NCBI RefSeq assembly: GCF_000374085.1
Contig: NZ_KB893551.1
Coordinates: 1-64,000, forward strand
Source: Spirosoma spitsbergense DSM 19989
GTDB taxonomy: Bacteria > Bacteroidota > Bacteroidia > Cytophagales > Spirosomataceae
Length of the DNA: 64,000 nucleotides
Direction: 5' to 3'
Part shown: positions 1-64,000 of the stretch, piece after piece
Numbering within the stretch: the stretch's first letter is position 1
Layout of the letters: the number at the start of each line of letters is the position of its first letter
The notes under the pieces: model-generated
The model's input: the letters and a program-made list of their open reading frames with translations, nothing else
Told to the model about the DNA's origin: nothing
Database searches by the model: none
Made by a program: the position numbers and the translations under genes

Positions 1-123
1 ATTTTGGTGGTAGGCGAGGCACTTTTTGAGTTCGTAGCCGTAGCTACGGGCGAAAAAAGTAACGCGGCCTATCGCCAAAAGATGCACTTTCGGGCCAAAG
101 CGATTAATTCAAACAGCTTCTAA
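1..123 (+). CDS. possible 3' end of an unidentified CDS cut by the window edge
   Basis: The first frame is open from base 1 to a TAA at 121-123 (40 codons), with a peptide ending AINSNSF. The composition is protein-like (FEFVAVATGEK, then YRQKMHFRAK), but 40 open codons can occur by chance, and most of the stretch is also an imperfect DNA palindrome. I do not recognise a family. A hairpin at 151-171 (7-bp arms around a 7-nt loop) follows the stop and could end its transcript. Whether this is a real C-terminus or read-through of a fold-back element cannot be decided here. Confidence 0.3.
   Translation: MLVVGEALFEFVAVATGEKSNAAYRQKMHFRAKAINSNSF
2..80. repeat. imperfect palindrome, fold-back or REP-like element
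   Basis: The two halves are roughly complementary around a CGTAGC-cgta-GCTACG core (33-48). Outside the core, ACTTTTT (21-27) faces AAAAAAGT (53-60), TAGGC (11-15) faces GCCTA (67-71), and TTTTGG (2-7) faces CCAAAA (75-80). About two thirds of positions pair. Only one copy is visible in the window, so I cannot show it is dispersed. It overlaps the possible partial CDS. Confidence 0.4.
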
Positions 124-226
124 ACCGACGGAGAAATAATATTTTTCCTGCTGTTCAACCCTTCTGAACAGGGTGTATGCCGCTACTTTTAGTTAATTGA
201 CCACCCTTTTTCGGGAATCATCAACT

Positions 227-289
227 AAAAAGTACCAAAAAGCCGGGTAGTAACGTAGAATGTTATTACCCGGCTTTTTGGTACTTTTT
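227..289. terminator. long bidirectional terminator-like hairpin
   Basis: The 28-nt arms 227-254 and 262-289 pair with a single G-T wobble around a 7-nt loop. The outer ends are A5 and T5, so the structure reads as an intrinsic terminator on either strand. It lies between the plus-strand fragment ending at 123 and the minus-strand NTF2-like gene ending at 376, where a shared convergent terminator is expected. Bases 223-233 can instead pair with 185-194 (ACTTTTAGTT), giving a competing smaller fold. Confidence 0.8.
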
Positions 290-375
290 GGGAAGAGATT
301 TTATAACTAATCTTATGGGAATAAAGTCAGAAACAGGTGTAAATCTATTTTTTGACTCACCTTCAAAATTTACAA

Positions 376-723
376 TTATACAAGTTCAATATCCATTTTT
401 CGTAACAAGTCGTCTTGTACAGTGTAAATGTGCTTTACTGTTCCATCGAACATCAGTTTACCTTGCAAGTCCTTTACTATTTGGTGAACCGTCACTTCTA
501 ATATTCCGTCCTGTCTTTGGTTAAATCCGGTTGGTTCAACAATGGGATTTATCTCCGTCCATTGTCTTGTCCAATACTTTCGTATTTCATCATGTCCACT
601 TACGTAACCACCCTCAAATGCTTTCGGCCATTGCACATCGGTGTGCATATGTGCTAAGACGGCATCAACATGCCGAGCGTTAAAATCTTGGTAAAGTTGA
701 CGAAGGATTGGTTGGTAGTCCAT
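376..723 (-). CDS. NTF2-like (SnoaL-type) nuclear transport factor 2 family protein
   Basis: This 115-residue protein has the usual size and pattern of small SnoaL/NTF2-like proteins. It opens with helical 'ILRQLYQDFNARHVDAVLAH', then 'DVQWPKAFEGG', 'GHDEIRKYWTRQW', and a beta-rich C-terminal half ending in 'GTVKHIYTVQDDLLRKMDIELV'-like strands. The fold is a cone-shaped alpha+beta barrel that in different members binds small hydrophobic ligands or acts as an enzyme, so no substrate can be named. No signal peptide is seen, so it is probably cytoplasmic. The gene is more AT-rich than the genes that follow. A TAnnTTTG promoter element lies 38 nt upstream, and the gene appears to be transcribed alone. 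Confidence 0.8.
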   Translation of the reverse strand: MDYQPILRQLYQDFNARHVDAVLAHMHTDVQWPKAFEGGYVSGHDEIRKYWTRQWTEINPIVEPTGFNQRQDGILEVTVHQIVKDLQGKLMFDGTVKHIYTVQDDLLRKMDIELV

Positions 724-760
724 AGATTAACAAAAAGTTTTGATGCTTTAAGGGATGAAT

Positions 761-768
761 CAAAGCTA
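761..768 (-). promoter_or_regulatory. candidate -7 promoter element for the NTF2-like gene
   Basis: On the minus strand this reads TAGCTTTG, a full match to the Bacteroidota -7 consensus TAnnTTTG, about 38 nt before the ATG. I found no clear TTG at the expected -33 position. The rest of the gap (724-941) holds no recognisable gene. Confidence 0.4.
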
Positions 769-941
769 TGCCAGATCTGATGAGGTTGAGCGTCAGTAGC
801 GATTGAGATTTTAACAGATTTACTTGAGAATTCTACAATCAGGCTGTTGTATAAGTGTGCATTATGTAAAGCTACATAGACCTAAACAAAACACAAAGTC
901 GGAAAGTATCTAATCATTATTTCGGGTGATAAGCAAAAAAT

Positions 942-3134
942 CTACTTCACCTCCGTCACGTCCAGCACCACGCTTTCCCGGCGCGTACTCACCTGTGGGT
1001 TGAAGCCGATGGTCATCAAATAGTTGCCGGAATAGGTGGTCGTGTCGGCGTTGATGGCGGAGCGGGTACCCGGATACACGTTGAGTTCCTGAATTTTATA
1101 GCGTTTGGCGGGGTCCAGCCCTTTCAGTTTGATGGGTGCCACGCTACCCGCTTTGTAGCGGTTTTTGACCAGATACGAGAACCAGACCGCTTTATCCTTT
1201 GCTTCATTCACGTACGCCAGGGAAGCCACGTCACTCGTATAAGGCGAAGATAGCCGGAACAGGTCACCCTGCCAGATGGTGGTTTTGACGCGGTCGTAGG
1301 TTTTCAGGGCTTCCTGACTGAACTGCAATTCGGGTTTGGAGAGTTTGCTAACCACAATATCATATCCGATTTTACCCATCATGGCCACATCCGTCCGGAA
1401 CTTGATGGATTGCTTCCCCCAGTCCGTTACGTGGTTGCACGTAGCAATGGACGGGAAGAAATACGAGTAATTCCACTGGATAAACACGCGCTCCAGCCCG
1501 TCGGTATTGTCGCTGGGCCAGAACTCGGTGAAGTAGCGCAGGGCACCGTAGTCCACGCGGCCACCACCGCCGGAGCACAGCATCATGGGCAGGGTAGGGT
1601 ATTTGGTCCGCAATCGCTCCAGCACCTTGTATAAGCCCTGCACATAATCGACGTAGAGGTGCGACTGGTCAGCAAGGGTAGCCGAGTAGGCGTTATAAAT
1701 CACGGCGTTGCAGTCCCATTTAATGTAACTCACCGTCGGACTCTTCGTCATTAGGTCGTCGACTACACCGTACACGAATTCCTGTACTTTGGGGTTCGTT
1801 AAGTCAAGGACGAGTTGATTGCGGAAGTAATACTCCTGTCGATTCGGTTGTTTGATAACCCAGTCGGGGTGTTTTTCGTAGAGTTCACTTTTCGGGCTCA
1901 CCATTTCGGGCTCCAGCCAGATACCAAATTTTACCCCTGCACTTTCGGCATCTTTCACCAGGTAACCCAGCCCGTGGGGTAGTTTCTTCGGGTTCTCCTG
2001 CCAGTCGCCCAGGCTGGTGTGGTCGTTGTTGCGCGGGTACTTTTTACCAAACCAGCCATCGTCCAGCAGAAACAGATCGACACCGAGTTTATCCGCATCT
2101 TTGAAGAGGGCGGATAGTTTCTCCTCATTGAAATCGAAATACGTGGCTTCCCAGTTGTTCAGCAGCGTCAGGCGATTGCCTTCGCCCTGCGGAATCCGGT
2201 ATTTACGCGCCCAGCGGTGCAGGCTCCGGCTGGCCCCGCCCTTGCCCTTGTTCGAGTAGGTATAGATGAACGCCGGGGTAGTAAACTCGGTATTGGGAGC
2301 CAGTGTATACGCCGACGCGTAGGGGTTGATGCCGGGGATGATGCGCAGGTTATGCAGTGGGTCGACTTCAAAGGCCAGCTGGTAATTCCCCGACCAGGCC
2401 AGTGTACCGGCAATCACCTCGCCCTGCTCTTCCTCAGCGGGTTGGTTCAGGGCCACCAGGAAGGAGGGAGGCTGGAACAGATCAGCCCGCGTACCGAGTT
2501 TGGAATCCAGCACTTTGATGCCCTCGGTCAGCATCGTTTCGGAGGGGTTCATCTCGCTGGCCCAGTCGCCGTGAAAATGGGTGAGGTAGTAGTTCTGCGC
2601 CGGGATGTACAGGTTGGCCGACGCGTATTTCTGCAGGGTAACCGCTTTCTTCTCGGTGTGTCGGATGGTGGACCACTGTTCAATCACATCGTCGTTCTGG
2701 TACGCTTTGTAATATAGCGTTACTTCAAACGGGTACTGCGGGTCTTTCAGATAGACTTTGGTCAGGATAGCCCCGTTCGATTCCGGATCGGTCTCATGCC
2801 GAACGTACTTTAAATCGAGGGATGCGTTGCCGTCGGCGTGGGTTACCTGAATGGCGGGTTCCAGCAGGTTGCGGCTTCCGGCGGGTGTGTAGACCGAATT
2901 GTAAATGCCGGTATAATCTTCGCCCCGCTTGCCATTATTCGGAATTGCTGTGTATTCAGCCGCGCTTTGCAGGCGAGTGCCCAGATGAACAATCGTGGGA
3001 ATCTGCTCGGTATCGACCCGGATAACCAGCGCCGTCTGGCGGGTTTGAATGACAATGTGGGTATCGCCGGGTGCGGCTGTTATACCTGACGTGAGTAGGA
3101 GAAATAGCGAAAAAACAAGGCAAATATGCTTCAT
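942..3134 (-). CDS. GH36 alpha-galactosidase, exported
   Basis: This 730-residue protein belongs to glycoside hydrolase family 36 and hydrolyses terminal alpha-1,6-galactosides such as melibiose and raffinose-type sugars. It starts with a signal peptide (residues 1-20, ending TSGITAA), so it acts in the periplasm or outside. A beta-sandwich N-terminal region is followed by the catalytic barrel from about residue 310, with 'DLFLLDDGWFG', 'GIWLEPEMVSP' and the nucleophile motif 'YIKWDCN' (Asp474). The general acid/base motif 'WPSDNTD' (Asp542) follows, 68 residues later, close to the 70-residue spacing in Geobacillus AgaA. 'CSGGGGRVDYG' is also typical. The length matches the bacterial 700-750 residue class. 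It lies 22 bp downstream of an SDR gene on the same strand and is probably co-transcribed with it. Confidence 0.93.
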   Translation of the reverse strand: MKHICLVFSLFLLLTSGITAAPGDTHIVIQTRQTALVIRVDTEQIPTIVHLGTRLQSAAEYTAIPNNGKRGEDYTGIYNSVYTPAGSRNLLEPAIQVTHADGNASLDLKYVRHETDPESNGAILTKVYLKDPQYPFEVTLYYKAYQNDDVIEQWSTIRHTEKKAVTLQKYASANLYIPAQNYYLTHFHGDWASEMNPSETMLTEGIKVLDSKLGTRADLFQPPSFLVALNQPAEEEQGEVIAGTLAWSGNYQLAFEVDPLHNLRIIPGINPYASAYTLAPNTEFTTPAFIYTYSNKGKGGASRSLHRWARKYRIPQGEGNRLTLLNNWEATYFDFNEEKLSALFKDADKLGVDLFLLDDGWFGKKYPRNNDHTSLGDWQENPKKLPHGLGYLVKDAESAGVKFGIWLEPEMVSPKSELYEKHPDWVIKQPNRQEYYFRNQLVLDLTNPKVQEFVYGVVDDLMTKSPTVSYIKWDCNAVIYNAYSATLADQSHLYVDYVQGLYKVLERLRTKYPTLPMMLCSGGGGRVDYGALRYFTEFWPSDNTDGLERVFIQWNYSYFFPSIATCNHVTDWGKQSIKFRTDVAMMGKIGYDIVVSKLSKPELQFSQEALKTYDRVKTTIWQGDLFRLSSPYTSDVASLAYVNEAKDKAVWFSYLVKNRYKAGSVAPIKLKGLDPAKRYKIQELNVYPGTRSAINADTTTYSGNYLMTIGFNPQVSTRRESVVLDVTEVK

Positions 3135-3156
3135 GAATCAGGAGAAGAAAGGGGAT

Positions 3157-3945
3157 TTAGATTACAGTACCACCATCGGCGTAAAATAAACTGCCGGTAC
3201 TGTACGAAGATGCATCGGAGGCCAGGAACAGGGCCAGCGGACTGATTTCGTCGGTGGTGCCCATGCGGGCGATGGGAATGCGTTTGGTGAAATGACTCAG
3301 TATTTTCTCATCCTGCCACAGTGCCTGACTGAACTTGGTCTTTATCAGGCCGGGGCAAATGGCGTTTACCCGGATACCGTCGGGCCCCCATTCCTTGGCC
3401 AGCACTTTGGTCAGCATATTCAGCGATGCCTTGCTCACGCTGTACATCCCCAGGCCGGGGTCGGGGGTGTGACCGGCAATGCTGCTGATCATGATAATGC
3501 TGCCGCCCCCCCGTGCTTTCATGCTGGGGTAGCACAGCTTGCTCAACTCAAAGGGGGCCTTCACATTGGCCTGCATGATCTTGTCGAAAGCCGCCCCGTC
3601 GCAGTCGAGGGAAGGGCCGAATACGGGGTTCGAGGCTGCGTTGTTGACCAGAATATCAATGCCGCCGTAGGTCGCGATACTTTTGTCGACCAGTTGCTGG
3701 AGTTGCTCCATATCGCCCACGTGGGCGGCAATGCCGGTGGCTTCACCGCCCTGCGCTTTGATGTCGTCTGCCAGCGCATCGCAGGCGTCCTGCTTGCGGC
3801 TGCTGACAATGACTTTAGCCCCGAAGCGGGCAAAAACGCGGGCCATATCTTCCCCGATTCCTTTGCTGGCTCCGGTAATGACGGCTACTTTGCCGGTGAG
3901 GTCGAACATGGCTTTTTCAGCCGTTGCACTTGCTTGTGTATTCAT
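3157..3945 (-). CDS. SDR family NAD(P)-dependent oxidoreductase
   Basis: This is a classical short-chain dehydrogenase/reductase of 262 residues. It has the cofactor motif TGASKGIG (residues 24-31), 'NNAAS' near 101, catalytic Ser155, Tyr168 and Lys172 (YSVSK), and a C-terminal 'FYADGGTVI' like the usual 'xxDGG' end. The 'SSRK' after the second strand suggests NADP(H) preference (inference). The substrate is unknown. I chose the ATG at 3945; an in-frame TTG at 3960 would add five residues that lie outside the conserved fold. It sits 22 bp upstream of the alpha-galactosidase, so sugar metabolism is possible, but the DHRS4-like character ('AGHTPDPGLGMYSVSK') would also fit a carbonyl or lipid substrate. 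Confidence 0.88.
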   Translation of the reverse strand: MNTQASATAEKAMFDLTGKVAVITGASKGIGEDMARVFARFGAKVIVSSRKQDACDALADDIKAQGGEATGIAAHVGDMEQLQQLVDKSIATYGGIDILVNNAASNPVFGPSLDCDGAAFDKIMQANVKAPFELSKLCYPSMKARGGGSIIMISSIAGHTPDPGLGMYSVSKASLNMLTKVLAKEWGPDGIRVNAICPGLIKTKFSQALWQDEKILSHFTKRIPIARMGTTDEISPLALFLASDASSYSTGSLFYADGGTVI

Positions 3946-4031
3946 AAGGGTTAACCGCAAAGGTCACGAAGGTTTCGCAGAGAACGCAAAATAGCCCTCC
4001 GCCTACTTGGTATCCTTCGTGGTTTATAAAA
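3946..4031. repeat. intergenic hairpin built of degenerate ~10-nt repeats (element 1)
   Basis: The gap between the ATP-grasp-like gene and the downstream SDR, both minus strand, holds a left arm of related units (CGCAAAGGT, CACGAAGG, CGCAGAGAA, CGCAAA) at 3955-3991. A right arm near 4010-4027 reads, on the opposite strand, AACCACGAAGG. The arms can pair in several registers. This is the most degenerate of five similar elements in the window (others at 27294, 28323, 51181 and 53716). Confidence 0.5.
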
Positions 4032-5246
4032 TTATTTCTCGAAAAAGCAGACCGTACCGCCCACCCAGTCTTTATTCTTATTAAAATCTACCCCAATCAT
4101 TTCGCCCCGGCTCAGCCGGCCAAGGTTCGTCAGCAGCGTAGGCTTTTCATCGTCTTTTGGCCAGATAAACAGCATCCTGATTTCGCACTTGACCAACCCA
4201 TCCGGCGACTGGATTACCGGTTCATAGACCACTTTTTTCTGGAGCAGGTAACCATCCCGCTGGTCGGCCGGAATCACGTCGAGGTCGGCGGGCGTAATGT
4301 TGAGTTTGACGCCACTACCGGCAAACGAAAACAGCGGTTTCAGGACGTAGTTTTCCAGGTCGGCCGGGTATTCGGGTAAATCAGACAGGTAATAGCTGTC
4401 TGGTACGAAAGGACTTTTCAGCAGGGGCAGGGTGTATTTGCTGATGCGGAAAAACCAGTTTGGGTGCCCAACCCACTCCACATCCACATCATCCGTGAGT
4501 TGAAAATCGGTTTTCAGGTCGGGGAAGTGCTTCAGGTCGTCGAAGATGAGCCGGTTGTAAATTCGTTTGATGCGGATTTGCCGACCATCTTTTTCGTAGA
4601 ACAGTGCCCGACCGTCTTTTTTGATTTTGGTGAGGCAAACAGCCGCTACCCCGGTGGCTTTCTCGGTCAGCACAAAGTCGATGCGGGTCTTTTGCTTTTC
4701 GGGATAGATTTCCAGCAGAATAACTTCTTCGGGCTGGCATTCTCCCACAATCATCTGCTTCAGCTTGTTCAGGTACTCCAGGTTGTTGGTCGCGTTGAAC
4801 AAATGGGAGAGACTGTCTGGAATGGGATAAAACGTACGAAAAAGGTTAGCCAGATACGGCTGATAACCAAAAAGCGACGGGAATCCCTGTAATTCAATAA
4901 GTTGGGGTTCGAGTTCGCCACTCGACGGATTTTTGCAAACGGCGAAATCGATGGCCAGAAACTGGGTGTGGGCACCGGGTCCGTTGCCACCTTCGTGCGG
5001 AACCCGCTGGCTGGCTGGTATTGCCTTTTCAGTCAGGGCTTTGAAATCGTCGCGCGTAATCACGTCGACAATATCATCGCAGGCCTGCAAAATTTTGTCG
5101 GTCAGTACTTTAGGGACGAAGACAGGGCTTTCGGCTACGCGAAAGTCGAGCTGACCAGGTAGGTCGGCTTCAATTCTATCCAAAAAAGCCCGGTACAGTT
5201 CCGGGCTAAAAATTTCGTTATAACGCTGACGGACAGACTGTATCAT
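4032..5246 (-). CDS. ATP-grasp-like protein of an amidoligase gene trio
   Basis: This 404-residue protein has no signal peptide. The C-terminal part looks like the nucleotide-binding half of an ATP-grasp enzyme: 'YVLKPLFSFAGSGVKL' resembles the lysine/glycine-rich loop, 'GYLLQKKV' the linker strand, and 'KCEIRMLFIW' with 'GVDFNKNKDW' the acidic metal-binding strands. The N-terminal part contains 'HEGGNGPGAHTQFLAIDFAV' and 'ELQGFPSLFGYQ', reminiscent of glutathionylspermidine-synthase-like proteins. Such enzymes join a carboxylate to an amine through an acyl phosphate; the actual substrates are unknown. The ATG at 5246 begins 4 nt after the stop of the upstream amidotransferase, which points to translational coupling. 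A longer in-frame reading to 5300 would run into that gene and is not favoured. Confidence 0.65.
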   Translation of the reverse strand: MIQSVRQRYNEIFSPELYRAFLDRIEADLPGQLDFRVAESPVFVPKVLTDKILQACDDIVDVITRDDFKALTEKAIPASQRVPHEGGNGPGAHTQFLAIDFAVCKNPSSGELEPQLIELQGFPSLFGYQPYLANLFRTFYPIPDSLSHLFNATNNLEYLNKLKQMIVGECQPEEVILLEIYPEKQKTRIDFVLTEKATGVAAVCLTKIKKDGRALFYEKDGRQIRIKRIYNRLIFDDLKHFPDLKTDFQLTDDVDVEWVGHPNWFFRISKYTLPLLKSPFVPDSYYLSDLPEYPADLENYVLKPLFSFAGSGVKLNITPADLDVIPADQRDGYLLQKKVVYEPVIQSPDGLVKCEIRMLFIWPKDDEKPTLLTNLGRLSRGEMIGVDFNKNKDWVGGTVCFFEK

Positions 5247-5250
5247 AACA

Positions 5251-6102
5251 CTATACGCTTTGTGGTTCTTCGGCAGTAACCGCCATGGCCTGGATGGCAT
5301 CCCGCAAAAATCCGGGTATAATGACCGACTCGGTCAGGGCAATCTTATCGGGGTCCAGCAGGTAGGCTACCATATCGTCGTACTTTTCCTGACCAAAGTT
5401 CAGTACGATATGATTGCGTTTTTCGGCCGTCTGGAAGTAGCGCAGCATCCCTTCATTGTCGGCTTCGGGGTGAAACTGGGTACCAATAATTTCGGGCGAA
5501 AAGCGGATGGCCATCACCGCCCGGTCGAGGGGGACGTGTGGGCGGTATTTCTCCAGGCACAAGACCTGGGCTCCCATATTTTCCATTCGCTCACTATTTG
5601 GCTCCGTGATCTGGTAATCACGCGAATCGACGGCAAAGAACGGATCGGCCAGCCCCGTGAGCATGTGTTCGGTATCGCCCTCTTCGGTTTTGTGCACCGG
5701 AAAGATACCAAAGGAGGTTGATTTGCGCTGACTGAGTAACCCTAACTCGAGGTGCCGGACAACCAACTGGAAGGAGTGGCAGATCAGGAATACAAACTTT
5801 TTACGGTCGTTATGCCTGTTCCAGGCAAAAAGCTGGTCAATTAACTTGAAATACGCCGTTTCCCATTCGTCATTTGAGGGCAGGGGACTGCCCGGCCCAC
5901 CCGATGAAATATAAATGTCGTACGATAGGTCGGGAACATCGTTGCTACCCCGAATGTCGAACACATCGACCGACAGTTCACTGGGTTGCTCTGTCTGTTG
6001 ATTCTCTCCCTGGGCGTTCCGGATCAGGTGCATAATGCAGCGCATGCTTTCGTTGGCATGCTTGTTATTCATGTCCAGAACGGCAATTTTAACTGAGTTC
6101 AT
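5251..6102 (-). CDS. class I glutamine amidotransferase-like protein
   Basis: This 283-residue protein carries the class I glutamine amidotransferase triad. The nucleophile is Cys108 in 'FLICHSFQ', and His211 and Glu213 lie in 'GTQFHPEAD'. An oxyanion-strand motif 'IYISSGGPGSP' is at about 64-73. Members release ammonia from glutamine or, in the GMP-synthase-like and gamma-glutamyl-hydrolase-like subgroups, cleave gamma-glutamyl bonds. The elbow here is C-H-S rather than the common C-x-G, so the reaction may be atypical. It sits between the carboxylate-amine ligase (51-bp gap upstream) and the ATP-grasp-like gene (4-bp gap downstream), suggesting a three-step or three-subunit pathway making or trimming an amide-linked metabolite (inference). 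Confidence 0.8.
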   Translation of the reverse strand: MNSVKIAVLDMNNKHANESMRCIMHLIRNAQGENQQTEQPSELSVDVFDIRGSNDVPDLSYDIYISSGGPGSPLPSNDEWETAYFKLIDQLFAWNRHNDRKKFVFLICHSFQLVVRHLELGLLSQRKSTSFGIFPVHKTEEGDTEHMLTGLADPFFAVDSRDYQITEPNSERMENMGAQVLCLEKYRPHVPLDRAVMAIRFSPEIIGTQFHPEADNEGMLRYFQTAEKRNHIVLNFGQEKYDDMVAYLLDPDKIALTESVIIPGFLRDAIQAMAVTAEEPQSV

Positions 6103-6153
6103 AGCGATGAGTTACGGTTGATCTATTGATGAAATTGGTTCCAAAAAGAACGG

Positions 6154-7251
6154 TCAGATTCCGTAAGAAGTTTCTTTGACAATGTAATCCACAACCTGTT
6201 TCAGATCATTCGTTTCCTGAAAAACGGCTAACTGGCGGTCGGCACCGGTACCCATTTCCATAATTTTGAGCAGGTATTCGCACTCCGCGCGACTGCCCAG
6301 TTCGTCAACTACATCGTCGATAAAATTGAGTAATTCGTGCAGCAGTTGATGTGTGGGCACTTCTTCCTGCTTGCCGAAGTCGATCAGTTTACCTTCAATG
6401 CCGTACCGGGCCGCCCGCCATTTATTTTCGTTGATCAGAATACGGCGGTAGGGACGGAAATTCAGATTCTGCTTGTGCAGTTTGTAAATCTTGACCACTA
6501 ATGCCTGCATGATGGCCGCTAGACAGATGGTTTCGTCCACGCGCATGGGCACATCACAAATCCGGAACTCGATGGTGTTGAAAAACGGGTGAAGCCGAAT
6601 GTCCCACCATATTTTTTTGCCATTGTCGATGCAGTTGGTTTTCACCAGCAGGTTGATGTAATCGTCGTATTCAGCCGCCGTAGCAAAAAAATCGGGGATA
6701 CCCGTCCGCGGAAACTTGTCGAAAACTTTGGATCGGTAAGACTTGAAGCCAGTATTCCGACCCCGCCAGAACGGAGAATTGGTCGAGATGGCGTAGACGT
6801 GGGGCAGGAAATACCGCACGGCATTCATAATCTGAACACCCTCGTTGCGGTTCTCGATGCCCACGTGTACGTGCAGTCCGAAAATAAGATTCGACCGGGC
6901 CACATCCCGCAGTTCGTCGATGAGTTGGTCGTACCGTTCGTTGGGTGTAATCAACTGGTCCTGCCAGTCGGAGAAGGGGTGCGTACCGGCGGCTGCTACC
7001 TTAAGATTTTGATTATCAGCCAGCTCGATAATCATTTTCCGTAAGTACGTCACCTCTTCGCGGGCATCCTGAATGGTATTGCAGATATTGGTGCCAACTT
7101 CCACAACGGCCTGGTGCATCTCTGCCTTAACGCGCTCGTGCAACACAATTTGCCCGCCGTCGACAATCTTCGACATGTGTGATCGTAACTCGTAGGTGTC
7201 CGGGTCAATGGTTTGAAACTCTTCTTCAATTCCGAGCGTAAATGCTGGCAT
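6154..7251 (-). CDS. GCS2-type carboxylate-amine ligase (YbdK-like)
   Basis: This 365-residue protein belongs to the glutamate-cysteine ligase type 2 (GCS2) family. It starts with the diagnostic 'LGIEEEFQ' followed by 'MHQAVVEVGT', 'AAAGTHPFSDW', 'IFGLHVHVGI', 'ISTNSPFWRGRNTGFKSYR' and 'TIEFRICDVPM', the metal- and ATP-binding blocks of the family. Enzymes of this group form a peptide-like bond between a carboxyl group and an amine using ATP; E. coli YbdK has weak gamma-glutamylcysteine synthetase activity. It is the first gene of a minus-strand run with the amidotransferase and ATP-grasp-like genes. A TAnnTTTG-like element occurs on the minus strand at 7371-7378, 120 nt upstream, without a convincing -33 partner. 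Confidence 0.88.
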   Translation of the reverse strand: MPAFTLGIEEEFQTIDPDTYELRSHMSKIVDGGQIVLHERVKAEMHQAVVEVGTNICNTIQDAREEVTYLRKMIIELADNQNLKVAAAGTHPFSDWQDQLITPNERYDQLIDELRDVARSNLIFGLHVHVGIENRNEGVQIMNAVRYFLPHVYAISTNSPFWRGRNTGFKSYRSKVFDKFPRTGIPDFFATAAEYDDYINLLVKTNCIDNGKKIWWDIRLHPFFNTIEFRICDVPMRVDETICLAAIMQALVVKIYKLHKQNLNFRPYRRILINENKWRAARYGIEGKLIDFGKQEEVPTHQLLHELLNFIDDVVDELGSRAECEYLLKIMEMGTGADRQLAVFQETNDLKQVVDYIVKETSYGI

Positions 7252-7380
7252 GGGTGTATACGTTAAAAAGATGCCGGTTTATGTGTATCGGGAAACGATT
7301 TTGTAAGATACTGTTTTTTTGAAAACCTGCTGGCGTACCAGTTGTTTTTCCTGCGAATTGACTTTTATTCCAAATGTATC

Positions 7381-7644
7381 ATGAAAACGAAACGTGAAAA
7401 AAAACTGATAACAAAATACTGGCTGTTTGGCGGGGGCGGTGCCATGTTGCTCGGTAGTGGTCTGGCTGTATTGTTACACGGGTCCAAACTCCGGGAAACC
7501 AACACCGACCCCTGGTTTTGGGTCAGCACGGGTGGCTTTGCCCTCATCATGTCGGGCCTGAGTTTCATTGGCGACGCCAACCGGTTTCGTACCATGGCCG
7601 ATGTACTGAAAGAGCTGGACCGACGGGAAAAGGCAAAAGACTAA
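7381..7644 (+). CDS. small two-helix membrane protein, unknown function
   Basis: This 87-residue protein is predicted from the ATG at 7381; upstream in-frame alternatives are poor. A basic start (MKTKREKKL) leads into one hydrophobic segment (about residues 12-32, rich in Gly: 'GGGGAMLLGSGLAVLL') and a second ('FWVSTGGFALIMSGLSFIG', about 44-62), then a charged tail 'VLKELDRREKAKD'. It is likely an inner-membrane protein with both ends inside. I do not recognise a named family. It is divergent from the amidoligase run and is followed by an intrinsic terminator 5 nt after its stop, so it appears monocistronic. Confidence 0.75.
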   Translation: MKTKREKKLITKYWLFGGGGAMLLGSGLAVLLHGSKLRETNTDPWFWVSTGGFALIMSGLSFIGDANRFRTMADVLKELDRREKAKD

Positions 7645-7648
7645 TTGG

Positions 7649-7673
7649 CAGGCACGTCCAGCCTGTTTTTTTT
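7649..7673 (+). terminator. intrinsic terminator of the two-helix membrane protein gene
   Basis: CAGGC (7649-7653) and GCCTG (7661-7665) form a short stem with a 7-nt loop, followed directly by eight Ts. It starts 5 nt after the stop codon at 7644. Confidence 0.75.
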
Positions 7674-7718
7674 GTTTGTGGATTACCGATAGATTTGATA
7701 AATCAACTGACACATGCC

Positions 7719-7904
7719 ATGACGCAGGAACCTAAATACGACCAACCCGCTGAGGGTAGTAATGAGCGTGCTGTTGCCTGGGCGCGGCAGGCGATGGCCA
7801 ACAAACGTGCCGAACAAAAGCGAATGGCAGAGGAGTATAAAACCAATTATAAGCTACAGGCTGCTCTGGCCAAACTTCGCAGCAAGAATGCAAAAACGGA
7901 ATGA
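7719..7904 (+). CDS. small charged hypothetical protein
   Basis: This 61-residue protein (MTQEPKYDQP...) is almost entirely helix-forming and charged, with 'RAVAWARQAMANKRAEQKRMAEEY' as one probable amphipathic helix and a basic tail 'LAKLRSKNAKTE'. It has no signal peptide or membrane segment. The ATG at 7719 is the only sensible start; a longer in-frame reading upstream would cross the terminator region. Its last 17 nt overlap the start of the DUF6169-like gene, so the two are translationally linked. The family is unknown to me; a small antitoxin-like or regulatory partner of the next gene is possible but unsupported. Confidence 0.65.
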   Translation: MTQEPKYDQPAEGSNERAVAWARQAMANKRAEQKRMAEEYKTNYKLQAALAKLRSKNAKTE

Positions 7905-8406
7905 TTCCCCAATACCCTATCCCTTTGTGATTGATGAAGATGACAGCACGACCTTTGCTTTTGAGACTAATCACCAGTTAGTGTACGAAGTTCGGTTTAA
8001 ACATACCGGCTACATTTTTGTAAGCTACCCGGAACTCGAACTTCACGCCTTTGAATTGATAATCCGATTGGTGTCGAATAGCACAGGGAACAGAACGCCA
8101 CTTGATACCCAAATCGCAGCTACCATTGCTGGTATCGTCAGGTCATTTTTAGCCCGTACCGAGCGAGTGATTATTTACATCTGCGATTCGTCAGATTTGC
8201 GTCAGGTAACACGCGCCCGGAAATTTGATACCTGGTATGAATACTATCGGGGCATTGACTTCATCAAAATCAATCGCAACATCATTGATCCGTCAGGCGA
8301 AGTGTATTTGACAGCACTAATCATGCGGCACGATAATCCTCTCAAAGTCAGGATATTTGAGGCTTTCGATCGACTGACGTCCGGTCAGGCTGAAGATAAA
8401 CCATAA
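7888..8406 (+). CDS. DUF6169-like protein
   Basis: This 172-residue soluble protein starts at the ATG at 7888, inside the end of the preceding small gene. It opens with 'YPFVIDEDDSTTFAFETNHQLVYEVRF', then a helical region with 'DTQIAATIAGIVRSFLA' and a beta-rich end 'VIIYICDSSD...RKFDTWYEYY'. The pattern agrees with what I remember of DUF6169, a family of about 150-170 residues common in Bacteroidota with no assigned function. The family assignment is from memory and moderately sure. It shares an overlap with its upstream neighbour and lies 9 nt before an ECF sigma gene, so the three may be co-transcribed. Confidence 0.6.
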   Translation: MQKRNDSPIPYPFVIDEDDSTTFAFETNHQLVYEVRFKHTGYIFVSYPELELHAFELIIRLVSNSTGNRTPLDTQIAATIAGIVRSFLARTERVIIYICDSSDLRQVTRARKFDTWYEYYRGIDFIKINRNIIDPSGEVYLTALIMRHDNPLKVRIFEAFDRLTSGQAEDKP

Positions 8407-8415
8407 TGAATTTTT

Positions 8416-8967
8416 ATGCCCGATCCACCCAAACGCACCATTATCGAAACCGTCAGGGAATACGGGAATCGGCTGTCGCGGTTTATTCGGGGGCGGGTAA
8501 AAACGGATGAGGATGCCGAAGATATTTTGCAGGATGTCTGGTATCAGCTCAGTAATGTGGTGGATCTGGAGGGTATCGAGAGTATCAGCGGCTGGCTGTT
8601 TCAGGTGGCCCGCAACCGGATAACGGATACGTATCGAAAGAAAAAAGAAGAGTCGTTTACTGACCTGACGCCCGATGATGAGGCCGACGGCTTCAGTATC
8701 CGTGACCTGCTGCTGGCCGATGCCGAAACGCCCGACGATCAGTTTTTTAAAGACCTGTTTTGGGAAGAACTGATGCGGGCGCTGGACGAACTGCCCGATA
8801 ATCAGCGCACGGTGTTTGTGCAGAATGAACTGGAAGAGGTGACGCTACAGGAAATAGCTGACCAGACGGGCGAAAACCTGAAAACCATCATTTCCCGAAA
8901 ACGCTACGCCGTTCAGCATCTCCGAAAACGACTGAAATCCCTGTATGATGAACTCGATAACCTGTAA
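8416..8967 (+). CDS. ECF-type RNA polymerase sigma factor
   Basis: This 183-residue protein is a sigma-70 family ECF sigma factor. Region 2 contains 'LSRFIRGRVKTDEDAEDILQDVWYQL' and 'WLFQVARNRITDTYRKKK'. Region 4 contains 'ALDELPDNQRTVFVQNELEEVTLQEIADQTG', then 'TIISRKRYAVQHLRKRL', the helix-turn-helix that reads the -35 box. No FecR-type anti-sigma gene follows. Instead a small membrane protein lies 23 nt downstream, so this does not look like a canonical SusC/D-linked sigma. The downstream membrane protein may act as its regulator (inference). Confidence 0.92.
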   Translation: MPDPPKRTIIETVREYGNRLSRFIRGRVKTDEDAEDILQDVWYQLSNVVDLEGIESISGWLFQVARNRITDTYRKKKEESFTDLTPDDEADGFSIRDLLLADAETPDDQFFKDLFWEELMRALDELPDNQRTVFVQNELEEVTLQEIADQTGENLKTIISRKRYAVQHLRKRLKSLYDELDNL

Positions 8968-8990
8968 GCTCCTAAATCGCCTTTGATATA

Positions 8991-9320
8991 ATGAGAAATC
9001 ACGCTGGTAAAAAACGCTTTTTCATCCCGGTATTCATACTGCTGGCCCTGTTTGCCGTTACGTTTACCGTGTACTGGCTCTGGAACAACGTTCTGGTGGC
9101 GGTGGTGGCGGTAAAACCCGTTACCTACTGGCAGGCTATGGGGCTGCTCATACTGTCCCGCTTGCTGCTGGGTGGTTTCAAAGTCGGTGGTCCGCCCAGT
9201 CGCCCGCCCATGGGAGGAAGGGGTGACCACTGGCGCGAAAAATGGCGCAGCATGAGCGACGAAGAACGGGCCGCGATCAAAAATAAGTGGCGACGCTGGG
9301 GGAAGGGTACCCCTGAATAA
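8991..9320 (+). CDS. small membrane protein downstream of ECF sigma factor
   Basis: This 109-residue protein has a basic N-terminus and two hydrophobic segments: about residues 11-41 ('FFIPVFILLALFAVTF' then 'VLVAVVAV') and about 46-62 ('YWQAMGLLILSRLLLGGF'). A soluble Gly/Pro/Arg-rich tail ends in 'MSDEERAAIKNKWRRWGKG'. That tail resembles the cytoplasmic ends of small membrane proteins that commonly follow sigma factors in Bacteroidota. Its position suggests co-transcription with the sigma gene and a possible role in sequestering or modulating it; this is inferred from context only. Confidence 0.7.
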   Translation: MRNHAGKKRFFIPVFILLALFAVTFTVYWLWNNVLVAVVAVKPVTYWQAMGLLILSRLLLGGFKVGGPPSRPPMGGRGDHWREKWRSMSDEERAAIKNKWRRWGKGTPE

Positions 9321-9343
9321 CCTGACGAATTACGGCAAATACT

Positions 9344-9604
9344 ATGAAATTAACCTGGACATTCTACCCCCGCGGCCAACCCAGCATCTCGCTGACGGTG
9401 GTATACATCCCTAAACTGGACGACGTGCCTGTGCCTGTAGTGGGCTACCTGGACGTAGACACGAACACGGCCTTCGTGAACTGGGCCAATTTTCAGGTTT
9501 TCAACTCCACCGATCAGGTTTCGAAAAAAGCACTTTTTGAGTCATTGATAAGAAAGCCAACCGCCGACCGACAAGTGGTGAACCTGCTCATAGACCGAAG
9601 TTGA
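9344..9604 (+). CDS. hypothetical protein, 86 aa
   Basis: This 86-residue protein begins at an ATG 24 nt after the preceding gene and has no signal peptide or membrane segment. The sequence is beta-rich in the first half ('WTFYPRGQPSISLTVVYIP', 'VPVPVVGYLDVDTNTAFVNW') and helical at the end ('SKKALFESLIRK'). I do not recognise a family. Its place just before a strong bidirectional terminator (9644-9675) makes it the probable last gene of the sigma-factor transcript. Confidence 0.6.
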   Translation: MKLTWTFYPRGQPSISLTVVYIPKLDDVPVPVVGYLDVDTNTAFVNWANFQVFNSTDQVSKKALFESLIRKPTADRQVVNLLIDRS

Positions 9605-9643
9605 CACCCGTTTGGCGGCACCTGCCGTATTTGAAAACGATAA

Positions 9644-9675
9644 AAAAACGGGCTACTTACCAGCAGCCCGTTTTT
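9644..9675. terminator. bidirectional intrinsic terminator
   Basis: The 11-nt arms AAAAACGGGCT (9644-9654) and AGCCCGTTTTT (9665-9675) pair perfectly around a 10-nt loop, with A and T tracts on the outside. It separates the plus-strand 9344-9604 gene from the convergent minus-strand SusD gene. Confidence 0.88.
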
Positions 9676-9696
9676 GTCATTGTGAACCAGGACGCG

Positions 9697-11154
9697 TTAT
9701 TTGGTATCCCAGAATACTTTGGTGGTTAGTTTATCCCCGCCGATGGCCGTTGCGGCCGCGGTGTAATTGGTGATGTTGGCGTTCTGCTCCGAGTTGGGAT
9801 AGGTGTACCGAACCGGGAAATCGCCCTGCGGTACGGCCGGTACGTTGAACGTCGGGAAGTCGAACCGGCGGTATTCCGTCCAGGCTTCCAGTCCCCGGTT
9901 AAACAGGGCCAGGTACTTTTGCCGGGCAATCTTCTGGAGCGGAGTAGCGCCGATGGCCGTAGCAAACGCAACCGTCGGGCCAGCCAGATAGGTAGTAGCG
10001 GCTGATGCCGTACCACCCCAGTACAGGACAGAAGCCGTGATGCCGGCATTGTAGAAACTCTCCGCCGTGCCGCCCACGGTATACCCCCGTGCGGCAGCTT
10101 CGGCCAGGTAAAACTCCGTCTCCACAAAATCAAGTAGTATCCCCGGTGTTGTTTGGGCAGTCATGTTGGGCCCCGCCTTCGAATACGTAATGAACGCATT
10201 ACTGCGGCCGTAAACACCGCCCGAGTAAGCCCCCGCGTTGTCTTTGGTGTAATACAGCGGAATACGCGGATCGGATGAGGTTTTCATCATGTCGATCATG
10301 GTATTGGAGGCTACATAATCTTCGCGCGAAGACTGAATCAGGTTTACCCAGATAGGGTTTGTGTTCGGCGTGGTCGACAGATAGGTTATCGTGGCGTTGT
10401 CCGTGTTGGCCGTGAACACACCCGCTTTTACAGCGGCTTCGGCCATTGTTTTCGACTTGGCCGCATTCACATCGGCCAGAGTCATGGCCATGCGCAGTTT
10501 GAGCGTGTTGGCAAACTTAACCCAACTGGCCACGTTGCCTTTATACACCAGGTCGGCGGTGCCGAAGCTGTCCGAACCGGGGGCTAACTGGCTGGTGGCC
10601 TTGTCGAGCCGGGCAAACAGATCGTCGTAGATAGCAGCGGCATCGTCGTAGGCGGGTACCAGGTTATCCGGGTTCAGGGCTTCCGATTTCAGGCTGGTAC
10701 TGATCGCACTCGAATACGGAATATTGCCAAAGGTATTGACCAGAATCGAATAGGTGTACACTTCCATAATCTCGATAATGGCCAGTTTGTTCTGGTCAAC
10801 GGCCGGATACAGGCTTGGGTTAGCCTTGATAATGGATTTTGCTTCCTTGTAATCGAGCAGCACATCGCGGTAGAGCGAGGTCCAGAAACCGGCACCCACA
10901 TCCACCAGGTTATAGGCACTGGTGCTGAAGTAGGTGGTTTCGGCAAATTGCTGGGCCATTATTTTGAACGTAAACCCGTATACGATAGCATCCGATAAAT
11001 TTCGGGTGGCATTACTAAAGAAAGGGGAAGCCGGTACACTACCCGACTGATACGCTTTGGGGTTCGTGTTGATCGACGTTATATCGTCGTTGCAGGACGT
11101 AGTCACGGTCAGCAGAACCAGTAGACTAAGAACGGCCGTTAGTATTTTTTTCAT
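9697..11154 (-). CDS. SusD/RagB family nutrient-binding outer-membrane lipoprotein
   Basis: This 485-residue lipoprotein (from the ATG at 11154) has a signal peptide ending in a lipobox ('LTVTTSCNDD', Cys near residue 21), so it is anchored in the outer membrane. It matches the SusD-like_2 type: 'INTNPKAY' after the Cys, helical TPR-like blocks ('LAIIEIMEVYTYSILVNTFGNIPYS'), and the C-terminal 'IARQKYLALFNRGLEAWTEYRRFDFP' that is very typical. SusD proteins act as a lid and ligand-capture subunit on the SusC channel. The gene follows its SusC partner by 13 bp. The ligand cannot be read from sequence; no glycoside hydrolase is adjacent. Confidence 0.94.
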   Translation of the reverse strand: MKKILTAVLSLLVLLTVTTSCNDDITSINTNPKAYQSGSVPASPFFSNATRNLSDAIVYGFTFKIMAQQFAETTYFSTSAYNLVDVGAGFWTSLYRDVLLDYKEAKSIIKANPSLYPAVDQNKLAIIEIMEVYTYSILVNTFGNIPYSSAISTSLKSEALNPDNLVPAYDDAAAIYDDLFARLDKATSQLAPGSDSFGTADLVYKGNVASWVKFANTLKLRMAMTLADVNAAKSKTMAEAAVKAGVFTANTDNATITYLSTTPNTNPIWVNLIQSSREDYVASNTMIDMMKTSSDPRIPLYYTKDNAGAYSGGVYGRSNAFITYSKAGPNMTAQTTPGILLDFVETEFYLAEAAARGYTVGGTAESFYNAGITASVLYWGGTASAATTYLAGPTVAFATAIGATPLQKIARQKYLALFNRGLEAWTEYRRFDFPTFNVPAVPQGDFPVRYTYPNSEQNANITNYTAAATAIGGDKLTTKVFWDTK

Positions 11155-11167
11155 AGTAAGCACAGAA

Positions 11168-14100
11168 TTAGAATGTTGCTTTAATATTGAAACCGATGTT
11201 ACGAACGTTGGGCAGGCTTCCTACCTGCACCCCCTGAATGTTACCCGCGCCGAGGTTGTCTTCGGGGTCGGCGTACGGAATGTTTTTGTGGATGATCCAC
11301 AGGTTCCGGCCAACCACCGAAAGCGACAGACTCCGCAAAGGGTTCAGTTTAGCCAGCAGGGCCGGTGGCATAGCAACGGTAAAGAGCACTTCGCGCAATT
11401 TTAGGTAACTCGCGTCATACACATAGCGGTGCGTTGGTCCAATGGTTTGTGTACCCGCCTGCGGATAATCGAGCATGTTGAGCCGGGTTGTGTTGACCGA
11501 ACCATCCGGGTTGACGCCGGGCAGCAGGATACCACCGCCATCGGCTACCGGGCTGCGTACCGGCTTGCCCAGTTCATTTAAACCGGCACTTTCTTCGTAC
11601 AGACCGGTAGCCAGCCCGTAATACTGGTCGATAGACAGGATGTCTCCCCCCTGCTTGGCATCCAGCAGGAAGCTGAACGTCAGGATTTTGTAGCTGAATG
11701 AGTTTTGCAGACCACCCGTCCATTTGGGGTTGATGTTGCCAATCTCATTGGTCGTCGTGGTCGTGCGCAGGTAACGGCCCGTAGTGGCGTTAACCGTAGG
11801 CTGACCGTTGGTATAGATATAATCCGTTCCGTAGAGCGTACCGTAGCTTTTGCCGAGTGGGGCGTTGGAGGAGCCACTGGCCTGGAAATCGCCATTGGGC
11901 AGGGCAAAGTTGGTAACGTTGTCGTACAGTTTCACCACCTTGTTGCGGATGCGGGTCCAGTTCAGGTTGACATCCCACCGGAAGGCACCGATCTTGACGG
12001 GGGTACCCGTCAGCGATACTTCCAGCCCTTTGTTTTCCAGAATACCCGCGTTGACGTACTTCGAGTTATAGCCCGTAGCCGTCGATACCGTTACCGGAAT
12101 GATCTGATCCACCGACTGTGAGTTGAAGTACGTTACGTCCAGGCCTATACGGCCGTCGAGGTACGACGTCTCAACCCCGATCTCGTAACTCTTGGTCCGT
12201 TCCGGGCGGAGGTTGTTGTTGTTTTTGGTGCCAGGTACCGAAAACAGCGGAATCGAGCCAAAGGCCGTTGGTTTGTCATACAGGTCGGCCAGGGCGTTGA
12301 AAGGCGCATCGGCCCCCACCTCGGCGTAGTTGGCCCGCAGTTTGCCGAAGGTGAAAAACGGGTTATCCTGGATAAATTTGGAAAACACGAAGCTGGTCGA
12401 AATCTGGCCGTAGTTGTACGCATTATTGCCTTTAGGCAGGGTAGAGGCCACATCGCGCCGGTACGATCCGTTCAGGAAAATAAAATCCTTATAGCCCACT
12501 TCCGCATCGGCAAAATAGCCGTTCACCTGCTTATTCAGGTAGTAGCCCTGCTCGTTGGGTGCTTCGATAGGGTTGACCGAGTTCGACAGTGCGTAGATTT
12601 TAGGGACCACCAGACCACCGTTGGTTTGCGCGCTCAGGCCGGTTTGGGAGGTTTTCCGGATGTTGACACCGGCGGCTGCTTTGAAGGAAAGACTGGGGCT
12701 GAAATTCTTATTCGCCGTCAGCAAAAAGTCGTAGTTGTATTCTTTGAACGACAAATCACGACGCACGTACCGACCGGCGGGAAATACGATACTACCCACG
12801 GCAGTTGGTTCTTCCTGCGCCTGCGTGTACGAATCCAGCGAAATCCGGCCCATGGCATTCAGCCAGTCGGTGATTTTATAATCCAGCTTGGTGTAGCCCA
12901 GGTAGCGTAACCGGCTGTCGTTCGGGGCGTTTTCGTAGGCTGCAAAATACGGGTTGTCCCAGTAGATGATACCCGTTTTGTTGGGTAGACCGCTGGCCCA
13001 GTTCCAGGTAATGTTCTGGCCGGTCCGCTGGTAAGCTGCTTCCTGCTCTTTAACATCAACGTTCACTTCCCACCACTCCCGGAAACTGGAAATGTTGTTG
13101 TTGCCGCCGTAGCCCTGCGCGTAGCGGCCTTTTCCTTTCACGTTGGTCAGGTTGATGGAGGCCGTGGCTGTCAGGCGGGGGGTCACCAGGTACGAACCGC
13201 TGAAGTTGAGGAAGTCTTTTTGCAGGTGGCTGTTCGGCTGGATACCCTTGTCTTTATTGAAGGTATAGCCCAGTTTGAAGAATCCTTTGTCATTACCGCC
13301 GTCGATGGTAACGCTGTTATTCGTCGTGATACCCTGCTCGAAGAACGAAAACGGATCGTTCTGCGCAGCTACCCAGGGCGTTGCTTTCTTGTAGGTAGGG
13401 GATGTCGGATCACCGAAGGCATTCCATTGATACACCAGCAGGCTGGGATCGAACGGTGCACCAACCGAAGCATCTTCGTAAGTGGGTACAATATTGTCGG
13501 GCTTACCGTCGCCGTCTACGTCGGCCTGGTCAAAATAACCGTCACCGGTAGGGCCGTAGTATTTGCCGTACCCACCACCATACTGCTTCTGATATTTGGG
13601 AAACGTGCTTCTGTCGGCGTTGCTGAAGGTAAGGCCGGTGTTGATCGTTACCCCCAGTCCTTTCTTACGCCCTTTTTTAGTCGTTATATAGACGACACCG
13701 TTCGAGGCCCGTGAGCCGTAGAGCGCCGTAGCCGCCGGTCCTTTCAGAATGGTGGTCGACTCAATATCGTCCGGGTTAATATCGGCAGCCGCGTTGCCAT
13801 AATCATACCCGGCCGTGCCCCGGCTGGTGCGGGAGGCATTGTTGGTCGAGTTGTCGATAGGGACACCATCCACCACAAATAACGCCTGGTTCGATCCGTT
13901 CAGTGATTTCCAACCCCGGATAACGATACCCGTCGAACCGCCCAGACCATTGTTTTTCTGAATCTGTACCCCCGCCACTTTACCCGACAAAGCGTTGACG
14001 AAATTGGCATCGCGGGTGTTGCTGATGGCATCGCCCGATACCGTTTGAGCCGCGTAGGAAAGCTCATTCCGCGTTTTCAGAATACCCTGTGCTGTAACGA

Positions 14101-14422
14101 CGATTTCGGAGAGCTGTTTGGTATCGCCAGCCAGTGCCACGTCGAGCGTTGTTTTGCCATTGATCGGCTGCTCTAACGTCTTGTGGCCGATGAAGGAAAA
14201 TACCAGTGAACTACCCGTTGTTGGGACCGAGAGCGAATAAAGGCCGTTGGCATCGGTAACGGTACCTGTTGATGTTCCTTTGATAACCACGTTCACGCCG
14301 GGCAGGAAGCTGCCATCATCGGCGGAAGTAACTTTTCCTGAAACCGTTCGGCTTTGCGCCCAGGCCAGGTTGGACAACAGGATAAGTATACTTCCTACGC
14401 CAAGTAGTAGTACTTGTTTCAT
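11168..14422 (-). CDS. SusC/RagA family TonB-linked outer-membrane transporter
   Basis: This 1084-residue protein starts with a signal peptide (residues 1-22, ending LAWAQ). It continues with a carboxypeptidase-D regulatory-like domain ('VSGKVTSADDGSFLPGVNVVIKGTSTG', about 28-105), a TonB plug with 'VVTAQGI' and 'DIESTTILKGPAATALYGSRA', and a large 22-strand barrel ending in an aromatic residue ('NIKATF'). It imports a bulky ligand through the outer membrane using TonB energy, together with the SusD lipoprotein encoded 13 bp downstream. There is no STN domain and no sigma/anti-sigma pair nearby, so regulation is not by the FecI-FecR route. The length is normal for the family. Confidence 0.95.
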   Translation of the reverse strand: MKQVLLLGVGSILILLSNLAWAQSRTVSGKVTSADDGSFLPGVNVVIKGTSTGTVTDANGLYSLSVPTTGSSLVFSFIGHKTLEQPINGKTTLDVALAGDTKQLSEIVVTAQGILKTRNELSYAAQTVSGDAISNTRDANFVNALSGKVAGVQIQKNNGLGGSTGIVIRGWKSLNGSNQALFVVDGVPIDNSTNNASRTSRGTAGYDYGNAAADINPDDIESTTILKGPAATALYGSRASNGVVYITTKKGRKKGLGVTINTGLTFSNADRSTFPKYQKQYGGGYGKYYGPTGDGYFDQADVDGDGKPDNIVPTYEDASVGAPFDPSLLVYQWNAFGDPTSPTYKKATPWVAAQNDPFSFFEQGITTNNSVTIDGGNDKGFFKLGYTFNKDKGIQPNSHLQKDFLNFSGSYLVTPRLTATASINLTNVKGKGRYAQGYGGNNNISSFREWWEVNVDVKEQEAAYQRTGQNITWNWASGLPNKTGIIYWDNPYFAAYENAPNDSRLRYLGYTKLDYKITDWLNAMGRISLDSYTQAQEEPTAVGSIVFPAGRYVRRDLSFKEYNYDFLLTANKNFSPSLSFKAAAGVNIRKTSQTGLSAQTNGGLVVPKIYALSNSVNPIEAPNEQGYYLNKQVNGYFADAEVGYKDFIFLNGSYRRDVASTLPKGNNAYNYGQISTSFVFSKFIQDNPFFTFGKLRANYAEVGADAPFNALADLYDKPTAFGSIPLFSVPGTKNNNNLRPERTKSYEIGVETSYLDGRIGLDVTYFNSQSVDQIIPVTVSTATGYNSKYVNAGILENKGLEVSLTGTPVKIGAFRWDVNLNWTRIRNKVVKLYDNVTNFALPNGDFQASGSSNAPLGKSYGTLYGTDYIYTNGQPTVNATTGRYLRTTTTTNEIGNINPKWTGGLQNSFSYKILTFSFLLDAKQGGDILSIDQYYGLATGLYEESAGLNELGKPVRSPVADGGGILLPGVNPDGSVNTTRLNMLDYPQAGTQTIGPTHRYVYDASYLKLREVLFTVAMPPALLAKLNPLRSLSLSVVGRNLWIIHKNIPYADPEDNLGAGNIQGVQVGSLPNVRNIGFNIKATF

Positions 14423-14772
14423 AGAATAGTGTATTTAAGTTAAGATGAAATTTTAACTCCAAATTAACGACAATTGAGTCGGAATATAATACTGTAGTTA
14501 TGTATTATTTCGGTAGATAATTTTATTAATAGTTGATAGTTTGGAATTAAAAGGGGTTTTATTTGATAAAGTCAATTTTTTATTCGTATAGTTATTTTGG
14601 TTGTAGGAGGGCTTGTAAGCGTATAGTCATGGGTAGTAAATGGGCTGAGGGCCTGAAAAAGATGGGAGTTTTTACTGTTTTTTTAATCTTATCATTGCCA
14701 TAATACTGGATTAATACTGAGGTAATAACCCAGGAATAGCTTTGTGAAAATTTAGCTGACCCCTTATTACTT
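14423..14772. other. AT-rich divergent intergenic region
   Basis: This 350-bp gap lies between the divergent SusC and PhoX-like genes. It is clearly AT-rich and holds no convincing ORF. For the minus strand, TTAATTTG (14460-14467, one mismatch to TAnnTTTG) is the best -7 candidate for SusC. For the plus strand the candidate is at 14737-14744. No repeat or operator palindrome stood out. Confidence 0.5.
14737..14744 (+). promoter_or_regulatory. candidate -7 element for the PhoX-like gene
   Basis: TAGCTTTG matches TAnnTTTG exactly and lies 28 nt before the ATG at 14773. No TTG occurs at the ideal -33 distance (a CTG is close), so the promoter may be weak or assisted. Confidence 0.4.
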
Positions 14773-16251
14773 ATGGCTACAAACAAACGTTTACTATCAT
14801 CTACAGCTCTCCTGACGTTGTTCGCTCTGGCTGGTTGTACCGATCATCGGGCTCCCGATAGCCCGGCTATCGTCATTCAGAATCGTTCCGTTACGCCCGT
14901 GCTGGCTAAATTGCTGCCCGGTGCCGCTGGTGGCCGTCTGGCGGCAGGTGGCGTTTCGATGTATTCCCTGCTCAGCAGCGATGACCAGTTGGCGCAATCG
15001 CCCAGTTACGTGTTTGGCGGCTCGGCCGATGGAGCGGGTATCTTTCAGAACCCCGATGGTAATTACTCGCTCATCGTGAACAACGAGGATAACTTCGCCG
15101 TATCACGCATCACCCTCGACAAAGCCTTCAAGCCCATCAAAGGCGAGTATATTCTGAATTCCGACGGAGGAACCTGGCGGTTATGTTCGGCCACGCTGGC
15201 CACGCCTGTTGAGCATGGTTTTGGTCCGGTATTCCTGACCTGCGGTGAAAGCGGTGCCGAGTCGCGGACCCACGCGTTGCGGGTAGATGCGGATCCGCAG
15301 CAGGCCGCCATCTCGCGGGAAGTAGCTGGACTGGGCCGGTGGAGTGCCGAAAATGCGGTGCCCCTGCCTAAAACGGCCTATCCCAACAAAACTGTTATCG
15401 TCATTGGCGATGATGATTCAGGTACCGATGGTGGTCAGGTGGCCATGTACCTTTCTAATACGGTGGGCGATCTGGATAACGGTTCCCTGTATATGCTGCG
15501 CCGGACCGATGGCAACCAACGCGAAATGGACATGAATCCGGGGACGATGTATGACGTGGAATTCGTTAAAATCGACAACCACAAAACCCTCACGGGCGCC
15601 CAGATCAACGCTAGGGTAAATACGCTGAAAGGCATAAAGTTTGGTCGGGTAGAGGATGTCGATTACCGGAAAGGGGGTGGTGCCAACGGTCGGGACGTAT
15701 TTTTTGCCGTGACGGGTCAGGATAATTCGGGCGCGAATGCCGACTATTCCCGTTCTAAATATGGCCGTATCTATAAACTGACGCTGGATGCCAACGATCC
15801 AACGAAAGGTAAGCTGGAAGTAATCCTGAACGGCGACGACCGGTCTGGTATCGCCAAAACGTTTCAGGACCCGGATAACGTTTGCGTTACGACCAACTAT
15901 ATCTACATCATGGAAGACCCAAACGGCTACGGCGACGAGAAGCATGATGGCTACGTGTATCAGTATAACCTGAATACGAAGCAGTTGACTCCTATCATTG
16001 AACTGTACCACCGCCGGACTGAAGCCGATGCCGCTAAATACAACGTGGGTGGTACATCAGCCCTGGGTGACTGGGAAAGCAGCGGTATGATCGACGTGTC
16101 GGATGTAACGGGTCGGCCCAATACGTTTATGCTCGGCATTCAGGCGCACACCTGGCGGGGCGATAAGTACAAGGGCGTCGATGGCGGATCGAAGCGACTC
16201 AGCGAAAATCAGGCCAGTCAGCTTATCCTGATTGAAGGACTGCCCCGGTAA
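14773..16251 (+). CDS. PhoX-like (DUF839) lipoprotein
   Basis: This 492-residue exported lipoprotein has its signal peptide ending in 'LTLFALAGC' (Cys22). The mature part reads as a beta-propeller with blocks resembling the PhoX/DUF839 family: 'FGRVEDVDYR', 'DVFFAVTGQD', 'YGRIYKLTLDAND', 'FQDPDNVCVTTNYIYIMEDP', 'GYVYQYNLNTKQL' and 'DWESSGMIDVSD'. PhoX enzymes are calcium- and iron-dependent alkaline phosphatases with several acidic ligands. Acidic motifs are present ('IGDDDSGTDGG'), but I cannot confirm the full metal site, so it may be an inactive relative. It is followed 80 bp later by a di-heme cytochrome c peroxidase on the same strand, with a hairpin between them. Confidence 0.6.
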   Translation: MATNKRLLSSTALLTLFALAGCTDHRAPDSPAIVIQNRSVTPVLAKLLPGAAGGRLAAGGVSMYSLLSSDDQLAQSPSYVFGGSADGAGIFQNPDGNYSLIVNNEDNFAVSRITLDKAFKPIKGEYILNSDGGTWRLCSATLATPVEHGFGPVFLTCGESGAESRTHALRVDADPQQAAISREVAGLGRWSAENAVPLPKTAYPNKTVIVIGDDDSGTDGGQVAMYLSNTVGDLDNGSLYMLRRTDGNQREMDMNPGTMYDVEFVKIDNHKTLTGAQINARVNTLKGIKFGRVEDVDYRKGGGANGRDVFFAVTGQDNSGANADYSRSKYGRIYKLTLDANDPTKGKLEVILNGDDRSGIAKTFQDPDNVCVTTNYIYIMEDPNGYGDEKHDGYVYQYNLNTKQLTPIIELYHRRTEADAAKYNVGGTSALGDWESSGMIDVSDVTGRPNTFMLGIQAHTWRGDKYKGVDGGSKRLSENQASQLILIEGLPR

Positions 16252-16277
16252 CTAGTCAAACTAAGCGTGTCATCCAG

Positions 16278-16318
16278 AAACCGCCCGACCGGATGTTTTC
16301 TGGTTGGGTGGTTTTCTT
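16278..16318 (+). terminator. probable terminator after the PhoX-like gene
   Basis: AAACCGCCCGA (16278-16288) pairs with TTGGGTGGTTT (16304-16314), including two G-T wobbles, and a T-rich stretch (GTTTTCTT) overlaps the 3' arm. It lies just before the start of the peroxidase gene, so it may only attenuate read-through. Confidence 0.5.
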
Positions 16319-16330
16319 CCCGCTCCAGTC

Positions 16331-18199
16331 ATGAAACGGTACATATCAATGCCTGTCGAACAAACGTCTGTTGGCCGAATGGCTGTTTCCTGTGAATCAA
16401 AACCGGCCCGGCCCGGTATCTGGTGGCTGCTGGTGCTGGGAGCCGTTATCCTGTCTTTCGTCTGCGTTTACGGCCTGCTCAATGGCCCAAGACCCAGGCC
16501 CGCTCAGTTGGTAAAGCAGGCGTTCATGCAGGACATTAACGGGCTGGACAGTGCCGTGAGTCAGTTGCAGGGGGCTATCCGTACGCGGCAGTCGGCCGGG
16601 GCAGTACAGGCGGCTTTTCTGCGGGCGCGGCTGGCCTACAAGCGGGTCGAGTTTATAGCGGCCTATTACAGCCCCGAAACGACCCGCGCCCTCAACGGGC
16701 CAAACATTCCCGACGTAGACGATGACCTGCGGGTTAACGCGCCCGAAGGGTTTCAGGTGCTCGAAGAACTGATTTTTCCGGCGCCGGATTCGGCAAACCG
16801 GGCCGAAATGGTGCATCAGGTTACCATTCTTCGTTCCAATGTGCATCGGTTGCGCACCATATCTGAAACCAACGAACTGACTGATAGTCACGTGTTCGAT
16901 GCCATGCGGTTAGAGGTGTTTCGGATTATCTCACTGGGGATAACGGGGTTCGATTCGCCCATCGACTTCTCTTCATTACCCGAATCGGTTGCTGCGCTGG
17001 AAAGTATGCAGGAGCAGCTTGGGCATTATCCATTAACAGAAACCGACGCAGCCCTGGCGGAGAAATTGACGAAAGCGTTTGGACAGGCCATCAGCGCACT
17101 CCAGTCGGCCCGGAATTTCGATTCGTTCGACCGGCTGACGTTTATCGATCAGCAGGCCAATGTGTTGAGCGGTTTGTTGCTCGATGCCCAAAATGCCTTA
17201 CAGATTCCGGTTTTTACCGAAAATCGACTCCTGTCGCCCTCCGCCCGAACCCTGACCGATACGGGTATATTCGATGCCCGCTACTTCGTTGATTTTGCCG
17301 AACAGCGCAGCACACCCGACCGCGTAGCCCTGGGTAAAAAGCTGTTTTTCAATCCTGTTCTATCGGGCGATGCCAACCGTACCTGTGCGTCCTGTCACCA
17401 GCCGGAACGTGCGTTTACGGATGGGGAACCAACAAGTTTAGCCATCGGCACGAATGGGAGCCGGATTGACCGCAATGCGCCAACATTGCTGAACGCGGCC
17501 TTTCAGGCGGTTCAGTTTGCCGATTCTCGGGTGGTTTTTCTGGAAGACCAGGCCAGTGATGTGATCCGAAACCGGCAGGAAATGCATGGTTCATTGCCCG
17601 ATGCCGTAAAGGCGTTGCAACAAAATGCCCAGTACAAGACGTTGTTTGTCCGTTCGTATAAAGAAGGCGTAACGGAACGGACACTCAAGAATGCCATTGC
17701 CAGCTACATCCGGTCACTCACCACCCTCGATTCGCGGGTAGACCAGTATTTTCGGGGTCAACTCAGTGCCCTGACGGCTGAAGAAAAGCGGGGGTTCAAC
17801 CTGTTTATGGGCAAAGGTAAATGCGCCACCTGCCACTTTTTCCCCCTGTTCAACGGGACGGTGCCTCCGGCTTATCAGGAAACGGAGAGCGAAGTGCTGG
17901 GCGTTCCGGCCACCGCCGACGGAAAGCAGGTGGACAGTGATGTGGGCAAGTTTGTCCTGACGAAACGGGAACCCCACCGCCACGCCTTCAAAACACCCAC
18001 GCTGCGGAACGTGGCTAAAACGGCCCCGTACATGCACAACGGGGTGTACAAAACCCTGGAAGAGGTAGTTGATTTTTATAACAAAGGCGGGGGCAATGGG
18101 CTGGGCTTTAACCTCCCCAACCAAACCCTGCCCTTCGACAAACTGGACCTGACGCAGCCGGAAAAAAGCGCGCTGGTTGCCTTTATGAAGGCGTTGTGA
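16331..18199 (+). CDS. di-heme cytochrome c peroxidase with N-terminal helical domain
   Basis: This 622-residue protein starts at the ATG at 16331. A single membrane anchor/signal segment ('WWLLVLGAVILSFVCVYGLL') precedes an N-terminal helical domain of about 220 residues that looks imelysin-like. The C-terminal half is a CCP/MauG-type peroxidase. Heme c sites are CASCH (near residue 352) and CATCH (near 498), with 'HAFKTPTLRNVAKTAPYMHNGVYKTLEEVVDFYN' typical of the distal end. It would reduce hydrogen peroxide or carry out MauG-like oxidation in the periplasm. This fused architecture is known in Bacteroidota. Its stop is 7 bp from the convergent beta-barrel gene. Confidence 0.9.
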   Translation: MKRYISMPVEQTSVGRMAVSCESKPARPGIWWLLVLGAVILSFVCVYGLLNGPRPRPAQLVKQAFMQDINGLDSAVSQLQGAIRTRQSAGAVQAAFLRARLAYKRVEFIAAYYSPETTRALNGPNIPDVDDDLRVNAPEGFQVLEELIFPAPDSANRAEMVHQVTILRSNVHRLRTISETNELTDSHVFDAMRLEVFRIISLGITGFDSPIDFSSLPESVAALESMQEQLGHYPLTETDAALAEKLTKAFGQAISALQSARNFDSFDRLTFIDQQANVLSGLLLDAQNALQIPVFTENRLLSPSARTLTDTGIFDARYFVDFAEQRSTPDRVALGKKLFFNPVLSGDANRTCASCHQPERAFTDGEPTSLAIGTNGSRIDRNAPTLLNAAFQAVQFADSRVVFLEDQASDVIRNRQEMHGSLPDAVKALQQNAQYKTLFVRSYKEGVTERTLKNAIASYIRSLTTLDSRVDQYFRGQLSALTAEEKRGFNLFMGKGKCATCHFFPLFNGTVPPAYQETESEVLGVPATADGKQVDSDVGKFVLTKREPHRHAFKTPTLRNVAKTAPYMHNGVYKTLEEVVDFYNKGGGNGLGFNLPNQTLPFDKLDLTQPEKSALVAFMKAL

Positions 18200-18206
18200 C
18201 AGGGAC

Positions 18207-18878
18207 TTAAAAATTGATTCCGGTCATTAAAGTAATCGTTTCGAAACCAACGGATTTATTTGGCTGAGTTTCATAAGCGGCAGGAAACAGGTAGTTACTC
18301 AGGTATCGTTCGTACCGAAGTGTAACCGGAATAGTGACTTTTTGAAGGGCTATATCGACGCCTAAACCCGCCAGGCCACTCACCGCCGATCTGGTTAACG
18401 GGGCAATTTTCGGACTGTACCACGTTGGACATGGACCTGTGATGCACACAACAAAAAGATTCTCCCTGTATTGGCTGCTCACAATTCTGTTGTAACTAAC
18501 CCCTGCCTCAACAAAGAGCGATTTGCCGGACGGAAGAACATAATAGCGGTAGGTAACTGGAGTTTTCAAGGCAGCAATGTTAAAAATGGGGCTTTCCCAT
18601 TGGTTGTCGATTCTGTCATTTGAGACCCGCTCCAACAGCGATTGTCCGTGCAACGTCATCCGGCTGTTGAGCCGATACGCAATGTCTACTCCGGCCTGGT
18701 ATCCAACGCGGGGTAGGTAATGAGCTGGAAAAGGATTTTTTATTCGTGGAAACGAATAGTTCACACCCCCTGCTACGCCAACATTCCAGCGTTTTTCCTT
18801 TGAGGGCGTATCCGTTTGCGCCTGAACACTACCAACGGTCAGGACGATAGCGAATAGGATACCGCAGATTTTTTTCAT
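18207..18878 (-). CDS. outer-membrane beta-barrel protein (PorT-like)
   Basis: This 223-residue protein (ATG at 18878; upstream in-frame codons are unlikely) has a signal peptide 'MKKICGILFAIVLTVGSVQAQ'-type, cleaved near residue 20. Alternating hydrophobic/polar strands follow: 'WNVGVAGGVNYSFP', 'GYQAGVDIAYRLNSRMTLHG', 'LKTPVTYRYYVLPSGKSLFVEAGVSYN', 'LAGLGVDIALQKVTIPVTLRYERY' and a final 'FETITLMTGINF' ending in Phe. It fits the beta-barrel (OMP_b-brl_2) type of eight strands. Two Cys in the loop 'VVCITGPCPTW' could form a disulphide. The function is unknown. It is downstream of the aldehyde dehydrogenase on the same strand with a 63-bp gap. Confidence 0.8.
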   Translation of the reverse strand: MKKICGILFAIVLTVGSVQAQTDTPSKEKRWNVGVAGGVNYSFPRIKNPFPAHYLPRVGYQAGVDIAYRLNSRMTLHGQSLLERVSNDRIDNQWESPIFNIAALKTPVTYRYYVLPSGKSLFVEAGVSYNRIVSSQYRENLFVVCITGPCPTWYSPKIAPLTRSAVSGLAGLGVDIALQKVTIPVTLRYERYLSNYLFPAAYETQPNKSVGFETITLMTGINF

Positions 18879-18941
18879 TGGTATGGTCTGTTTTGTCAAG
18901 GACTCCCGACAGGCAGAAACGGTTGGAACGCGCGCCAAAAA

Positions 18942-20360
18942 CTATACGTACTTCACAATGAAGTTTATCAACTTCTTTACTTTATCGGTGTAGGGCGGGT
19001 AGATGAATTTCATGGTACCGAAGTCGCGCTGCATCACGCCCCGCTGATTGGAGAACTCCTGGAAACTGAAATACCCGTTCGATTTGCCAATACCGCTGTT
19101 GTTGACCCCACCGAATGGCAGCTCGACATTCCCGAACTGTAAGAGCGTATCATTCACGACGGTATCACCCGCCGAGGTACGGTCCAGGATATACTGGGTG
19201 GTTTTCTGGTTGCGGCTGTGTATGTACAAGGCCAGCGGTTTCTCGCGCCGGTTAATAATCCGCAGGGCATCGTCGAGGTTGGTATAGGTCAATACCGGTA
19301 GTATCGGCCCAAAAATCTCGTCCTGCATCACCTGCATATCGTCGGTTACGCCTTCCAGCACGGTTGGCTCGATGAAGTTCTGGTCGGCATCCGTTTGGCC
19401 ACCTACCGCAATCGTCGCGCCCTTCGCCAGCGCATCATCGAGCAGGGCGTGGATACGGTCAAAATGGCGGCTGTTCACAATGCGGGCGTAACTGTCCGAT
19501 GCAGCAACGGGCTGGCCATCGGGGCTATACATGGCGGTCAGCGTTTCGCGGAAGGCCTGCATGAAGGGCGCCTTTACGGATGCGTGAACCAGCAGGTAAT
19601 CGGGGGCAATGCAGGTCTGGCCGTTATTCAGGCATTTACCCCAGGCCAGTTGCTGCGCGGCCTGTTTGATACCCGCCGACTCATCGACAATAGCGGGGGA
19701 TTTGCCGCCCAGTTCGAGCGTGACCGACGCCAGGTGTTTGGCCGCAGCGGTCATGACCACGCGCCCCACCGCCGGGCTACCGGTAAAGAAGATATGATTG
19801 AACGGTAGTTCCAGCAGTGATTTCGACACATCGGCATCCCCTTCAAAAACGGCCACTTCTTCCGGCGGAAAGAGTTCCGTGATCATCCGGCTAATCAGCC
19901 CGGACGTGTGGGGCGTCAGTTCCGATGGTTTCAGGATGGCTACATTGCCAGCCGCAATAGCTGATACCAGCGGACGGATGGCCAGCACGAATGGATAATT
20001 CCAGGGCGAAATAATGAGTACGTTACCTTTAGGCTCATGCACCAGATGACTCTTTGTGCCAGTCAGCGCAAGGGGAGTGGGTAAGGACTGGGGCTTCATC
20101 CAGCGTTTCAGTTGCCCGACGGTGTACTTGATTTCTGCGTATAGGGCCATCAGTTCGCCCAGCATCACCTCGGCCGATGGCTTCCGGAAATCGTCGAACA
20201 TCACCCGCTGAATATCGGCTTCGTGGCTACTCACCCAGGTCTGAATGCGCCGGATGCGTTCGATACGCTGGTTGGCGGTAGTAAGTGCCATGTGGGGCGC
20301 GTGCCGACGCTGAAGGTCAAACGTGGTTTGGATGTCGGTTTTGGGTTGGATGGCTATCAT
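18942..20360 (-). CDS. aldehyde dehydrogenase (ALDH3-like)
   Basis: This 472-residue protein is a NAD(P)-dependent aldehyde dehydrogenase, oxidising aldehydes to carboxylates. It shows 'ISPWNYPFVLAIRPLVSAIAAGN', the cofactor lysine in 'AILKPSE', 'FTGSPAVGRVV', the general base Glu in 'TLELGGKSP', the catalytic Cys in 'NNGQTCIAPDY' and 'EIFGPILPVL'. The length of about 470 and C-terminal 'GKSNGYFSFQEFSNQRGV' place it in the class 3 / YwdH-like branch, usually acting on medium and long fatty or aromatic aldehydes. The C-terminal end is basic and hydrophobic ('KVKKLINFIVKYV'), which may associate with membrane. It is transcribed divergently from the XRE regulator. Confidence 0.92.
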   Translation of the reverse strand: MIAIQPKTDIQTTFDLQRRHAPHMALTTANQRIERIRRIQTWVSSHEADIQRVMFDDFRKPSAEVMLGELMALYAEIKYTVGQLKRWMKPQSLPTPLALTGTKSHLVHEPKGNVLIISPWNYPFVLAIRPLVSAIAAGNVAILKPSELTPHTSGLISRMITELFPPEEVAVFEGDADVSKSLLELPFNHIFFTGSPAVGRVVMTAAAKHLASVTLELGGKSPAIVDESAGIKQAAQQLAWGKCLNNGQTCIAPDYLLVHASVKAPFMQAFRETLTAMYSPDGQPVAASDSYARIVNSRHFDRIHALLDDALAKGATIAVGGQTDADQNFIEPTVLEGVTDDMQVMQDEIFGPILPVLTYTNLDDALRIINRREKPLALYIHSRNQKTTQYILDRTSAGDTVVNDTLLQFGNVELPFGGVNNSGIGKSNGYFSFQEFSNQRGVMQRDFGTMKFIYPPYTDKVKKLINFIVKYV

Positions 20361-20466
20361 GGGGTTCCTAGTTGGGGGGAGCAGACACGCAAAACAGTGT
20401 AATAAAGTACGTTAAAAGTACAAAAAAGTGCGATATGTGGATTTAAAACGTGAATCCTTTATCTTA

Positions 20467-20480
20467 GCTAAAACTTTAGC
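20467..20480. promoter_or_regulatory. palindromic operator candidate in front of the XRE regulator
   Basis: GCTAAA and TTTAGC form a perfect 6-bp inverted repeat with a 2-nt spacer, ending 13 nt before the ATG at 20494. Its place between the divergent ALDH and XRE genes and its size suit a dimeric HTH protein, so autoregulation is a reasonable inference. A weak -7-like TATCTTAG (20460-20467) touches the site. Confidence 0.4.
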
Positions 20481-20493
20481 CAACCCGAACTGG

Positions 20494-21732
20494 ATGACGC
20501 TCGTTAGTGACAATATCCGCTACCTACGCAAACTGAATGGTTTGACCCAGGAGCAGTTTTCCCGAAAAATCAACATAAAGCGTTCCCTGTTAGGGGCTTA
20601 TGAAGAGGGGCGTGCCAATCCAAACCAGCAGAATATTCAGGCTATTGCCAAGGCCTTCAACACCACCGTGGAGCTATTGACCCGGCAGGACCTCCGGAAA
20701 ATCCGCGAAACACCCAGTCTGAGTATCCCACTTGGCCAGAAAGGAGATGATCCCTACGCCGGTCGGAGTACGAATGAGCATGCAGCGGCCATTCGGTCTG
20801 ACGGGAAACTGACCACCGATGATGACCCGTTTCAACACCCCGACTTTCCCGATATTTTTGCGCAACCCGCAGCCCCCACGCCCGAACCACAGCCTTTGGC
20901 TTCGGTGCTGAACAAATACTACAAACCGGCGGAGGCCAATCCAGGCCGGGCCAATCCAGGCGGGGAACCCCGTCGGGAACCCGTTGTGCCCCCCGTTATT
21001 ACCGCCCCCGTGCGGCCGGGGAGTCAATCCAATCCACCCGGCGACCGCCCGCAACCAGCGGCCTACCAGTCACGCCCGGCCGATTCCAGACCGCCGGAAC
21101 GAAATGCCGCCCCCCCCGTCGAGCGGTTGTTTTCGTCCCAGCCTGAACCCCGGCCCACTCCGGCCAGCCGCCCGACCGAAACACTGACGTTTAACAACGT
21201 ATACGAAGGAGCGTCGGCATCGGCGCATCCGGCATCAACCAGTCAGCCGGTAACGCCGAGTTTTCCGGTCGTGATGCAGCGGCAGTTTGCCGAGTATGGT
21301 CAGCGGTACCGGCAGACCGATTTCCTGCGTCGGCTACCCGCCATGCACCTGCCCACCCTGCCCGAAGACCATTACCGGGCCTTCGAAGCGGGCGATGATT
21401 TCGCGTTTCCGGGGGCTCTGCTCGTGGGTAAATTCGTGCGGAACTGGTTTGATGTTGCCGATGGTAAACTCTACGTGTTGCTCATTCAGCAACAACCCAC
21501 CGGAGCCGGGATTCGCTGCCGACGGGTATACAATCAGGTAAAGGTGAAAGGGTCACTCCTCCTGACCACTGACCGCGTCGATTTACCCAATCTGGACGTA
21601 TCCCTGAAAGATGTACTGGAGGTGTGGGAAGTCTGCGCCTTCGTCAGCCAGCAACTCCCCCTATCTCCCCCCAATACCGACCGGCTCCGGCAACTGGTGG
21701 ACGAACTGAAGTTCGAGGTGGAGCGGATGTAG
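20494..21732 (+). CDS. XRE regulator with proline-rich linker and degenerate S24-like C-terminus
   Basis: This 412-residue protein is counted from ATG 20494; a GTG at 20428 would add 22 residues. An XRE helix-turn-helix occupies about residues 5-60 ('NIRYLRKLNGLTQEQFSRKINIKRSLLGAYEEGRANP'). A long disordered Pro/Arg/Ser-rich linker covers about 110-260. A folded C-terminal domain of about 130 residues resembles LexA/CI-type S24 domains ('YRAFEAGDDF...', 'GKLYVLLIQQQ', 'VLEVWEVCAFVSQQLP'). The usual G-D-S-M serine motif is replaced by 'AGDDFAFP', so self-cleavage is unlikely. This is a DNA-binding regulator, perhaps of itself and the divergent ALDH gene. The linker is GC- and proline-rich compared with the ends. 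Confidence 0.75.
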   Translation: MTLVSDNIRYLRKLNGLTQEQFSRKINIKRSLLGAYEEGRANPNQQNIQAIAKAFNTTVELLTRQDLRKIRETPSLSIPLGQKGDDPYAGRSTNEHAAAIRSDGKLTTDDDPFQHPDFPDIFAQPAAPTPEPQPLASVLNKYYKPAEANPGRANPGGEPRREPVVPPVITAPVRPGSQSNPPGDRPQPAAYQSRPADSRPPERNAAPPVERLFSSQPEPRPTPASRPTETLTFNNVYEGASASAHPASTSQPVTPSFPVVMQRQFAEYGQRYRQTDFLRRLPAMHLPTLPEDHYRAFEAGDDFAFPGALLVGKFVRNWFDVADGKLYVLLIQQQPTGAGIRCRRVYNQVKVKGSLLLTTDRVDLPNLDVSLKDVLEVWEVCAFVSQQLPLSPPNTDRLRQLVDELKFEVERM

Positions 21733-21807
21733 CTGGAGTTACGTAGTGCTTACTCCCCGTTCGTTGAACGCTATACAAGCACCTATACGCTACATAATTT
21801 AGTCAGC

Positions 21808-22311
21808 ATGTACCCGACTGGTTTCCTGTTCCGACTGGCCAAAATAATTTCAGTCTTTGCGGTTGGTGTTATGGCGTTGCTGGTGGTAATCGGCAACACG
21901 ACCGATTATTACACCAATTACCACTTTGTAGAACACGTCATGAAAATGGATACCGTCTTCCCCGACAGTGCTATCCATAATCGTACCATCGATAACCCGG
22001 TTCTTTTTCACGCGGGTTACCTTCTGATTATCGGGCTGGAAATGGGGATGGCCTTTTGCTGTTTGACAGGGAGCTGGAAACTGGTTACCCACTTGAAAAA
22101 GGATGCCCAATCGTTCCACGCGGCCAAGAACTGGGCCGTTGCCGGGTTACTTGTGGGTATTATTATCTGGTTTTTTGGTTTCGAGGTCATTGGTGGAGAA
22201 TGGTTCGCTATGTGGCAAAGTACCACTTGGAACGGCTTGGGTAGTGCTGAGCGTATTGTCAACTTTCTGGCTTTTACCCTGATTCTGCTGCATCTGAAGG
22301 ATGACCTGTAA
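21808..22311 (+). CDS. DUF2165 family membrane protein
   Basis: This 167-residue integral membrane protein has four hydrophobic segments: 'IISVFAVGVMALLVVIGN' near 14, 'FHAGYLLIIGLEMGMAFCCL' near 70, 'WAVAGLLVGIIIWFFGFEVIG' near 110 and 'VNFLAFTLILLHL' near 150. Conserved DUF2165 features are the 'DYYTNYHFVEHVMKMDT' loop after helix 1 and 'GGEWFAMWQSTTWNG' before the last helix. The family is about 165 residues, as here. The function is unknown. A TAATTTAG element (21795-21802) ends 5 nt before the ATG, which would give a very short leader. Confidence 0.88.
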   Translation: MYPTGFLFRLAKIISVFAVGVMALLVVIGNTTDYYTNYHFVEHVMKMDTVFPDSAIHNRTIDNPVLFHAGYLLIIGLEMGMAFCCLTGSWKLVTHLKKDAQSFHAAKNWAVAGLLVGIIIWFFGFEVIGGEWFAMWQSTTWNGLGSAERIVNFLAFTLILLHLKDDL

Positions 22312-22352
22312 TGGGAGAGCTAACCGGTGCCGATGACTTTCTCATATCCCTA

Positions 22353-22386
22353 TTTGTCGGCAAGTAAGCCACAACCCGTACTTTTG
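22353..22386 (+). promoter_or_regulatory. promoter of truA with near-leaderless start
   Basis: TTTG (22353-22356) and TACTTTTG (22379-22386, exact TAnnTTTG) are separated by 22 nt. The -7 box ends only 8 nt before the truA ATG at 22395, so transcription should start within a few bases of the start codon. Confidence 0.55.
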
Positions 22387-22394
22387 CCGGTGCG

Positions 22395-23138
22395 ATGCGT
22401 TATTTTCTTGAACTGGCTTACAAAGGAACACACTACCACGGCTGGCAGCGGCAGCCCAACGGCCTGAGCGTACAGGAAGTACTCGAAACCGCCCTGACTA
22501 CGGTACTCCGCCAACCCATTGCCCTAGTGGGGAGTGGCCGGACCGATGCGGGCGTTCATGCCGCGCAGCAATTTGCCCACCTCGACCTGGATGCCCCCCC
22601 GCCCGAACACCTGCTCCGGTCGCTCAATAGCCTGATACCGTACGATATAGCGGTGTACGATTGCTTTCCCGTCCGTCCTGACGACCATGCCCGCTTTTCG
22701 GCTACGTACCGCTACTACCAGTATCACATCAGTCGCCGGAAAAACCCGTTTCAGCAGGGCATGACGTATGTTTTTACATTACCTCTGAACGTAGAGGCTA
22801 TGAACGAAGGGGCTGCCATTTTCCTGAAACATACAGATTTTGAAAGTTTTAGCAAGATCAAAACCGATGTCAAGACATTCAACTGCCGCATCGATAGGGC
22901 TGTCTGGGAACAGAAGCCGAACGGCGATTTAGTCTTTCATATTCAGGCCAACCGCTTTCTGCACGGCATGGTCCGGGCCATAGTGGGCACGTTGCTGGAC
23001 GTAGGGCAGGGAAAACGAAGCGTCGCCGATGTAGCGCGCACCATCCTGGCCCGCGACCGGAAACAGGCGGGCCGGGCCGCACCCGCTGCGGGGTTGTTCC
23101 TGACGGAAGTGGGCTATGATTTTCTGACACCTGCATGA
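22395..23138 (+). CDS. truA: tRNA pseudouridine(38-40) synthase TruA
   Basis: This 247-residue enzyme isomerises uridines 38, 39 and 40 in the anticodon stem of many tRNAs. It opens with 'MRYFLELAYKGTHYHGWQRQPNGLSVQEVLE', and the catalytic aspartate is in 'GSGRTDAGVHA'. Later family marks are 'NSLIPYDIAVYDCFPV', 'HARFSATYRYYQYHIS', 'DFESFSKIKTDVKTFNC' and 'NRFLHGMVRAIVGTLLDVGQGK'. The length is as expected. It is a cytoplasmic housekeeping protein, convergent with the MFS gene at a 12-bp gap. Confidence 0.97.
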   Translation: MRYFLELAYKGTHYHGWQRQPNGLSVQEVLETALTTVLRQPIALVGSGRTDAGVHAAQQFAHLDLDAPPPEHLLRSLNSLIPYDIAVYDCFPVRPDDHARFSATYRYYQYHISRRKNPFQQGMTYVFTLPLNVEAMNEGAAIFLKHTDFESFSKIKTDVKTFNCRIDRAVWEQKPNGDLVFHIQANRFLHGMVRAIVGTLLDVGQGKRSVADVARTILARDRKQAGRAAPAAGLFLTEVGYDFLTPA

Positions 23139-23150
23139 GCAAGCTTCCGG

Positions 23151-24392
23151 TTACTTCACTGACACGGGTTTTGTGGGGTCGATGTGGAACCACAGCAGCG
23201 CACTCACCAGCAGGCAGCCCGCAATCATGAACAGGGGGTAATTGAAGTTTTTGGTTTGCTCCACAATGATACCAAACAGGATGGTGATGAAGAAACCACC
23301 CAGTTGCCCGGCAAAATTCATCGAACCCGCCACCGTACCGGCATTCCGCTGGCCAATGTCGACGCACACGGCAAAGGCAACGGGCAGAGCCAGGTCTTTC
23401 ATCAGCACGCAGGTTGCCAGCAGGTAACCCGCCATTTGGTTATCCTCAGTCAGGCCCGCCAGCAGGAAAAATAAGCTCGACAGTCCCAAACCCGTTACGC
23501 CCACCGCCCGGCGACCAATTTTCAGTCCGTAGCGTCTGGTCAGCACATCGCTCAGGCCACCGCCAACCAGACAGCCGATAGCACCCAGAAAATAGGAGAG
23601 GGAAATGAAATTCTTCGTCTCGTCTTCACTCAGCCCGCGCCCTTCCTGAAAATACACCGACGACCAGTTGGTGAAGAAATACGACCCGTAAAAGAACAGA
23701 TGGCACATGAGCATCAACGCCCACAAATCGGGGTTGCGGATAATGGTTGTCCAGGGAATGCGGTGGTCGCTTGGCTTAAGGTTTCGACCGGTTTCAATTT
23801 TTGCTACTTCGGCACTGGTGATGCCTGGCATGTCGGCTGGTTCGTCCCGAAACCAGGTGTACCAGCCAATGGCCCACAGCACACCTAGTATCCCCAGTAA
23901 GCCGAAAGCCCACCGCCACCCCGCCCAGTGTACCAGCGGAATGACCAGCAGGGGCGTTAGGGCACCGCCCAGTCGGCCGGCAGCCCAGATCACCGACTGC
24001 GCCCGGCCCGTTTCTACCGCCGGAAACCAGCGGGCAATCACGATAGACGCATTGGGGTAGGCACCCGCTTCGCCCGCGCCGAACAGAAACCGCACAACGA
24101 GGAGGGAGACAAAATTGAACGCCAGACCAGTCAGGGCCGTAAACCCCGACCACCAGAACACGACCCGCGTCAGTACGCGCCGGGGGCCAAGGGTATCGCC
24201 CAGCGAACCGGTAGGAATTTCAAACAACGCGTACGACAGGGAGAACGCACCCAGAATCCAGCCAAATTCTTGATTGTCGAGGTGTAAATCCGCTTTAACG
24301 TATTTACTGACGACGTTCATACAAACGCGGTCGAGGTAGGTGATGGTGGAGAGCAGGAATAAACCGGACAGCACACGGTAGCGAACGTTCAT
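23151..24392 (-). CDS. MFS transporter (anion:cation symporter type)
   Basis: This 413-residue transporter has 12 hydrophobic segments. 'TYLDRVCMNVVSKYVKADLHL' and 'WILGAFSLSYALFEIPTGSLGDTLGPRRVLTRVVFWWSGFT' match the ACS family (glucarate, galactonate, phthalate and similar organic anions) in the order of motifs, with 'GAGEAGAYPNASIVIARWFP' as a hallmark block. The substrate is therefore probably a sugar acid or related organic anion taken up with protons; the exact one is unknown. It is divergent from aroB. A perfect minus-strand TATTTTTG element lies 33 nt upstream. Confidence 0.9.
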   Translation of the reverse strand: MNVRYRVLSGLFLLSTITYLDRVCMNVVSKYVKADLHLDNQEFGWILGAFSLSYALFEIPTGSLGDTLGPRRVLTRVVFWWSGFTALTGLAFNFVSLLVVRFLFGAGEAGAYPNASIVIARWFPAVETGRAQSVIWAAGRLGGALTPLLVIPLVHWAGWRWAFGLLGILGVLWAIGWYTWFRDEPADMPGITSAEVAKIETGRNLKPSDHRIPWTTIIRNPDLWALMLMCHLFFYGSYFFTNWSSVYFQEGRGLSEDETKNFISLSYFLGAIGCLVGGGLSDVLTRRYGLKIGRRAVGVTGLGLSSLFFLLAGLTEDNQMAGYLLATCVLMKDLALPVAFAVCVDIGQRNAGTVAGSMNFAGQLGGFFITILFGIIVEQTKNFNYPLFMIAGCLLVSALLWFHIDPTKPVSVK

Positions 24393-24424
24393 AGGGGGTA
24401 CTGAATGGACAAAGAAGGAAAATT

Positions 24425-24432
24425 CAAAAATA
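24425..24432 (-). promoter_or_regulatory. candidate -7 element for the MFS gene
   Basis: On the minus strand this reads TATTTTTG, an exact TAnnTTTG, 33 nt before the ATG at 24392. No TTG is found at the ideal -33 position. Confidence 0.4.
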
Positions 24433-24481
24433 GGTACGAATTCGACTTTCTACACCGAACGGACTGCTGTACTTTTACAGC

Positions 24482-25534
24482 ATGTCAATTGTAACCATCG
24501 CCCCCCTGGCTGAAAGCCTGCCCGCTTTTCTGGATGCGCACGATTTTTCGGCCATCGCCGTCATCGCCGACAACCATACGTTCCGTTTCTGTTACCCCAG
24601 TCTGAAAGAAATGCTCCCGAAGCACACGCTGATCAGAATCAAGGCCGGAGAGGAACAAAAGCACATCGCTACCTGCGAACTGATCTGGGATGCCTTTACG
24701 CGGGCCAACTTCGACCGGCACGCGCTGGTGCTGAACCTGGGCGGGGGCGTTATCGGGGATATGGGCGGATTTTGTGCCGCTACCTACAAGCGGGGTATCA
24801 GTTTTGTACAGCTACCCACCACCTTGCTCGCGCAGGTGGATGCCAGTGTGGGTGGTAAGCTGGGTATCGATTTCAACGGCTTCAAAAACCACATTGGGGT
24901 GTTCAAACAGCCAAACGCCGTTTTAATCGACCCGACCTTGCTGGAAACCTTACCGGAGCGTGAACTACGGTCGGGCTTTGCCGAAGTGATCAAACACTGT
25001 CTTATTGCGGACGGCGCCATGTGGGACGAAATCCGACGGCGCGACCTCGATGAACAGAACTGGCCTGCGCTGGTAGCCCATTCCGTAGCGATAAAACAGT
25101 GGGTGGTGGAACAGGACCCGACCGAACAGGGAATCCGCAAGATTCTGAACTTCGGCCATACCATCGGGCACGCCGTTGAAACCTATTTTCTGACGGTTCC
25201 GCGCTCGGGTCAACTCCGAAAGCGGCTCCTGCACGGCGAAGCCATTGCGGTGGGGATGCTGGCCGAATCATACATCGCGTGTCATAAGAAGATGATTGAC
25301 GAAATACTGTTGACGGAAATCGAAGAGTATCTGTTTTCCGTATATGGAAATGTACGACTAACGGAAGCGGATACGGAGCCGATTCTGGCCTTGACCTTAC
25401 AGGATAAGAAGAATCGGGGTCGGGAAATCCGCATGTCGCTGCCCGACGGGACCGGGAGTTGCGCGTTCGATATACCGGTTACTGCCGCCGAAATGCGTAA
25501 GGGCCTGGAGTTTTACCGGGGCCTCAATAAATAA
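24482..25534 (+). CDS. aroB: 3-dehydroquinate synthase AroB
   Basis: This 350-residue enzyme converts DAHP to 3-dehydroquinate, the second step of the shikimate pathway. It shows the NAD-binding 'LNLGGGVIGDMGGFCAATYKRG' (near 85), 'FVQLPTTLLAQVDASVGGKLGIDF', the metal-site glutamate in 'GFAEVIKH', and the metal-site histidines in 'KILNFGHTIGHAVE' and 'RLLHGEAIAVGM'. 'QDKKNRGREIRMSLPDG' is the conserved C-terminal lysine block. The length matches the family. It appears monocistronic, with a TACTTTTA element (24470-24477) ending 4 nt before the ATG, which would make the transcript almost leaderless. Confidence 0.97.
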   Translation: MSIVTIAPLAESLPAFLDAHDFSAIAVIADNHTFRFCYPSLKEMLPKHTLIRIKAGEEQKHIATCELIWDAFTRANFDRHALVLNLGGGVIGDMGGFCAATYKRGISFVQLPTTLLAQVDASVGGKLGIDFNGFKNHIGVFKQPNAVLIDPTLLETLPERELRSGFAEVIKHCLIADGAMWDEIRRRDLDEQNWPALVAHSVAIKQWVVEQDPTEQGIRKILNFGHTIGHAVETYFLTVPRSGQLRKRLLHGEAIAVGMLAESYIACHKKMIDEILLTEIEEYLFSVYGNVRLTEADTEPILALTLQDKKNRGREIRMSLPDGTGSCAFDIPVTAAEMRKGLEFYRGLNK

Positions 25535-25556
25535 CAGATTATTTGGCGATATGGTA

Positions 25557-25586
25557 TTGCTTGCCAAACAATTACAATTATATTTG
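25557..25586 (+). promoter_or_regulatory. promoter of the DUF4136 gene
   Basis: TTG (25557-25559), 19 nt, then TATATTTG (25579-25586) is an exact fit to the Bacteroidota TTG-N19-TAnnTTTG arrangement. It predicts a leader of about 70 nt before the ATG at 25661. Confidence 0.6.
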
Positions 25587-25660
25587 AGTTGAATCCAAGT
25601 GGATTAGTACTTATTTATCAACCACAATTTTCTATTGAAAAACTCTTTACAATCGTGAGT

Positions 25661-26194
25661 ATGAAAAAGTGCATCGGAGTATTGTGTATGCTGGCCGTTG
25701 TTGCTATGGCGGGTTGCTCATCGAGCAAATTGTTTGTAGAGCACGATTATAGCTACGAAGGCCATTTTAAAAACTATGAGTCCTTTAATTTTCTAGAGTG
25801 TGAATTTGTTGATTCCACGCTGCTATGCTCCGATATCCAGGATGCAATCCGGCATCAGATGGAAGCACGGGGTTACCGGGTAAGCAATCGGAGCCCGAAC
25901 CTGCTGATTTCATACAACATCTTCCGGTCCGATCTTCGGTTCCGGGGCTATCAGCAGCCCGTTATTAAAGACTGGGTGCTGCGCGAAGATGATGAAGCCA
26001 CCTACAAGCGTATTGATTATAACCTGGATGAAGGGACCCTGATGATTTCACTCATCGATGCCGAGTCCTATCAGGTAATCTGGAAGGGATACGCGTCCAA
26101 GATGATGCGCAACCAGAATTTCAAAAACAACTACTTCAAAGGGATTGTCCGGTCCATCTTTGACCAGTATCCTCTCATGGCAACGGCGCGGTAA
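25661..26194 (+). CDS. DUF4136 domain lipoprotein
   Basis: This 177-residue exported lipoprotein starts 'MKKCIGVLCMLAVVAMAGCSSSK', with the lipobox Cys at residue 19. The body has the DUF4136 pattern: 'DYSYEGHFKNYESFNFLE' at the start of the mature protein, a regulatory-subunit-like helix 'DIQDAIRHQMEARGYRVSNRSPNLLISYNIF', and C-terminal 'TLMISLIDAESYQVIWKGYASKMM'. Members are small envelope lipoproteins of unknown role. The start at 25661 is supported by the signal peptide; upstream in-frame codons are not. A terminator follows at 26223. Confidence 0.9.
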   Translation: MKKCIGVLCMLAVVAMAGCSSSKLFVEHDYSYEGHFKNYESFNFLECEFVDSTLLCSDIQDAIRHQMEARGYRVSNRSPNLLISYNIFRSDLRFRGYQQPVIKDWVLREDDEATYKRIDYNLDEGTLMISLIDAESYQVIWKGYASKMMRNQNFKNNYFKGIVRSIFDQYPLMATAR

Positions 26195-26222
26195 CGCGGC
26201 CACTGGCTTATACGTAATTTCA

Positions 26223-26256
26223 ACAGGCGAGGCATACAGTCTCGCCTGTCTTTGTT
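26223..26256 (+). terminator. intrinsic terminator after DUF4136
   Basis: ACAGGCGAG (26223-26231) and CTCGCCTGT (26241-26249) form a perfect 9-bp stem with a 9-nt loop, followed by CTTTGTTTT. The rest of the gap up to 26453 has no recognisable gene. Confidence 0.85.
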
Positions 26257-26453
26257 TTATCGCTGCCTGAAAAGGGCCTGTGAATCTGCCCGTCCTTATG
26301 TTTACCCGGCCATCTCGGGGGAGACCGCTATTGAGGGTGCAATACGTTAAGGGAAAACTGCTATCCTGTTACTTCTCCCGTTCCAATGGCTTCAGAGTTG
26401 GTTATTCCATTATCTTTACAAAACTGTATGCACGCATACCATAGGAAAGGGAC

Positions 26454-27293
26454 ATGGAACAAACGTATCGATCTTTATCACTATCGGAGAAGGATGGCGT
26501 CATGACGGCTTCGTTGCTGGGGCCCGGTAAAGGCAACGCCATGGGACCGGAGTTCTGGGAGGAACTACCCGGAGCAATGGACGAGCTCAACAGGCTGTCG
26601 CACATCCGGTGCCTGGTTTTTCGGGGTAGTGGCGACCATTTCAGTTACGGGCTCAACCTGCCTCAAATGATGCCCCGCCTGGGGAAAATGACCACCGGCA
26701 CTGTTCTGGCTGAGCAGCGGGTGGCACTGATGGAGCAAATCCGGCAGATGCAGTCTGGTTTTCAGAAAATGCATGAGTCGCCCAAACCAGTCATTGCGGC
26801 CGTACATGGCTGGTGCATTGGTGGTGGGGTGAACATGATAGCCGCAGCCGACATCCGGCTTTGCTCCCGCGATGCCCGATTCAGCCTGCGCGAAGCCAAA
26901 CTGGCCATCACGCCCGATATTGGCGGGCTCCAGTTTTTGCCCCACATTATCGGGCAGGGATTCACCCGCGAAATGGCCTTCACTGGTGCGGACTACGATG
27001 CCGCTTTCGCTGAACGCATCGGGCTGGTCAATCACGTGTACGATACCCCCAAATTACTGTTCGAAGCGGCTGATACGCTGGCCCATCAGATTGCCGGCAA
27101 TTCGGCTTCGGCGGTGCAGGGTGCCAAGCGGGTACTCAATTACGGGCTGAACAAATCCATTGACGATGGCCTGCAATACGTAGCGGTCTGGAACTCAAGC
27201 CAGCTGCAATCCGACGATTTCTCCGAGGTGATGCAGGCTACACTGGAAAAGCGAAAAGCAGAATTTAATAAAAAATCAAGCCGAGGCTATTAA
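26454..27293 (+). CDS. enoyl-CoA hydratase/isomerase family, dienoyl-CoA isomerase-like
   Basis: This 279-residue crotonase-fold protein most resembles delta3,5-delta2,4-dienoyl-CoA isomerase (ECH1). The oxyanion blocks are 'GDHFSYGLNL' and 'HGWCIGGGVNMIAAADIRLCSRDARFSLREAKLAITPDIGGLQ'-like. Rat ECH1 uses Asp176, Glu196 and Asp204; at the same spacing this protein has Asn127, Glu147 and Asp155. The acid/base pair is kept but the first Asp is Asn. A 2,4-dienoyl-CoA reductase-like gene follows, so the two should work in beta-oxidation of unsaturated fatty acids. An AGGAAAGG stretch lies just upstream of the ATG, an uncommon Shine-Dalgarno-like signal for this genome. Confidence 0.85.
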   Translation: MEQTYRSLSLSEKDGVMTASLLGPGKGNAMGPEFWEELPGAMDELNRLSHIRCLVFRGSGDHFSYGLNLPQMMPRLGKMTTGTVLAEQRVALMEQIRQMQSGFQKMHESPKPVIAAVHGWCIGGGVNMIAAADIRLCSRDARFSLREAKLAITPDIGGLQFLPHIIGQGFTREMAFTGADYDAAFAERIGLVNHVYDTPKLLFEAADTLAHQIAGNSASAVQGAKRVLNYGLNKSIDDGLQYVAVWNSSQLQSDDFSEVMQATLEKRKAEFNKKSSRGY

Positions 27294-27385
27294 TTTAATG
27301 ATAGAATGAGTGAATGACAGAATGAGTGAATAGCTGACGCGTACTCATTTTATCATTCACTCATTCTATCATTCACTCATTAAAT
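27294..27385. repeat. intergenic hairpin of 8-nt degenerate repeats (element 2)
   Basis: The gap between the isomerase and reductase genes consists of a left arm of 8-nt units AATGATAG, AATGAGTG, AATGACAG, AATGAGTG (about 27298-27331). A short spacer follows, then a right arm (about 27342-27383) whose reverse strand reads the same kind of units (AATGAGTG, AATGATAG, AATGAGTG, AATGATAA). The RNA would fold into a long stem in several registers. There is no T tract, so it need not terminate. Confidence 0.8.
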
Positions 27386-28315
27386 ATGATGACGACTGGA
27401 ATGCTGCGCGACGACGCGCTCAAGGGGAAAACCATTATTGTAACCGGGGGTGGAACGGGCCTCGGCAAATCCATTAGCCGGTATCTGCTCCAACTGGGTG
27501 CCAACGTAACCATCTGTAGCCGTCGGCAGCACGTGATCGACGAAACGGCCAAAGAACTGATGGCCGAAATGGGACGGTCCAGCGTTTTGGGGGGCGATGG
27601 GGCGGGGTCCGGCGGTTTGGGGGAAGTTCTGGCCGTGCCCTGCGATGTGCGTAACCCGCTGGAGATTGAAAACGTGATGGCAAAGACGATTGAGAAATTT
27701 GGCCGTATCGACGGACTGCTCAATAACTCAGCCGGTAACTTCATCAGCCCCACCGAGCGACTGTCGTACAAAGCCTTCGATACCATCGTGGACATTGTAC
27801 TGCGGGGGACGTACTATTTTACGCTGGCCGTCGGGAAATACTGGATTGAAAACAAAATTCCCGGCACCGTACTGAACATCTCGACCACCTACGCCACCAC
27901 CGGGTCCGGCTATGTGGTTCCTTCGGCGGTAGCCAAAGGCGGGGCACTCATCATGACGAAGTCGCTGGCGGCCGAGTGGGGCAAATATGGCATCCGGCTC
28001 AACGCGATTGCGCCCGGCCCGTTCCCGACTAAAGGAGCGTGGGACCGGCTCTTTCCCGAACCTCTGGCGAGTATGATGGACCCTACCAGCCGTATTCCCC
28101 TGCACCGGGTGGGTGAACACGGCGAACTGGCCAACCTGGCCGCTTTCCTGCTCTCCGACTACTCCGGTTACATCACCGGGGAAAGCATCACCATCGACGG
28201 GGGCGAGGTACTGATGGCAGGGGAGTTCAGCCACCTCGAAAACGTAACGGAAGAGCAGTGGGACATGATTGGGAAAACCATCAAACAGGCGAATAAAGAG
28301 AGTAAGAAGGAGTGA
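27386..28315 (+). CDS. 2,4-dienoyl-CoA reductase-like SDR (DECR type)
   Basis: This 309-residue short-chain dehydrogenase is strikingly close to mitochondrial DECR1, which reduces 2,4-dienoyl-CoA to trans-3-enoyl-CoA with NADPH. Shared blocks are 'NNSAGNFISPTERLS' (113-127), 'EWGKYGIRLNAIAPGP' (197-212), 'TKGAWDRL' and the C-terminal 'GEFSHLENVTEEQWDMI'. The DECR catalytic set is present at the same spacing: Tyr169, Ser180 and Lys184. The cofactor loop is 'GGGTGLG', then 'CSRRQ', consistent with NADPH. A Gly-rich insert near 68-80 is unusual. It is flanked on both sides by repeat hairpins and paired with the isomerase gene upstream. Confidence 0.88.
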   Translation: MMTTGMLRDDALKGKTIIVTGGGTGLGKSISRYLLQLGANVTICSRRQHVIDETAKELMAEMGRSSVLGGDGAGSGGLGEVLAVPCDVRNPLEIENVMAKTIEKFGRIDGLLNNSAGNFISPTERLSYKAFDTIVDIVLRGTYYFTLAVGKYWIENKIPGTVLNISTTYATTGSGYVVPSAVAKGGALIMTKSLAAEWGKYGIRLNAIAPGPFPTKGAWDRLFPEPLASMMDPTSRIPLHRVGEHGELANLAAFLLSDYSGYITGESITIDGGEVLMAGEFSHLENVTEEQWDMIGKTIKQANKESKKE

Positions 28316-28322
28316 TTTTTTT

Positions 28323-28407
28323 AATGGAAAATGAACAATGAATAAGGGGTGATGTAAGTCTGCCCCGTCTCGCCATTATTCATTTTACATTACCCATTAT
28401 TCATTGA
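28323..28407. repeat. intergenic hairpin of 7-nt degenerate repeats (element 3)
   Basis: The left arm has 7-nt units AATGGAA, AATGAAC, AATGAAT (28323-28344) followed by GGGG. The right arm starts with CCCC and, on the reverse strand, reads AATGAAT, AATGGGT, AATGTAA, AATGAAT, AATGGCG (about 28371-28406). GGGG/CCCC makes the inner stem. It lies in the gap before the DUF4494 gene. The remaining 28408-28463 holds nothing recognisable. Confidence 0.75.
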
Positions 28408-28463
28408 TTTACGCACTTTTACCCGGTAAAAACTGTTCTATTTACGGACTAAAACACGTTAAA

Positions 28464-28988
28464 ATGCCAAACTGGTTTCTTGGAAAAATCCGCTATCAAC
28501 AACCCATTGACGACGCAACCGTCGGGACTCGAAACGAAGAATTTATCAAGCAGAAAACGGTTACCGAAGCGTATCTGGTTGATGCCGTTAGCTATACCGA
28601 TGCCGAAACCCGGCTATATCAGGAGATTGCAGCCAACACCCCGGATTTTGAGATTACGGACATTTCGCGCATGAAACTGGCCGATGTTTTTCACACCGAA
28701 GATGGGGGCGATATCTGGTTCAAGGTAAAGGCCATGTTCATTACGGAAGATGAAAAAACCGGCAAGCAGAAAAAAACGCCCAGCCTGATGCTGGTCAATG
28801 CTCACACCCCCAAACAGGCGTACGAACAGATTGAGGTGAGTTTGAAAACTGCCCTCGACCCTTTTGAAATCACGGATGTGAACATTACTAAAATCCTGGA
28901 TATATTTCCGTACAATGAGGAAGAGAAGCGCAACCTGCGGCCTCTTAGTGAATTGGTATCGGCTGAGCCGGAAGCGGAAGCTGCCTGA
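28464..28988 (+). CDS. DUF4494 family protein
   Basis: This 174-residue soluble protein begins 'MPNWFLGKIRYQ', then 'KQKTVTEAYLVDAVSYTDAETRLY' and 'DISRMKLADVFH', ending with an acidic tail 'SAEPEAEAA'. These blocks are the DUF4494 signature, a family nearly restricted to Bacteroidota with no assigned function. The ATG at 28464 gives the canonical N-terminus; the in-frame extension upstream has no family support. It follows the third repeat hairpin, and its relation to the reductase gene upstream is unclear. Confidence 0.9.
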   Translation: MPNWFLGKIRYQQPIDDATVGTRNEEFIKQKTVTEAYLVDAVSYTDAETRLYQEIAANTPDFEITDISRMKLADVFHTEDGGDIWFKVKAMFITEDEKTGKQKKTPSLMLVNAHTPKQAYEQIEVSLKTALDPFEITDVNITKILDIFPYNEEEKRNLRPLSELVSAEPEAEAA

Positions 28989-29062
28989 CCCCCTTAGTAT
29001 ACAGCCGTTCCCTAAAAGAACGGCTGTATTTGACGAAATTCCTCATTTTCAAGCCTTAAAAG

Positions 29063-29093
29063 TTGCGCTGAATGTATTCAATGCAGATATTTG
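29063..29093 (+). promoter_or_regulatory. promoter of the HYC_CC_PP gene, near-leaderless
   Basis: TTG (29063-29065), 20 nt, then GATATTTG (29086-29093; one mismatch to TAnnTTTG). The -7 box ends 7 nt before the ATG at 29101. Confidence 0.5.
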
Positions 29094-29100
29094 CCCCATT

Positions 29101-29550
29101 ATGAAGCGCACCCTGTTCCAATTTCTTAACCTGATGATGGCCTGCGTCGTACTGCTGAGCAGTACTGGCTTCGGGTTGCTGGAACATTCGTGCCACATGC
29201 GCGGCAAGAAAAAGATGATGGTTGTCGCCTTTACCGAAAACAGTACACAGCCTGGTTGCGCGTCGGATACCCAGCCTGTTGCAGACGATCGGACTACCGT
29301 TAAAAAGGTAGAGTGTTGCTTGGATGAACAGCACTACGAGAACATCGACATCTCTTCGTCACTGAGTCAGTTTGTTGCCAAACTGGTCAAGATCCTTACC
29401 GAATCCGTTCTGACGGGTATCGTGACGGTATTTACCTGGCTTGTAGACTGGGTTTTTGCTGAAGATTCGGCATCGGTTTCCGTTTTCTCTCCTCCGCCTT
29501 CGCCTTCCGGGCGTACTATTCTGACGCTCATTCAGAGCCTGCTGATTTGA
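29101..29550 (+). CDS. HYC_CC_PP family protein
   Basis: This 149-residue exported protein has a signal peptide-like start ('FLNLMMACVVLLSSTGFGLLEH'). It carries the three marks of the HYC_CC_PP family in order: H-x-C ('HSCHMRGKK', near residue 30), a double Cys ('VECCLDEQHYENID', near 80) and a C-terminal double Pro ('SVFSPPPSPSGR') before a hydrophobic end. The Cys/His content and its place just upstream of a TonB receptor in a copper-related cluster suggest periplasmic metal binding (inference). An overlapping longer reading begins inside the previous gene and is not favoured. It has its own promoter and an intrinsic terminator 23 nt after its stop. Confidence 0.85.
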   Translation: MKRTLFQFLNLMMACVVLLSSTGFGLLEHSCHMRGKKKMMVVAFTENSTQPGCASDTQPVADDRTTVKKVECCLDEQHYENIDISSSLSQFVAKLVKILTESVLTGIVTVFTWLVDWVFAEDSASVSVFSPPPSPSGRTILTLIQSLLI

Positions 29551-29573
29551 TTTTGTTGATTGATATGACTGCT

Positions 29574-29599
29574 CAGTGTCCTGTACGACACTGTTTTTT
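29574..29599 (+). terminator. intrinsic terminator between HYC_CC_PP and the TonB receptor
   Basis: CAGTGTC (29574-29580) and GACACTG (29587-29593) form a perfect stem with a 6-nt loop, followed by six Ts. Only 27 nt separate it from the receptor ATG at 29627, with no clear promoter in that space, so it may act as an attenuator. Confidence 0.85.
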
Positions 29600-29626
29600 G
29601 GCATTTAATCTATAATCAATAAAATC

Positions 29627-31894
29627 ATGCGTTTTCTTTCAATACCTATCATCCTGCTACTCAGCGGGGGCTATTCGTCTGTTCTGGCGCAGGCCGATTC
29701 AACCATAAAAACCAGTCCACAAGCCGTGCTTCGGGGAACCGTAGGCGAACTGATCGATGGCAAACGCGTACCCCTCATTGGGGCAACGGTCCTGTGGTCA
29801 GGCTCCACAACCGGTACCATAACCGACGCTGACGGGCAGTTTCAGTTAGCCATACTGCCTGGTTATACGGAACTGATTGCCAGCTATGTAGGGTATAAGC
29901 CCGATACGATAACCATTGCTGACCCGGCAACTGTACTGATGCTAACGCTCCGTAGCGAGCAGACACTACAGGAAGTGACTGTTTCGGGGGCACCGGGTCA
30001 GATGGACAGAATGAACACTATCCAGACGGAATTTATCAATCAGCGTACCCTGGCCAAAGCGGCCTGCTGCAATCTGTCGGAAAGTTTTGAGACCAATGCC
30101 TCCGTAAGTGTGTCGTATAGTGATGCCGTTACGGGGTCAAAACAGATTCAGTTTCTGGGATTGGGGGGGCAGTACGTACAGACCAACGTCGAGAATATCC
30201 CAACCGTGCGTGGACTGGCTACTACCTTCGGCCTGAACTACATCCCCGGTACCTGGATAACGGGTATCGACGTGGGGAAAGGAGCCGGGTCGGTGGTAAA
30301 CGGCTATGAGTCGATGAGCGGTCAGATGAATGTTGAGTTGCAGAAGTCGGACGACGAGAACAAGCTCTTCCTCAATGGCTACGTGAATAGTTTCGGTAGG
30401 GTAGAGGGTAATGCCAACTGGTCGAAGCCACTGAGCAAAAAATGGAGCATGGGCGTGCTGGGTCATGCCAGTACGATGCGCACCGAACTTGACCAGAACA
30501 ACGATGGGTTTCGCGATTTGCCGCTTTATACGCAGCTAAACGCGGTAAACCGGTACAAGTACAGCGGGGAACGATTTATGGCGCAGTTTGGCGTGAAGGC
30601 CCTGTACGAAGACCGGGATGGGGGGCAGCTATCGCGGTTCGGCGCTTCCCGGTATAGTTTTCTGAATACCACCAAACGGCTGGAGGTGTTCTCCAAAACG
30701 GCCAAACTGTATCCTGATAAACCGTATAAAGGATTAGGGCTAATCCTGAACGGCGTACACCACGAGCAAACGGCCCGCTTCGGTTTTTCGCCGTATAACG
30801 GCCTGCAGCAGACGTTCTACGCCAACCTGATCTATCAGAGCATAATCGGTACCACAAACAACGCGTTCAAGGCCGGACTGAGTTATTTGCTGGACGATTA
30901 TCGGGAACAGTTTCGGGCTATCAATACGGCCCGTACCGAATCCGTACCGGGGGCGTTTGTGGAGTACACCTATACTTATCCCGAAAAGCTGACGCTGGTG
31001 CTGGGTGGCCGGTTTGATTATCATAACCTGTTTGGGGCGCAGTGGACACCACGGGCACACCTCAAATATACCGTGAACAACAACGTTACGCTGCGGGCTT
31101 CGGCCGGGCGGGGTTTCCGGACGGCCAACCCATTCGCCGAAAACTTCGGCTATCTCGTCAGTTCGCGGACCGTTTCCCTAAGACAGCCATTGCAGTTTGA
31201 ATCGTCGTGGAACTACGGGTTAAGCCTGACGAACGATTTTTCACTGCTGGGTAAGAAAGCGTCGCTGGTGCTGGACTACTACCGAACCGATTTTCAGAAC
31301 CAGCTCATTGTGGATCTTGAACACCCCGGCGAACTGTATTTTTACAACCTGGCTGAGTCGGGCGGAAAAGGCCGTTCGTTTGCCAATAGTTTCCAGGCCG
31401 AATTGAACGTGCAGCCCGCTAAACGCCTGGAAGTGAAAGCTGCTTACCGACTTTTCGATGTGCAGCAAACGATGGGGGCCCCCTTCGGCGAGGAACGGCT
31501 TTTGCCGAAAATGATGGTGAGTCGGGATCGTGTACTGCTCAATGCGGGCTACGCGCTGCCCTACGACAAATGGAAGTTCGATGCCACACTGCAATGGAAC
31601 GGTCCCCGCCGGATTCCCTACCTTAGCGAAGGTTACGTGCATACCGGTTACCAGAACATGCCCGTAACGATAGCGCCCGGATTTTATAACCTCAATGCTC
31701 AGGTTAGCCGGGCTTTCCGCAGTGGCATGGAGATTTATCTGGGGGGTGAAAATCTGACGGGTTTCCGGCAGCTAAACCCAATCGTTTCGGCAGAAGACCC
31801 CTTTGGCAGCCGATTTGATGCTGGTTCGCAGGTCTGGGGCCCGATTACGGGTCGGATGGTGTACGTAGGCGTTCGTTTTAAACCCCAGCGCTAA
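29627..31894 (+). CDS. TonB-dependent receptor, probably copper-related
   Basis: This 755-residue outer-membrane protein has a signal peptide (residues 1-22). Next come a carboxypeptidase-like beta domain ('GTVGELIDGKRVPLIGATVLWSGSTTGTITDADGQFQL'-type, about 36-115) and a TonB plug ('LQEVTVSGAPGQ' near 115, 'YVQTNVENIPTVRGLATTFGLNYIPGTWITGIDVGKGAGSV'-like block). A beta-barrel ends with 'GRMVYVGVRFKPQR'. A 'KAACCNLSESFETNASVSVSYSDAVTG' region with a Cys pair is typical of the Bacteroidota receptors found beside heavy-metal-binding proteins. It probably imports a chelated metal, with copper favoured by context. The next gene overlaps by 1 nt, so the two form one transcript. Confidence 0.88.
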   Translation: MRFLSIPIILLLSGGYSSVLAQADSTIKTSPQAVLRGTVGELIDGKRVPLIGATVLWSGSTTGTITDADGQFQLAILPGYTELIASYVGYKPDTITIADPATVLMLTLRSEQTLQEVTVSGAPGQMDRMNTIQTEFINQRTLAKAACCNLSESFETNASVSVSYSDAVTGSKQIQFLGLGGQYVQTNVENIPTVRGLATTFGLNYIPGTWITGIDVGKGAGSVVNGYESMSGQMNVELQKSDDENKLFLNGYVNSFGRVEGNANWSKPLSKKWSMGVLGHASTMRTELDQNNDGFRDLPLYTQLNAVNRYKYSGERFMAQFGVKALYEDRDGGQLSRFGASRYSFLNTTKRLEVFSKTAKLYPDKPYKGLGLILNGVHHEQTARFGFSPYNGLQQTFYANLIYQSIIGTTNNAFKAGLSYLLDDYREQFRAINTARTESVPGAFVEYTYTYPEKLTLVLGGRFDYHNLFGAQWTPRAHLKYTVNNNVTLRASAGRGFRTANPFAENFGYLVSSRTVSLRQPLQFESSWNYGLSLTNDFSLLGKKASLVLDYYRTDFQNQLIVDLEHPGELYFYNLAESGGKGRSFANSFQAELNVQPAKRLEVKAAYRLFDVQQTMGAPFGEERLLPKMMVSRDRVLLNAGYALPYDKWKFDATLQWNGPRRIPYLSEGYVHTGYQNMPVTIAPGFYNLNAQVSRAFRSGMEIYLGGENLTGFRQLNPIVSAEDPFGSRFDAGSQVWGPITGRMVYVGVRFKPQR

Positions 31895-32460
31895 TGATAC
31901 TCATAATTCGAAATATGGTGTGCGACCGGTGCAAGCGGGTGGTGCGCGAGGAACTGGAAAAGCTGTCTATTGTTGTTCTTGATATTGAGCTGGGTGAGGT
32001 GATCATTGATTCGCTGCCTGCCGGACTAACCCTGGACGAGGTGCGACTAACGCTGCAAAAAGATGGCTTTGATTTAATCGACGATAGAAAGCAGGTGGTG
32101 GTGGAGCAGATGAAAGTGATTCTTATCAATGAAATTCAACACCTGAAAGGAGAGCGGCTGCCTACAGAGAATTACTCTGCTTTTCTGGAACGGAAAGTAG
32201 GGTACGAATACTCGCACCTTAGCCATTTGTTTTCAACCAGCGAAGGGCAGACACTGGAAAAGTATATCATTGCATTAAAAATAGAGAAAGTGAAAGAATG
32301 GCTTCGCTATAATGAACTGACCCTGAGTGAAATTGCCTGGCGGTTAAGCTATAGTAGTGTTCAGCACCTGTCTGCCCAGTTTCGGCAGGTGATGGGGCAA
32401 ACGCCCAGCCAGTTCAGAAAAGCCAATCGGGTAGAACGGCGTAACCTGGATACTATTTAA
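31894..32460 (+). CDS. AraC family regulator with N-terminal CxxC heavy-metal-like domain
   Basis: In this 188-residue protein the first 68 residues read like a heavy-metal-associated (HMA) fold. 'ILIIRNMVCDRCKRVVREELEKL' has the CxxC metal site at Cys10/Cys13 on the first loop, followed by a second strand 'IELGEVIID' and a helix ending 'LQKDGFDLIDD'. Residues 85-180 are an AraC DNA-binding domain ('YEYSHLSHLFSTSEG', 'IEKVKEWLRYNELTLSEIAWRLSYSSVQHLSAQFRQVMGQTPSQFR'). This suggests a one-component regulator that binds copper through the N-terminal domain (inference). It overlaps the receptor stop by 1 nt, so it is co-expressed with the receptor. Confidence 0.85.
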   Translation: MILIIRNMVCDRCKRVVREELEKLSIVVLDIELGEVIIDSLPAGLTLDEVRLTLQKDGFDLIDDRKQVVVEQMKVILINEIQHLKGERLPTENYSAFLERKVGYEYSHLSHLFSTSEGQTLEKYIIALKIEKVKEWLRYNELTLSEIAWRLSYSSVQHLSAQFRQVMGQTPSQFRKANRVERRNLDTI

Positions 32461-32540
32461 TCTGTAGCGAGAACTGGCTGGTAACGGCATTCGCTCTTTT
32501 GTAGTATGTTTACGCCCTATTTGATTAGTAGTAGAATTGT

Positions 32541-33686
32541 ATGGCCAACCCTGTTAAACGTCTGCTGGGGAAATTGACCAGACTGCTTCTGAAGTCGTTT
32601 CGCCTTGAGTTATTATCGAAGGAAGAAACCGTTGTTTATCTGAACAACTTTCAGATAGATAATAACTCGCAGACGTGTATCGAATTGCCCGATGTTCCCA
32701 ATCAGTCAGACGGTAACAGGCTCATTTTTACCCGTACGAATGCTGTTACCCACCCTGCCTACGTCTGGCATGTTGATGATACCACCCAAACCACTCAACT
32801 ACCGTACGGGGGTATACGGGCGAATGGTAAAATGCTGTGTACTGACTTCCAGACCTTCCATTTGGTTAAAAATTTCCTCGGTAGCCAAAAGCGAACCGTC
32901 GTTACATATGACCTGTTACTCGCTCCCTGGAGTCATTTTTCTGATGGAATAATATTTGGCGGGTATTACGATTTTGTGATGCTGGTAGCGGCAAAATTAT
33001 GCCGGATGAAGGAGGCATTGCTGCCCGAAATAGTTGCCAAAGCAGTCATTTCCTATCCACTCTTCCAGACGGCCTATGAGCAGGAATTTCTGTCCCTGAT
33101 TGGGATTGCACCCGACCAGGTTTTTGATAGCCGCACCCACGATGTTCGGTTTAAGGAATGCGTTCTGGGTAATAGCGGGCATTGGTTCTACCCGAACCCG
33201 GCTGATATCAGGGCACTAAAAAAACAGGTAGAAAAACAAATACGGGTTCAGCCATCCGCAAAGAACCGTATCTATGTAAGCCGTGCCGGACGTAGGCGGG
33301 TCATCAATGAAGCGTCGCTGATTGACCTGCTCAGGAAGTACGACTTCACTGTTGTTGAGGATAAGCCCCGATCCGTTACGGAACAGGTAGCTATTTACAA
33401 AAACGCGTCCTTCATTTTGGGACCACACGGTGCCTCCTTTACCAATATTATCTGGTGTGAGCCGGGTGCACACCTCTTCGAACTCTTCGCACCTACCATG
33501 ATCGTCGACCATTTTCGGTACTTATCCCGGATCATGAACATGAATTATTCGGCCTACCACCATGTACTGACGGTAAGTAATAAAAAGAAGGCGCTGGAGG
33601 AAGATATCTTCATATCTATTCCGGATTTGGAACGATGCCTGGATGAACTGCTGGGCAAGCCTGAAGCAGAAGGAACGGATTTGTAA
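32541..33686 (+). CDS. glycosyltransferase family 61 protein
   Basis: This 381-residue protein has a GT61 (DUF563) core: 'IYVSRAGRRRVINEASLIDLLRKYDFTVVEDKPRSVTEQVAIYKNASFILGPHGASFTNIIWC'-type blocks around residues 245-310, then 'GAHLFELFAP' and 'YLSRIMNMNY'. The 'GPHGA' loop and 'R-x-x-x-R-R' segment are the family's marks. GT61 enzymes transfer xylose, N-acetylglucosamine or similar residues; in bacteria they usually work on cell-surface polysaccharides. There is no signal peptide or membrane segment. It has no evident link to copper and may be an independent gene inserted in the cluster. Confidence 0.85.
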   Translation: MANPVKRLLGKLTRLLLKSFRLELLSKEETVVYLNNFQIDNNSQTCIELPDVPNQSDGNRLIFTRTNAVTHPAYVWHVDDTTQTTQLPYGGIRANGKMLCTDFQTFHLVKNFLGSQKRTVVTYDLLLAPWSHFSDGIIFGGYYDFVMLVAAKLCRMKEALLPEIVAKAVISYPLFQTAYEQEFLSLIGIAPDQVFDSRTHDVRFKECVLGNSGHWFYPNPADIRALKKQVEKQIRVQPSAKNRIYVSRAGRRRVINEASLIDLLRKYDFTVVEDKPRSVTEQVAIYKNASFILGPHGASFTNIIWCEPGAHLFELFAPTMIVDHFRYLSRIMNMNYSAYHHVLTVSNKKKALEEDIFISIPDLERCLDELLGKPEAEGTDL

Positions 33687-33779
33687 ACATTAACCGGAAT
33701 TATATAAAAACTCTATGCCCTTTCAGGCGTTATTTTGGTACACCCAAAACGGGGAATAGCACTCAACTTAACGACTACT

Positions 33780-34127
33780 ATGGAAACCATGACTACGACT
33801 AAGCATGTCGATACCTGTTTCGACTGCGCCAAAGCCTGCGAAGCCTGTGCAACGGCCTGCCTGGAAATGGGCGACAAAGACGGAAAGGGCCACGATATGA
33901 CGGCCTGCATTAAACTGTGCCGCGATTGCGCCGACATATGTACCCTATGTGCCCGACTAATGGTGCGTGGATCACAATCTATGGCCTCTTTTATGAAGGT
34001 GTGCGCGGAAGCCTGTGAAGCCTGTGCCGCCGAGTGCGAAAAACATGCTGACCATAATGCCCACTGCAAAGCCTGCGCCGAAGCCTGCCGCGCCTGCGCG
34101 GCAGAGTGCCGCCAGATGGCGGACTAA
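33780..34127 (+). CDS. cysteine-rich four-helix bundle copper-binding protein (Csp/DUF326-like)
   Basis: This 115-residue protein, counted from the ATG at 33780, has 19 cysteines by my count. They sit in helical repeats of the type C-x-x-x-C ('CAKACEACATACLEMG', 'CIKLCRDCADICTLCARLM', 'CAEACEACAAECEKHADHNAHCKACAEACRACAAECRQ'). This is the pattern of copper storage proteins (Csp), in which a four-helix bundle stores many Cu(I) ions inside its core through cysteine thiolates. No signal peptide is visible, so it corresponds to the cytosolic Csp3-like type. It is a key reason for calling the region copper-related. A TATTTTGG-like element lies upstream near 33731. Confidence 0.9.
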   Translation: METMTTTKHVDTCFDCAKACEACATACLEMGDKDGKGHDMTACIKLCRDCADICTLCARLMVRGSQSMASFMKVCAEACEACAAECEKHADHNAHCKACAEACRACAAECRQMAD

Positions 34128-34184
34128 TCAGTACCAGGAAACCACCATTCCTGCCTTAAAGAAACTAATTCATAGTGTATAAAG

Positions 34185-35228
34185 ATGTCGTATTTACTCA
34201 CCCTGCTTGTTTTTCTACTATCGCTGATTCATTCCCCGGCCAAGGAGGAAAAATTGATTGGCGCAGGCATCCATCCGTCCGTGGCGACCGATCCTGCCGG
34301 GGTTGTACATGTTGTTTATGGCCGGAGTGGGGTAATTTATTATGCCACTTCGCGTGATGGCGAAACGTACAGCGAGCCGGTTCGGGTAGATAGTGTGCCG
34401 GGACTGCACCTGGGTGCTTCACGCGGTCCGCAAATTGCGGCCACAGCCACATCGGTGGTGATTACGGCCATCGACAAAACGGGGAATGTGTGGGCCTATT
34501 CGCTGAACCGCGCTACGGGGAAATGGCTGCCACGGGTGCGCGTTACCGACGTTCCCGACATCGCCAAAGAAGGATTCGTATCCCTGACGGCCGGACCGGG
34601 TAACACGTACAACGCAGCCTGGCTCGACCTTCGGGGGGATAAGCGCAACAAAATTGTCAGTGCTCATTCGGGTGATGGCGGGCGAACCTGGTCGGCTAAT
34701 CGGATTCTGTATGAGTCGCCGGCCGGTACCGTTTGCGAGTGTTGCCAGCTTTCGGAGGTAAGCCAGGGGGAACACGTAGCGATTATGTTCCGCAACTTTC
34801 TGGACGGATCGCGGGATATGTATCTGATGGAATCGACCGATGGCGGTAAAACGTTTGGAAAAACCCGCAAGCTAGGCGAAGGGACCTGGAAACTCAATGC
34901 CTGCCCCATGGATGGTGGGGGGGTATTCATGACCCCGAACGGGGCTATTTCGACCGTATGGCGACGGGCCGATACGCTGTTCACTGCCCGGCCCGGCCAG
35001 CCGGAAACCGCATTGACAACCGGGAAAAATGCAAAAATCGTTACAACACCCAAAGGCAATTACATCGTGTTTCAACGGGAGGGCCAAATCTGGACCATCA
35101 CCCCCGACCAGCCAACTCCAGCCGCTATGTCTCCCGGAGGTTATCCCAAACTAACATGGCTACCCAACAATCGGGTGCTGTGTCTGTGGGAGCAGGAAGG
35201 TGCCATCCGCGCCCGGATTATTGGCTGA
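34185..35228 (+). CDS. exported BNR/sialidase-like beta-propeller protein
   Basis: This 347-residue protein has a signal peptide (residues 1-18, 'LLTLLVFLLSLIHSPAK'). Beta-propeller blades follow with Asp-box-like turns such as 'SAHSGDGGRTWSA', 'LMESTDGGKTFGKT' and 'YATSRDGETYSEP'. The fold matches exo-alpha-sialidase-like proteins, but the catalytic Arg triad and Tyr/Glu pair are not evident, so sialidase activity is doubtful. It contains 'TVCECCQLSEV' and 'KLNACPMDGGG', clustered Cys and Met that could bind copper (inference). It lies 57 bp after the Csp-like gene and 19 bp before the Met/His-rich protein, so it is probably in one operon with them. Confidence 0.7.
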   Translation: MSYLLTLLVFLLSLIHSPAKEEKLIGAGIHPSVATDPAGVVHVVYGRSGVIYYATSRDGETYSEPVRVDSVPGLHLGASRGPQIAATATSVVITAIDKTGNVWAYSLNRATGKWLPRVRVTDVPDIAKEGFVSLTAGPGNTYNAAWLDLRGDKRNKIVSAHSGDGGRTWSANRILYESPAGTVCECCQLSEVSQGEHVAIMFRNFLDGSRDMYLMESTDGGKTFGKTRKLGEGTWKLNACPMDGGGVFMTPNGAISTVWRRADTLFTARPGQPETALTTGKNAKIVTTPKGNYIVFQREGQIWTITPDQPTPAAMSPGGYPKLTWLPNNRVLCLWEQEGAIRARIIG

Positions 35229-35247
35229 TTGCCTGATCAACAACGTT

Positions 35248-36774
35248 ATGAAAAACATCATTTTATTAGTGTCACTGAGTCTACTGCCTTTAGTGGCAGT
35301 TGGCCAGCACGAACACCATGAAGGCATGAGCATGCCAATGAAGGGAAAAGCCATGGCTGATTCGGCCCGACCGATGAATCATTCCATGCATGGCAATATG
35401 GGTGAAACGCATCAGGGTATGGCTATGGATAGCTCATCCAACGACTCAATGGCCATGCCGAACTATGGCCTTACCATGGACCCTTCTATGCCGGGCATGA
35501 CCCACTCGCTGTCGCGTAACCTGCCTATGAACCGCAACGGTTCGGGTACGTCCTGGCACCCGGACAACACCCCCATGTATGCCTACATGAGTCAGCCATC
35601 GAACAACAAGTGGAGCTATATGCTGCACTATGCCATCTACCTGCGCTACACCAGTCAGAATTTTACTAACACCGATAAACGGGGGAGGGGGCAGCAGTTT
35701 GGCGTGCCTAACTGGTTTATGGGTATGGCCCAGCGCAAAGTAGGGAAACGTGGCCTTTTTCAGGTACGGGCCATGATTTCGCTCGATGCGCTCACCGTTG
35801 GTCCGGGCGGCTATCCGCTCCTGTTCCAGACGGGCGAAAGTTATAGAGGGCAGCCGCTGATTGATAAACAACACCCGCACGATCTGTTTTCGGAATTGTC
35901 AGTTAGTTACAGCCACGCCTTCAGCAAAGACATCGATCTGTTCGGGTACGTTGGCTACCCCGGCGAACCGGCCATGGGGCCACCGGCGTTTATGCACCGG
36001 ATTTCGTCGTTCAACAACCCCGATGCTCCCCTGGGTCACCACTGGCAGGATGCGACGCATATTTTGTTTGGGGTCGCCACGGCAGGATTCCGCTACAAAT
36101 GGGCAAAGGTGGAAGCATCCAGTTTTACGGGTCGGGAACCCAACGAGAACCGATATAACTTCGATAAACCCACGTTCGACAGCTATTCGTACCGCCTGTC
36201 GGTGAATCCATCGCCGTCGCTGGCGTTGCAATTTTCGCAGGGATTCATTCATAGCCCCGAAGACCTGCATCCCGAAGAGGATGTAACGCGCACCACGGCC
36301 TCTATTTTGCACAGCAAAGGGCTGGGGCCAAACAGCTACGTTACATCGGCCTTTGTGTGGGGGCGCAACAGCCACCAAGCGGGCGAAGGCGAAAACTCGT
36401 TCCTGGCCGAGAGTAGCTGGCAGATAAACCGGACGGCTGTCTACGGTCGGTTCGAGAACGTAACGAAATCGGCGGAGGAACTGGCCCTGATTCCGTCTGA
36501 CAGTGGCTTTCCGTACAATGGGCCATCCGAACTTACCATCAATAGTCTTACCCTGGGTATCAATCACCGGTTGGCACAGGTTCACAATACTGACTTTGTG
36601 CTGGGTGCTCAGTTAACGGGGGCCGCACCCACCAAAGCCCTGCAGCCTATTTATGGGAACATGCCCTTGTCCGGTGAAATTTATCTGCGCCTGTCGCCGA
36701 GCCTGATGACCATGCGCAGTATGAATCATTCAGGGCATGGTGGTATGGGTAATATGAAAGGCATGCGTCACTAA
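35248..36774 (+). CDS. Met/His-rich outer-membrane protein of the copper cluster
   Basis: This 508-residue exported protein has its signal peptide at residues 1-20 ('LLPLVAVGQ'). Residues 21-95 form a low-complexity segment dominated by Met and His ('HEHHEGMSMPMKGKAM', 'MNHSMHGNMGETHQGMAM', 'MPGMTHS'), and the C-terminus repeats the theme ('MNHSGHGGMGNMKGMRH'). Between them is a beta-barrel-like body ('YAIYLRYTSQNF', 'LFGYVGYPGEPAMGPPAFMHR', 'YSYRLSVNPSPSLALQFSQGFIH'). Met and His motifs bind Cu(I) and Cu(II). The arrangement recalls PcoB/CopB-type outer-membrane copper proteins, though I cannot claim homology. The adjacent genes agree. Confidence 0.8.
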   Translation: MKNIILLVSLSLLPLVAVGQHEHHEGMSMPMKGKAMADSARPMNHSMHGNMGETHQGMAMDSSSNDSMAMPNYGLTMDPSMPGMTHSLSRNLPMNRNGSGTSWHPDNTPMYAYMSQPSNNKWSYMLHYAIYLRYTSQNFTNTDKRGRGQQFGVPNWFMGMAQRKVGKRGLFQVRAMISLDALTVGPGGYPLLFQTGESYRGQPLIDKQHPHDLFSELSVSYSHAFSKDIDLFGYVGYPGEPAMGPPAFMHRISSFNNPDAPLGHHWQDATHILFGVATAGFRYKWAKVEASSFTGREPNENRYNFDKPTFDSYSYRLSVNPSPSLALQFSQGFIHSPEDLHPEEDVTRTTASILHSKGLGPNSYVTSAFVWGRNSHQAGEGENSFLAESSWQINRTAVYGRFENVTKSAEELALIPSDSGFPYNGPSELTINSLTLGINHRLAQVHNTDFVLGAQLTGAAPTKALQPIYGNMPLSGEIYLRLSPSLMTMRSMNHSGHGGMGNMKGMRH

Positions 36775-36843
36775 AAGTCCCGCTGAAGGGGCACCAATCC
36801 AATCTTATTTTCGTTAGTTAATCATCGTAAACCATTGACCACT

Positions 36844-37209
36844 ATGATACGCAACCTGTTTTTGACCACCCTGACCTCACTTATTCTCCTGGGGAATGTG
36901 TTTGCCACGGCCTCCCTGCGCGACGATAAAGACAAGGAGGTGAAAATAAAAACATCCGCCATCTGCGGTATGTGCAAAGCCCGCATCGAGCGGAATCTAG
37001 CCTTCGAGAAGGGTGTAAAAGAGTCCAGTCTGGACGTGAAAACGAAGATTGTAACCATCAAATATAATCCCGACAAAACGGACGTTGCCAAACTGAAGGC
37101 AAATATCAGCAAAACTGGTTATGACGCCGAAGAAGTCCCTGCCGATGAAGTGGGGTATAATAAACTACCCAGTTGCTGCAAGAAAACCAGCAGCATGGAC
37201 CATCAATAG
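36844..37209 (+). CDS. secreted heavy-metal-associated (HMA) domain protein
   Basis: This 121-residue protein (ATG at 36844; an upstream TTG is unlikely) has a signal peptide ('NLFLTTLTSLILLGNVFATA'). A single HMA domain of about 70 residues follows: 'VKIKTSAICGMCKARIERNL' carries the CxxC copper site (Cys41, Cys44), followed by 'VKESSLDVKTKIVTIKYNPDKTDVAKLKANISKTGYDAEEV'-like strands. The tail 'LPSCCKKTSSMDHQ' adds two Cys, a Met and a His. It is a periplasmic MerP/CopZ-like metal chaperone. It is the last gene of the cluster, with a 40-bp perfect palindrome terminator 22 bp after the stop. Confidence 0.92.
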   Translation: MIRNLFLTTLTSLILLGNVFATASLRDDKDKEVKIKTSAICGMCKARIERNLAFEKGVKESSLDVKTKIVTIKYNPDKTDVAKLKANISKTGYDAEEVPADEVGYNKLPSCCKKTSSMDHQ

Positions 37210-37231
37210 GTTAACCTGGTACATATGCATT

Positions 37232-37271
37232 ATAGCCCGGCCCGAAACAACGTTGTTTCGGGCCGGGCTAT
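37232..37271. terminator. 40-bp perfect palindrome, terminator of the copper cluster
   Basis: Arms 37232-37251 and 37252-37271 are exact reverse complements with no spacer (core AACAAC/GTTGTT, outer GC-rich CCCGGCCCG). GTTTTGGGG follows. It starts 22 nt after the HMA gene stop. Confidence 0.85.
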
Positions 37272-37315
37272 GTTTTGGGGTGCCATCAATAGCCTCTTTC
37301 TGTTATATCAGGTAG

Positions 37316-37477
37316 AATTTTCCAATATTTGCCCGTTGTCAGATAATCCCCATCACCGAAACTGAGCGACTGGTAAAGCGGCTGGAGGCTTGTGGGAGCC
37401 CGGCACAATTTATCCGGCTGGAAAACAAAGGACATGGAATTCAGCATGTATACGAAGACCCTGCCCACTACGAATAG
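37316..37477 (+). pseudogene. C-terminal remnant of an alpha/beta hydrolase
   Basis: One frame, open from just after a TAG at 37313 to a TAG at 37475-37477, ends with a peptide that looks like the last 45 residues of a dienelactone-hydrolase/prolyl-oligopeptidase-type hydrolase. 'IIPITETERLVKRLEACG' is the region after the catalytic Asp, and 'FIRLENKGHGIQHVYED' contains the catalytic His (GHG). There is no start codon, no nucleophile elbow and no homologous sequence upstream, so only a stump remains. It lies between the cluster terminator and kynU. The original enzyme could have served with kynureninase (kynurenine formamidases can have this fold), but that is speculation. Confidence 0.6.
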
Positions 37478-37494
37478 TTAATGAAACAACGCAG

Positions 37495-38793
37495 ATGATG
37501 TACGAAAACTCGCTGGACTTTGCCCGGCAACTTGATGCCGATGACCCTTTGCGGCCCTTTCGCGACCGGTTTCATATTCCCGAACAGGGTGGTAAACCGC
37601 TCGTTTACCTGTGCGGAAATTCGTTGGGATTACAACCTAAAACTGCCCGGGAAGCCCTGGAGCAGGAACTGGATACCTGGCAAAACCTGGGCGTTGAGGG
37701 GTGGTTCCATCCGTCGGAATCAACGGGGCAACCCTGGCTTAGCTACCACGAAAGCTGCAAGGCAGACCTGGCTCAGATAGTGGGTGCGGAGCCATCGGAG
37801 GTGTGCCCCATGAATGCCCTGACCGTTAACCTGCATCTGCTGCTGGCCTCCTTTTATCATCCGACCGAGAAGCGCACAAAAATACTGACGATCAAAGGGG
37901 ACTTTCCATCGGATCAGTACGCGCTGGAAACGCACGTCAGACACCGTGGCCTGAACCCCGCCGATACGATCATTGAAATAGGCCCCCGTTCCATCGACGG
38001 GCTCATCCACGTTACCGATATCCAGCACGCGCTGGCTGAACACGCCGATGAACTGGCCCTGGTCTGGATGAGTGGCCTGAACTATTACACGGGGCAGTTG
38101 TACAACATGGCGGCTATTACCGACACGGTCCGGCAACACTGCCGCTTTCGGGAGGACATACCGATTGGTTTCGACCTGGCGCACGCCATCGGTAACGTAC
38201 CCCTGCGATTACACGACTGGGGTGTCGATTTTGCTACGTGGTGCTCGTATAAATACCTCAACGGTGGTCCTGGTGCCGTATCGGGCGTGTTTGTCCATGA
38301 AAAGCACCACGATCAGCTGCTGCCCCGACTGGCAGGCTGGTGGGGGTACCGGGAAGACGAGCGGTTTGCCATGACACCCGGTTTTGTGCCCGCACCCGGT
38401 GCCGATGGCTGGCAGGTGAGTACGCCCAACATCCTGGCCATGGCCCTGCACCGGATCTCGCTCCGCATCACCGCTGAAGCCGATATGACGGCCCTCCGGC
38501 AGAAAAGTCAGCAGCTAACGGGTTTTCTGGTCTATATACTGGCTCCCTTTACCGACATTCAGCTACTAACGCCCGATGACCCGAATCAACGGGGTTGCCA
38601 GCTTTCCCTGCTGGTTCGTAAAAATGGGAAAGCTCTGTTTCAGCACCTGACCGAACAGGGTATTATTGGCGACTGGCGCGAACCCGACTGTATCAGGCTG
38701 GCCCCCACGCCCCTGTACAATACGTTTGAAGACGTTTGGCGGGTAGGAGAGGCTCTGACGCAGTTTTATCGGATGGGTAAAGAAGGGGCTTAA
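37495..38793 (+). CDS. kynU: kynureninase KynU
   Basis: This 432-residue PLP enzyme cleaves kynurenine or 3-hydroxykynurenine to anthranilate or 3-hydroxyanthranilate plus alanine in tryptophan breakdown. Family marks are 'DPLRPFRDRFHIP', 'VYLCGNSLGLQPK', 'EGWFHPSESTGQPWLSYHE', 'VCPMNALTVNLHLLLASFY', 'KGDFPSDQYALETHVRH', 'GFDLAHAIGNVPLRLHDWGVDFATWCSYKYLNGGPG' (the PLP Lys lies in the SYKYLN part) and 'WQVSTPNILAMALHRISL'. It starts at the tandem ATGs at 37495/37498. No other kynurenine-pathway gene is in the window, apart from the hydrolase remnant just upstream. A hairpin terminator follows 5 nt after the stop. Confidence 0.96.
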   Translation: MMYENSLDFARQLDADDPLRPFRDRFHIPEQGGKPLVYLCGNSLGLQPKTAREALEQELDTWQNLGVEGWFHPSESTGQPWLSYHESCKADLAQIVGAEPSEVCPMNALTVNLHLLLASFYHPTEKRTKILTIKGDFPSDQYALETHVRHRGLNPADTIIEIGPRSIDGLIHVTDIQHALAEHADELALVWMSGLNYYTGQLYNMAAITDTVRQHCRFREDIPIGFDLAHAIGNVPLRLHDWGVDFATWCSYKYLNGGPGAVSGVFVHEKHHDQLLPRLAGWWGYREDERFAMTPGFVPAPGADGWQVSTPNILAMALHRISLRITAEADMTALRQKSQQLTGFLVYILAPFTDIQLLTPDDPNQRGCQLSLLVRKNGKALFQHLTEQGIIGDWREPDCIRLAPTPLYNTFEDVWRVGEALTQFYRMGKEGA

Positions 38794-38797
38794 AGCA

Positions 38798-38830
38798 GTC
38801 GGGCCGTGTCAGTTGTTGACACGGCCCGAC
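38798..38830. terminator. hairpin between kynU and the convergent efflux operon
   Basis: GTCGGGCCGTGTCA (38798-38811) and TGACACGGCCCGAC (38817-38830) pair perfectly with a 5-nt loop. There is no T tract. The position between convergent genes supports bidirectional termination. Confidence 0.75.
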
Positions 38831-38860
38831 GAGGCTGGTTTGTGGTGTGCGCTGGTGACG

Positions 38861-40294
38861 TTATCGCCATCCGCCACCGAGTGCCCGGTAGGTATTGACC
38901 GTGGCATTCAACTGCCGCATTCTTGTCTCTACCAGTTCCATCCGCGCTTCCAGCACGTCGCGCTGGGTTAGCAACACCTCCATATAATCGGCACGGGCGG
39001 AGGTGAACAGTTTGAGCGAGATATTGGTCGACCGTACGAGGGCATCCACCTGACTGCTTTTGGTGGTGTACTTTTGCTGTAAGTTGTTAATGTTCGACAA
39101 CTGGTTAGCCACCTCGATGTACGCATTCAGTACCGTTCGCTGGTAGTTATAAACGGCCTGTATCTGTCGGGCACTGGCAGAACGGTATAGGGCCGTAATC
39201 GCATTTTTGTTGATCAACGGACCTGTCAAATCGCCTAGCAGCGAGGCCATTAAGGACTGGGGTAGGTTGAGTATATACAGTGGGTTGAAAGCCATTACCC
39301 CCAGTGAAGCGGAGATATTCAGCGATGGTAAGAAATTGGCCCGCGCCACGCCAACGTCTAAGTTAGCCGCTTCCAGATTCCGCTCGGCCTGCCGGATATC
39401 GGGCCGGTTTTCAAGCAGTTGCATTGGTACTCCCGCCGACATTGCATTGGGCACCAGGTCGTTGAAATCCTGGGGATTTCGGTCAACGTGCTGCGGAAAC
39501 CGACCTATCAGGAAATTAATCCGGTTTTCCCGCTCCACAATACTCTGCTGAATATCGTACTGCAGGCTTTTTGTTTTGAGCACCTCGGCTTCAAACCGGC
39601 GCACGGCCAGTTCGGTTACTTTGGCGGCTTCTTTCTCCTGCCGGGTTATAGACAACGCATTGTTAAGAATAACCAGGTTCTGCTGGATAATGCTCAGTTG
39701 CGTATCGAGTGATAGCAGTTCGTAATAGTTGTTGGCGATTTCGGCAACGATGTTCGTTACCATGAAATTCCGTCCCTCCACGGAGCCAAGATAACTGGCT
39801 ATCGCCGATTTTCGGGCGTTGCGCAGCTTGTGCCAAATGTCGACTTCCCAGTTGGCAAACGCACCGAAGTAGACATTGGGCAGGACTTCGGGCGTTTCTA
39901 TGCCGGGTTTTATGTCCGTAACGGCATCGGCCGCTCCCTTGCTGGTGTACCGGGATACTTTTTCAACGCCGGCCCCGCCACCCAGACTGACCGAAGGCCG
40001 GTAGGCCCCGGCCCGGGCGAACACCTCGTTGCTGGCAATCTGGATTTCCTGCGTCGTGATGTTTAACTCCTGGTTATTGTTCAGGGCCGTATCAACCAGG
40101 GCATACAGGTATGGGTCGGTAAAATAATCCCGCAGGGATAGTCGGCCCGTGTTAGTCGAGTCCTGCGAGCCATAATAACTCGCCGGCACCGATTTGTTTA
40201 CTGATCGTAACGCTATGCGTGGCACAGTACAGCCGCTAAAGAATAGGGTAATAAGTATTATCCCTACCCAATTTATTTTTCTATTCTTACGCAT
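38861..40294 (-). CDS. RND efflux outer-membrane factor (NodT/OprM-type lipoprotein)
   Basis: This 477-residue protein (ATG at 40294) has a lipoprotein signal 'WVGIILITLFFSGC'. Two OEP repeats follow, with coiled-coil helices ('LTNIVAEIANNYYELLSLDTQLSIIQQNLVILNNAL'-type and 'ENRPDIRQAERNLEAANLDVGVARANFLPSLNISASLG'). 'RPDIRQAE' is the classic motif of the second repeat. It forms the trimeric outer-membrane channel of a tripartite efflux pump. Its first 8 nt overlap the end of the RND gene, and it is the last gene of the operon. Confidence 0.95.
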   Translation of the reverse strand: MRKNRKINWVGIILITLFFSGCTVPRIALRSVNKSVPASYYGSQDSTNTGRLSLRDYFTDPYLYALVDTALNNNQELNITTQEIQIASNEVFARAGAYRPSVSLGGGAGVEKVSRYTSKGAADAVTDIKPGIETPEVLPNVYFGAFANWEVDIWHKLRNARKSAIASYLGSVEGRNFMVTNIVAEIANNYYELLSLDTQLSIIQQNLVILNNALSITRQEKEAAKVTELAVRRFEAEVLKTKSLQYDIQQSIVERENRINFLIGRFPQHVDRNPQDFNDLVPNAMSAGVPMQLLENRPDIRQAERNLEAANLDVGVARANFLPSLNISASLGVMAFNPLYILNLPQSLMASLLGDLTGPLINKNAITALYRSASARQIQAVYNYQRTVLNAYIEVANQLSNINNLQQKYTTKSSQVDALVRSTNISLKLFTSARADYMEVLLTQRDVLEARMELVETRMRQLNATVNTYRALGGGWR

Positions 40295-43200
40295 TGTCTT
40301 CAACTTCTTCAGGTTGTGGGAAAGTGTCAAGTGAATGAACCAGATTTTCGGTTAATGAACCATCCTCTTCGTCTTTAATCATCTTTCGACCATCGGCCAA
40401 ACTGGCAAATATATAGTACAGGCCGGGTATTATAATGACCCCAAAAATGGTTCCGAACAACATACCCCCCATGGCCGAGGCACCAATGGTCCGGTTGCCA
40501 ATAGCACCAGCACCCGTAGCACGAATCAGCGGAATCAGACCCGCCACAAAGGCGAATGAAGTCATCAGGATAGGTCGGAAACGAACCTGCGCCCCTTCGA
40601 TGGCTGCGTTTAGAATGGTTGCGCCCTGCTGGCGTTTCTGAACGGCAAACTCGACAATCAGTACGGCGTTTTTACCCAGCAGACCAATGAGCATGATGAG
40701 TCCGATCTGGGCGTAGATGTTGTTTTCCAGCCCCATCAGTTTGAGCAACAGGAACGAACCAAATACCCCAACCGGCAGCGAGAACACGACGGCTAGCGGA
40801 ATGATAAAGCTTTCGTACTGGGCAGCCAACACAAAGTACACGAAGGCCAACACGATCAGGAACACATACAGCGACTCATTACCGCGGATGGACTCGTCGT
40901 AGGATAGCCCTTCAAACGCAATGTCGTATCCTCTTGGTAATGTCTTGGCGGCTACTTCCCGAACGGCCTGTATCGCATCGGCAGTGGTGTAACCCTTGGC
41001 CGGTTGCCCCTGAATGGCGGCCGAGTTATACAGGTTGAACCGGGTAATTTCATTCGGCCCCTGCCCCTTTTTAAGCGTCATAAAGGCCGAGTAAGGTACC
41101 ATTTCACCCTGGTCATTTTTGACAAAAAGCTTTAAAATATCGGAGGGTAACTGGCGGAAAGAAGGGTCGGACTGCACGTACACTTTGAAGAACTGATTGA
41201 ACTTAATAAAGCCCTGTTCGTAGGTACTGCCAATCATAATATCGAGGTTTTCCATCGCTTTTCCGATGGTTACCCCTTTCTGCATGGCCAGTTTGTTATC
41301 AACCTCCAGTTCGTACTGCGGATAGGTAGCGGCAAAGAAGGTGAACATACCTGCCAGTTCTTTCCGCTTCCGCAGGTCGTCCATAAATTGCTTATTGATT
41401 TTATCGAAACCCTGGTAATCCGTTTCGAGGGTTTTGTCTAATAAGCGCATCGAGAAACCGCCCGACGTACCGAATCCGGGAATGGCCGGCGGCTCGAAGA
41501 ATTCGACAATGGCTCCAAGTCCTCTCGATTTCTCCTCCAGTTCGGCCATTATCTCCTTCACATTTTGTGTGCGCTCCGACCAAGGCTTCAGGTTGATCAG
41601 ACAGGTACCGGCGTTGGAACCCCGACCTTCGGTCATGATCTCGTAACCAGCCAGCGATGATACGCCTTCTACGCCTTCCACTTTTTCGCAGATTTTCTGA
41701 AGCCGCTGCGCTACCTGGTTGGTTTGTTCCAGCGTGGAACCGGGCGGGGTCTGGATAATACCGTAAATCGTGCTCTGGTCCTCGTTCGGAATAAAACCCG
41801 ATGGCAGAATCTGGCTCTCGTAGAATATGCCCACGCAGAAGGCCAGTAAGATGGCAAACGTAACTACCCGTCGGCTGACAATTAAGCGCAACAGACCGAC
41901 GTATTTGCCGGTGACTTTTTCAAATCCACTGTTAAATTTATCGAGTGCTTTGGTCAGCAGGTTTTTCTTCTTCTCGTGACCATTATGGTTTTTCAGCAGC
42001 ATAGCGCACAAAACCGGAGTAAGCGTCAGGGCGATGAGGGCCGAAATCACAATGGCACTGGCCATCGTAATGGAGAACTGCCGGTAGAAGGTACCCACCG
42101 GACCTGACATAAACGAAATGGGCAGGAACACCGATACCATCACCAATGTAATGGCAATAATAGCTCCGCTAATCTCGCCAAGCACTTGTTGAACGGCCTT
42201 AAACGGCGTTATATTTGGATGCTCCTCCATCTTGGCGTGTACCGCTTCCACCACCACAATGGCATCATCGACCACGATACCGATGGCCAGCACAAGCGCG
42301 AAGAGCGTCACTAAGTTGATGGAAATACCAAAGAACTGAATCACAAAAAACGCGCCGATCAACGATACCGGAACGGCCAGAATCGGAATCAGCGTGGATC
42401 GCCAGTCACCAAGAAATATAAATACGACTAAGGCAACCAATATGAACGCATCCCGTAGGGTGTCAACTACCTGCTCAATAGACGCGTCCAGAAATTTAGA
42501 TACGTCATAGCTAATTTTATAGTCCATTCCCGGCGGAAAGGATTCTTTCATCACCTCAAGTTTCGCTTTTACGGCTTCGATTACGTCACTGGCATTCGTG
42601 CCGTAGTTCTGCTTCAACACGATAGCCGCCGACGGGTGACCATCGAGGTTGGAGTAAATATCGAAGAATTCACTGCCTAACTCGGCCCGGCCTATATCCT
42701 TCAGGTGGATACTTTCGCCATTTGGATTGGCTCGTATAATGATATTTTCGTACTCTTCGGGTGTGTTGTACCGGCCTTTATAGGTCAGCACGTATTCCAG
42801 CGACTGGGCTTTTATGCCGGAACTCTGACCAATCCGTCCCGGTCGTCCCACCACGCTTTGCTCGCCAATGGCATCCATCACGTCCTCTACCGAGATTTTA
42901 TACGCCCGCATCCGGTCAGGGTTGAGCCACACACGCATGGCGTACCGGCGGCTACCTAATATCTGCGTCCGGGCTACCCCTTTGGTCCGGTTTATTTCCG
43001 GAATCATCTTCACGGTAGCGTAGTTGAACAGGAACTTTTCGTCCATGTTCTTTCCCTTGGCGTAGAGGTTGACGTACATCAGCATACTGGGCTGAATGGG
43101 CGTAATGATAACCCCTTCGCGCTGTACCAGCAGGGGTAAAAGCGGCATAACCTGGTCCACCCTGGTTTTCACCCTGATTACCGCGACGTTGGGGTCGGTG

Positions 43201-43490
43201 CCCGGCTCAAAAATAATCCGCAGGGTAGCCTCCCCCGCACTGGTGGCATCGGTAGCGATGTAACGCATGTCCTGCACACCATTGATAGCCTGTTCCAGCG
43301 TAATCAGCGTAGATTTAACCAGTACGTCGGCACTGGAGCCAGGATACGCGATGAATATATTGACGGTAGTCGGAGCAATATCTGGGAACTGAGAAATAGG
43401 TAATTGCTTGATCGCCAGCATACCCACAAAAACTATCATGATTGATATCACAATAGCAAATACCGGTCTGTGAATGAATTTTGTGAACAT
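40287..43490 (-). CDS. RND efflux transporter permease (HAE1/AcrB type)
   Basis: This 1067-residue inner-membrane pump has 12 transmembrane segments and two large periplasmic loops. 'FIHRPVFAIVISIMIVFVGMLAIKQLPISQFPDIAP' is the canonical start. TM4 carries the proton-relay pair in 'GIVVDDAIVVVEAVHAKM', and 'RPILMTSFAFVAGLIPL' marks the second half. Members of this class expel drugs, dyes, bile salts or solvents; the heavy-metal (CusA) branch differs in its motifs, so copper export is not supported. It is co-transcribed with the adaptor upstream (25-bp gap) and the outer-membrane factor downstream (8-nt overlap). Confidence 0.97.
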   Translation of the reverse strand: MFTKFIHRPVFAIVISIMIVFVGMLAIKQLPISQFPDIAPTTVNIFIAYPGSSADVLVKSTLITLEQAINGVQDMRYIATDATSAGEATLRIIFEPGTDPNVAVIRVKTRVDQVMPLLPLLVQREGVIITPIQPSMLMYVNLYAKGKNMDEKFLFNYATVKMIPEINRTKGVARTQILGSRRYAMRVWLNPDRMRAYKISVEDVMDAIGEQSVVGRPGRIGQSSGIKAQSLEYVLTYKGRYNTPEEYENIIIRANPNGESIHLKDIGRAELGSEFFDIYSNLDGHPSAAIVLKQNYGTNASDVIEAVKAKLEVMKESFPPGMDYKISYDVSKFLDASIEQVVDTLRDAFILVALVVFIFLGDWRSTLIPILAVPVSLIGAFFVIQFFGISINLVTLFALVLAIGIVVDDAIVVVEAVHAKMEEHPNITPFKAVQQVLGEISGAIIAITLVMVSVFLPISFMSGPVGTFYRQFSITMASAIVISALIALTLTPVLCAMLLKNHNGHEKKKNLLTKALDKFNSGFEKVTGKYVGLLRLIVSRRVVTFAILLAFCVGIFYESQILPSGFIPNEDQSTIYGIIQTPPGSTLEQTNQVAQRLQKICEKVEGVEGVSSLAGYEIMTEGRGSNAGTCLINLKPWSERTQNVKEIMAELEEKSRGLGAIVEFFEPPAIPGFGTSGGFSMRLLDKTLETDYQGFDKINKQFMDDLRKRKELAGMFTFFAATYPQYELEVDNKLAMQKGVTIGKAMENLDIMIGSTYEQGFIKFNQFFKVYVQSDPSFRQLPSDILKLFVKNDQGEMVPYSAFMTLKKGQGPNEITRFNLYNSAAIQGQPAKGYTTADAIQAVREVAAKTLPRGYDIAFEGLSYDESIRGNESLYVFLIVLAFVYFVLAAQYESFIIPLAVVFSLPVGVFGSFLLLKLMGLENNIYAQIGLIMLIGLLGKNAVLIVEFAVQKRQQGATILNAAIEGAQVRFRPILMTSFAFVAGLIPLIRATGAGAIGNRTIGASAMGGMLFGTIFGVIIIPGLYYIFASLADGRKMIKDEEDGSLTENLVHSLDTFPQPEEVEDNA

Positions 43491-43515
43491 GTCTTTTGCT
43501 GTTTAGACTATCTGA

Positions 43516-44604
43516 TTATTCGGCGTACAGATTTAAGTTGGAGAGGACCTTGGCAGGCTTCACGAAGGTGTACTTTATCTTTTCGTTTTCCTTAACCTGA
43601 CGTAAGCCCTCCAGCAGGATCTTATCATTTGCATTCAGACCGGATTTAACCACAAAAATGTGCGGTATTTCCGAAGCTAAGGTGATTTCCCTTGATACGA
43701 CCTTATTGTCTTTATCAAGCACAAAAACGTACTTCTTTTCCAGCACTTCAAACGTACATTTCTGTGGAATAAGCAGCGCATTTTTAAGCGGTACAGTCAT
43801 TTGAATATTACCCGTTTCGCCGTGCCGTAACAGACCGTTTGGGTTGGGGAAGGTAGCCCGGAAAGCAATATTACCCGTTTCGTTGTTGAAGTCGGCCTCA
43901 ATGGTTTGCACAACACCCGGATACTTGAACATTTCCTGGTTGGCCATCATAAGTTTCACGTTTGTCAGGTTTTCGGACTTCGTTTTATCCTTGAAATTCA
44001 GGTATTCGGCTTCCGGCACGTTAAAATACACCCACATCTTACTATTGTCAGACATGGTTGTCAGCAGGTCACCCTCATTAATGAGACTACCGAGCCGTAC
44101 CATGAAGTGATCCATGATACCATCGAAGGGAGCGCGAACTTCGGTAAAGCCCAGGTGAATTTTGGCAACCGATACTTCCGCATTAGCCTTGTCTAATTTG
44201 GCTTTGGCCAGGGCAAGTTCATTTTTGGATACGATGTTGCTGTCGGCGAGTGCTTTGGTGTTTCGGTACTCAACGTTAACGAAATTGGCTTCGGCTTCTG
44301 CCTTCTGGAGTTCGGCCTGGTATTGAATTGGCAGAATCTGGAACATAAGCTGTCCTTTGTGAATGTATTTACCTTCATCCACAAAAATCTTCTGGAGGTA
44401 GCCCTTTTCCAATGCCCGTACTTCGATGTGCTGATAGGCATGAATCTGGCACACATAATCACGGGTAACCGTCGTGTCTTTTCTCAGTGGGCTGGTAACC
44501 AGGTACTTGTTTTCTTCTTCTTTTTGTTCTTCTTCTTTTGAGCAACTGGTAAAACTCAATAAAATACAAAAGCTCACAACCATGAGCGTGAGGATTTTCT
44601 TCAT
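43516..44604 (-). CDS. RND efflux periplasmic adaptor (membrane fusion protein)
   Basis: This 362-residue lipoprotein (ATG at 44604; longer in-frame readings lack a signal) has the lipobox 'CILLSFTSC'. Barrel-sandwich and hairpin domains follow: 'VRALEKGYLQKIFVDEGKYIHKGQLMFQI', a coiled coil 'AELQKAEAEANFVNVEYRNTKALADSNIVSKNELALAKAKLDKANAEV', and 'VRAPFDGIMDHFMVRLGSLINEGDLL'. It bridges the RND pump and the outer-membrane channel. An acidic/Lys stretch 'KEEEQKEEENK' follows the lipid Cys as a linker. Confidence 0.95.
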   Translation of the reverse strand: MKKILTLMVVSFCILLSFTSCSKEEEQKEEENKYLVTSPLRKDTTVTRDYVCQIHAYQHIEVRALEKGYLQKIFVDEGKYIHKGQLMFQILPIQYQAELQKAEAEANFVNVEYRNTKALADSNIVSKNELALAKAKLDKANAEVSVAKIHLGFTEVRAPFDGIMDHFMVRLGSLINEGDLLTTMSDNSKMWVYFNVPEAEYLNFKDKTKSENLTNVKLMMANQEMFKYPGVVQTIEADFNNETGNIAFRATFPNPNGLLRHGETGNIQMTVPLKNALLIPQKCTFEVLEKKYVFVLDKDNKVVSREITLASEIPHIFVVKSGLNANDKILLEGLRQVKENEKIKYTFVKPAKVLSNLNLYAE

Positions 44605-44686
44605 CGTTATCTTGTTTTTTTTAGTGGTAAGCATCGGGTTGTATCGATTGATAAAAGGGTACTGAGTGGTGAGACTATGTGTGCTA

Positions 44687-44992
44687 TTATTTTGACGTGA
44701 TGCCCTGAATAGCAATTTTTTTGTCGGGAGGTGCGTTGGGAAGCTTCGCCAGGCGGTTAATCAGGCTGTCTTTCTGCTCGTTGGCTCGCTTACAGTCGGA
44801 GAGTTGCTCCTGCCAGACCAGAATATCTACGGGGTTGACCGAATTGCCTGATTCGTATTCGTAAACACCAGGCTTATCCCGTTGCTCATAGAGCAGAAAG
44901 CCATTGAACAGGAGGGAAAGAACCAGTGCCAGCCCGAAGCCGTAGAGTAGGATCGAGTCGGACTTCCGAACGGGAAAATTCCGGCGTTGCAT
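44687..44992 (-). CDS. small single-pass membrane protein upstream of the efflux operon
   Basis: This 101-residue protein has a basic start 'MQRRNFPVRKSDS', one transmembrane helix ('ILLYGFGLALVLSLLFNGFLLY', about 14-35), then a soluble, partly helical tail 'VDILVWQEQLSDCKRANEQKDSLINRLAKL'. The orientation is probably N-in with the tail in the periplasm. I recognise no family. It is 82 bp upstream of the adaptor gene on the same strand and may be the first gene of the efflux transcript. The upstream minus-strand TTGCTTTG near 45017-45024 is a weak -7 candidate. Confidence 0.6.
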   Translation of the reverse strand: MQRRNFPVRKSDSILLYGFGLALVLSLLFNGFLLYEQRDKPGVYEYESGNSVNPVDILVWQEQLSDCKRANEQKDSLINRLAKLPNAPPDKKIAIQGITSK

Positions 44993-45592
44993 AGCGTGTA
45001 TCTTTGTTTATCGATACAAAGCAAGCACCGTGACATTAAAACGACGTGAGAAGGAAATTAGAATATATTAGAAAAGTTTAAGATGCCCTCTTCCTGCTTC
45101 GCTGTACCCTGAATTTGTAGCTGGAAAAATCCTATAAAATACCCTTTAGAGTAAATTAATTTCCGTGGAAAATAGGCTTTGTTACCCGACAACAAGTAAA
45201 GCAGGATGGATTAGAATGGCAGCCAGCCGGCACACCGGTAGTTTTTGCGTAACCAGCTGCCTGCCTACTAATTACGGATGATTTTAGCCTGCTTTCTTCA
45301 GGTCTGATAATGGTCAGACATCCTGAAAAACAATTGTTTCGGGCGGAATTAGTCAGTATCATTACTACCTGGATGAACTCCAAAGGCATCTGTATTAAAC
45401 GGAACTTTAACGCTAATTGAGAAAAAGTAAGAATAATCATAGCTTTATACGATACCAGGCTTATTTTTGGAACAGTCAGACAGGTACTACCAACCCGAAT
45501 CTGAAAGTGCGTAAGAGAAAGGAAGCAGGTAATTTTCGTCTGAACTGGTGTGAGCTGGTGTTGGCGTAAGAAAGTTATTCTACCCTTCGTAA
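44993..45592. other. 600-bp divergent regulatory region
   Basis: There is no convincing gene on either strand here; the longest minus frame has no family features. GTCTGA (45302-45307) and TCAGAC (45314-45319) form an inverted repeat with a 6-nt spacer, flanked by TTCAGG and CCTGAA, which extends the symmetry. A plus-strand TATTTTTG (45462-45469) matches TAnnTTTG and could serve the hybrid regulator gene, leaving a leader of about 120 nt. The size suggests shared control of the efflux operon and the regulator. Confidence 0.45.
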
Positions 45593-48418
45593 GTGACTAT
45601 AGTGTTTATTAAAGCAGCAATCATAAACCTGAACATAGCACCATTCGTTGTGTTCGGGGTTTTATTTTTTTGGCATTTACCTAACCTGAAAGCTCAGCCT
45701 GAGCCAGTGTCTGGTGCTATGGAGCAGGAATTGGCGCGTGCCGGGTCCTGCCTGGTTTCCTTTAAAAATGACAGTGCCATTGTCATTACCGGCAACTTGC
45801 TGGGTGTTCTGAAAGCCCGTGGTCAGTCCGGTACGCCTTTCGGTATTCGGGTGCAACTGGCCGAAGCCGAAGCTTTTGAACAGGATCAGCGCAGTAGCCT
45901 TGCCATGCAAAAGCTGCTGCTGGTGAAACAACGGAGTCAGGGAAAACACCTTTGGAATATACATGCGAGAGCCTGCCTGGTAATGGCGCTGTTGTACGAA
46001 AAGGTAGGCCGCAAAGAAAGTAGCCGGGAACAGCTGGAACTGGCTAAAGCCGATATCGATCGCTATAAGCTGGATGCGCAATATCCCTATTTTGCCATCC
46101 GCCGGTCTTCCTGGGAGCGTATATACGGCGATAAAAAGACCGCACTGTTTTTCGCCCGGGAAGCCCTGCGTACAGCCCCAACATACCACCTTCTTCTGGA
46201 AGAGGCCATTAGCCATATGCTGTTGAATAGGCTGCTGCCAGCATCTGCCCTGAATGAGCGGATGCAGCATTGCATAGCAGGCGTCGGGCTCTATCGGCAG
46301 TTAGGCGATTATGTAGGCTGTAGTAGCATGTTCTACGCAATTTCCCAGATCTATTACCAACGTAAAAACTTCCGGCAAGCTCTGGCGTATAGTGATTCTA
46401 CCATTGTAGCGGCCAATCAGGCCATTGCCGACGGTAACGAAAAAGAAAAAACCATCGGCTATACGTATCGCCTTCGCGGCAAAATTTATGAGCAACTGGG
46501 GTTGCTCGATTCGGCTCTGGTGAACGTAGAGAAAGGGTATTCGGTGGAACTGGCTTTACTGGAAAAAGGTGTCAGCGACAAGGTTATCGAGATAGACGCC
46601 CGCTATCAGAATAAATACAAACAGAAACTGATAGAAGAGCAGGAACTGGCCCTGCGCCTGAAAAATAATCAGCTTGGCTTTTCTGTCATTATTGGACTCC
46701 TGATTTTGGCTCTTGCGGTTGGCTTATACGCTGGCTTTCGAAGACAGCGGAAGGCCAGACAAAAACTGGTCGCACAAAACATCCTTATTCAAAATCAGGC
46801 TACCCAACTGGAAAATCTTGATGCGGCCAAATCCCGTTTCTTCGCCAACGTAAGCCACGAACTGCGCACCCCGCTTACTCTGATTGTGGGGCCTGTGAAC
46901 ACGTTGCTGAAAGGGAACCAGTTTTCCGAAAAACAGACGTTGTTGCTTAAAACGGTTAGCCGTAGTGCCCGGCAGCTGGAGTTGACGGTAAAAGATATCC
47001 TCGACCTGCGAAAGCTTGAGGTAGGTAAGATGCCGCTGAATAAAGAACCGACGGCGTTGGAGTCATTTTTTAGGCTGCACCTCGATCAATTCCAGTCGTT
47101 GGCTCAATGGAAACAAATTCACTACTCGAGTGATGTGCAACTCGCTCCCGAACTGATGGCTGATCTGGATCGGGAAAAATGTCGGCAGGTTCTCTACAAC
47201 CTGCTCTCTAACGCGTTTAAATTTACGCCCGCCATCGGAAAAATAGAGGTAACAGTAAAGAGGCACGGCAACAGGCTCTCTTTCCAGGTGGCCGATACCG
47301 GCCCTGGTATCCATCCCGATGACCTGCCGCATGTGTTCGACCGGTTTTTTCAAGCCAGCCAGAATGGACGGTCCTCGGCCGGAGGAACGGGGATTGGCCT
47401 GGCTATTTGCTATGAATACACGCAGTTAATGAACGGGGACATCCGCGTAGAAAGCAAGCCGGGAGAGGGCAGCGTTTTTTATGTTTCGTGGCCGATTACG
47501 TTGACCGAAAAAGAGAACACTCCCCTTACTCCACTGCATATCCCGGAAGTAGTTGAACTGTACGATATAGCCATGCCGGTTGGGCAGCCCATGTCCGGAA
47601 ACGCTTCCGCCGAAGCCACCTCTAACCCCAGGCCGACGATTCTGGTGGTGGAAGACAACGCTGGTTTACGGGAATACATCTGTTTAATCTTATCCGACAA
47701 CTACCAGGTCATTACCGCCGAAAACGGCGCAGTAGCCCTGCAAAAAACAGCCTCTGCCCATACACCGTTCGATTTGATTTTGAGCGACCTGATGATGCCC
47801 GTGATGGATGGGTATCAACTGCTCGAAACCCTAAAATCCGGCGATGCGACCCGACACACACCTGTCATCATGCTCACGGCCCGTGCCGAACCGGCCGACC
47901 GTCTCCACGCCCTGCGCATCGGCGTGGACGATTACCTGACCAAGCCGTTCGATGAGGACGAACTGCTGGTACGCATCGCCAATCTGCTAAAAAACCAGTC
48001 GGTACGGAGGCAGGAAGTTCTGGTAGATAATAAAGAGGGTGACGCCCGCCCGCTCCTTTCTGAAACCGACCAGGAATGGCTCGAAGCTTTTGAACGGTAT
48101 GTCCGGGTTAATCTGGCCAGCGATCTATTAACCGTTCCTGCCCTGAGCGAAACGTTTGCCATGAGCGAATCCACATTGCTTCGGCAGTTGAAGCGGCTCA
48201 CGGGCCTCAGCCCGGTGCAGTATCTCCAGGAGATTCGGCTCAATCATGCGCGGTCGCTACTGGAAAATGGCACTGATGTGTCTATCAATATGCTGGCTTC
48301 CCAGGTGGGGTACAAGGATGTCCGCTCCTTCTCCCGCAGTTTCAAAAACCGGTTCGGGAAGTCGCCCGGTGATTTTTTATACACTACACCAAACTTGCAG
48401 TCAAAAAATACAAAATAA
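45593..48418 (+). CDS. hybrid two-component regulator: sensor, histidine kinase, receiver and AraC domain
   Basis: This 941-residue one-protein signalling system starts at a GTG (45593); its signal-like segment 'FVVFGVLFFWHLPNLKAQ' supports that choice. A periplasmic helical, TPR-like sensor region runs to about 360, followed by a membrane helix ('SVIIGLLILALAVGLYAGF'). Next come HisKA ('FFANVSHELRTPLTL', phospho-His), HATPase_c ('NLLSNAFKFTPAIG', 'ADTGPGIHPDD', 'GGTGIGLAICYEY'), a receiver ('LVVEDNAGLREY', phospho-Asp in 'LILSDLMMPVMDG') and a C-terminal AraC domain. The TPR-type sensor, not the Reg_prop propeller, suggests a ligand other than a polysaccharide. A direct-repeat operator lies just downstream, in front of the next gene. 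Confidence 0.93.
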   Translation: MTIVFIKAAIINLNIAPFVVFGVLFFWHLPNLKAQPEPVSGAMEQELARAGSCLVSFKNDSAIVITGNLLGVLKARGQSGTPFGIRVQLAEAEAFEQDQRSSLAMQKLLLVKQRSQGKHLWNIHARACLVMALLYEKVGRKESSREQLELAKADIDRYKLDAQYPYFAIRRSSWERIYGDKKTALFFAREALRTAPTYHLLLEEAISHMLLNRLLPASALNERMQHCIAGVGLYRQLGDYVGCSSMFYAISQIYYQRKNFRQALAYSDSTIVAANQAIADGNEKEKTIGYTYRLRGKIYEQLGLLDSALVNVEKGYSVELALLEKGVSDKVIEIDARYQNKYKQKLIEEQELALRLKNNQLGFSVIIGLLILALAVGLYAGFRRQRKARQKLVAQNILIQNQATQLENLDAAKSRFFANVSHELRTPLTLIVGPVNTLLKGNQFSEKQTLLLKTVSRSARQLELTVKDILDLRKLEVGKMPLNKEPTALESFFRLHLDQFQSLAQWKQIHYSSDVQLAPELMADLDREKCRQVLYNLLSNAFKFTPAIGKIEVTVKRHGNRLSFQVADTGPGIHPDDLPHVFDRFFQASQNGRSSAGGTGIGLAICYEYTQLMNGDIRVESKPGEGSVFYVSWPITLTEKENTPLTPLHIPEVVELYDIAMPVGQPMSGNASAEATSNPRPTILVVEDNAGLREYICLILSDNYQVITAENGAVALQKTASAHTPFDLILSDLMMPVMDGYQLLETLKSGDATRHTPVIMLTARAEPADRLHALRIGVDDYLTKPFDEDELLVRIANLLKNQSVRRQEVLVDNKEGDARPLLSETDQEWLEAFERYVRVNLASDLLTVPALSETFAMSESTLLRQLKRLTGLSPVQYLQEIRLNHARSLLENGTDVSINMLASQVGYKDVRSFSRSFKNRFGKSPGDFLYTTPNLQSKNTK

Positions 48419-48436
48419 TATAGGTTAAGTATTGTT

Positions 48437-48472
48437 TTGACGGATTATGTTCTGAAAATTGACGGATTTTGT
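48437..48472 (+). promoter_or_regulatory. direct-repeat operator for an AraC-type regulator
   Basis: TTGACGGATTATGT (48437-48450) and TTGACGGATTTTGT (48459-48472) match at 13 of 14 positions with a 22-bp period, two helical turns. This is the geometry bound by AraC-type domains. It ends 14 nt before the -7 element of the next gene, the usual place for activation. Confidence 0.6.
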
Positions 48473-48486
48473 CACTCTGGGAGGAA

Positions 48487-48494
48487 TAATTTTG
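48487..48494 (+). promoter_or_regulatory. -7 element of the secreted-protein gene
   Basis: TAATTTTG is an exact TAnnTTTG. No TTG sits at the ideal -33 distance (the nearest are 15 and 25 nt away), consistent with an activator-dependent promoter. The leader would be about 100 nt. Confidence 0.5.
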
Positions 48495-48603
48495 CCCCCA
48501 TCTTAACAGGAGACAGTCTATCAAGACATCTGGCTAAGAGGGGAGGAAGCTGAAAAGTCCCTAACGTGAGTAAGCATATAATGAACCAAAATCATTTATT
48601 AGT

Positions 48604-49002
48604 ATGAAAAAAGTACTTCTAACACTTTCAATGACCTTGTTCATTGGACATTACCTAGCTGCACAAAATCACGGAATCCTGTGGTGCGACAAGAACCCGG
48701 CGAAAAAAGCTACAAACAATGTGGTTACACAACGCAGCACGAACGGCATATTGAACTTACAGGTAAATTGGGAAGGAAAGACAGGTGGTTCCACTTTCGC
48801 GCCACAGAACTTAGCCATCACCAATGGTACCTGCCAAACCTGTAAGCCACTCGGGGCGATTGGTAAGAACCAACCACGGGAACTCTGGACCATTAAAGTG
48901 ACTGATGTGACAAAACCTGTTACCTTAGCCTGGAATACTCCCGGTACCAAGGGGTATTGTGGAGACGGGTCGCTTGTTATACCACCGGCCGTCTTTAAGT
49001 AG
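48604..49002 (+). CDS. small secreted protein, unknown family
   Basis: This 132-residue protein has a clear signal peptide ('MKKVLLTLSMTLFIGHYLAAQ', cleaved near residue 20). The mature part is beta-rich with four cysteines ('ILWCDKN', 'GTCQTCKPLG', 'GYCGDGS') that could form two disulphides or a metal site. I do not recognise the family. The gene is preceded by the direct-repeat operator and a promoter element, immediately downstream of the hybrid two-component regulator, which suggests it is that regulator's target. Confidence 0.75.
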   Translation: MKKVLLTLSMTLFIGHYLAAQNHGILWCDKNPAKKATNNVVTQRSTNGILNLQVNWEGKTGGSTFAPQNLAITNGTCQTCKPLGAIGKNQPRELWTIKVTDVTKPVTLAWNTPGTKGYCGDGSLVIPPAVFK

Positions 49003-49271
49003 TTAAGGTGGTAAGCTGTGACAGTAATGCAGGATGAGTCAAGTGGCATTTGGGCTGGTTCACTCTTGCTGAAACAACCCAAACAGCCATTATGTGTTTG
49101 GTGGAGTGTTGGCACAGCCTGTCAGCACTCTATTTTTTGCTCCTCCGAAACAGACAGGATTGGTGCTATAACCCCGAGCCATGAAAATGGATAACCTGGG
49201 GTATGGGATGACAACACAACCAACTGTTGGCGTAAGTTGGGGCTAACACTTTGCGCCAGCCAATACCAAGC
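49003..49271. other. intergenic region without recognisable content
   Basis: These 269 bp hold no supportable ORF, hairpin terminator or exact promoter. A loose -7-like sequence (ACACTTTG at 49246-49253) precedes the lipoprotein pseudogene. Confidence 0.4.
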
Positions 49272-49661
49272 ATGAAACCCACCCTGCTAACATTTCTCGT
49301 AGTTATAACGCTAAGCGGTTGCAACACGAAGAAACCTTCAACCGGCGAGTCGAACGCGACAACATAAACTGCTTCAGGTTCCAGTTCGGTTGAACCAATG
49401 GGCACCAGTCAGATGCAGTACTACGCTTTGATGACGGCCGGTAATACGATTCAATTAAGCCTGACCCGTCAGGGCACTAACGTAAGCGGCACGTTACAAT
49501 ATCCACTGGCGGATAAAGACCAAAACACCGATACGATGCGGGGCGACACGCTGATAGCCGACTATACGTTCCAGTCAGAAGGGCAGGAGTCCGTGCGGGA
49601 AGTGGTGTTTCTGGCCACAAAAAACGGCCTTGTAGAAGGATATGGCCCCGTTCAGGAGTAA
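49272..49661 (+). pseudogene. lipoprotein gene interrupted by one in-frame TAA
   Basis: From the ATG at 49272 the frame encodes a lipoprotein signal ('MKPTLLTFLVVITLSGC', lipobox Cys17) and a short linker, then meets TAA at 49365-49367. The same frame continues without another stop to 49661 through a linker-like 'TASGSSSVEP' and a folded part ('MQYYALMTAGNTIQLSLTRQG', 'GTLQYPLADKDQNTD', 'REVVFLATKNGLVEGYG'). The signal peptide and mature domain are clearly halves of one gene of 129 codons. The downstream part could restart at ATG 49398 but would not be exported. A point mutation, a sequencing error or stop read-through are the options. Confidence 0.8.
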
Positions 49662-49801
49662 AATGGCAAAATGATGTTTACTCCGAACCAGCCCCTTACA
49701 TTTGACTCAGGCCAGGCATTTAAGCGAATTCCCTGTCATGACGAGTCATAAAATGATCGCTGAATCGTATCCCTTATAGCCCATTATCAACCAGACTGAG
49801 C

Positions 49802-51166
49802 TTAGGTGATATACCCATTCCCCGGCAAACTAATGCTAACAGAGGTGCCCTGGTTTATACTGGAGGTGATCTGGAGGGTACCCAGGTGCAGGTCGACGAT
49901 TTTTTGCGTTATGGCCAAACCAATGCCGTAACCGGGGACTCCCTCTACATTTTTACCCCGGTAAAGCGGACTAAGTATGTGTGTTGTGTCGATTTCGGCG
50001 ATGCCACGCCCCTTGTCGGTCACCACCACGGTAATTTGGCCTTCGCTGGCTTTTAGTTGAACGGCTACTGGTTCGCTGGAATACTTGCAGGCGTTATCCA
50101 GCACGTTCAGGAAAGCCGTAGTCAGCAGGGTTGCGCTGCCTTTCACGGTCAGCGATTCGTCTTCATCCGTCATAAACTGAAGCGGCAGATGACGGCCCGG
50201 ATACTTCGTTTGCACCTGCCCAATGGCCGTAAGGAGGCAATCATCAACCTGAACGGCGGTCAGGGAAACGGTGCCATCGGTAACTTTAGCCAGCCCCAGC
50301 AACCCGTTGGTCAGCCCAATCACTTTTTTGAGTTCTTCGACGGCCACTTCCATACTGTCTCGCCAGTCGCCAGGGTTTTTATCGTACCGCAGGGACGTTT
50401 CCAGCGTGCCGAGGGTGTTGGTGAGGGGGGTGCGCAGTTCATGCGACGCGTGCGAAACAAAGCTGCGCTGGGAAACAAACGAATCTTCCAGCCGGAAAAG
50501 CATCTGATTGAAGGTCATGGCGAGCTGGGCGATTTCGTCTCTCCGGTTTCCTTCATTCACCCGCTTGTGCAGGTGCGTGGCGGTGATTTGCTCCACCTCG
50601 TCCACGATTTGAGAAATGGGTTTCAGCACCCGCCCGGAAAAATACCATCCGGCTAGCACAATCAACGTAAAACCCAATAGATTGGCCAGCAGCAGAATTT
50701 GTTGCAGCGTCGCTAATTTGGCCAGGCCGATTCGGTCATAACCAGAGGCAAAAATGTAAAACAGCTGCCCCCGGTCCCGGTAGGGGATTACGATGGATTC
50801 AAGATGGCCGCTTTTAAATTCAAACAGCGAGGCCGTATCGAGCAACGGAATTTTTTCTTTGTAATAGTCCGATTCTTTCAAGGTTCGGTTGGTGAATACC
50901 AGGTTATGCCGGTCGTCATAAATACTGATTTGTTCCTCCACAATGGTGAGTAAATCGGTACGGACCATGTTCTTGAAAAAGTCGTCGTGCAGGTGCCGCC
51001 GGGAAATCAGTACCCGGCCCGTTACCCGGGCTTTTCCTTCCAGCCTGCTGTAGAATTCCTCCTGCCGGTATACCGAATAAAAGTACCACACCAGCAGGGA
51101 TAGCGTAATCTGGATGGCCGTAGCCAGCAACGTAAAAATAATGGTCAGGCGATTGCGGATGAGCAT
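49802..51166 (-). CDS. sensor histidine kinase with HAMP domain
   Basis: This 454-residue inner-membrane kinase has TM1 at about residues 10-30 and a periplasmic loop of about 130 residues. TM2 ('ILLLANLLGFTLIVLAGWYFSG', about 155-178) and HAMP ('LKPISQIVDEVEQITATHLHKRV') follow. HisKA ('RSFVSHASHELRTPLTNTLGTLE') carries the phospho-His. HATPase_c shows 'FLNVLDNACKYSSEP', 'VTDKGRGIAE' and 'GYGIGLAITQKIV'. It pairs with the OmpR-type regulator encoded upstream on the same strand. The architecture is that of CusS/QseC-like envelope sensors; the signal is unknown. It is separated from the regulator by repeat element 4. Confidence 0.94.
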   Translation of the reverse strand: MLIRNRLTIIFTLLATAIQITLSLLVWYFYSVYRQEEFYSRLEGKARVTGRVLISRRHLHDDFFKNMVRTDLLTIVEEQISIYDDRHNLVFTNRTLKESDYYKEKIPLLDTASLFEFKSGHLESIVIPYRDRGQLFYIFASGYDRIGLAKLATLQQILLLANLLGFTLIVLAGWYFSGRVLKPISQIVDEVEQITATHLHKRVNEGNRRDEIAQLAMTFNQMLFRLEDSFVSQRSFVSHASHELRTPLTNTLGTLETSLRYDKNPGDWRDSMEVAVEELKKVIGLTNGLLGLAKVTDGTVSLTAVQVDDCLLTAIGQVQTKYPGRHLPLQFMTDEDESLTVKGSATLLTTAFLNVLDNACKYSSEPVAVQLKASEGQITVVVTDKGRGIAEIDTTHILSPLYRGKNVEGVPGYGIGLAITQKIVDLHLGTLQITSSINQGTSVSISLPGNGYIT

Positions 51167-51180
51167 AAAAACGGGTCAGT

Positions 51181-51267
51181 AGATTGTCATTTAGTGGTCA
51201 TCGATTGTTATTCGTTGTCATCCGTTGGCTGCTATTGGTTGACTATCTAATGACAATAAATGACCAC
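51181..51267. repeat. intergenic hairpin of ~10-nt degenerate repeats (element 4)
   Basis: The 105-bp gap between response regulator and kinase holds consecutive units near TTGTCATTCG (for example TTGTTATTCG and TTGTCATCCG at 51205-51224). A final arm AATGACAATAAATGACCAC (51249-51267) is complementary to the first units (51184-51202). The same design as elements 1, 2, 3 and 5 is seen with a different unit. Confidence 0.65.
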
Positions 51268-51271
51268 GCAC

Positions 51272-51946
51272 TTAATCCTCACGGAGAACGTACCCCATGC
51301 CAACAATGGTGTGCAGCAATTTAGGCGAAAACCCTTTGTCAATTTTTTTGCGCAGGTAACTGATATACACATCGATCACATTCGTACTGCTATCGAAATT
51401 CAGGCTCCAGACCCGCTCGCTGATGTCTACCCGCGAAATGATTTTTCCTTTGTTCAGCATCAGGTACTCCATCAGGGCGTATTCGCGGGTGGTCAGATCA
51501 ATACGTTTGCCCGCCCGGGCCACGGTTTTGGCATCGAGGTTTAATTCCAGATCGGCCAGCCGGAGAATTGATTTTTGGCCGCTGCCACTGTTCCGGCGCG
51601 TCAGCGCTCTAAGCCGTAACAGCAACTCCTGAAACTCAAAGGGTTTGGCCAGGTAATCGTCGGCTCCGGCGTTGAACCCGTCCGACTTGTCGGCCATACT
51701 ATCCAGGGCGGTGAGCATCAGCACGGGAACCGCTTCATTTTCTGACCGGATTATCCTACACAGTTCAAAGCCGTTCATCTGCGGCAGGTTGACATCCAGG
51801 AGTATTATATCGTAAATGTCCCGGCGAAACAGGGATAGGCCCGTACGCCCGTCGTAGGCTATTTCCACTTCGTAGCCTTCTGCCGACATCCCTTTTCGGA
51901 TAAAAGAGGCTAGTCGTTCTTCGTCTTCAACTAAAAGGATTTTCAT
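51272..51946 (-). CDS. OmpR/PhoB family response regulator
   Basis: This 224-residue regulator has an N-terminal receiver ('KILLVEDEERLASFIRKG', phospho-Asp in 'IILLDVNLPQMNG', 'VLMLTALDS', Lys in 'YLAKPFEF') and a C-terminal winged helix ('LTTREYALMEYLMLNKGKIISRVDISERVW', 'VIDVYISYLRKKIDK'). The ATG is at 51946. It is transcribed with the histidine kinase downstream, the standard order in Bacteroidota. Sequence features resemble CusR/CopR, but no DNA target can be assigned. It lies 20 bp after queG on the same strand, so the three genes may share a transcript. Confidence 0.95.
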   Translation of the reverse strand: MKILLVEDEERLASFIRKGMSAEGYEVEIAYDGRTGLSLFRRDIYDIILLDVNLPQMNGFELCRIIRSENEAVPVLMLTALDSMADKSDGFNAGADDYLAKPFEFQELLLRLRALTRRNSGSGQKSILRLADLELNLDAKTVARAGKRIDLTTREYALMEYLMLNKGKIISRVDISERVWSLNFDSSTNVIDVYISYLRKKIDKGFSPKLLHTIVGMGYVLRED

Positions 51947-51966
51947 AAAAGAGAATGGTTCATCAC

Positions 51967-52902
51967 TTACGTTGGCTTACTGAAAGCAACGTTACGTTTT
52001 AAGCCTGCCAGTTTGGTGCGTTTTACCGCCGACCGCCGGAAGAGGGTCTGGAAAACATCCGCCGTTATTTCCTCCCAATCGGATTTCTTCATACCGGCTA
52101 AATCGGGGTGAGGGGTAAATGCGGGCGTTTTATGGGGGCGGGCAAACCGATTCCAGGGGCAAACATCCTGACAAATGTCGCACCCGAAAATCCAGTTTTC
52201 AAACGTTCCCCGAACGGATTCCGGTATGGCTTCTTTCAGTTCAATGGTAAAGTAGGAGATACATTTGCTGCCATCCACTACATACGGATCTGTGATGGCA
52301 TCTGTAGGACAGGCGTCGATGCAGCGGGTGCAGGTGCCGCAATAGTCGGTGATGGGACCGTCAGGTTCCAGTTCCAGGTCAAGGATCAGTTCGCCGATAA
52401 AGAAGAAAGAGCCGATGTCGCGGTTAATCAGGTTGGTGTGCTTGCCCACCCAGCCTAACCCGGCCCGTTTGGCCCAGGCTTTATCCATTACCGGTGCCGA
52501 GTCGACAAAAGCCCGCCCGCCCACTTCGCCTATCTCCTCGCGGATGAAATCCAGCAACGCCTTTAGTTTGTCCTTGATAACAAAGTGGTAATCAGTGCCG
52601 TATGTGTATTTGGAGAGTTTATAGTCTTCCTCCCCTTCGGGTAGCGTTTGCTCCGGATAATAGTTGAGCAAGACCGTAACAACTGATTTTGCATCATCGA
52701 CCAGCAGTCGTGGGTCGAGCCGCTTATCGAAATGGTTCGCCATGTAGTGCATCTGTCCATGCCTGCCCTGCTTAAGCCAGGTTTCCAGTAAAGGAGCCTC
52801 CTCTTCCAGAAAATCAGCTTTGGCCACGCCACAAAAGTCGAAGCCCAGTTCAGTGGCTTTGGCTTTGATGCGTTGCGTATAGTGGCGGGCGGGTGCGTAC
52901 AT
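51967..52902 (-). CDS. queG: epoxyqueuosine reductase QueG
   Basis: This 311-residue enzyme reduces epoxyqueuosine to queuosine in tRNA, using cobalamin and two [4Fe-4S] clusters. Family features are '[45 protein letters not shown]', '[20 protein letters not shown]', '[26 protein letters not shown]' and the ferredoxin-type motifs '[16 protein letters not shown]' and '[11 protein letters not shown]'. The length is normal, and no HEAT-repeat extension is present. It is a cytoplasmic housekeeping tRNA-modification enzyme and a possible first gene of the transcript with the two-component pair. Confidence 0.96.
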
Positions 52903-53053
52903 GATGATCTGTATACGGAAGCGTTAAGAAGAGAAAGGACTTGAACCGTAAAACAACTTGCCTTCCTTTATAAATCCTGAAAATCCATAAAATCACAGGA
53001 ATTCTGCCGGGTGATCGATTTAGATATTGTGCCAACTTGTCAGTATATGTGAT

Positions 53054-53079
53054 TTTGGCCGGTGTTTTGCCCATCTTTG
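53054..53079 (+). promoter_or_regulatory. weak promoter-like sequence before grpE
   Basis: CATCTTTG (53072-53079) has one mismatch to TAnnTTTG. A TTTG at 53054-53057 is only 14 nt away, too close for a standard -33. If used, transcription would start at about the ATG at 53083. Confidence 0.3.
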
Positions 53080-53115
53080 CCTATGAATTTCTGGAAGCGA
53101 AATAGAAACTCAGTG

Positions 53116-53715
53116 ATGGAAAATAACGACATGCTGGACGAACAAACGTCTATGAATACAGAACAACCTGACAACCTGACAACTGAAGAAGCGATAAACG
53201 TCAATGGTGGCGTACCGGAAGAAACCGACGACGCAACACCAACCGACGACGCTACTGCCGAAACCGCACCGGCCGATAAAACGAGCGGTGAACTGGCCGA
53301 ACTGAAGGATAAATATCTCCGTTTATACGCTGATTTCGAAAACTATCGCCGGCGCACCGCTAAGGAAAAACTCGACCTTATCAGCAATGCGAATGAGGGA
53401 GTACTAAAGGCACTCATTCCGGTGGTCGATGATTTTGAACGCGCTATGCAGTCTATTCAAACAACCGAAGAGGTGGATGCCGTAAAAGAGGGAGTTGAAC
53501 TAATATACAACAAACTGTTCAAGACGCTGGAAGGCAAAGGCTTAAAGCCGATGGTATCAAAGGGCGAACCGTTCAATGCCGATCTGCACGAGTCTGTTAC
53601 GCAATTCCCGGCTCCGAGTGATGACCTGAAAGGAAAAGTCATCGAAGAAATTGAAAAAGGATATTACCTGAATGATAAAGTCATTCGATTCGCAAAAGTA
53701 ATAGTAGGAAGCTAA
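53116..53715 (+). CDS. grpE: nucleotide exchange factor GrpE
   Basis: This 199-residue protein is read from the ATG at 53116; an in-frame ATG at 53083 would add 11 residues ('MNFWKRNRNSV') and cannot be excluded. GrpE drives ADP release from DnaK. A disordered acidic N-terminus (to about residue 60) precedes the long dimerisation helix 'LKDKYLRLYADFENYRRRTAKEKLDLISNANEGVLKALIPVVDDFERAM' and the beta-domain 'GLKPMVSKGEPFNADLHESVTQFP...KGYYLNDKVIRFAKVIVG'. It is followed by dnaJ after repeat element 5. No hrcA or CIRCE operator is present, so heat control must be by other means. Confidence 0.95.
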   Translation: MENNDMLDEQTSMNTEQPDNLTTEEAINVNGGVPEETDDATPTDDATAETAPADKTSGELAELKDKYLRLYADFENYRRRTAKEKLDLISNANEGVLKALIPVVDDFERAMQSIQTTEEVDAVKEGVELIYNKLFKTLEGKGLKPMVSKGEPFNADLHESVTQFPAPSDDLKGKVIEEIEKGYYLNDKVIRFAKVIVGS

Positions 53716-53806
53716 TGGCGAATGAGTGAATGAGCGAATGAGTGAATACCATCCGGCAGGTTTTATTCACTCATTCGCTCATTCGCTCATTCACTCATTC
53801 AAAAAT
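53716..53806. repeat. intergenic hairpin of 8-nt degenerate repeats between grpE and dnaJ (element 5)
   Basis: The left arm has units of GAATGAGT/GAATGAGC (about 53720-53748). A spacer of about 15 nt follows, then the right arm (53764-53800), the reverse of which reads GAATGAGT, GAATGAGC, GAATGAGC, GAATGAGT. Most of the left arm pairs perfectly. It ends 6 nt before the dnaJ ATG, so the fold could hide the ribosome-binding region. Confidence 0.85.
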
Positions 53807-54970
53807 ATGGCAACGAAGCGCGATTATTATGAAATCCTGGGCGTGGATAAAAACGTCACTGCGGAGGACCTGAAGAAGGCTTATCGGAAGATGGCCATCA
53901 AATATCACCCCGATAAAAATCCGGACGACCCCTCTGCCGAAGAAAAATTCAAGGAAGCCGCCGAGGCTTACGATGTACTGAACGACCCCAACAAAAAAGC
54001 CCGGTACGACCAGTTCGGTCATGCGGGCATGGGTGGTGCGGCTGGCGGCTATGGTGCCGGTGGGCCTACGATGGAGGATATTTTCAGCCAGTTTGGTGAT
54101 GTATTCGGGGATGATTCGCCCTTTGGCAGTTTCTTCCGGGGAGCGCAGGGCGGTGGTGGCGGAAGGCAGCGCGTTCGGCGTGGCTCCGACCTCCGCATCA
54201 AGCTAAAACTGAACCTGCAGGAAGTTGCCAACGGGGTAGAAAAGAAAATAAAGGTAAAACGGCACGTAACCTGTAACACCTGCGGGGGAAACGGGGCAAA
54301 GAACGGTACCGCCGTACAAACCTGTTCTACCTGTCAGGGCACCGGCCAAACGCGTAAAGTGGTGAACACCATGCTGGGTCAGATGGTATCGACCAGCACG
54401 TGCCCCACCTGTAATGGCGAAGGTAAGATCGTGACCGACCGTTGCGATGCCTGTTTTGGCGAAGGCCGTGTATTACAGGAGGACGTTATTCCCATCAAAA
54501 TTCCGGCAGGCGTGGCCGAAGGTATTCAGCTATCGGTAGGCAGCAAGGGCAACGTTCCCCCCCGCGGTGGTGTAGCGGGCGATTTGCTCATCGTGATTGA
54601 GGAAGAGGAAGATATCGACCTGAAACGGGATGGTAACAATGTTGTTTTTGACTTATACGTCAGCTTTGTCGATGCAGCTATCGGTACCAGTGTAGAAGTG
54701 CCTACCATTGACGGAAAAGCCCGCATCACGCTGGAACCCGGCACACAGAGCGGTAAAATGCTGCGCCTGAAAGGGAAAGGTATCAAAGAGTTGAATGGGT
54801 ACGGCCGGGGCGACGAGATTGTACACGTCAACGTCTGGACACCCAAAGTACTGTCGCTGGAGGAGAAATCGATTCTGGAGCAGTTACGCCATTCGCCGAA
54901 TTTTCAGCCGAAACCCAATAAAAATGAGAAAGGCTTTTTCGACAAGATGAAAGATTTCTTTCATGGTTGA
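53807..54970 (+). CDS. dnaJ: molecular chaperone DnaJ
   Basis: This 387-residue type I Hsp40 has a J domain at 1-70 with 'RKMAIKYHPDKNPDD' (HPD stimulates DnaK). A Gly/Phe-rich stretch ('GHAGMGGAAGGYGAGGP') is followed by a zinc domain with four CxxCxGxG repeats (CNTCGGNG, CSTCQGTG, CPTCNGEG, CDACFGEG) and a C-terminal substrate-binding region ('GDLLIVIEEEEDIDLKRDGNNVVFDL'). The ATG at 53807 gives the canonical 'MATKRDYYEILGV'. The in-frame reading further upstream only translates the repeat hairpin. It works with GrpE encoded just upstream and with DnaK encoded elsewhere. Confidence 0.97.
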   Translation: MATKRDYYEILGVDKNVTAEDLKKAYRKMAIKYHPDKNPDDPSAEEKFKEAAEAYDVLNDPNKKARYDQFGHAGMGGAAGGYGAGGPTMEDIFSQFGDVFGDDSPFGSFFRGAQGGGGGRQRVRRGSDLRIKLKLNLQEVANGVEKKIKVKRHVTCNTCGGNGAKNGTAVQTCSTCQGTGQTRKVVNTMLGQMVSTSTCPTCNGEGKIVTDRCDACFGEGRVLQEDVIPIKIPAGVAEGIQLSVGSKGNVPPRGGVAGDLLIVIEEEEDIDLKRDGNNVVFDLYVSFVDAAIGTSVEVPTIDGKARITLEPGTQSGKMLRLKGKGIKELNGYGRGDEIVHVNVWTPKVLSLEEKSILEQLRHSPNFQPKPNKNEKGFFDKMKDFFHG

Positions 54971-54998
54971 TTCCTGTTACACCAATATATAGTTGAGA

Positions 54999-55022
54999 AG
55001 CCCCGCCAGCACTGGTGGGGCT
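54999..55022. terminator. hairpin after dnaJ
   Basis: AGCCCCGCCAG (54999-55009) and CTGGTGGGGCT (55012-55022) pair with one G-T wobble around a very tight loop. Only a weak T content follows. It lies between dnaJ and the convergent broken stress-protein gene. Confidence 0.6.
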
Positions 55023-55054
55023 TCATCGTTATCTGGCAGGTCAGGATCAGTTAT

Positions 55055-55462
55055 TTACCAGTGAACACACCGGGTGATTTTTGAATAAATTGTGTGGTCG
55101 ATATCGTAAATGGGATATGCCTCTAATTTGCTTTCGCCGATTGGACCCCACTCAACTGGAAACCCTGTGGCAATAGCAGCCGCTACGGCGCCCACCGTAC
55201 CCCCAATAGCAGATCCTTTACCGGCTCCCTCAAGGGTTTTGTCCGTCAAAGCCGAATCATCGGAAGTACGGGAATCAAAATGCTACTTACGCGTTTCATC
55301 CGTCATGACAATGGTTACATCGTCTTTCGAAAATCCATGAGCCAACAAGGCATCATAAGTGGTCTCGGCCGCGTCACGATTGGTGAAGATCGCCGTCATC
55401 AGGGTGGATGATCCAACCGATGAAGTGGGGTTAATGCTGGTGTTGTTCGTTTGACTGGTCAT
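55055..55462 (-). pseudogene. broken general-stress-protein gene with in-frame TAG
   Basis: From the ATG at 55462 the minus strand encodes 59 residues ('STLMTAIFTNRDAAETTYDALLAHGFSKDDVTIVMTDETRK'-type), then a TAG at 55283-55285. The frame stays open to a TAA at 55055, continuing 'HFDSRTSDDSALTDKTLEGAGKGSAIGGTVGAVAAAIA', the glycine-zipper part of the same protein family (general stress protein 17M / YflT-like, about 170 residues with a Gly-rich middle). After 'AAAIATGFP' the sequence no longer looks like the family, so there is probably also a frameshift or deletion. It is divergent from the lmo0937-type gene, and both sit in a stress-related neighbourhood. Confidence 0.75.
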
Positions 55463-55489
55463 GTGCTTTTATTGGTTTTGTTGTGTAAA

Positions 55490-55511
55490 CCGACTAACAG
55501 CGTTTAGTCGG
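55490..55511. repeat. small inverted repeat in the divergent region
   Basis: CCGACTAA (55490-55497) and TTAGTCGG (55504-55511) pair perfectly with a 6-nt loop, 28 nt upstream of the broken stress gene. It may be an operator or a transcript hairpin. The remaining bases to 55684 hold no clear gene. Confidence 0.45.
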
Positions 55512-55684
55512 CTACAAACCAACAGGCGGTAGAGAACTATGTTCAACTAATAGGAGGGAATGGTACCGGGTCTGCCACGTATGGGCTTGGAACAGGTACC
55601 AGTAGATTAACTTTCATAACACTTTTCCCGTATCCGAGTTCTATTGGAAAATACGCTTGTTTTCACCCTTTAAACTCAATTCGT

Positions 55685-55852
55685 ATGGGCAATCTTCTGT
55701 ATATAATCGCTGTTGTGCTGATTATTATTTGGCTTCTGGGATTTTTAGGTGTTTTAGGCGCTGGTATTGCGGGTAGCGGACTGATTCACATACTATTAGT
55801 GATTGCGGTCATTGCCATTATTTTTCGGTTGATCCAGGGCCGAAGTATTTGA
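55685..55852 (+). CDS. lmo0937 family membrane protein
   Basis: This 55-residue peptide consists of two hydrophobic helices: 'MGNLLYIIAVVLIIIWLLGF' and, after a Gly-rich turn 'GVLGAGIAGSG', 'LIHILLVIAVIAIIFRLIQGR'. This is the typical pattern of the lmo0937 family of tiny membrane proteins ('LLY-IAVVLI-IWL-GF...GLIHILLVIA...RLIQGR'), found near stress genes in many bacteria, with no known function. The start and stop are unambiguous (ATG 55685, TGA 55850-55852). A 40-bp perfect palindrome follows 29 nt after the stop. Confidence 0.9.
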   Translation: MGNLLYIIAVVLIIIWLLGFLGVLGAGIAGSGLIHILLVIAVIAIIFRLIQGRSI

Positions 55853-55881
55853 GCGATTTCGTCGGTCCTTACGTATGGCAG

Positions 55882-55921
55882 AACGGCTGGCTCTGTTCAG
55901 ATCTGAACAGAGCCAGCCGTT
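55882..55921. terminator. 40-bp perfect palindrome after the lmo0937-type gene
   Basis: Arms 55882-55901 and 55902-55921 are exact reverse complements (core CAGATCTG, outer AACGGCTGGCTC). TAAAC follows rather than a T tract. It has the same length and perfect symmetry as the one at 37232-37271. Confidence 0.75.
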
Positions 55922-56184
55922 AAACAACGCGCCTGTTTGCAACGGCAACTAACGAAAAGAACGATTTTGTGAACGTTTTCAGGCTCGTATAGGGTGGGTA
56001 GTACATGCCGGTTGTTAAAAATAGCTGTTCGCTTATTGAGGGAATTTCGTGAACGGCTATTTTGACAGGTGTCAACCTGAATTCTTAATACAGCGTCAAA
56101 AAAGCGAGCGTTGACCAACAAGGTACTTCCTGTTGGTTTTCAAAAGGTTATCCTTGATTTTTGGGGATTACTCAATGCTCGGTT
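55922..56184. other. intergenic region with one hairpin
   Basis: No convincing gene is present on either strand. CCAACA (56115-56120) and TGTTGG (56131-56136), followed by TTTT, form a terminator-like hairpin reading in the plus direction. No obvious gene ends before it. Confidence 0.4.
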
Positions 56185-56313
56185 ATGGAACGCTCTGCCA
56201 GCAAAATCGGTTTACGGCTCGATAATACGCGCACCGGCGAACCTATCCTCAAATGTGATAACAGCTTAAGAACAATTGCCTTTACCAGCTTTGAAGCGCT
56301 GGTATCCGTATGA
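56185..56313 (+). CDS. possible 42-aa leader ORF overlapping cryptochrome DASH
   Basis: The ATG at 56185 opens 42 codons ('MERSASKIGLRLDNTRTGEP...') whose TGA shares the ATGA with the cryptochrome start at 56310, the arrangement of translationally coupled genes. There is no family recognition, signal or membrane segment. It may be a real small protein, a leader peptide, or chance. Confidence 0.3.
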   Translation: MERSASKIGLRLDNTRTGEPILKCDNSLRTIAFTSFEALVSV

Positions 56314-57776
56314 AAAAAACGATTATCCACTGGTTTCGTAATGACCTGCGGCTGCACGATAATCCCGCGTTGTATCAATCTTGCCAGGACGCTGAAGTCG
56401 TACTGCCCGTCTATATCCTTGATCCCACTTCGATAGAAACCGTGCCCGGTCGTAACTTCCCCAAAGCGGGGGGGCACCGGATGCGCTTTCTGCTCGAAAG
56501 TTTAGCCGATCTGCGCCGTAGCCTGCAACAGAAGGGATCCGACCTGCTGATTCGTGCTGGCGACCCCCGGCAGGTGTTGGCTGAACTGGTTCGTCAGTAT
56601 CAGGCCAGTGCCGTCTACGCCGGGCAGGAAGCTACCACCGAAGAGACCCGATTGGAAGAGGAAATTAAGCAGGCACTGCACCCGGTTGGCGGGCAGCTGA
56701 AGCTCTTTTGGATGCTCTCCCTGTACCACCCGGACGATTTACCGTTCGAGCTATCGGTGGTGCCGGATGCGTACCGGGACTTTCGGAAGGGCTGTGAAAA
56801 ACAGGCCCAGGTGCGGCAAGAAGTGCCCGTGCCCACCTTACCCGTCCTGCCCGATATTGCGCCCGGGGAGCTACCTACCCTGGAAACTCTGGGCCTGGAG
56901 GCACCCATCCCTGACGACCGGGCCGCCATTCACTTTTTGGGTGGAGAAACCGAAGCTCTGCAACGGGTAGAAACGTATTTCTGGCAACGTGACCTGCTTC
57001 GTACCTATAAATACACCCGTAATCAGCTATTGGGCGAAGACTACTCAAGTAAATTTTCGGCCTGGTTAGCCAACGGTTGTCTATCCCCTCGCCGGGTGTA
57101 TTGGGAAGTCAGGCGCTACGAACAGGAGCGTAAGAAAAACGTATCGACTTACTGGCTGATCTTTGAACTGATCTGGCGGGATTATTTTCGGTTTCAGGCC
57201 GCCCGGCAGGGTCACCGGATTTTTCTGGCCAGCGGCCCGCGGCATGCCCCAACGACTGGCTGGAAGAAAGACGATGATCTGTTCGCTAAGTGGGCCGCTG
57301 GTCAGACCGGCATTCCATTCGTAGATGCCAACATGCGGGAGTTAAACGCCACGGGCTTTATGTCCAACCGGGGCCGTCAGAATGTGGCCAGTCTATTGCT
57401 CCACCGGGGTGAAAAGCCCGACCTTAGCGTGTGGTGGCCCTGGGGAGCGGCTTATATGGAAAGTCAGCTGATCGATTACGATCCAGCCAGTAACTGGGGT
57501 AATTGGAACATGGTAGCCGGGGTCGGGGCGGATGCGCATGGGGACCGTTATTTTAATAGTTACACCCAGGCCACCCGGTATGACCCACAGGGAGAGTACG
57601 TTAAACACTGGTGTCCAGAACTCCGGCACGTACCCGCCGATAAGCTTCATCTGCTATCACTCAACAGTGCCAGGGAGCTAGCCAGCTGGGGTGTTGAGTT
57701 GGGGGCCACGTACCCGTTTCCCTTAGTCGATCCGATCAAGTGGACGCGATATAAACAGGCACCGGAAGGAGATTAG
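56310..57776 (+). CDS. cryptochrome DASH
   Basis: This 488-residue flavoprotein of the photolyase/cryptochrome family is of DASH type, which binds FAD and an antenna folate and repairs UV dimers in single-stranded DNA. The N-terminal photolyase domain begins 'IIHWFRNDLRLHDNPAL'. The C-terminal FAD domain contains 'RTYKYTRNQLLGEDYSSKFSAWLANGCLSPRRVYWEV', 'STYWLIFELIWRDYFRFQA', 'TGIPFVDANMRELNATGFMSNRGRQNVASLL' and 'DYDPASNWGNWNMVAGVGADAHGDRYFNSYTQATRYDP', typical of DASH rather than CPD photolyases. The ATG overlaps a possible upstream ORF. It is probably induced by light or stress, but no operator is visible. Confidence 0.95.
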   Translation: MKKTIIHWFRNDLRLHDNPALYQSCQDAEVVLPVYILDPTSIETVPGRNFPKAGGHRMRFLLESLADLRRSLQQKGSDLLIRAGDPRQVLAELVRQYQASAVYAGQEATTEETRLEEEIKQALHPVGGQLKLFWMLSLYHPDDLPFELSVVPDAYRDFRKGCEKQAQVRQEVPVPTLPVLPDIAPGELPTLETLGLEAPIPDDRAAIHFLGGETEALQRVETYFWQRDLLRTYKYTRNQLLGEDYSSKFSAWLANGCLSPRRVYWEVRRYEQERKKNVSTYWLIFELIWRDYFRFQAARQGHRIFLASGPRHAPTTGWKKDDDLFAKWAAGQTGIPFVDANMRELNATGFMSNRGRQNVASLLLHRGEKPDLSVWWPWGAAYMESQLIDYDPASNWGNWNMVAGVGADAHGDRYFNSYTQATRYDPQGEYVKHWCPELRHVPADKLHLLSLNSARELASWGVELGATYPFPLVDPIKWTRYKQAPEGD

Positions 57777-57821
57777 ACCTGGCCTGTCAGGCCAATCGGT
57801 GGAACCGCCCCGAAACGGGAA

Positions 57822-58064
57822 TTGTGTCATTGGCGCACCCCGTTTCTCTATCCGCCCATTGTGATTGATGAGCTTCCCTTAACCAACCTGCGGGATAGTT
57901 ATGCTGACAAGCTAAATGCCATCACAAACCGAAAAGGTGTTGGTTCGGTGTTCATTCGTTGCTGCTGGCGTAACCTGCCATGGAAAGGCTTTTTATTGGA
58001 AGAGCCGACCGATAAGGCACACTTTTTCCAAAAAAGTCCAACATGTTATAAGCGTGTCCGTTAG
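57822..58064 (+). pseudogene. possible degenerate AbiEii-like nucleotidyltransferase remnant
   Basis: An 80-codon frame without a good start (TTG) contains 'FLYPPIVIDELPLTNLRDSYADKLNAITNRKG'-type sequence. It resembles the C-terminal part of AbiEii/AbiGii toxin-type nucleotidyltransferases ('...slxDiaAxKLnAItnRgxKKDF...'). The family would continue with an Asp-rich helix, but here the match stops, which suggests a frameshift. Other parts of the protein and an antitoxin are absent. The rest of the gap 57777-58221 is unassigned, except a small GGCCTG-T-CAGGCC inverted repeat at 57781-57793. Confidence 0.3.
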
Positions 58065-58221
58065 CCAAAAAAAATCCTGAATTTGTCAAGCTACTTCAGG
58101 AACATACCGCAGCGGTAAACGGCAGAAAATTCTCACTACTGACAGGGTAGATTTAGCCAAAAAATAGTTATTTGCAGGAAAATAGTTTAATTCTTTGCTT
58201 GAATAATCAAGTTCCTTCAAC

Positions 58222-58821
58222 ATGGATACTTCGCCCGATACCATTCGGCAATGGCTGGCCGCTATGGCCCATTCCGACGATAGCCGGGCGTTTCGGGCGT
58301 TCTTCGATTATTTTTACCCGGATGCCTACCGGATGGCTTTCTCTTACGTACGTGAGCAGGAAACTGCCGAAGAACTGACCTCCGATGTGTTCCTGAAACT
58401 ATGGGCCCGACGCCGGACCCTAACCGAGGTAGCGCATATCCGTTCGTATCTGCTGGTGGCCATCAAAAACCACTGCCTGAATCACCACCGCCAGAAAGCC
58501 CGGCCCCTGCTGCCGCTCGACGACGTCCCTGACATGGCCGCGCCCGACGATGCCAACCCCGAACAGGCCACCGTATGGAACGACATGTACTACCAGCTGG
58601 CGCAGATCGTAGAGACCCTGCCCCCCCGTTGCCGGTTAATTTTCAGGATGGTCCGCGAACAGCAGCGTTCGTACCGCGACGTGGCCGACGAACTGGGTAT
58701 TGCGCCCAAAACGGTCGAAATTCAGATGGGTATTGCCCTTAAACGCCTGAGCCATTTGGCGCATACTCTCGGCGAACACGCATTGCTGCAAGGTGTCTTA
58801 TTATTTTCTTATTTTTTCTGA
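58222..58821 (+). CDS. FecI-like ECF RNA polymerase sigma factor
   Basis: This 199-residue sigma-70 family ECF factor is of the type that controls SusC/SusD pairs. Region 2 is 'FRAFFDYFYPDAYRMAFSYVREQETAEELTSDVFLKLWARRRTL' with 'HIRSYLLVAIKNHCLNHHRQK'. Region 4 is 'IVETLPPRCRLIFRMVREQQRSYRDVADELGIAPKTVEIQMGIALKRLSHLAH'. The hydrophobic tail 'LLQGVLLFSYFF' is usual in this group. It is followed by a FecR anti-sigma gene (59 bp) and a SusC with an STN domain, so the cascade is outer-membrane signal, FecR, sigma, then expression of the transporter. Confidence 0.95.
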   Translation: MDTSPDTIRQWLAAMAHSDDSRAFRAFFDYFYPDAYRMAFSYVREQETAEELTSDVFLKLWARRRTLTEVAHIRSYLLVAIKNHCLNHHRQKARPLLPLDDVPDMAAPDDANPEQATVWNDMYYQLAQIVETLPPRCRLIFRMVREQQRSYRDVADELGIAPKTVEIQMGIALKRLSHLAHTLGEHALLQGVLLFSYFF

Positions 58822-58880
58822 GAATCGTTTAGGGGTAGGGGGGTAGAACGACTGTCTCTACTGGTAGATCACCCCCCCGC

Positions 58881-59930
58881 ATGAACGACAACCTGCCTCC
58901 CTGGCCTTTACTGGCCCGCTACCTCGCCAACGAAGCCACACCCGACGAACAGCAGACGGTGAGCAACTGGCTGCGCGCTGACAAAGCCAACCAACGCGCT
59001 TTTGCCGAAATCCGATTGCGCTGGCTTCAGACCGGCTCGCTGACCCAGCCAGTAGCACCGCCATCTGACCCGGCGGCCGTCTGGGACCGTTACATTGCCC
59101 CCCAGCTCACTACCCAATCCGACACCGTGGTTCGGCCACTTTTTACCCATCGTACGTGGTTCGGCTCTGGCCGCTGGCAACTGGCTGCGGCCGTGGCGGG
59201 TCTGCTATTGCTTGCCTACGGCGGATATCGCCAGTTTAGCACCGACGCAACGCCCCCGCAGGTGGCGGCTACGACCGTGGGCAAACGGGCCATGATGATC
59301 CTGCCCGACGGGAGCCGGGTCTGGCTCAACGCCGACAGTCGACTCGAATACCCCAAAAAATTTACCGGCTCCCTGCGCGAGGTGAGGCTAAGGGGCGAGG
59401 CTTTTTTCGACGTGACCCATAACCCCCGTCAGCCATTCGTGATTCGACTGGCAACGGCGTCGGTCCGGGTGCTGGGTACATCGTTCAACGTGCGGGCTTA
59501 TCCCGGCGACGCCACCGTGAAAACCACCGTAGTAACGGGTCGGGTTGCGTTCATACCGAACCCGGCCACCCAGCCGACGGCCATCCGTCCGGCTTCCGAC
59601 ACCACGTTTATTCTGCCGAACCACCACGTAACCCAGGCCGTGCAGACGCTGGCCGTAACTGAAGAGCCGGTGGTAGCCCGTAACGAAGTGGCCTGGAAAG
59701 ACAACCAGCTCGTGTTTGACCAGACGCCCATGCGCGAAGTAGCCCAGACCCTGGAACGCTGGTATGGCCTGCCCGTGCAGTTAACCAACGCCATTGCCGA
59801 CTGCCCCCTTACGGCCACCTTCGAGGGGCAGTCGCTGCACGAGGTGATGGACCTGATGAGCCGTACCGGCCAGTTTCAGTATACGCTCACCACCAAAAAC
59901 GTACGCATCAGTGGCCGCCCATGCCGTTGA
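58881..59930 (+). CDS. FecR family anti-sigma factor
   Basis: This 349-residue inner-membrane anti-sigma regulator has an N-terminal cytoplasmic domain ('LLARYLANEATPDEQQTVSNWLRADKANQRAFAEIRLRW') that binds the sigma factor, and one transmembrane helix ('QLAAAVAGLLLLAYGGY', near 100). The periplasmic FecR domain reads 'MMILPDGSRVWLNADSRLEYPKKFTGSLREVRLRGEAFFDVTHNPRQPFVIRLATASVRVLGTSFNVRAY'. A C-terminal DUF4974-like domain ('MREVAQTLERWYGLPVQLTN...FEGQSLHEVMDLMSRTGQFQYT') contacts the STN domain of the transporter. It lies between the sigma factor and SusC genes, 27 bp before the latter. Confidence 0.95.
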   Translation: MNDNLPPWPLLARYLANEATPDEQQTVSNWLRADKANQRAFAEIRLRWLQTGSLTQPVAPPSDPAAVWDRYIAPQLTTQSDTVVRPLFTHRTWFGSGRWQLAAAVAGLLLLAYGGYRQFSTDATPPQVAATTVGKRAMMILPDGSRVWLNADSRLEYPKKFTGSLREVRLRGEAFFDVTHNPRQPFVIRLATASVRVLGTSFNVRAYPGDATVKTTVVTGRVAFIPNPATQPTAIRPASDTTFILPNHHVTQAVQTLAVTEEPVVARNEVAWKDNQLVFDQTPMREVAQTLERWYGLPVQLTNAIADCPLTATFEGQSLHEVMDLMSRTGQFQYTLTTKNVRISGRPCR

Positions 59931-59957
59931 TAAATCCGCTCTTAATCCCTGTTTTGT

Positions 59958-62900
59958 ATGAAACACCTTTGCCAAATGCTGCTGAGCCTGACGCTTGGCA
60001 CCTGCCTGACACCCGCCCTGCTGGTTGCTCAGGAACTCAACAGCGAACGAAACGCCCTGGCCCAGTTTAGCCCGGTCAGTACGGACACACCCATTCGTCA
60101 TCCCGCCCGCCAGGTGATGATCTCGCTGACCGCCCGCAACCGTCCCGTCGACCAGATCCTGAAAGAGATCGAGCGTCAGAGTGGCTACTCCTTCCTGTAC
60201 AGCACCGACCGGCTGCGCACCGTGCGTCAGTCGCTGAACGTGACCGATCAGCCCCTGACGCAGGTACTGACCAGCCTGCTTGGTCCGCTGGATATGACAT
60301 TTGAGCAGAGTGGCCGGCAACTCATCCTGCGCACCACCGACTCAACCGTGCCAACGGCCACCGTAGAACGCACCGTGAGCGGGCGCGTAACGGCCACCGA
60401 TAGCCCCGACGGCATACCGGGTGTGAATGTAAGCGTAAAAGGTACCACGCGTGGTGCCGTCACTGACCAGGCCGGGCAGTACAGCCTGTCGGTGCCGGAT
60501 GGAGGCAGTCCGGTACTGGTGTTCTCCTTCGTGGGCTACGAACGGCAGGAAGTACCGGTGGGCAGCCAGTCGACGCTGAACGTGGTACTGACGCCCGACG
60601 AGCGGTCGCTCAGCGAGGTGCAGGTGGTGGCTTTTGGCGAGCAGCGCACCCGCGACGTGACCGGCTCCATTGCCAGCGTGAAAGCCGCCGACATCCGGCT
60701 CAACACAGCCGCCAGTCCCGACGTGGCTCTACAGGGACGGGCCGCCGGAGTACAGATTACGCAGGCGGGCGGTTCGCCGGGCGGGGCTGTGCGCATCAAC
60801 GTGCGGGGCGTGGCCTCCATCAACTCCAACTCGCAGCCGCTCATCGTGATCGATGGCGTGCCGGTGCTGTCAGCCGCGTTTGGAGCGGGCGGGGTGGCCA
60901 TGAACCCACTGGCCGAAATAAACCCCAACGACATTGCCAGCATGGAAATCCTCAAAGATGCGTCGGCGTCGGTACTGTACGGTTCGCGGGCGGCCAACGG
61001 GGTTATTCTCATTACGACCAAGAAAGGCAAGTCGGGAAAACCCCAGTTCGACGTCAGCTACGAGCAGGGCGTGAGCACGGCCACCAACCGGGTCGATTTT
61101 GTGGACAACGGTGCCGACCTGCTCAATATTTACAAACAGTCGGCCCGCAACACAACCCTGTCGGGTCTGACACCGGTGGTACCTAATCTGCGAAACCTGT
61201 TACCCACGGGCATTTTGCAGGGCACCCTGGCTCCGGCCATCGACAGTCAACTGGCCGACTCAACTACGCTGTACAACGGCCGCACCAACTGGCTCGATCA
61301 GGTGCTGCGGCAGGGGCGGTACCGGCAGGCATCGGTCAGCGCATCGGTGGGGGGGAAGAAGTTCTCGCTGTACGGCAGTGGCTCGTTTCGCGACGAGGAT
61401 GGTATTGTGATCGGGCAGTCGTTTCAGCGCATCAGTGGACGGGTCAACGCGTCGTTTACGCCCGTATCGTGGTTGCAGGCGGGTGTGAACCTCTCGGCCA
61501 ACGGCATCGACAACCAGACCGTACCGCTCAGCAGAACGTACCAGTCGGCCCTGAGTTCATCCCTGCCTACCTATCCGGTGCAGCTTGCCAATGGCACGTA
61601 TTTCAATGGTATTGCCAACGGTACTAACAACAGCATCAGTGCCGGCACCAACCCGGTTTTCTTCCGGGATAACTTTTACAATCTGGCGCATACCTTCCGA
61701 AGTACCAACACGGCTTTTCTGCAACTGACGCCCGTGGCGGGTCTGACCGTCCGGTCGGAAGTAGGACTCGATTACCAGCGCACTAAAAACGATGAACTCC
61801 AGAACCAGACGCTTTATCCGAAGGGAATTATCGGAGCCGAGCAGGGCGGGAACGGACGCGCAGTAAACCAGGTGGTACGGAACCAGACCGTCAACTACAA
61901 CAACACCGTTCAGTATGCACGGACGGTGGCCAAAGACCATTCGTTTAAAATCCTGGTGGGCAACAGTGTGCAGAGTACGCTCAACAGCAACGCCAACTAC
62001 ATTACCGAAAACGTGCCGGAAGGAGCCCGTCAGGGTACCGACACCGCCCGGACGGTAGTGTTCGATAACCAGCTTACGTACCGGTTCGTGTCGTTTTTTG
62101 GTCGACTCAATTACGCCTACAAAGACCGGTACTTAGCCGAGGTGAGCCTGCGGACCGACGGGTCGAGCCGGTTTGGGCCGGGCAAACGCTGGGCCACGTT
62201 TCCGAGCGCATCGGTAGGCTGGGTCGTGAGCGACGAGCCGTTCATGCGGGCAGTACCGGCCATCAGCTTTCTGAAGCTGCGGGCCAGCTACGGGCTGACG
62301 GGCAACGCCGAAATTGGCAACTACTCCTGGCAGAAAGTATTTACTTACGTGGGCTATAACGCGGCTATATACGGCGGGGCGCAGGGCGGGCAGTTTACGA
62401 GCCTCGGCAACCGGGACCTGAGCTGGGAGTCGACCCGGCAAAGTAATCTGGGACTTGATTTTGGGTTGCTGGGCAACCGCATTAGCGGTACGATAGATTA
62501 TTACAACAAAGTCTCGAATGGATTATTGCTCGATTATTCGCTGGGACCACTGGCGGGTACGATCACCAACATTATCACGATCAACTTGGGGTCAGTGCGC
62601 AACCGGGGTGTCGAGTTTTCGCTCAACACCCGCAACGTGCAGACCAAACGGTTTAGCTGGGAAACTAATTTTAATATTGCCCGTAACGCTAACCAGGTAC
62701 TCAGCACCTATGACGCGCCCTTCCTGAGCTATCCCTTCCAGTTCATCAGCGGCCCCAACATTGCCACACCGGGCTACCCGCTGGGCAATTACTACATGGC
62801 GCAGTTTGCCGGGTTCGATCCGCAAACCGGTAATGAACTGTTTTACGAACGTGACCGCTCGGTCTATGCCAACAATGGGCAAACCATCAGGACGGGCAAC

Positions 62901-63497
62901 CTCTGGGATGGTACGGTCAATAACCAGGCGGGCAACAACAACTTCATTATCGACAACCGTACACCCTATCCGGTGTTCTTCGGCGGGCTGAACAACACGG
63001 TCCGGTTTGGGCGGGTGGATGTGAGTGCGCTGATTTATTTTCAGCAGGGCAACTGGATTTATGATCAGGGCGAACGCACCCAGAGCTATCCGGCAGCGGG
63101 TCAGGTGCTGCGCCGGACCATTCCGGGTGTGGGTAACGTGCAGGAAGCCATCGGCCGGAACGACAATGCCAACCTGAGTCGGCTGGTCTTTAACTCGAAC
63201 GCCCGCAGCATCGAATCGACGCGGTTTTTGCACGACGGCTCCTTTGCCCGGCTCAAGAACGTACAGATTGGCTACACCCTGGCTCCCGAAACGGCCCGTA
63301 AGCTCAAACTGCGTAGCCTGCGGGTGTATGCCACGGGCCAAAACCTGCTGACCATCACGAAATTCCAGGGCTGGGACCCGGAGGTATTCCGCAATGGCGG
63401 AGGCAGCGATGCTGCGGCCAACCTCGGCCCCGGCGTAACTAATAACGATCTGCCCCAGGTGCGCACCGTAGTCGTCGGGCTTAACCTCGGTTTCTAA
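59958..63497 (+). CDS. SusC/RagA TonB-linked transporter with N-terminal STN signalling domain
   Basis: This 1179-residue outer-membrane transporter has a signal peptide (1-25). A secretin/TonB short N-terminal (STN) domain covers about residues 50-127 ('ISLTARNRPVDQILKEIERQSGYSFLYSTDRL'). A carboxypeptidase-like domain lies at about 135-215 ('VSGRVTATDSPDGIPGVNVSVKGTTRGAVTD'). The plug ('VQVVAFGEQRTRDVTGSIASVKAADI', 'NDIASMEILKDASASVLYGSRAANGVILITTKKG') leads into a barrel ending 'VGLNLGF'. The STN domain signals to FecR when ligand is bound, so the transporter is self-induced. The ligand is unknown; no enzyme genes are inside the window. Confidence 0.96.
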   Translation: MKHLCQMLLSLTLGTCLTPALLVAQELNSERNALAQFSPVSTDTPIRHPARQVMISLTARNRPVDQILKEIERQSGYSFLYSTDRLRTVRQSLNVTDQPLTQVLTSLLGPLDMTFEQSGRQLILRTTDSTVPTATVERTVSGRVTATDSPDGIPGVNVSVKGTTRGAVTDQAGQYSLSVPDGGSPVLVFSFVGYERQEVPVGSQSTLNVVLTPDERSLSEVQVVAFGEQRTRDVTGSIASVKAADIRLNTAASPDVALQGRAAGVQITQAGGSPGGAVRINVRGVASINSNSQPLIVIDGVPVLSAAFGAGGVAMNPLAEINPNDIASMEILKDASASVLYGSRAANGVILITTKKGKSGKPQFDVSYEQGVSTATNRVDFVDNGADLLNIYKQSARNTTLSGLTPVVPNLRNLLPTGILQGTLAPAIDSQLADSTTLYNGRTNWLDQVLRQGRYRQASVSASVGGKKFSLYGSGSFRDEDGIVIGQSFQRISGRVNASFTPVSWLQAGVNLSANGIDNQTVPLSRTYQSALSSSLPTYPVQLANGTYFNGIANGTNNSISAGTNPVFFRDNFYNLAHTFRSTNTAFLQLTPVAGLTVRSEVGLDYQRTKNDELQNQTLYPKGIIGAEQGGNGRAVNQVVRNQTVNYNNTVQYARTVAKDHSFKILVGNSVQSTLNSNANYITENVPEGARQGTDTARTVVFDNQLTYRFVSFFGRLNYAYKDRYLAEVSLRTDGSSRFGPGKRWATFPSASVGWVVSDEPFMRAVPAISFLKLRASYGLTGNAEIGNYSWQKVFTYVGYNAAIYGGAQGGQFTSLGNRDLSWESTRQSNLGLDFGLLGNRISGTIDYYNKVSNGLLLDYSLGPLAGTITNIITINLGSVRNRGVEFSLNTRNVQTKRFSWETNFNIARNANQVLSTYDAPFLSYPFQFISGPNIATPGYPLGNYYMAQFAGFDPQTGNELFYERDRSVYANNGQTIRTGNLWDGTVNNQAGNNNFIIDNRTPYPVFFGGLNNTVRFGRVDVSALIYFQQGNWIYDQGERTQSYPAAGQVLRRTIPGVGNVQEAIGRNDNANLSRLVFNSNARSIESTRFLHDGSFARLKNVQIGYTLAPETARKLKLRSLRVYATGQNLLTITKFQGWDPEVFRNGGGSDAAANLGPGVTNNDLPQVRTVVVGLNLGF

Positions 63498-63517
63498 CCT
63501 TCTCGATACGTAAAGCT

Positions 63518-64000
63518 ATGACAACGAAACAAACCCTGCTGGTGCTGACCCTCGCGCTGCTTACCGGCCTGAGTGGCTGCGAGAATTACCTCGACGAGGT
63601 CGAGTCGAAAACCCTTATCCAGGCCGAAAACGTCCGCACCGTTCAGGAACTGGAAATCCTGACAACGGGCGCGTATTCGGGAATTGCCCGAAATGTTGCC
63701 TTTAGCGGTAACGGAATCCTGTTCGGCGAGTTATTCGGGGATCTGGTGGGCATCAACAATACCAGCTACCGCAACAGTCCTTCGCGCTCGTCGCAGGTCT
63801 ATACCTACACCCACCGAGAGGTAGATTATGGCTTCCAGGCCGAGTTTCTACAGTGGAGTACGTTCGGGATCACTAATGCCAATAATGTTCTGGAGATTCT
63901 GCGGTCGGGGCAGGTGCAGACGCCCGGCGAAACTAACCCCCGGCTCGACATTGCCCAGCAACGCGACCGGTTTGAGGGCGAAGCGCGGTTTATCCGGGCT
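63518..64000 (+). CDS. SusD/RagB family lipoprotein, cut by window end
   Basis: The first 161 codons are present. A lipoprotein signal ('LLVLTLALLTGLSGC', Cys near 20) precedes 'NYLDEVESKTLIQAENVRTVQELEILTTGAYSGIARN' and 'FGITNANNVLEIL', ending in 'RFEGEARFIRA', which is the start of the typical SusD helix bundle. It is 20 bp after the SusC gene and is its partner for ligand capture at the cell surface. The C-terminal part lies beyond base 64000. Confidence 0.92.
   Translation, partial: MTTKQTLLVLTLALLTGLSGCENYLDEVESKTLIQAENVRTVQELEILTTGAYSGIARNVAFSGNGILFGELFGDLVGINNTSYRNSPSRSSQVYTYTHREVDYGFQAEFLQWSTFGITNANNVLEILRSGQVQTPGETNPRLDIAQQRDRFEGEARFIRA

Follow-up and report, generated by a model that had tools for sequence, protein, structure and literature searches.

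Five gaps between same-strand genes of Spirosoma spitsbergense DSM 19989 raise the question of how inverted arms made of short repeats arise between genes, and of what keeps them there. The gaps lie in the window, the 64,000-nucleotide stretch of contig NZ_KB893551.1 that was analysed, and a sequence-only reading of this stretch had described each of them as two opposing arms built on a repeat unit of its own.

Hairpins in the five gaps of the window

RNA folding with 200 dinucleotide shuffles per gap revealed an inverted structure, folding better than the shuffle mean, in 5/5 gaps, as had been claimed; arms that were both long and significantly periodic were found only in gaps 27294-27385 and 53716-53806. 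The second of these separates grpE (53062..53715, plus strand; Pfam GrpE) from dnaJ (53807..54970, plus strand; Pfam DnaJ, DnaJ_C and DnaJ_CXXCXGXG; start codon picked by eye). Its plus-strand arms, 53720-53748 and 53764-53792, are 29 nt long, repeat the unit GAATGAGY and enclose a loop at 53749-53763 (RNA z-score -11.32; 0/200 shuffles as good). The other is flanked by an enoyl-CoA hydratase-family gene and an SDR gene, with plus-strand arms of 31 nt at 27297-27327 and 27343-27373 built on the unit AATGANNG and a loop at 27328-27342 containing GCTGACGC (z-score -9.15; 0/200). In both cases the arms are ungapped, the stem is near-perfect and about 30 bp long, and the period is 8, which 0/300 arm shuffles equalled.

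The three remaining gaps are weak when taken singly and would be marginal on their own. A weaker, AATG-containing hairpin on the plus strand (arms 28336-28357 and 28385-28406) is located between the SDR gene and a DUF4494 gene; the folded part of this gap, 28316-28415, gave a z-score of -3.52 with 1/200 shuffles as good, and arm 28336-28357 was not periodic by the arm-shuffle test (p 0.69). On the minus strand, gap 51167-51271, which separates a response regulator gene from a histidine kinase gene, carries an imperfect hairpin with a TTGTCAT-type unit at 51183..51257 (z-score -2.12; 3/200), and gap 3946-4031, between ORF 4032-5300, which had no Pfam match, and SDR gene 3157-3945, an imperfect hairpin of CACGAAGG-like units spanning 3946..4031 (z-score -3.40; 0/200); a strand-symmetric DNA aligner scored these two gaps only 12 and 2, respectively. 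Gaps 3946 and 28316 have, in certain other genomes, orthologues with strong repeat hairpins, so these two had nevertheless been rightly recognised as members of the class. No known RNA family was recognised in the window, across which Rfam gave 0 matches at the gathering threshold.

Abundance and placement of hairpins across Spirosoma

Gaps of 20-700 nt were searched for hairpins scoring at least 12 in 2,324,971 bases from 15 Spirosoma genomes, with one dinucleotide shuffle per gap as a control. Were the pattern chance low complexity, the alternative that the sequence-only reading had named, shuffled gaps would hold as many hairpins; a long hairpin was found in 293/983 same-strand gaps compared with 7 in shuffles, in 102/197 convergent gaps compared with 2 and in 33/233 divergent gaps compared with 7. 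A periodic arm (p ≤ 0.01 for one arm or both, expected by chance in about 2% of hairpins) was present in hairpins of 93/983 same-strand, 11/233 divergent and 10/197 convergent gaps, a difference between gap types with p 0.014; the left arm alone was periodic in 76, 10 and 6 hairpins, respectively. The best left-arm period was 7 or 8 in 73 of the 93 same-strand repeat hairpins. Stems are mostly 20-40 bp long and vary in sequence, and the hairpins have neither one common sequence nor one common period. The distance from the stop codon to a same-strand hairpin had a median of 3 nt for repeat hairpins and 21.5 nt for non-repeat ones (genes came from a simple caller using ATG starts, and start-codon distances beyond grpE-dnaJ are rough). 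Hairpins that fill gaps with opposing arms of degenerate short repeats are thus long, occur far above chance and mostly start a few bases past the stop codon. The purine-rich left arms were considered as a sign of a role in transcription and dropped, the left arm of a palindrome being identical on both strands.

Intrinsic transcription terminators or attenuators with an unconstrained sequence would be in keeping with the many hairpins of convergent gaps, and many non-repeat hairpins do resemble ordinary terminators with short loops. Loops of the same-strand repeat hairpins, in contrast, are long (median 21), only 6/93 of these hairpins have a T run compared with 35/174 non-repeat ones, and in the grpE-dnaJ gap of different species the stem ends 4 to 20 nt ahead of the ATG. 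On long loops and few T runs, intrinsic terminators were rejected for most repeat hairpins, individual exceptions existing, and we consider termination or attenuation a very unlikely explanation for the class.

Recurrence of repeat units and the question of mobility

The units had been thought private to each gap. This does not hold: the 27294 and 53716 hairpins are both built on AATGANNG, a pattern with 28 matches in the genome compared with 0 for the reversed pattern (overlaps and both arms counted), and unit kinds recur genome-wide and genus-wide, across many sites and species. In the response-regulator gap of genomes G010 and G028, about 11 GTTAATG units stand in tandem, a sign of slippage. 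A genome-specific vocabulary of units was not supported as a general rule: units were no more alike within a genome than expected by chance (similarity 0.087 compared with a permuted mean of 0.081 and maximum of 0.119). Although such a vocabulary is unsupported in general, the 9-nt unit class AGTGNAGTNNGTGNAGTNNGTG is confined to 8/36 genomes, with 0 matches in the other 28 and 57 in G032.

Recurrence of like units at many sites in many species, together with the limitation of AGTGNAGTNNGTGNAGTNNGTG to a lineage, could reflect mobile palindromes that are themselves non-autonomous (REP/REPIN or MITE-like) and that a RAYT or another transposase has spread, their insertions being tolerated between genes. 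Empty orthologous sites agree with this: at 3946 the gap of G011 is 17 nt long and has no hairpin, and at 27294 G007 and G028 have gaps of 35 nt. So do the weak correlation between RAYT and AATGANNG counts (rho 0.34, p 0.04) and the enrichment at loops of a tip motif, GCTGACG/CTGACGC, found in 14/93 repeat and 4/174 non-repeat hairpins. The motif contains GACG, the complement of the REP/REPIN tag CGTC. However, a search for transposases by PF01797 (RAYT) only gave no match in 7/36 genomes, one of them 82% complete; G024 is without PF01797 yet has 43 AATGANNG matches, and the samples of G004, G005 and G031, likewise without it, hold 2, 4 and 3 periodic-arm hairpins. Of five RAYT loci inspected in the own genome, one lacks inverted repeats nearby; those beside the other four are, judged by eye, not of the repeat type. 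The lack of a common sequence or period also speaks against mobile palindromes, which we regard as unlikely; a RAYT as the necessary cause was rejected on the genomes that have hairpins and no PF01797 match. Both RAYT transposition and intrinsic termination fit the Spirosoma hairpins poorly.

Orthologous gaps often keep a hairpin while the unit changes

Among 36 genomes, 30 grpE-dnaJ loci were fetched and 30/30 carry a hairpin, in gaps of 67-115 nt with -3 to 25 nt from stop to stem. With unit classes assigned by eye, on the tree as in the gaps, at least 9 class changes occurred at this site on a tree of 31 dnaJ rows, and L108, L109, L110 and L145, which are related species, have four unit classes among them. 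Hairpins were present in 20/29 orthologues of gap 27294, a count that leaves out one locus with an unreadable N-terminus and scores G034 and G025, whose upstream gene had no recognised end, as hairpin-less. They were present in 20/30 orthologues of gap 28316 (plain ones included; about 12 repeat-built by eye), in 14/30 of gap 3946 (some plain, with at least 3 unit kinds by eye and the window's own gap scored among the misses) and in 7/24 of gap 51167, from which 6/30 loci had been removed beforehand as paralogues (64-69% identity). The window's SDR protein at gap 27294 has extra residues, which shift its start. Orthologous gaps in Spirosoma thus often keep a hairpin while its unit changes, a largely positive outcome of the comparison that the sequence-only reading had proposed.

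Retention was uneven over the five gaps (chi-square 33.7, p 8.7e-7), and grpE-dnaJ differed from the other four pooled, at 61/113 (Fisher p 2e-7), in both tests with species that are not independent. Over 34 orthologous gene pairs, hairpin presence was overdispersed (96.7 compared with a simulated maximum of 65.6), a result that leans mainly on the three window gaps that had guided the choice of stretches; with these left out, overdispersion was 46.3 compared with a mean of 30.9 and was reached in 266/5000 simulations. Selection for structure at gaps, one of the two origins first proposed, is therefore suggested only by uneven retention, and this unevenness is weak beyond the window's own gaps.

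Changes in arms, loops and pairing

The other proposed origin was generation templated by the hairpin itself. In 117 non-independent comparisons, 593 pairs differed; both arms had changed with Watson-Crick pairing kept in 220, and one arm only in 328. Exchanges between A-T and T-A, which a G-U step cannot bridge, made up 85 of the 220 double-arm changes, part of which may be mis-registered units or replacement of whole hairpins. Loop orientation was kept (forward score at least 10) in six comparisons and inverted in two: between sister species G022 and G001, with loops of 12, the reverse score was 11 and the forward score 4, and the loop tip shared by G008 and G018 gave the same 11 and 4. Signs of hairpin-templated generation hence exist in the two inverted loops and the double-arm changes, set against a larger number of pairs changed in a single arm.

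In same-strand hairpins the ratio of G-U to A-C mismatches was 58:38 for repeat hairpins (p 0.05), 52:40 for non-repeat ones and 122:89 for all (p 0.03); an earlier test on 55 hairpins with other thresholds had given 35:16 (p 0.011), and the excess became weaker with more data. Three orthologue sets, one of them incomplete, gave 13:11, 7:5 and 7:5. Because the excess of G-U over A-C is small, it speaks at best weakly for selection to keep the RNA paired, which also tempers the claim of selection for structure. Combined, inverted loops, paired changes and little G-U excess point to template switching that copies arms in the DNA itself, to slippage and to replacement.

Such processes might suffice by themselves, slippage and template switching building functionless palindromes wherever a gap tolerates them. 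The weak G-U excess, the patchy presence with empty sites at most gaps, the occurrence of hairpins in all gap types and the small overdispersion without the window gaps all accord with a neutral by-product; it is the series at grpE-dnaJ, unbroken despite at least 9 class changes and in species that are not independent, that it explains badly. We consider it possible, though doubtful, that this is the whole explanation.

Discussion

The hairpin pattern is well supported in Spirosoma, and any function is putative. We infer from the evolution of the hairpins that the arms stay complementary mainly at the DNA level, template switching copying one arm from the other and being able to flip the loop too, while slippage would multiply the units. 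Entire hairpins would be gained, lost and replaced, perhaps copied from other hairpins with like unit kinds. Once transcribed, the 20-40 bp stem would draw the stop codon near the start codon of the next gene and might act as a putative processing, stability or translation-coupling element, a role suggested mainly by grpE-dnaJ. Coupling of stop to start cannot be the general role, because repeat hairpins are also present in divergent and convergent gaps. Selection may demand a hairpin, whatever its sequence, at some gaps and at grpE-dnaJ in particular. To this explanation as a whole, from gap-filling hairpins through arm copying and unit replacement to the putative role in the transcript, we give slightly less than an even chance. 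Its boldest form is a sequence-agnostic element, held by selection at least at grpE-dnaJ and rewritten by DNA copying from a genus-wide stock of units, so that structure would be inherited and sequence would not; in this form it is rather unlikely.

The architecture has precedents, contrary to the statement of the sequence-only reading that no named family describes it. Cyanobacterial STRR (short tandemly repeated repetitive) hairpins, e.g. between hupS and hupL, are usually 7-bp repeats, intergenic and of unknown function, for which transcript stabilisation or translation coupling has been suggested (PMC2670836). The Spirosoma hairpins share with them short degenerate tandem repeats and the ability to fold between genes; they differ in belonging to another phylum, in units of 7-10 nt and in unit replacement traced at orthologous gaps across a genus. 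The Nostoc repeat ttgtcagttgtcagttgtca resembles the TTGTCAT unit of Spirosoma and is listed as not hairpin-forming by itself (PMC2408588). The P6b stem of the Nostoc trnL(UAA) intron, made of degenerate 7-nt repeats (Class I TDNGATT, Class II NNTGAGT), was repeatedly swapped to the other class while the structure stayed similar (PMC4476775). NNTGAGT resembles AATGAGT of Spirosoma, but P6b is a single intron site with two classes, compared with many intergenic sites and more classes here.

TAACTGA heptamers of Beggiatoaceae, Cyanobacteria and five Bacteroidetes are also intergenic short repeats, many near start codons; unlike the Spirosoma units they are direct repeats of one fixed heptamer with no structure predicted by themselves (PMC4679880). 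REP/REPIN sequences are likewise multicopy intergenic palindromes, with stems of 5-13 bp, GTAG or CGTC tags and a family sequence (PMC3733652), whereas Spirosoma stems are longer, vary in sequence and also occur where PF01797 was not found. Template-switch mutations have been reported to create and maintain RNA hairpins, homogenise arms and invert loops, much as we propose for Spirosoma; they are a mutation mechanism and not a class of element, described in rRNA, microRNA genes and yeast coding genes (PMC8794818, PMC8604942).

One gap in 30 species forms a natural series with a near-perfect hairpin throughout, despite wholesale replacement of its sequence, and this series makes the origin and upkeep of long stems directly testable, as template switching or as stepwise compensation. 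It also connects the STRR hairpins, long known from cyanobacteria and still unexplained, with the Bacteroidota. Should the hairpins act on operon mRNA, numerous gene pairs would share an unannotated control element that is invisible to homology searches; and if the sequence-agnostic reading holds, RNA searches based on sequence or covariance would have difficulty in detecting such loci throughout the Bacteroidota.

Hairpins in the five gaps

The window covers bases 1-64,000 of contig 164 of a 7.55 Mb genome in 237 contigs; the DnaJ it encodes shares 95% identity with the Spirosoma telluris protein (Bacteroidota, Cytophagales). Five gaps had been read as hairpins with opposing repeat arms: 3946-4031, between a gene without a Pfam match and an SDR gene (folding z against shuffles -3.40); 27294-27385, between enoyl-CoA hydratase family and SDR genes (-9.15); 28316-28463, between SDR and DUF4494 genes (-3.52 for the folded part, 28316-28415); 51167-51271, between response regulator and histidine kinase genes (-2.12); and 53716-53806, between grpE and dnaJ (-11.32). 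All five fold better than the shuffle mean, but long arms with significant periodicity were found only in 27294 and 53716, and 3946, 28316 and 51167 would be marginal if taken singly. The SDR protein of 27386-28315 has apparent extra residues near its N-terminus relative to many Spirosoma orthologues, judging from shorter match lengths. Non-repeat hairpins with arms of 20-28 nt and loops of 0-7 nt, perhaps terminators, lie at 227-289, 37232-37271 and 55882-55921.

Distribution of hairpins and units in Spirosoma

Gaps were surveyed in 2,324,971 bases from 15 Spirosoma genomes, with 1733 genes called by a simple codon-usage script, a hairpin score of at least 12 and periodicity defined as p <= 0.01 in at least one arm. 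That such structures exceed chance was upheld by shuffling: hairpins occupied 293 of 983 same-strand gaps compared to 7 in one shuffle. The corresponding numbers were 102 of 197 and 2 for convergent gaps, and 33 of 233 and 7 for divergent gaps. At least one arm was periodic in 93 same-strand, 10 convergent and 11 divergent hairpins. In the 93 same-strand repeat hairpins the median distance from the stop codon is 3 nt and the median loop length 21 nt, and 6 have a T run; for the 174 non-repeat ones (p > 0.05 in both arms, 26 intermediate hairpins being assigned to neither group) the values are 21.5 nt, 10 nt and 35. The loop motif GCTGACG/CTGACGC or its reverse complement was present in 14 of the 93 repeat-hairpin loops (e.g. 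window 27333-27340), with one orientation predominating (10 forward, 2 reverse, 2 both).

A second, simpler detector, counting ungapped inverted repeats with periodic arms, gave 2.45 per 100 kb in the window's own genome sample and 4.40 in other Spirosoma, and none in 100 kb of E. coli or in shuffled own sequence. Because six small samples from elsewhere in Bacteroidota, each covering 14-165 kb near dnaJ, gave 0 to 3.7 per 100 kb, the pattern is not confined to Spirosoma.

The units had been thought private to each gap, which is contradicted by the AATGANNG pattern. It has 28 matches in the own genome (overlaps and both arms counted) compared to 0 for the reversed-pattern control, and occurs in 32 of the 36 Spirosoma genomes of the comparison set (control: 3 genomes, 7 matches in total) and in 14 of 395 genomes sampled from the phylum, once as plain AATGA repeats (control: 2 genomes). 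Four plasmid records matched the window hairpin, of which two are Spirosoma, with coverage of 98-100% and identity of 73-79%.

Orthologous gaps

The sequence-only reading expected structure to be kept while units change, and at grpE-dnaJ this was the case. The hairpin was present in all 30 loci fetched from the 36 genomes (the remaining six were not fetched or lacked a full match), and it fills the gap, which measures 67-115 nt: it begins between -3 and 25 nt past the stop codon and ends 4-20 nt short of the ATG. Mapped onto a 31-row tree of dnaJ DNA, unit class, assigned by eye, changed at least 9 times; 10 of the tree's 28 inner branches are weakly supported. In the sister genomes G028 and G010 (end branches 0.017 and 0.024 changes per site), the hairpins are of AATGATTG/AATGATAG-type versus AAAGAGCG-type, and the loops differ. 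Outside Spirosoma the grpE-dnaJ hairpin is sporadic, as in Emticicia aquatilis (37 of 80 named loci inspected, by eye). The DnaJ of L156, a MAG labelled Spirosoma fluviale, is 71% identical to that of the window compared to at least 91% for full-length genus-genome matches; the label is doubtful.

The expectation fared less well at the response-regulator gap, with a hairpin in only 7 of 24 orthologues. One locus there (L316, genome G005) carries the palindrome TAGACCTATAAGGTTTTCAAAACCTTATAGGTCTA twice, slightly varied. Hairpins were present in 20 of 29 orthologues of gap 27294, which is 35 nt long without a hairpin in G007 and G028 and filled in G010; in 20 of 30 for 28316, about 12 of them judged by eye to be repeat-built; and in 14 of 30 for 3946, some of these being plain hairpins and others having, for example, GTTTGAGG-, CACGGAG- and CAAAGACGCAA-type units. 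At 3946 five genomes have empty gaps of 17-41 nt. Presence was unequal among the five gaps (chi-square 33.7, p 8.7e-7), p values for retention being indicative only because species are not independent. Over 34 orthologous gene pairs it was overdispersed (96.7 against a simulated maximum of 65.6); once the three window gaps that had guided the choice of stretches are left out, the excess is weak (46.3 against a mean of 30.9, reached in 266 of 5000 simulations). Among the 31 non-window pairs, a repeat hairpin was found in at least one genome for 7 and in at least two for 3, with differing units.

Maintenance of arm complementarity

Were the arms kept complementary by selection for RNA pairing alone, the transcribed strand should show far more G-U intermediates than A-C mismatches; the excess seen is slight. 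G-U:A-C counts in same-strand hairpins were 58:38 for repeat (p 0.05), 52:40 for non-repeat and 122:89 for all (p 0.03), with 33:26 in convergent and 17:14 in divergent gaps, and 13:11, 7:5 and 7:5 in three orthologue sets, one incomplete. Orthologous hairpins with arm identity of 80-99% were also compared (117 non-independent comparisons, 593 differing pairs). In 220 of these pairs both sides had changed and Watson-Crick pairing was preserved, the commonest case being A-T <-> T-A (85). One-sided changes made up 328 (99 to or from G-U, 82 A-C, 137 other mismatches, 10 non-Watson-Crick in either), and 45 had changed otherwise.

Loop inversion and homogenised arms are described as marks of template switching in PMC8604942 and PMC8794818. 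The sister genomes G022 and G001 carry the dnaJ hairpin loop in opposite orientations, and G008 and G018 do so for a shared loop tip; loop orientation was unchanged in six comparisons of orthologous hairpins. In the response-regulator gap of G010 and G028 (loci L301 and L300), about 11 tandem GTTAATG units on one side face only degenerate complements on the other, which suggests a probably recent expansion by slippage. At gap 27294 in G035 and G020 a right arm stands by itself, which by eye resembles decay. We hold with moderate confidence that copying at the DNA level would be the main force rematching the arms; replacement of whole hairpins must also take place.

Relation to known elements and possible function

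The sequence-only reading had no named family to offer, a claim that does not survive: the STRR hairpins of cyanobacteria and the Nostoc P6b classes share this architecture, the latter also class switching (PMC4476775). The TAACTGA heptamers of Bacteroidetes are direct repeats, unlike the inverted arms here (PMC4679880), and REP/RAYT elements differ in stem, conservation and perhaps tags (PMC3733652). A search for PF01797, the RAYT transposase family, gave no match in 7 of the 36 genomes. Inverted repeats with CCCTACGGG or CCCCTACCGGGG adjoin RAYT genes at L001 1220-1240 and L003 1998-2024 and are possibly their REPs. A dispersed inverted repeat (L049 3651-3733, L060 4172-4263; ends TTTTGTCATTC.GA and GGAATCTT-like), with similar arms in samples of G008, G011 and G023, is unlike the repeat hairpins and looks REP-like. 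Among the matches listed, no paper described hairpins of this type from Spirosoma or other Bacteroidota, which is weak evidence of novelty because subscription papers lay mostly outside the search; a word search of a hairpin survey of 118,019 genomes (PMC13155455) returned neither Spirosoma nor Bacteroid-.

A role in transcript stabilisation or translational coupling has been proposed for STRR hairpins (PMC2670836), and an Anabaena mutant without the nifH1 processing-site stem-loop reportedly had a shorter nifH1 half-life (PMC4284476, in a passage citing unpublished data). As repeat hairpins in Spirosoma also occupy divergent and convergent gaps, a single stop-to-start role is disfavoured. Their placement just past the stop codon and full retention at grpE-dnaJ suggest that they are a putative operon RNA element.
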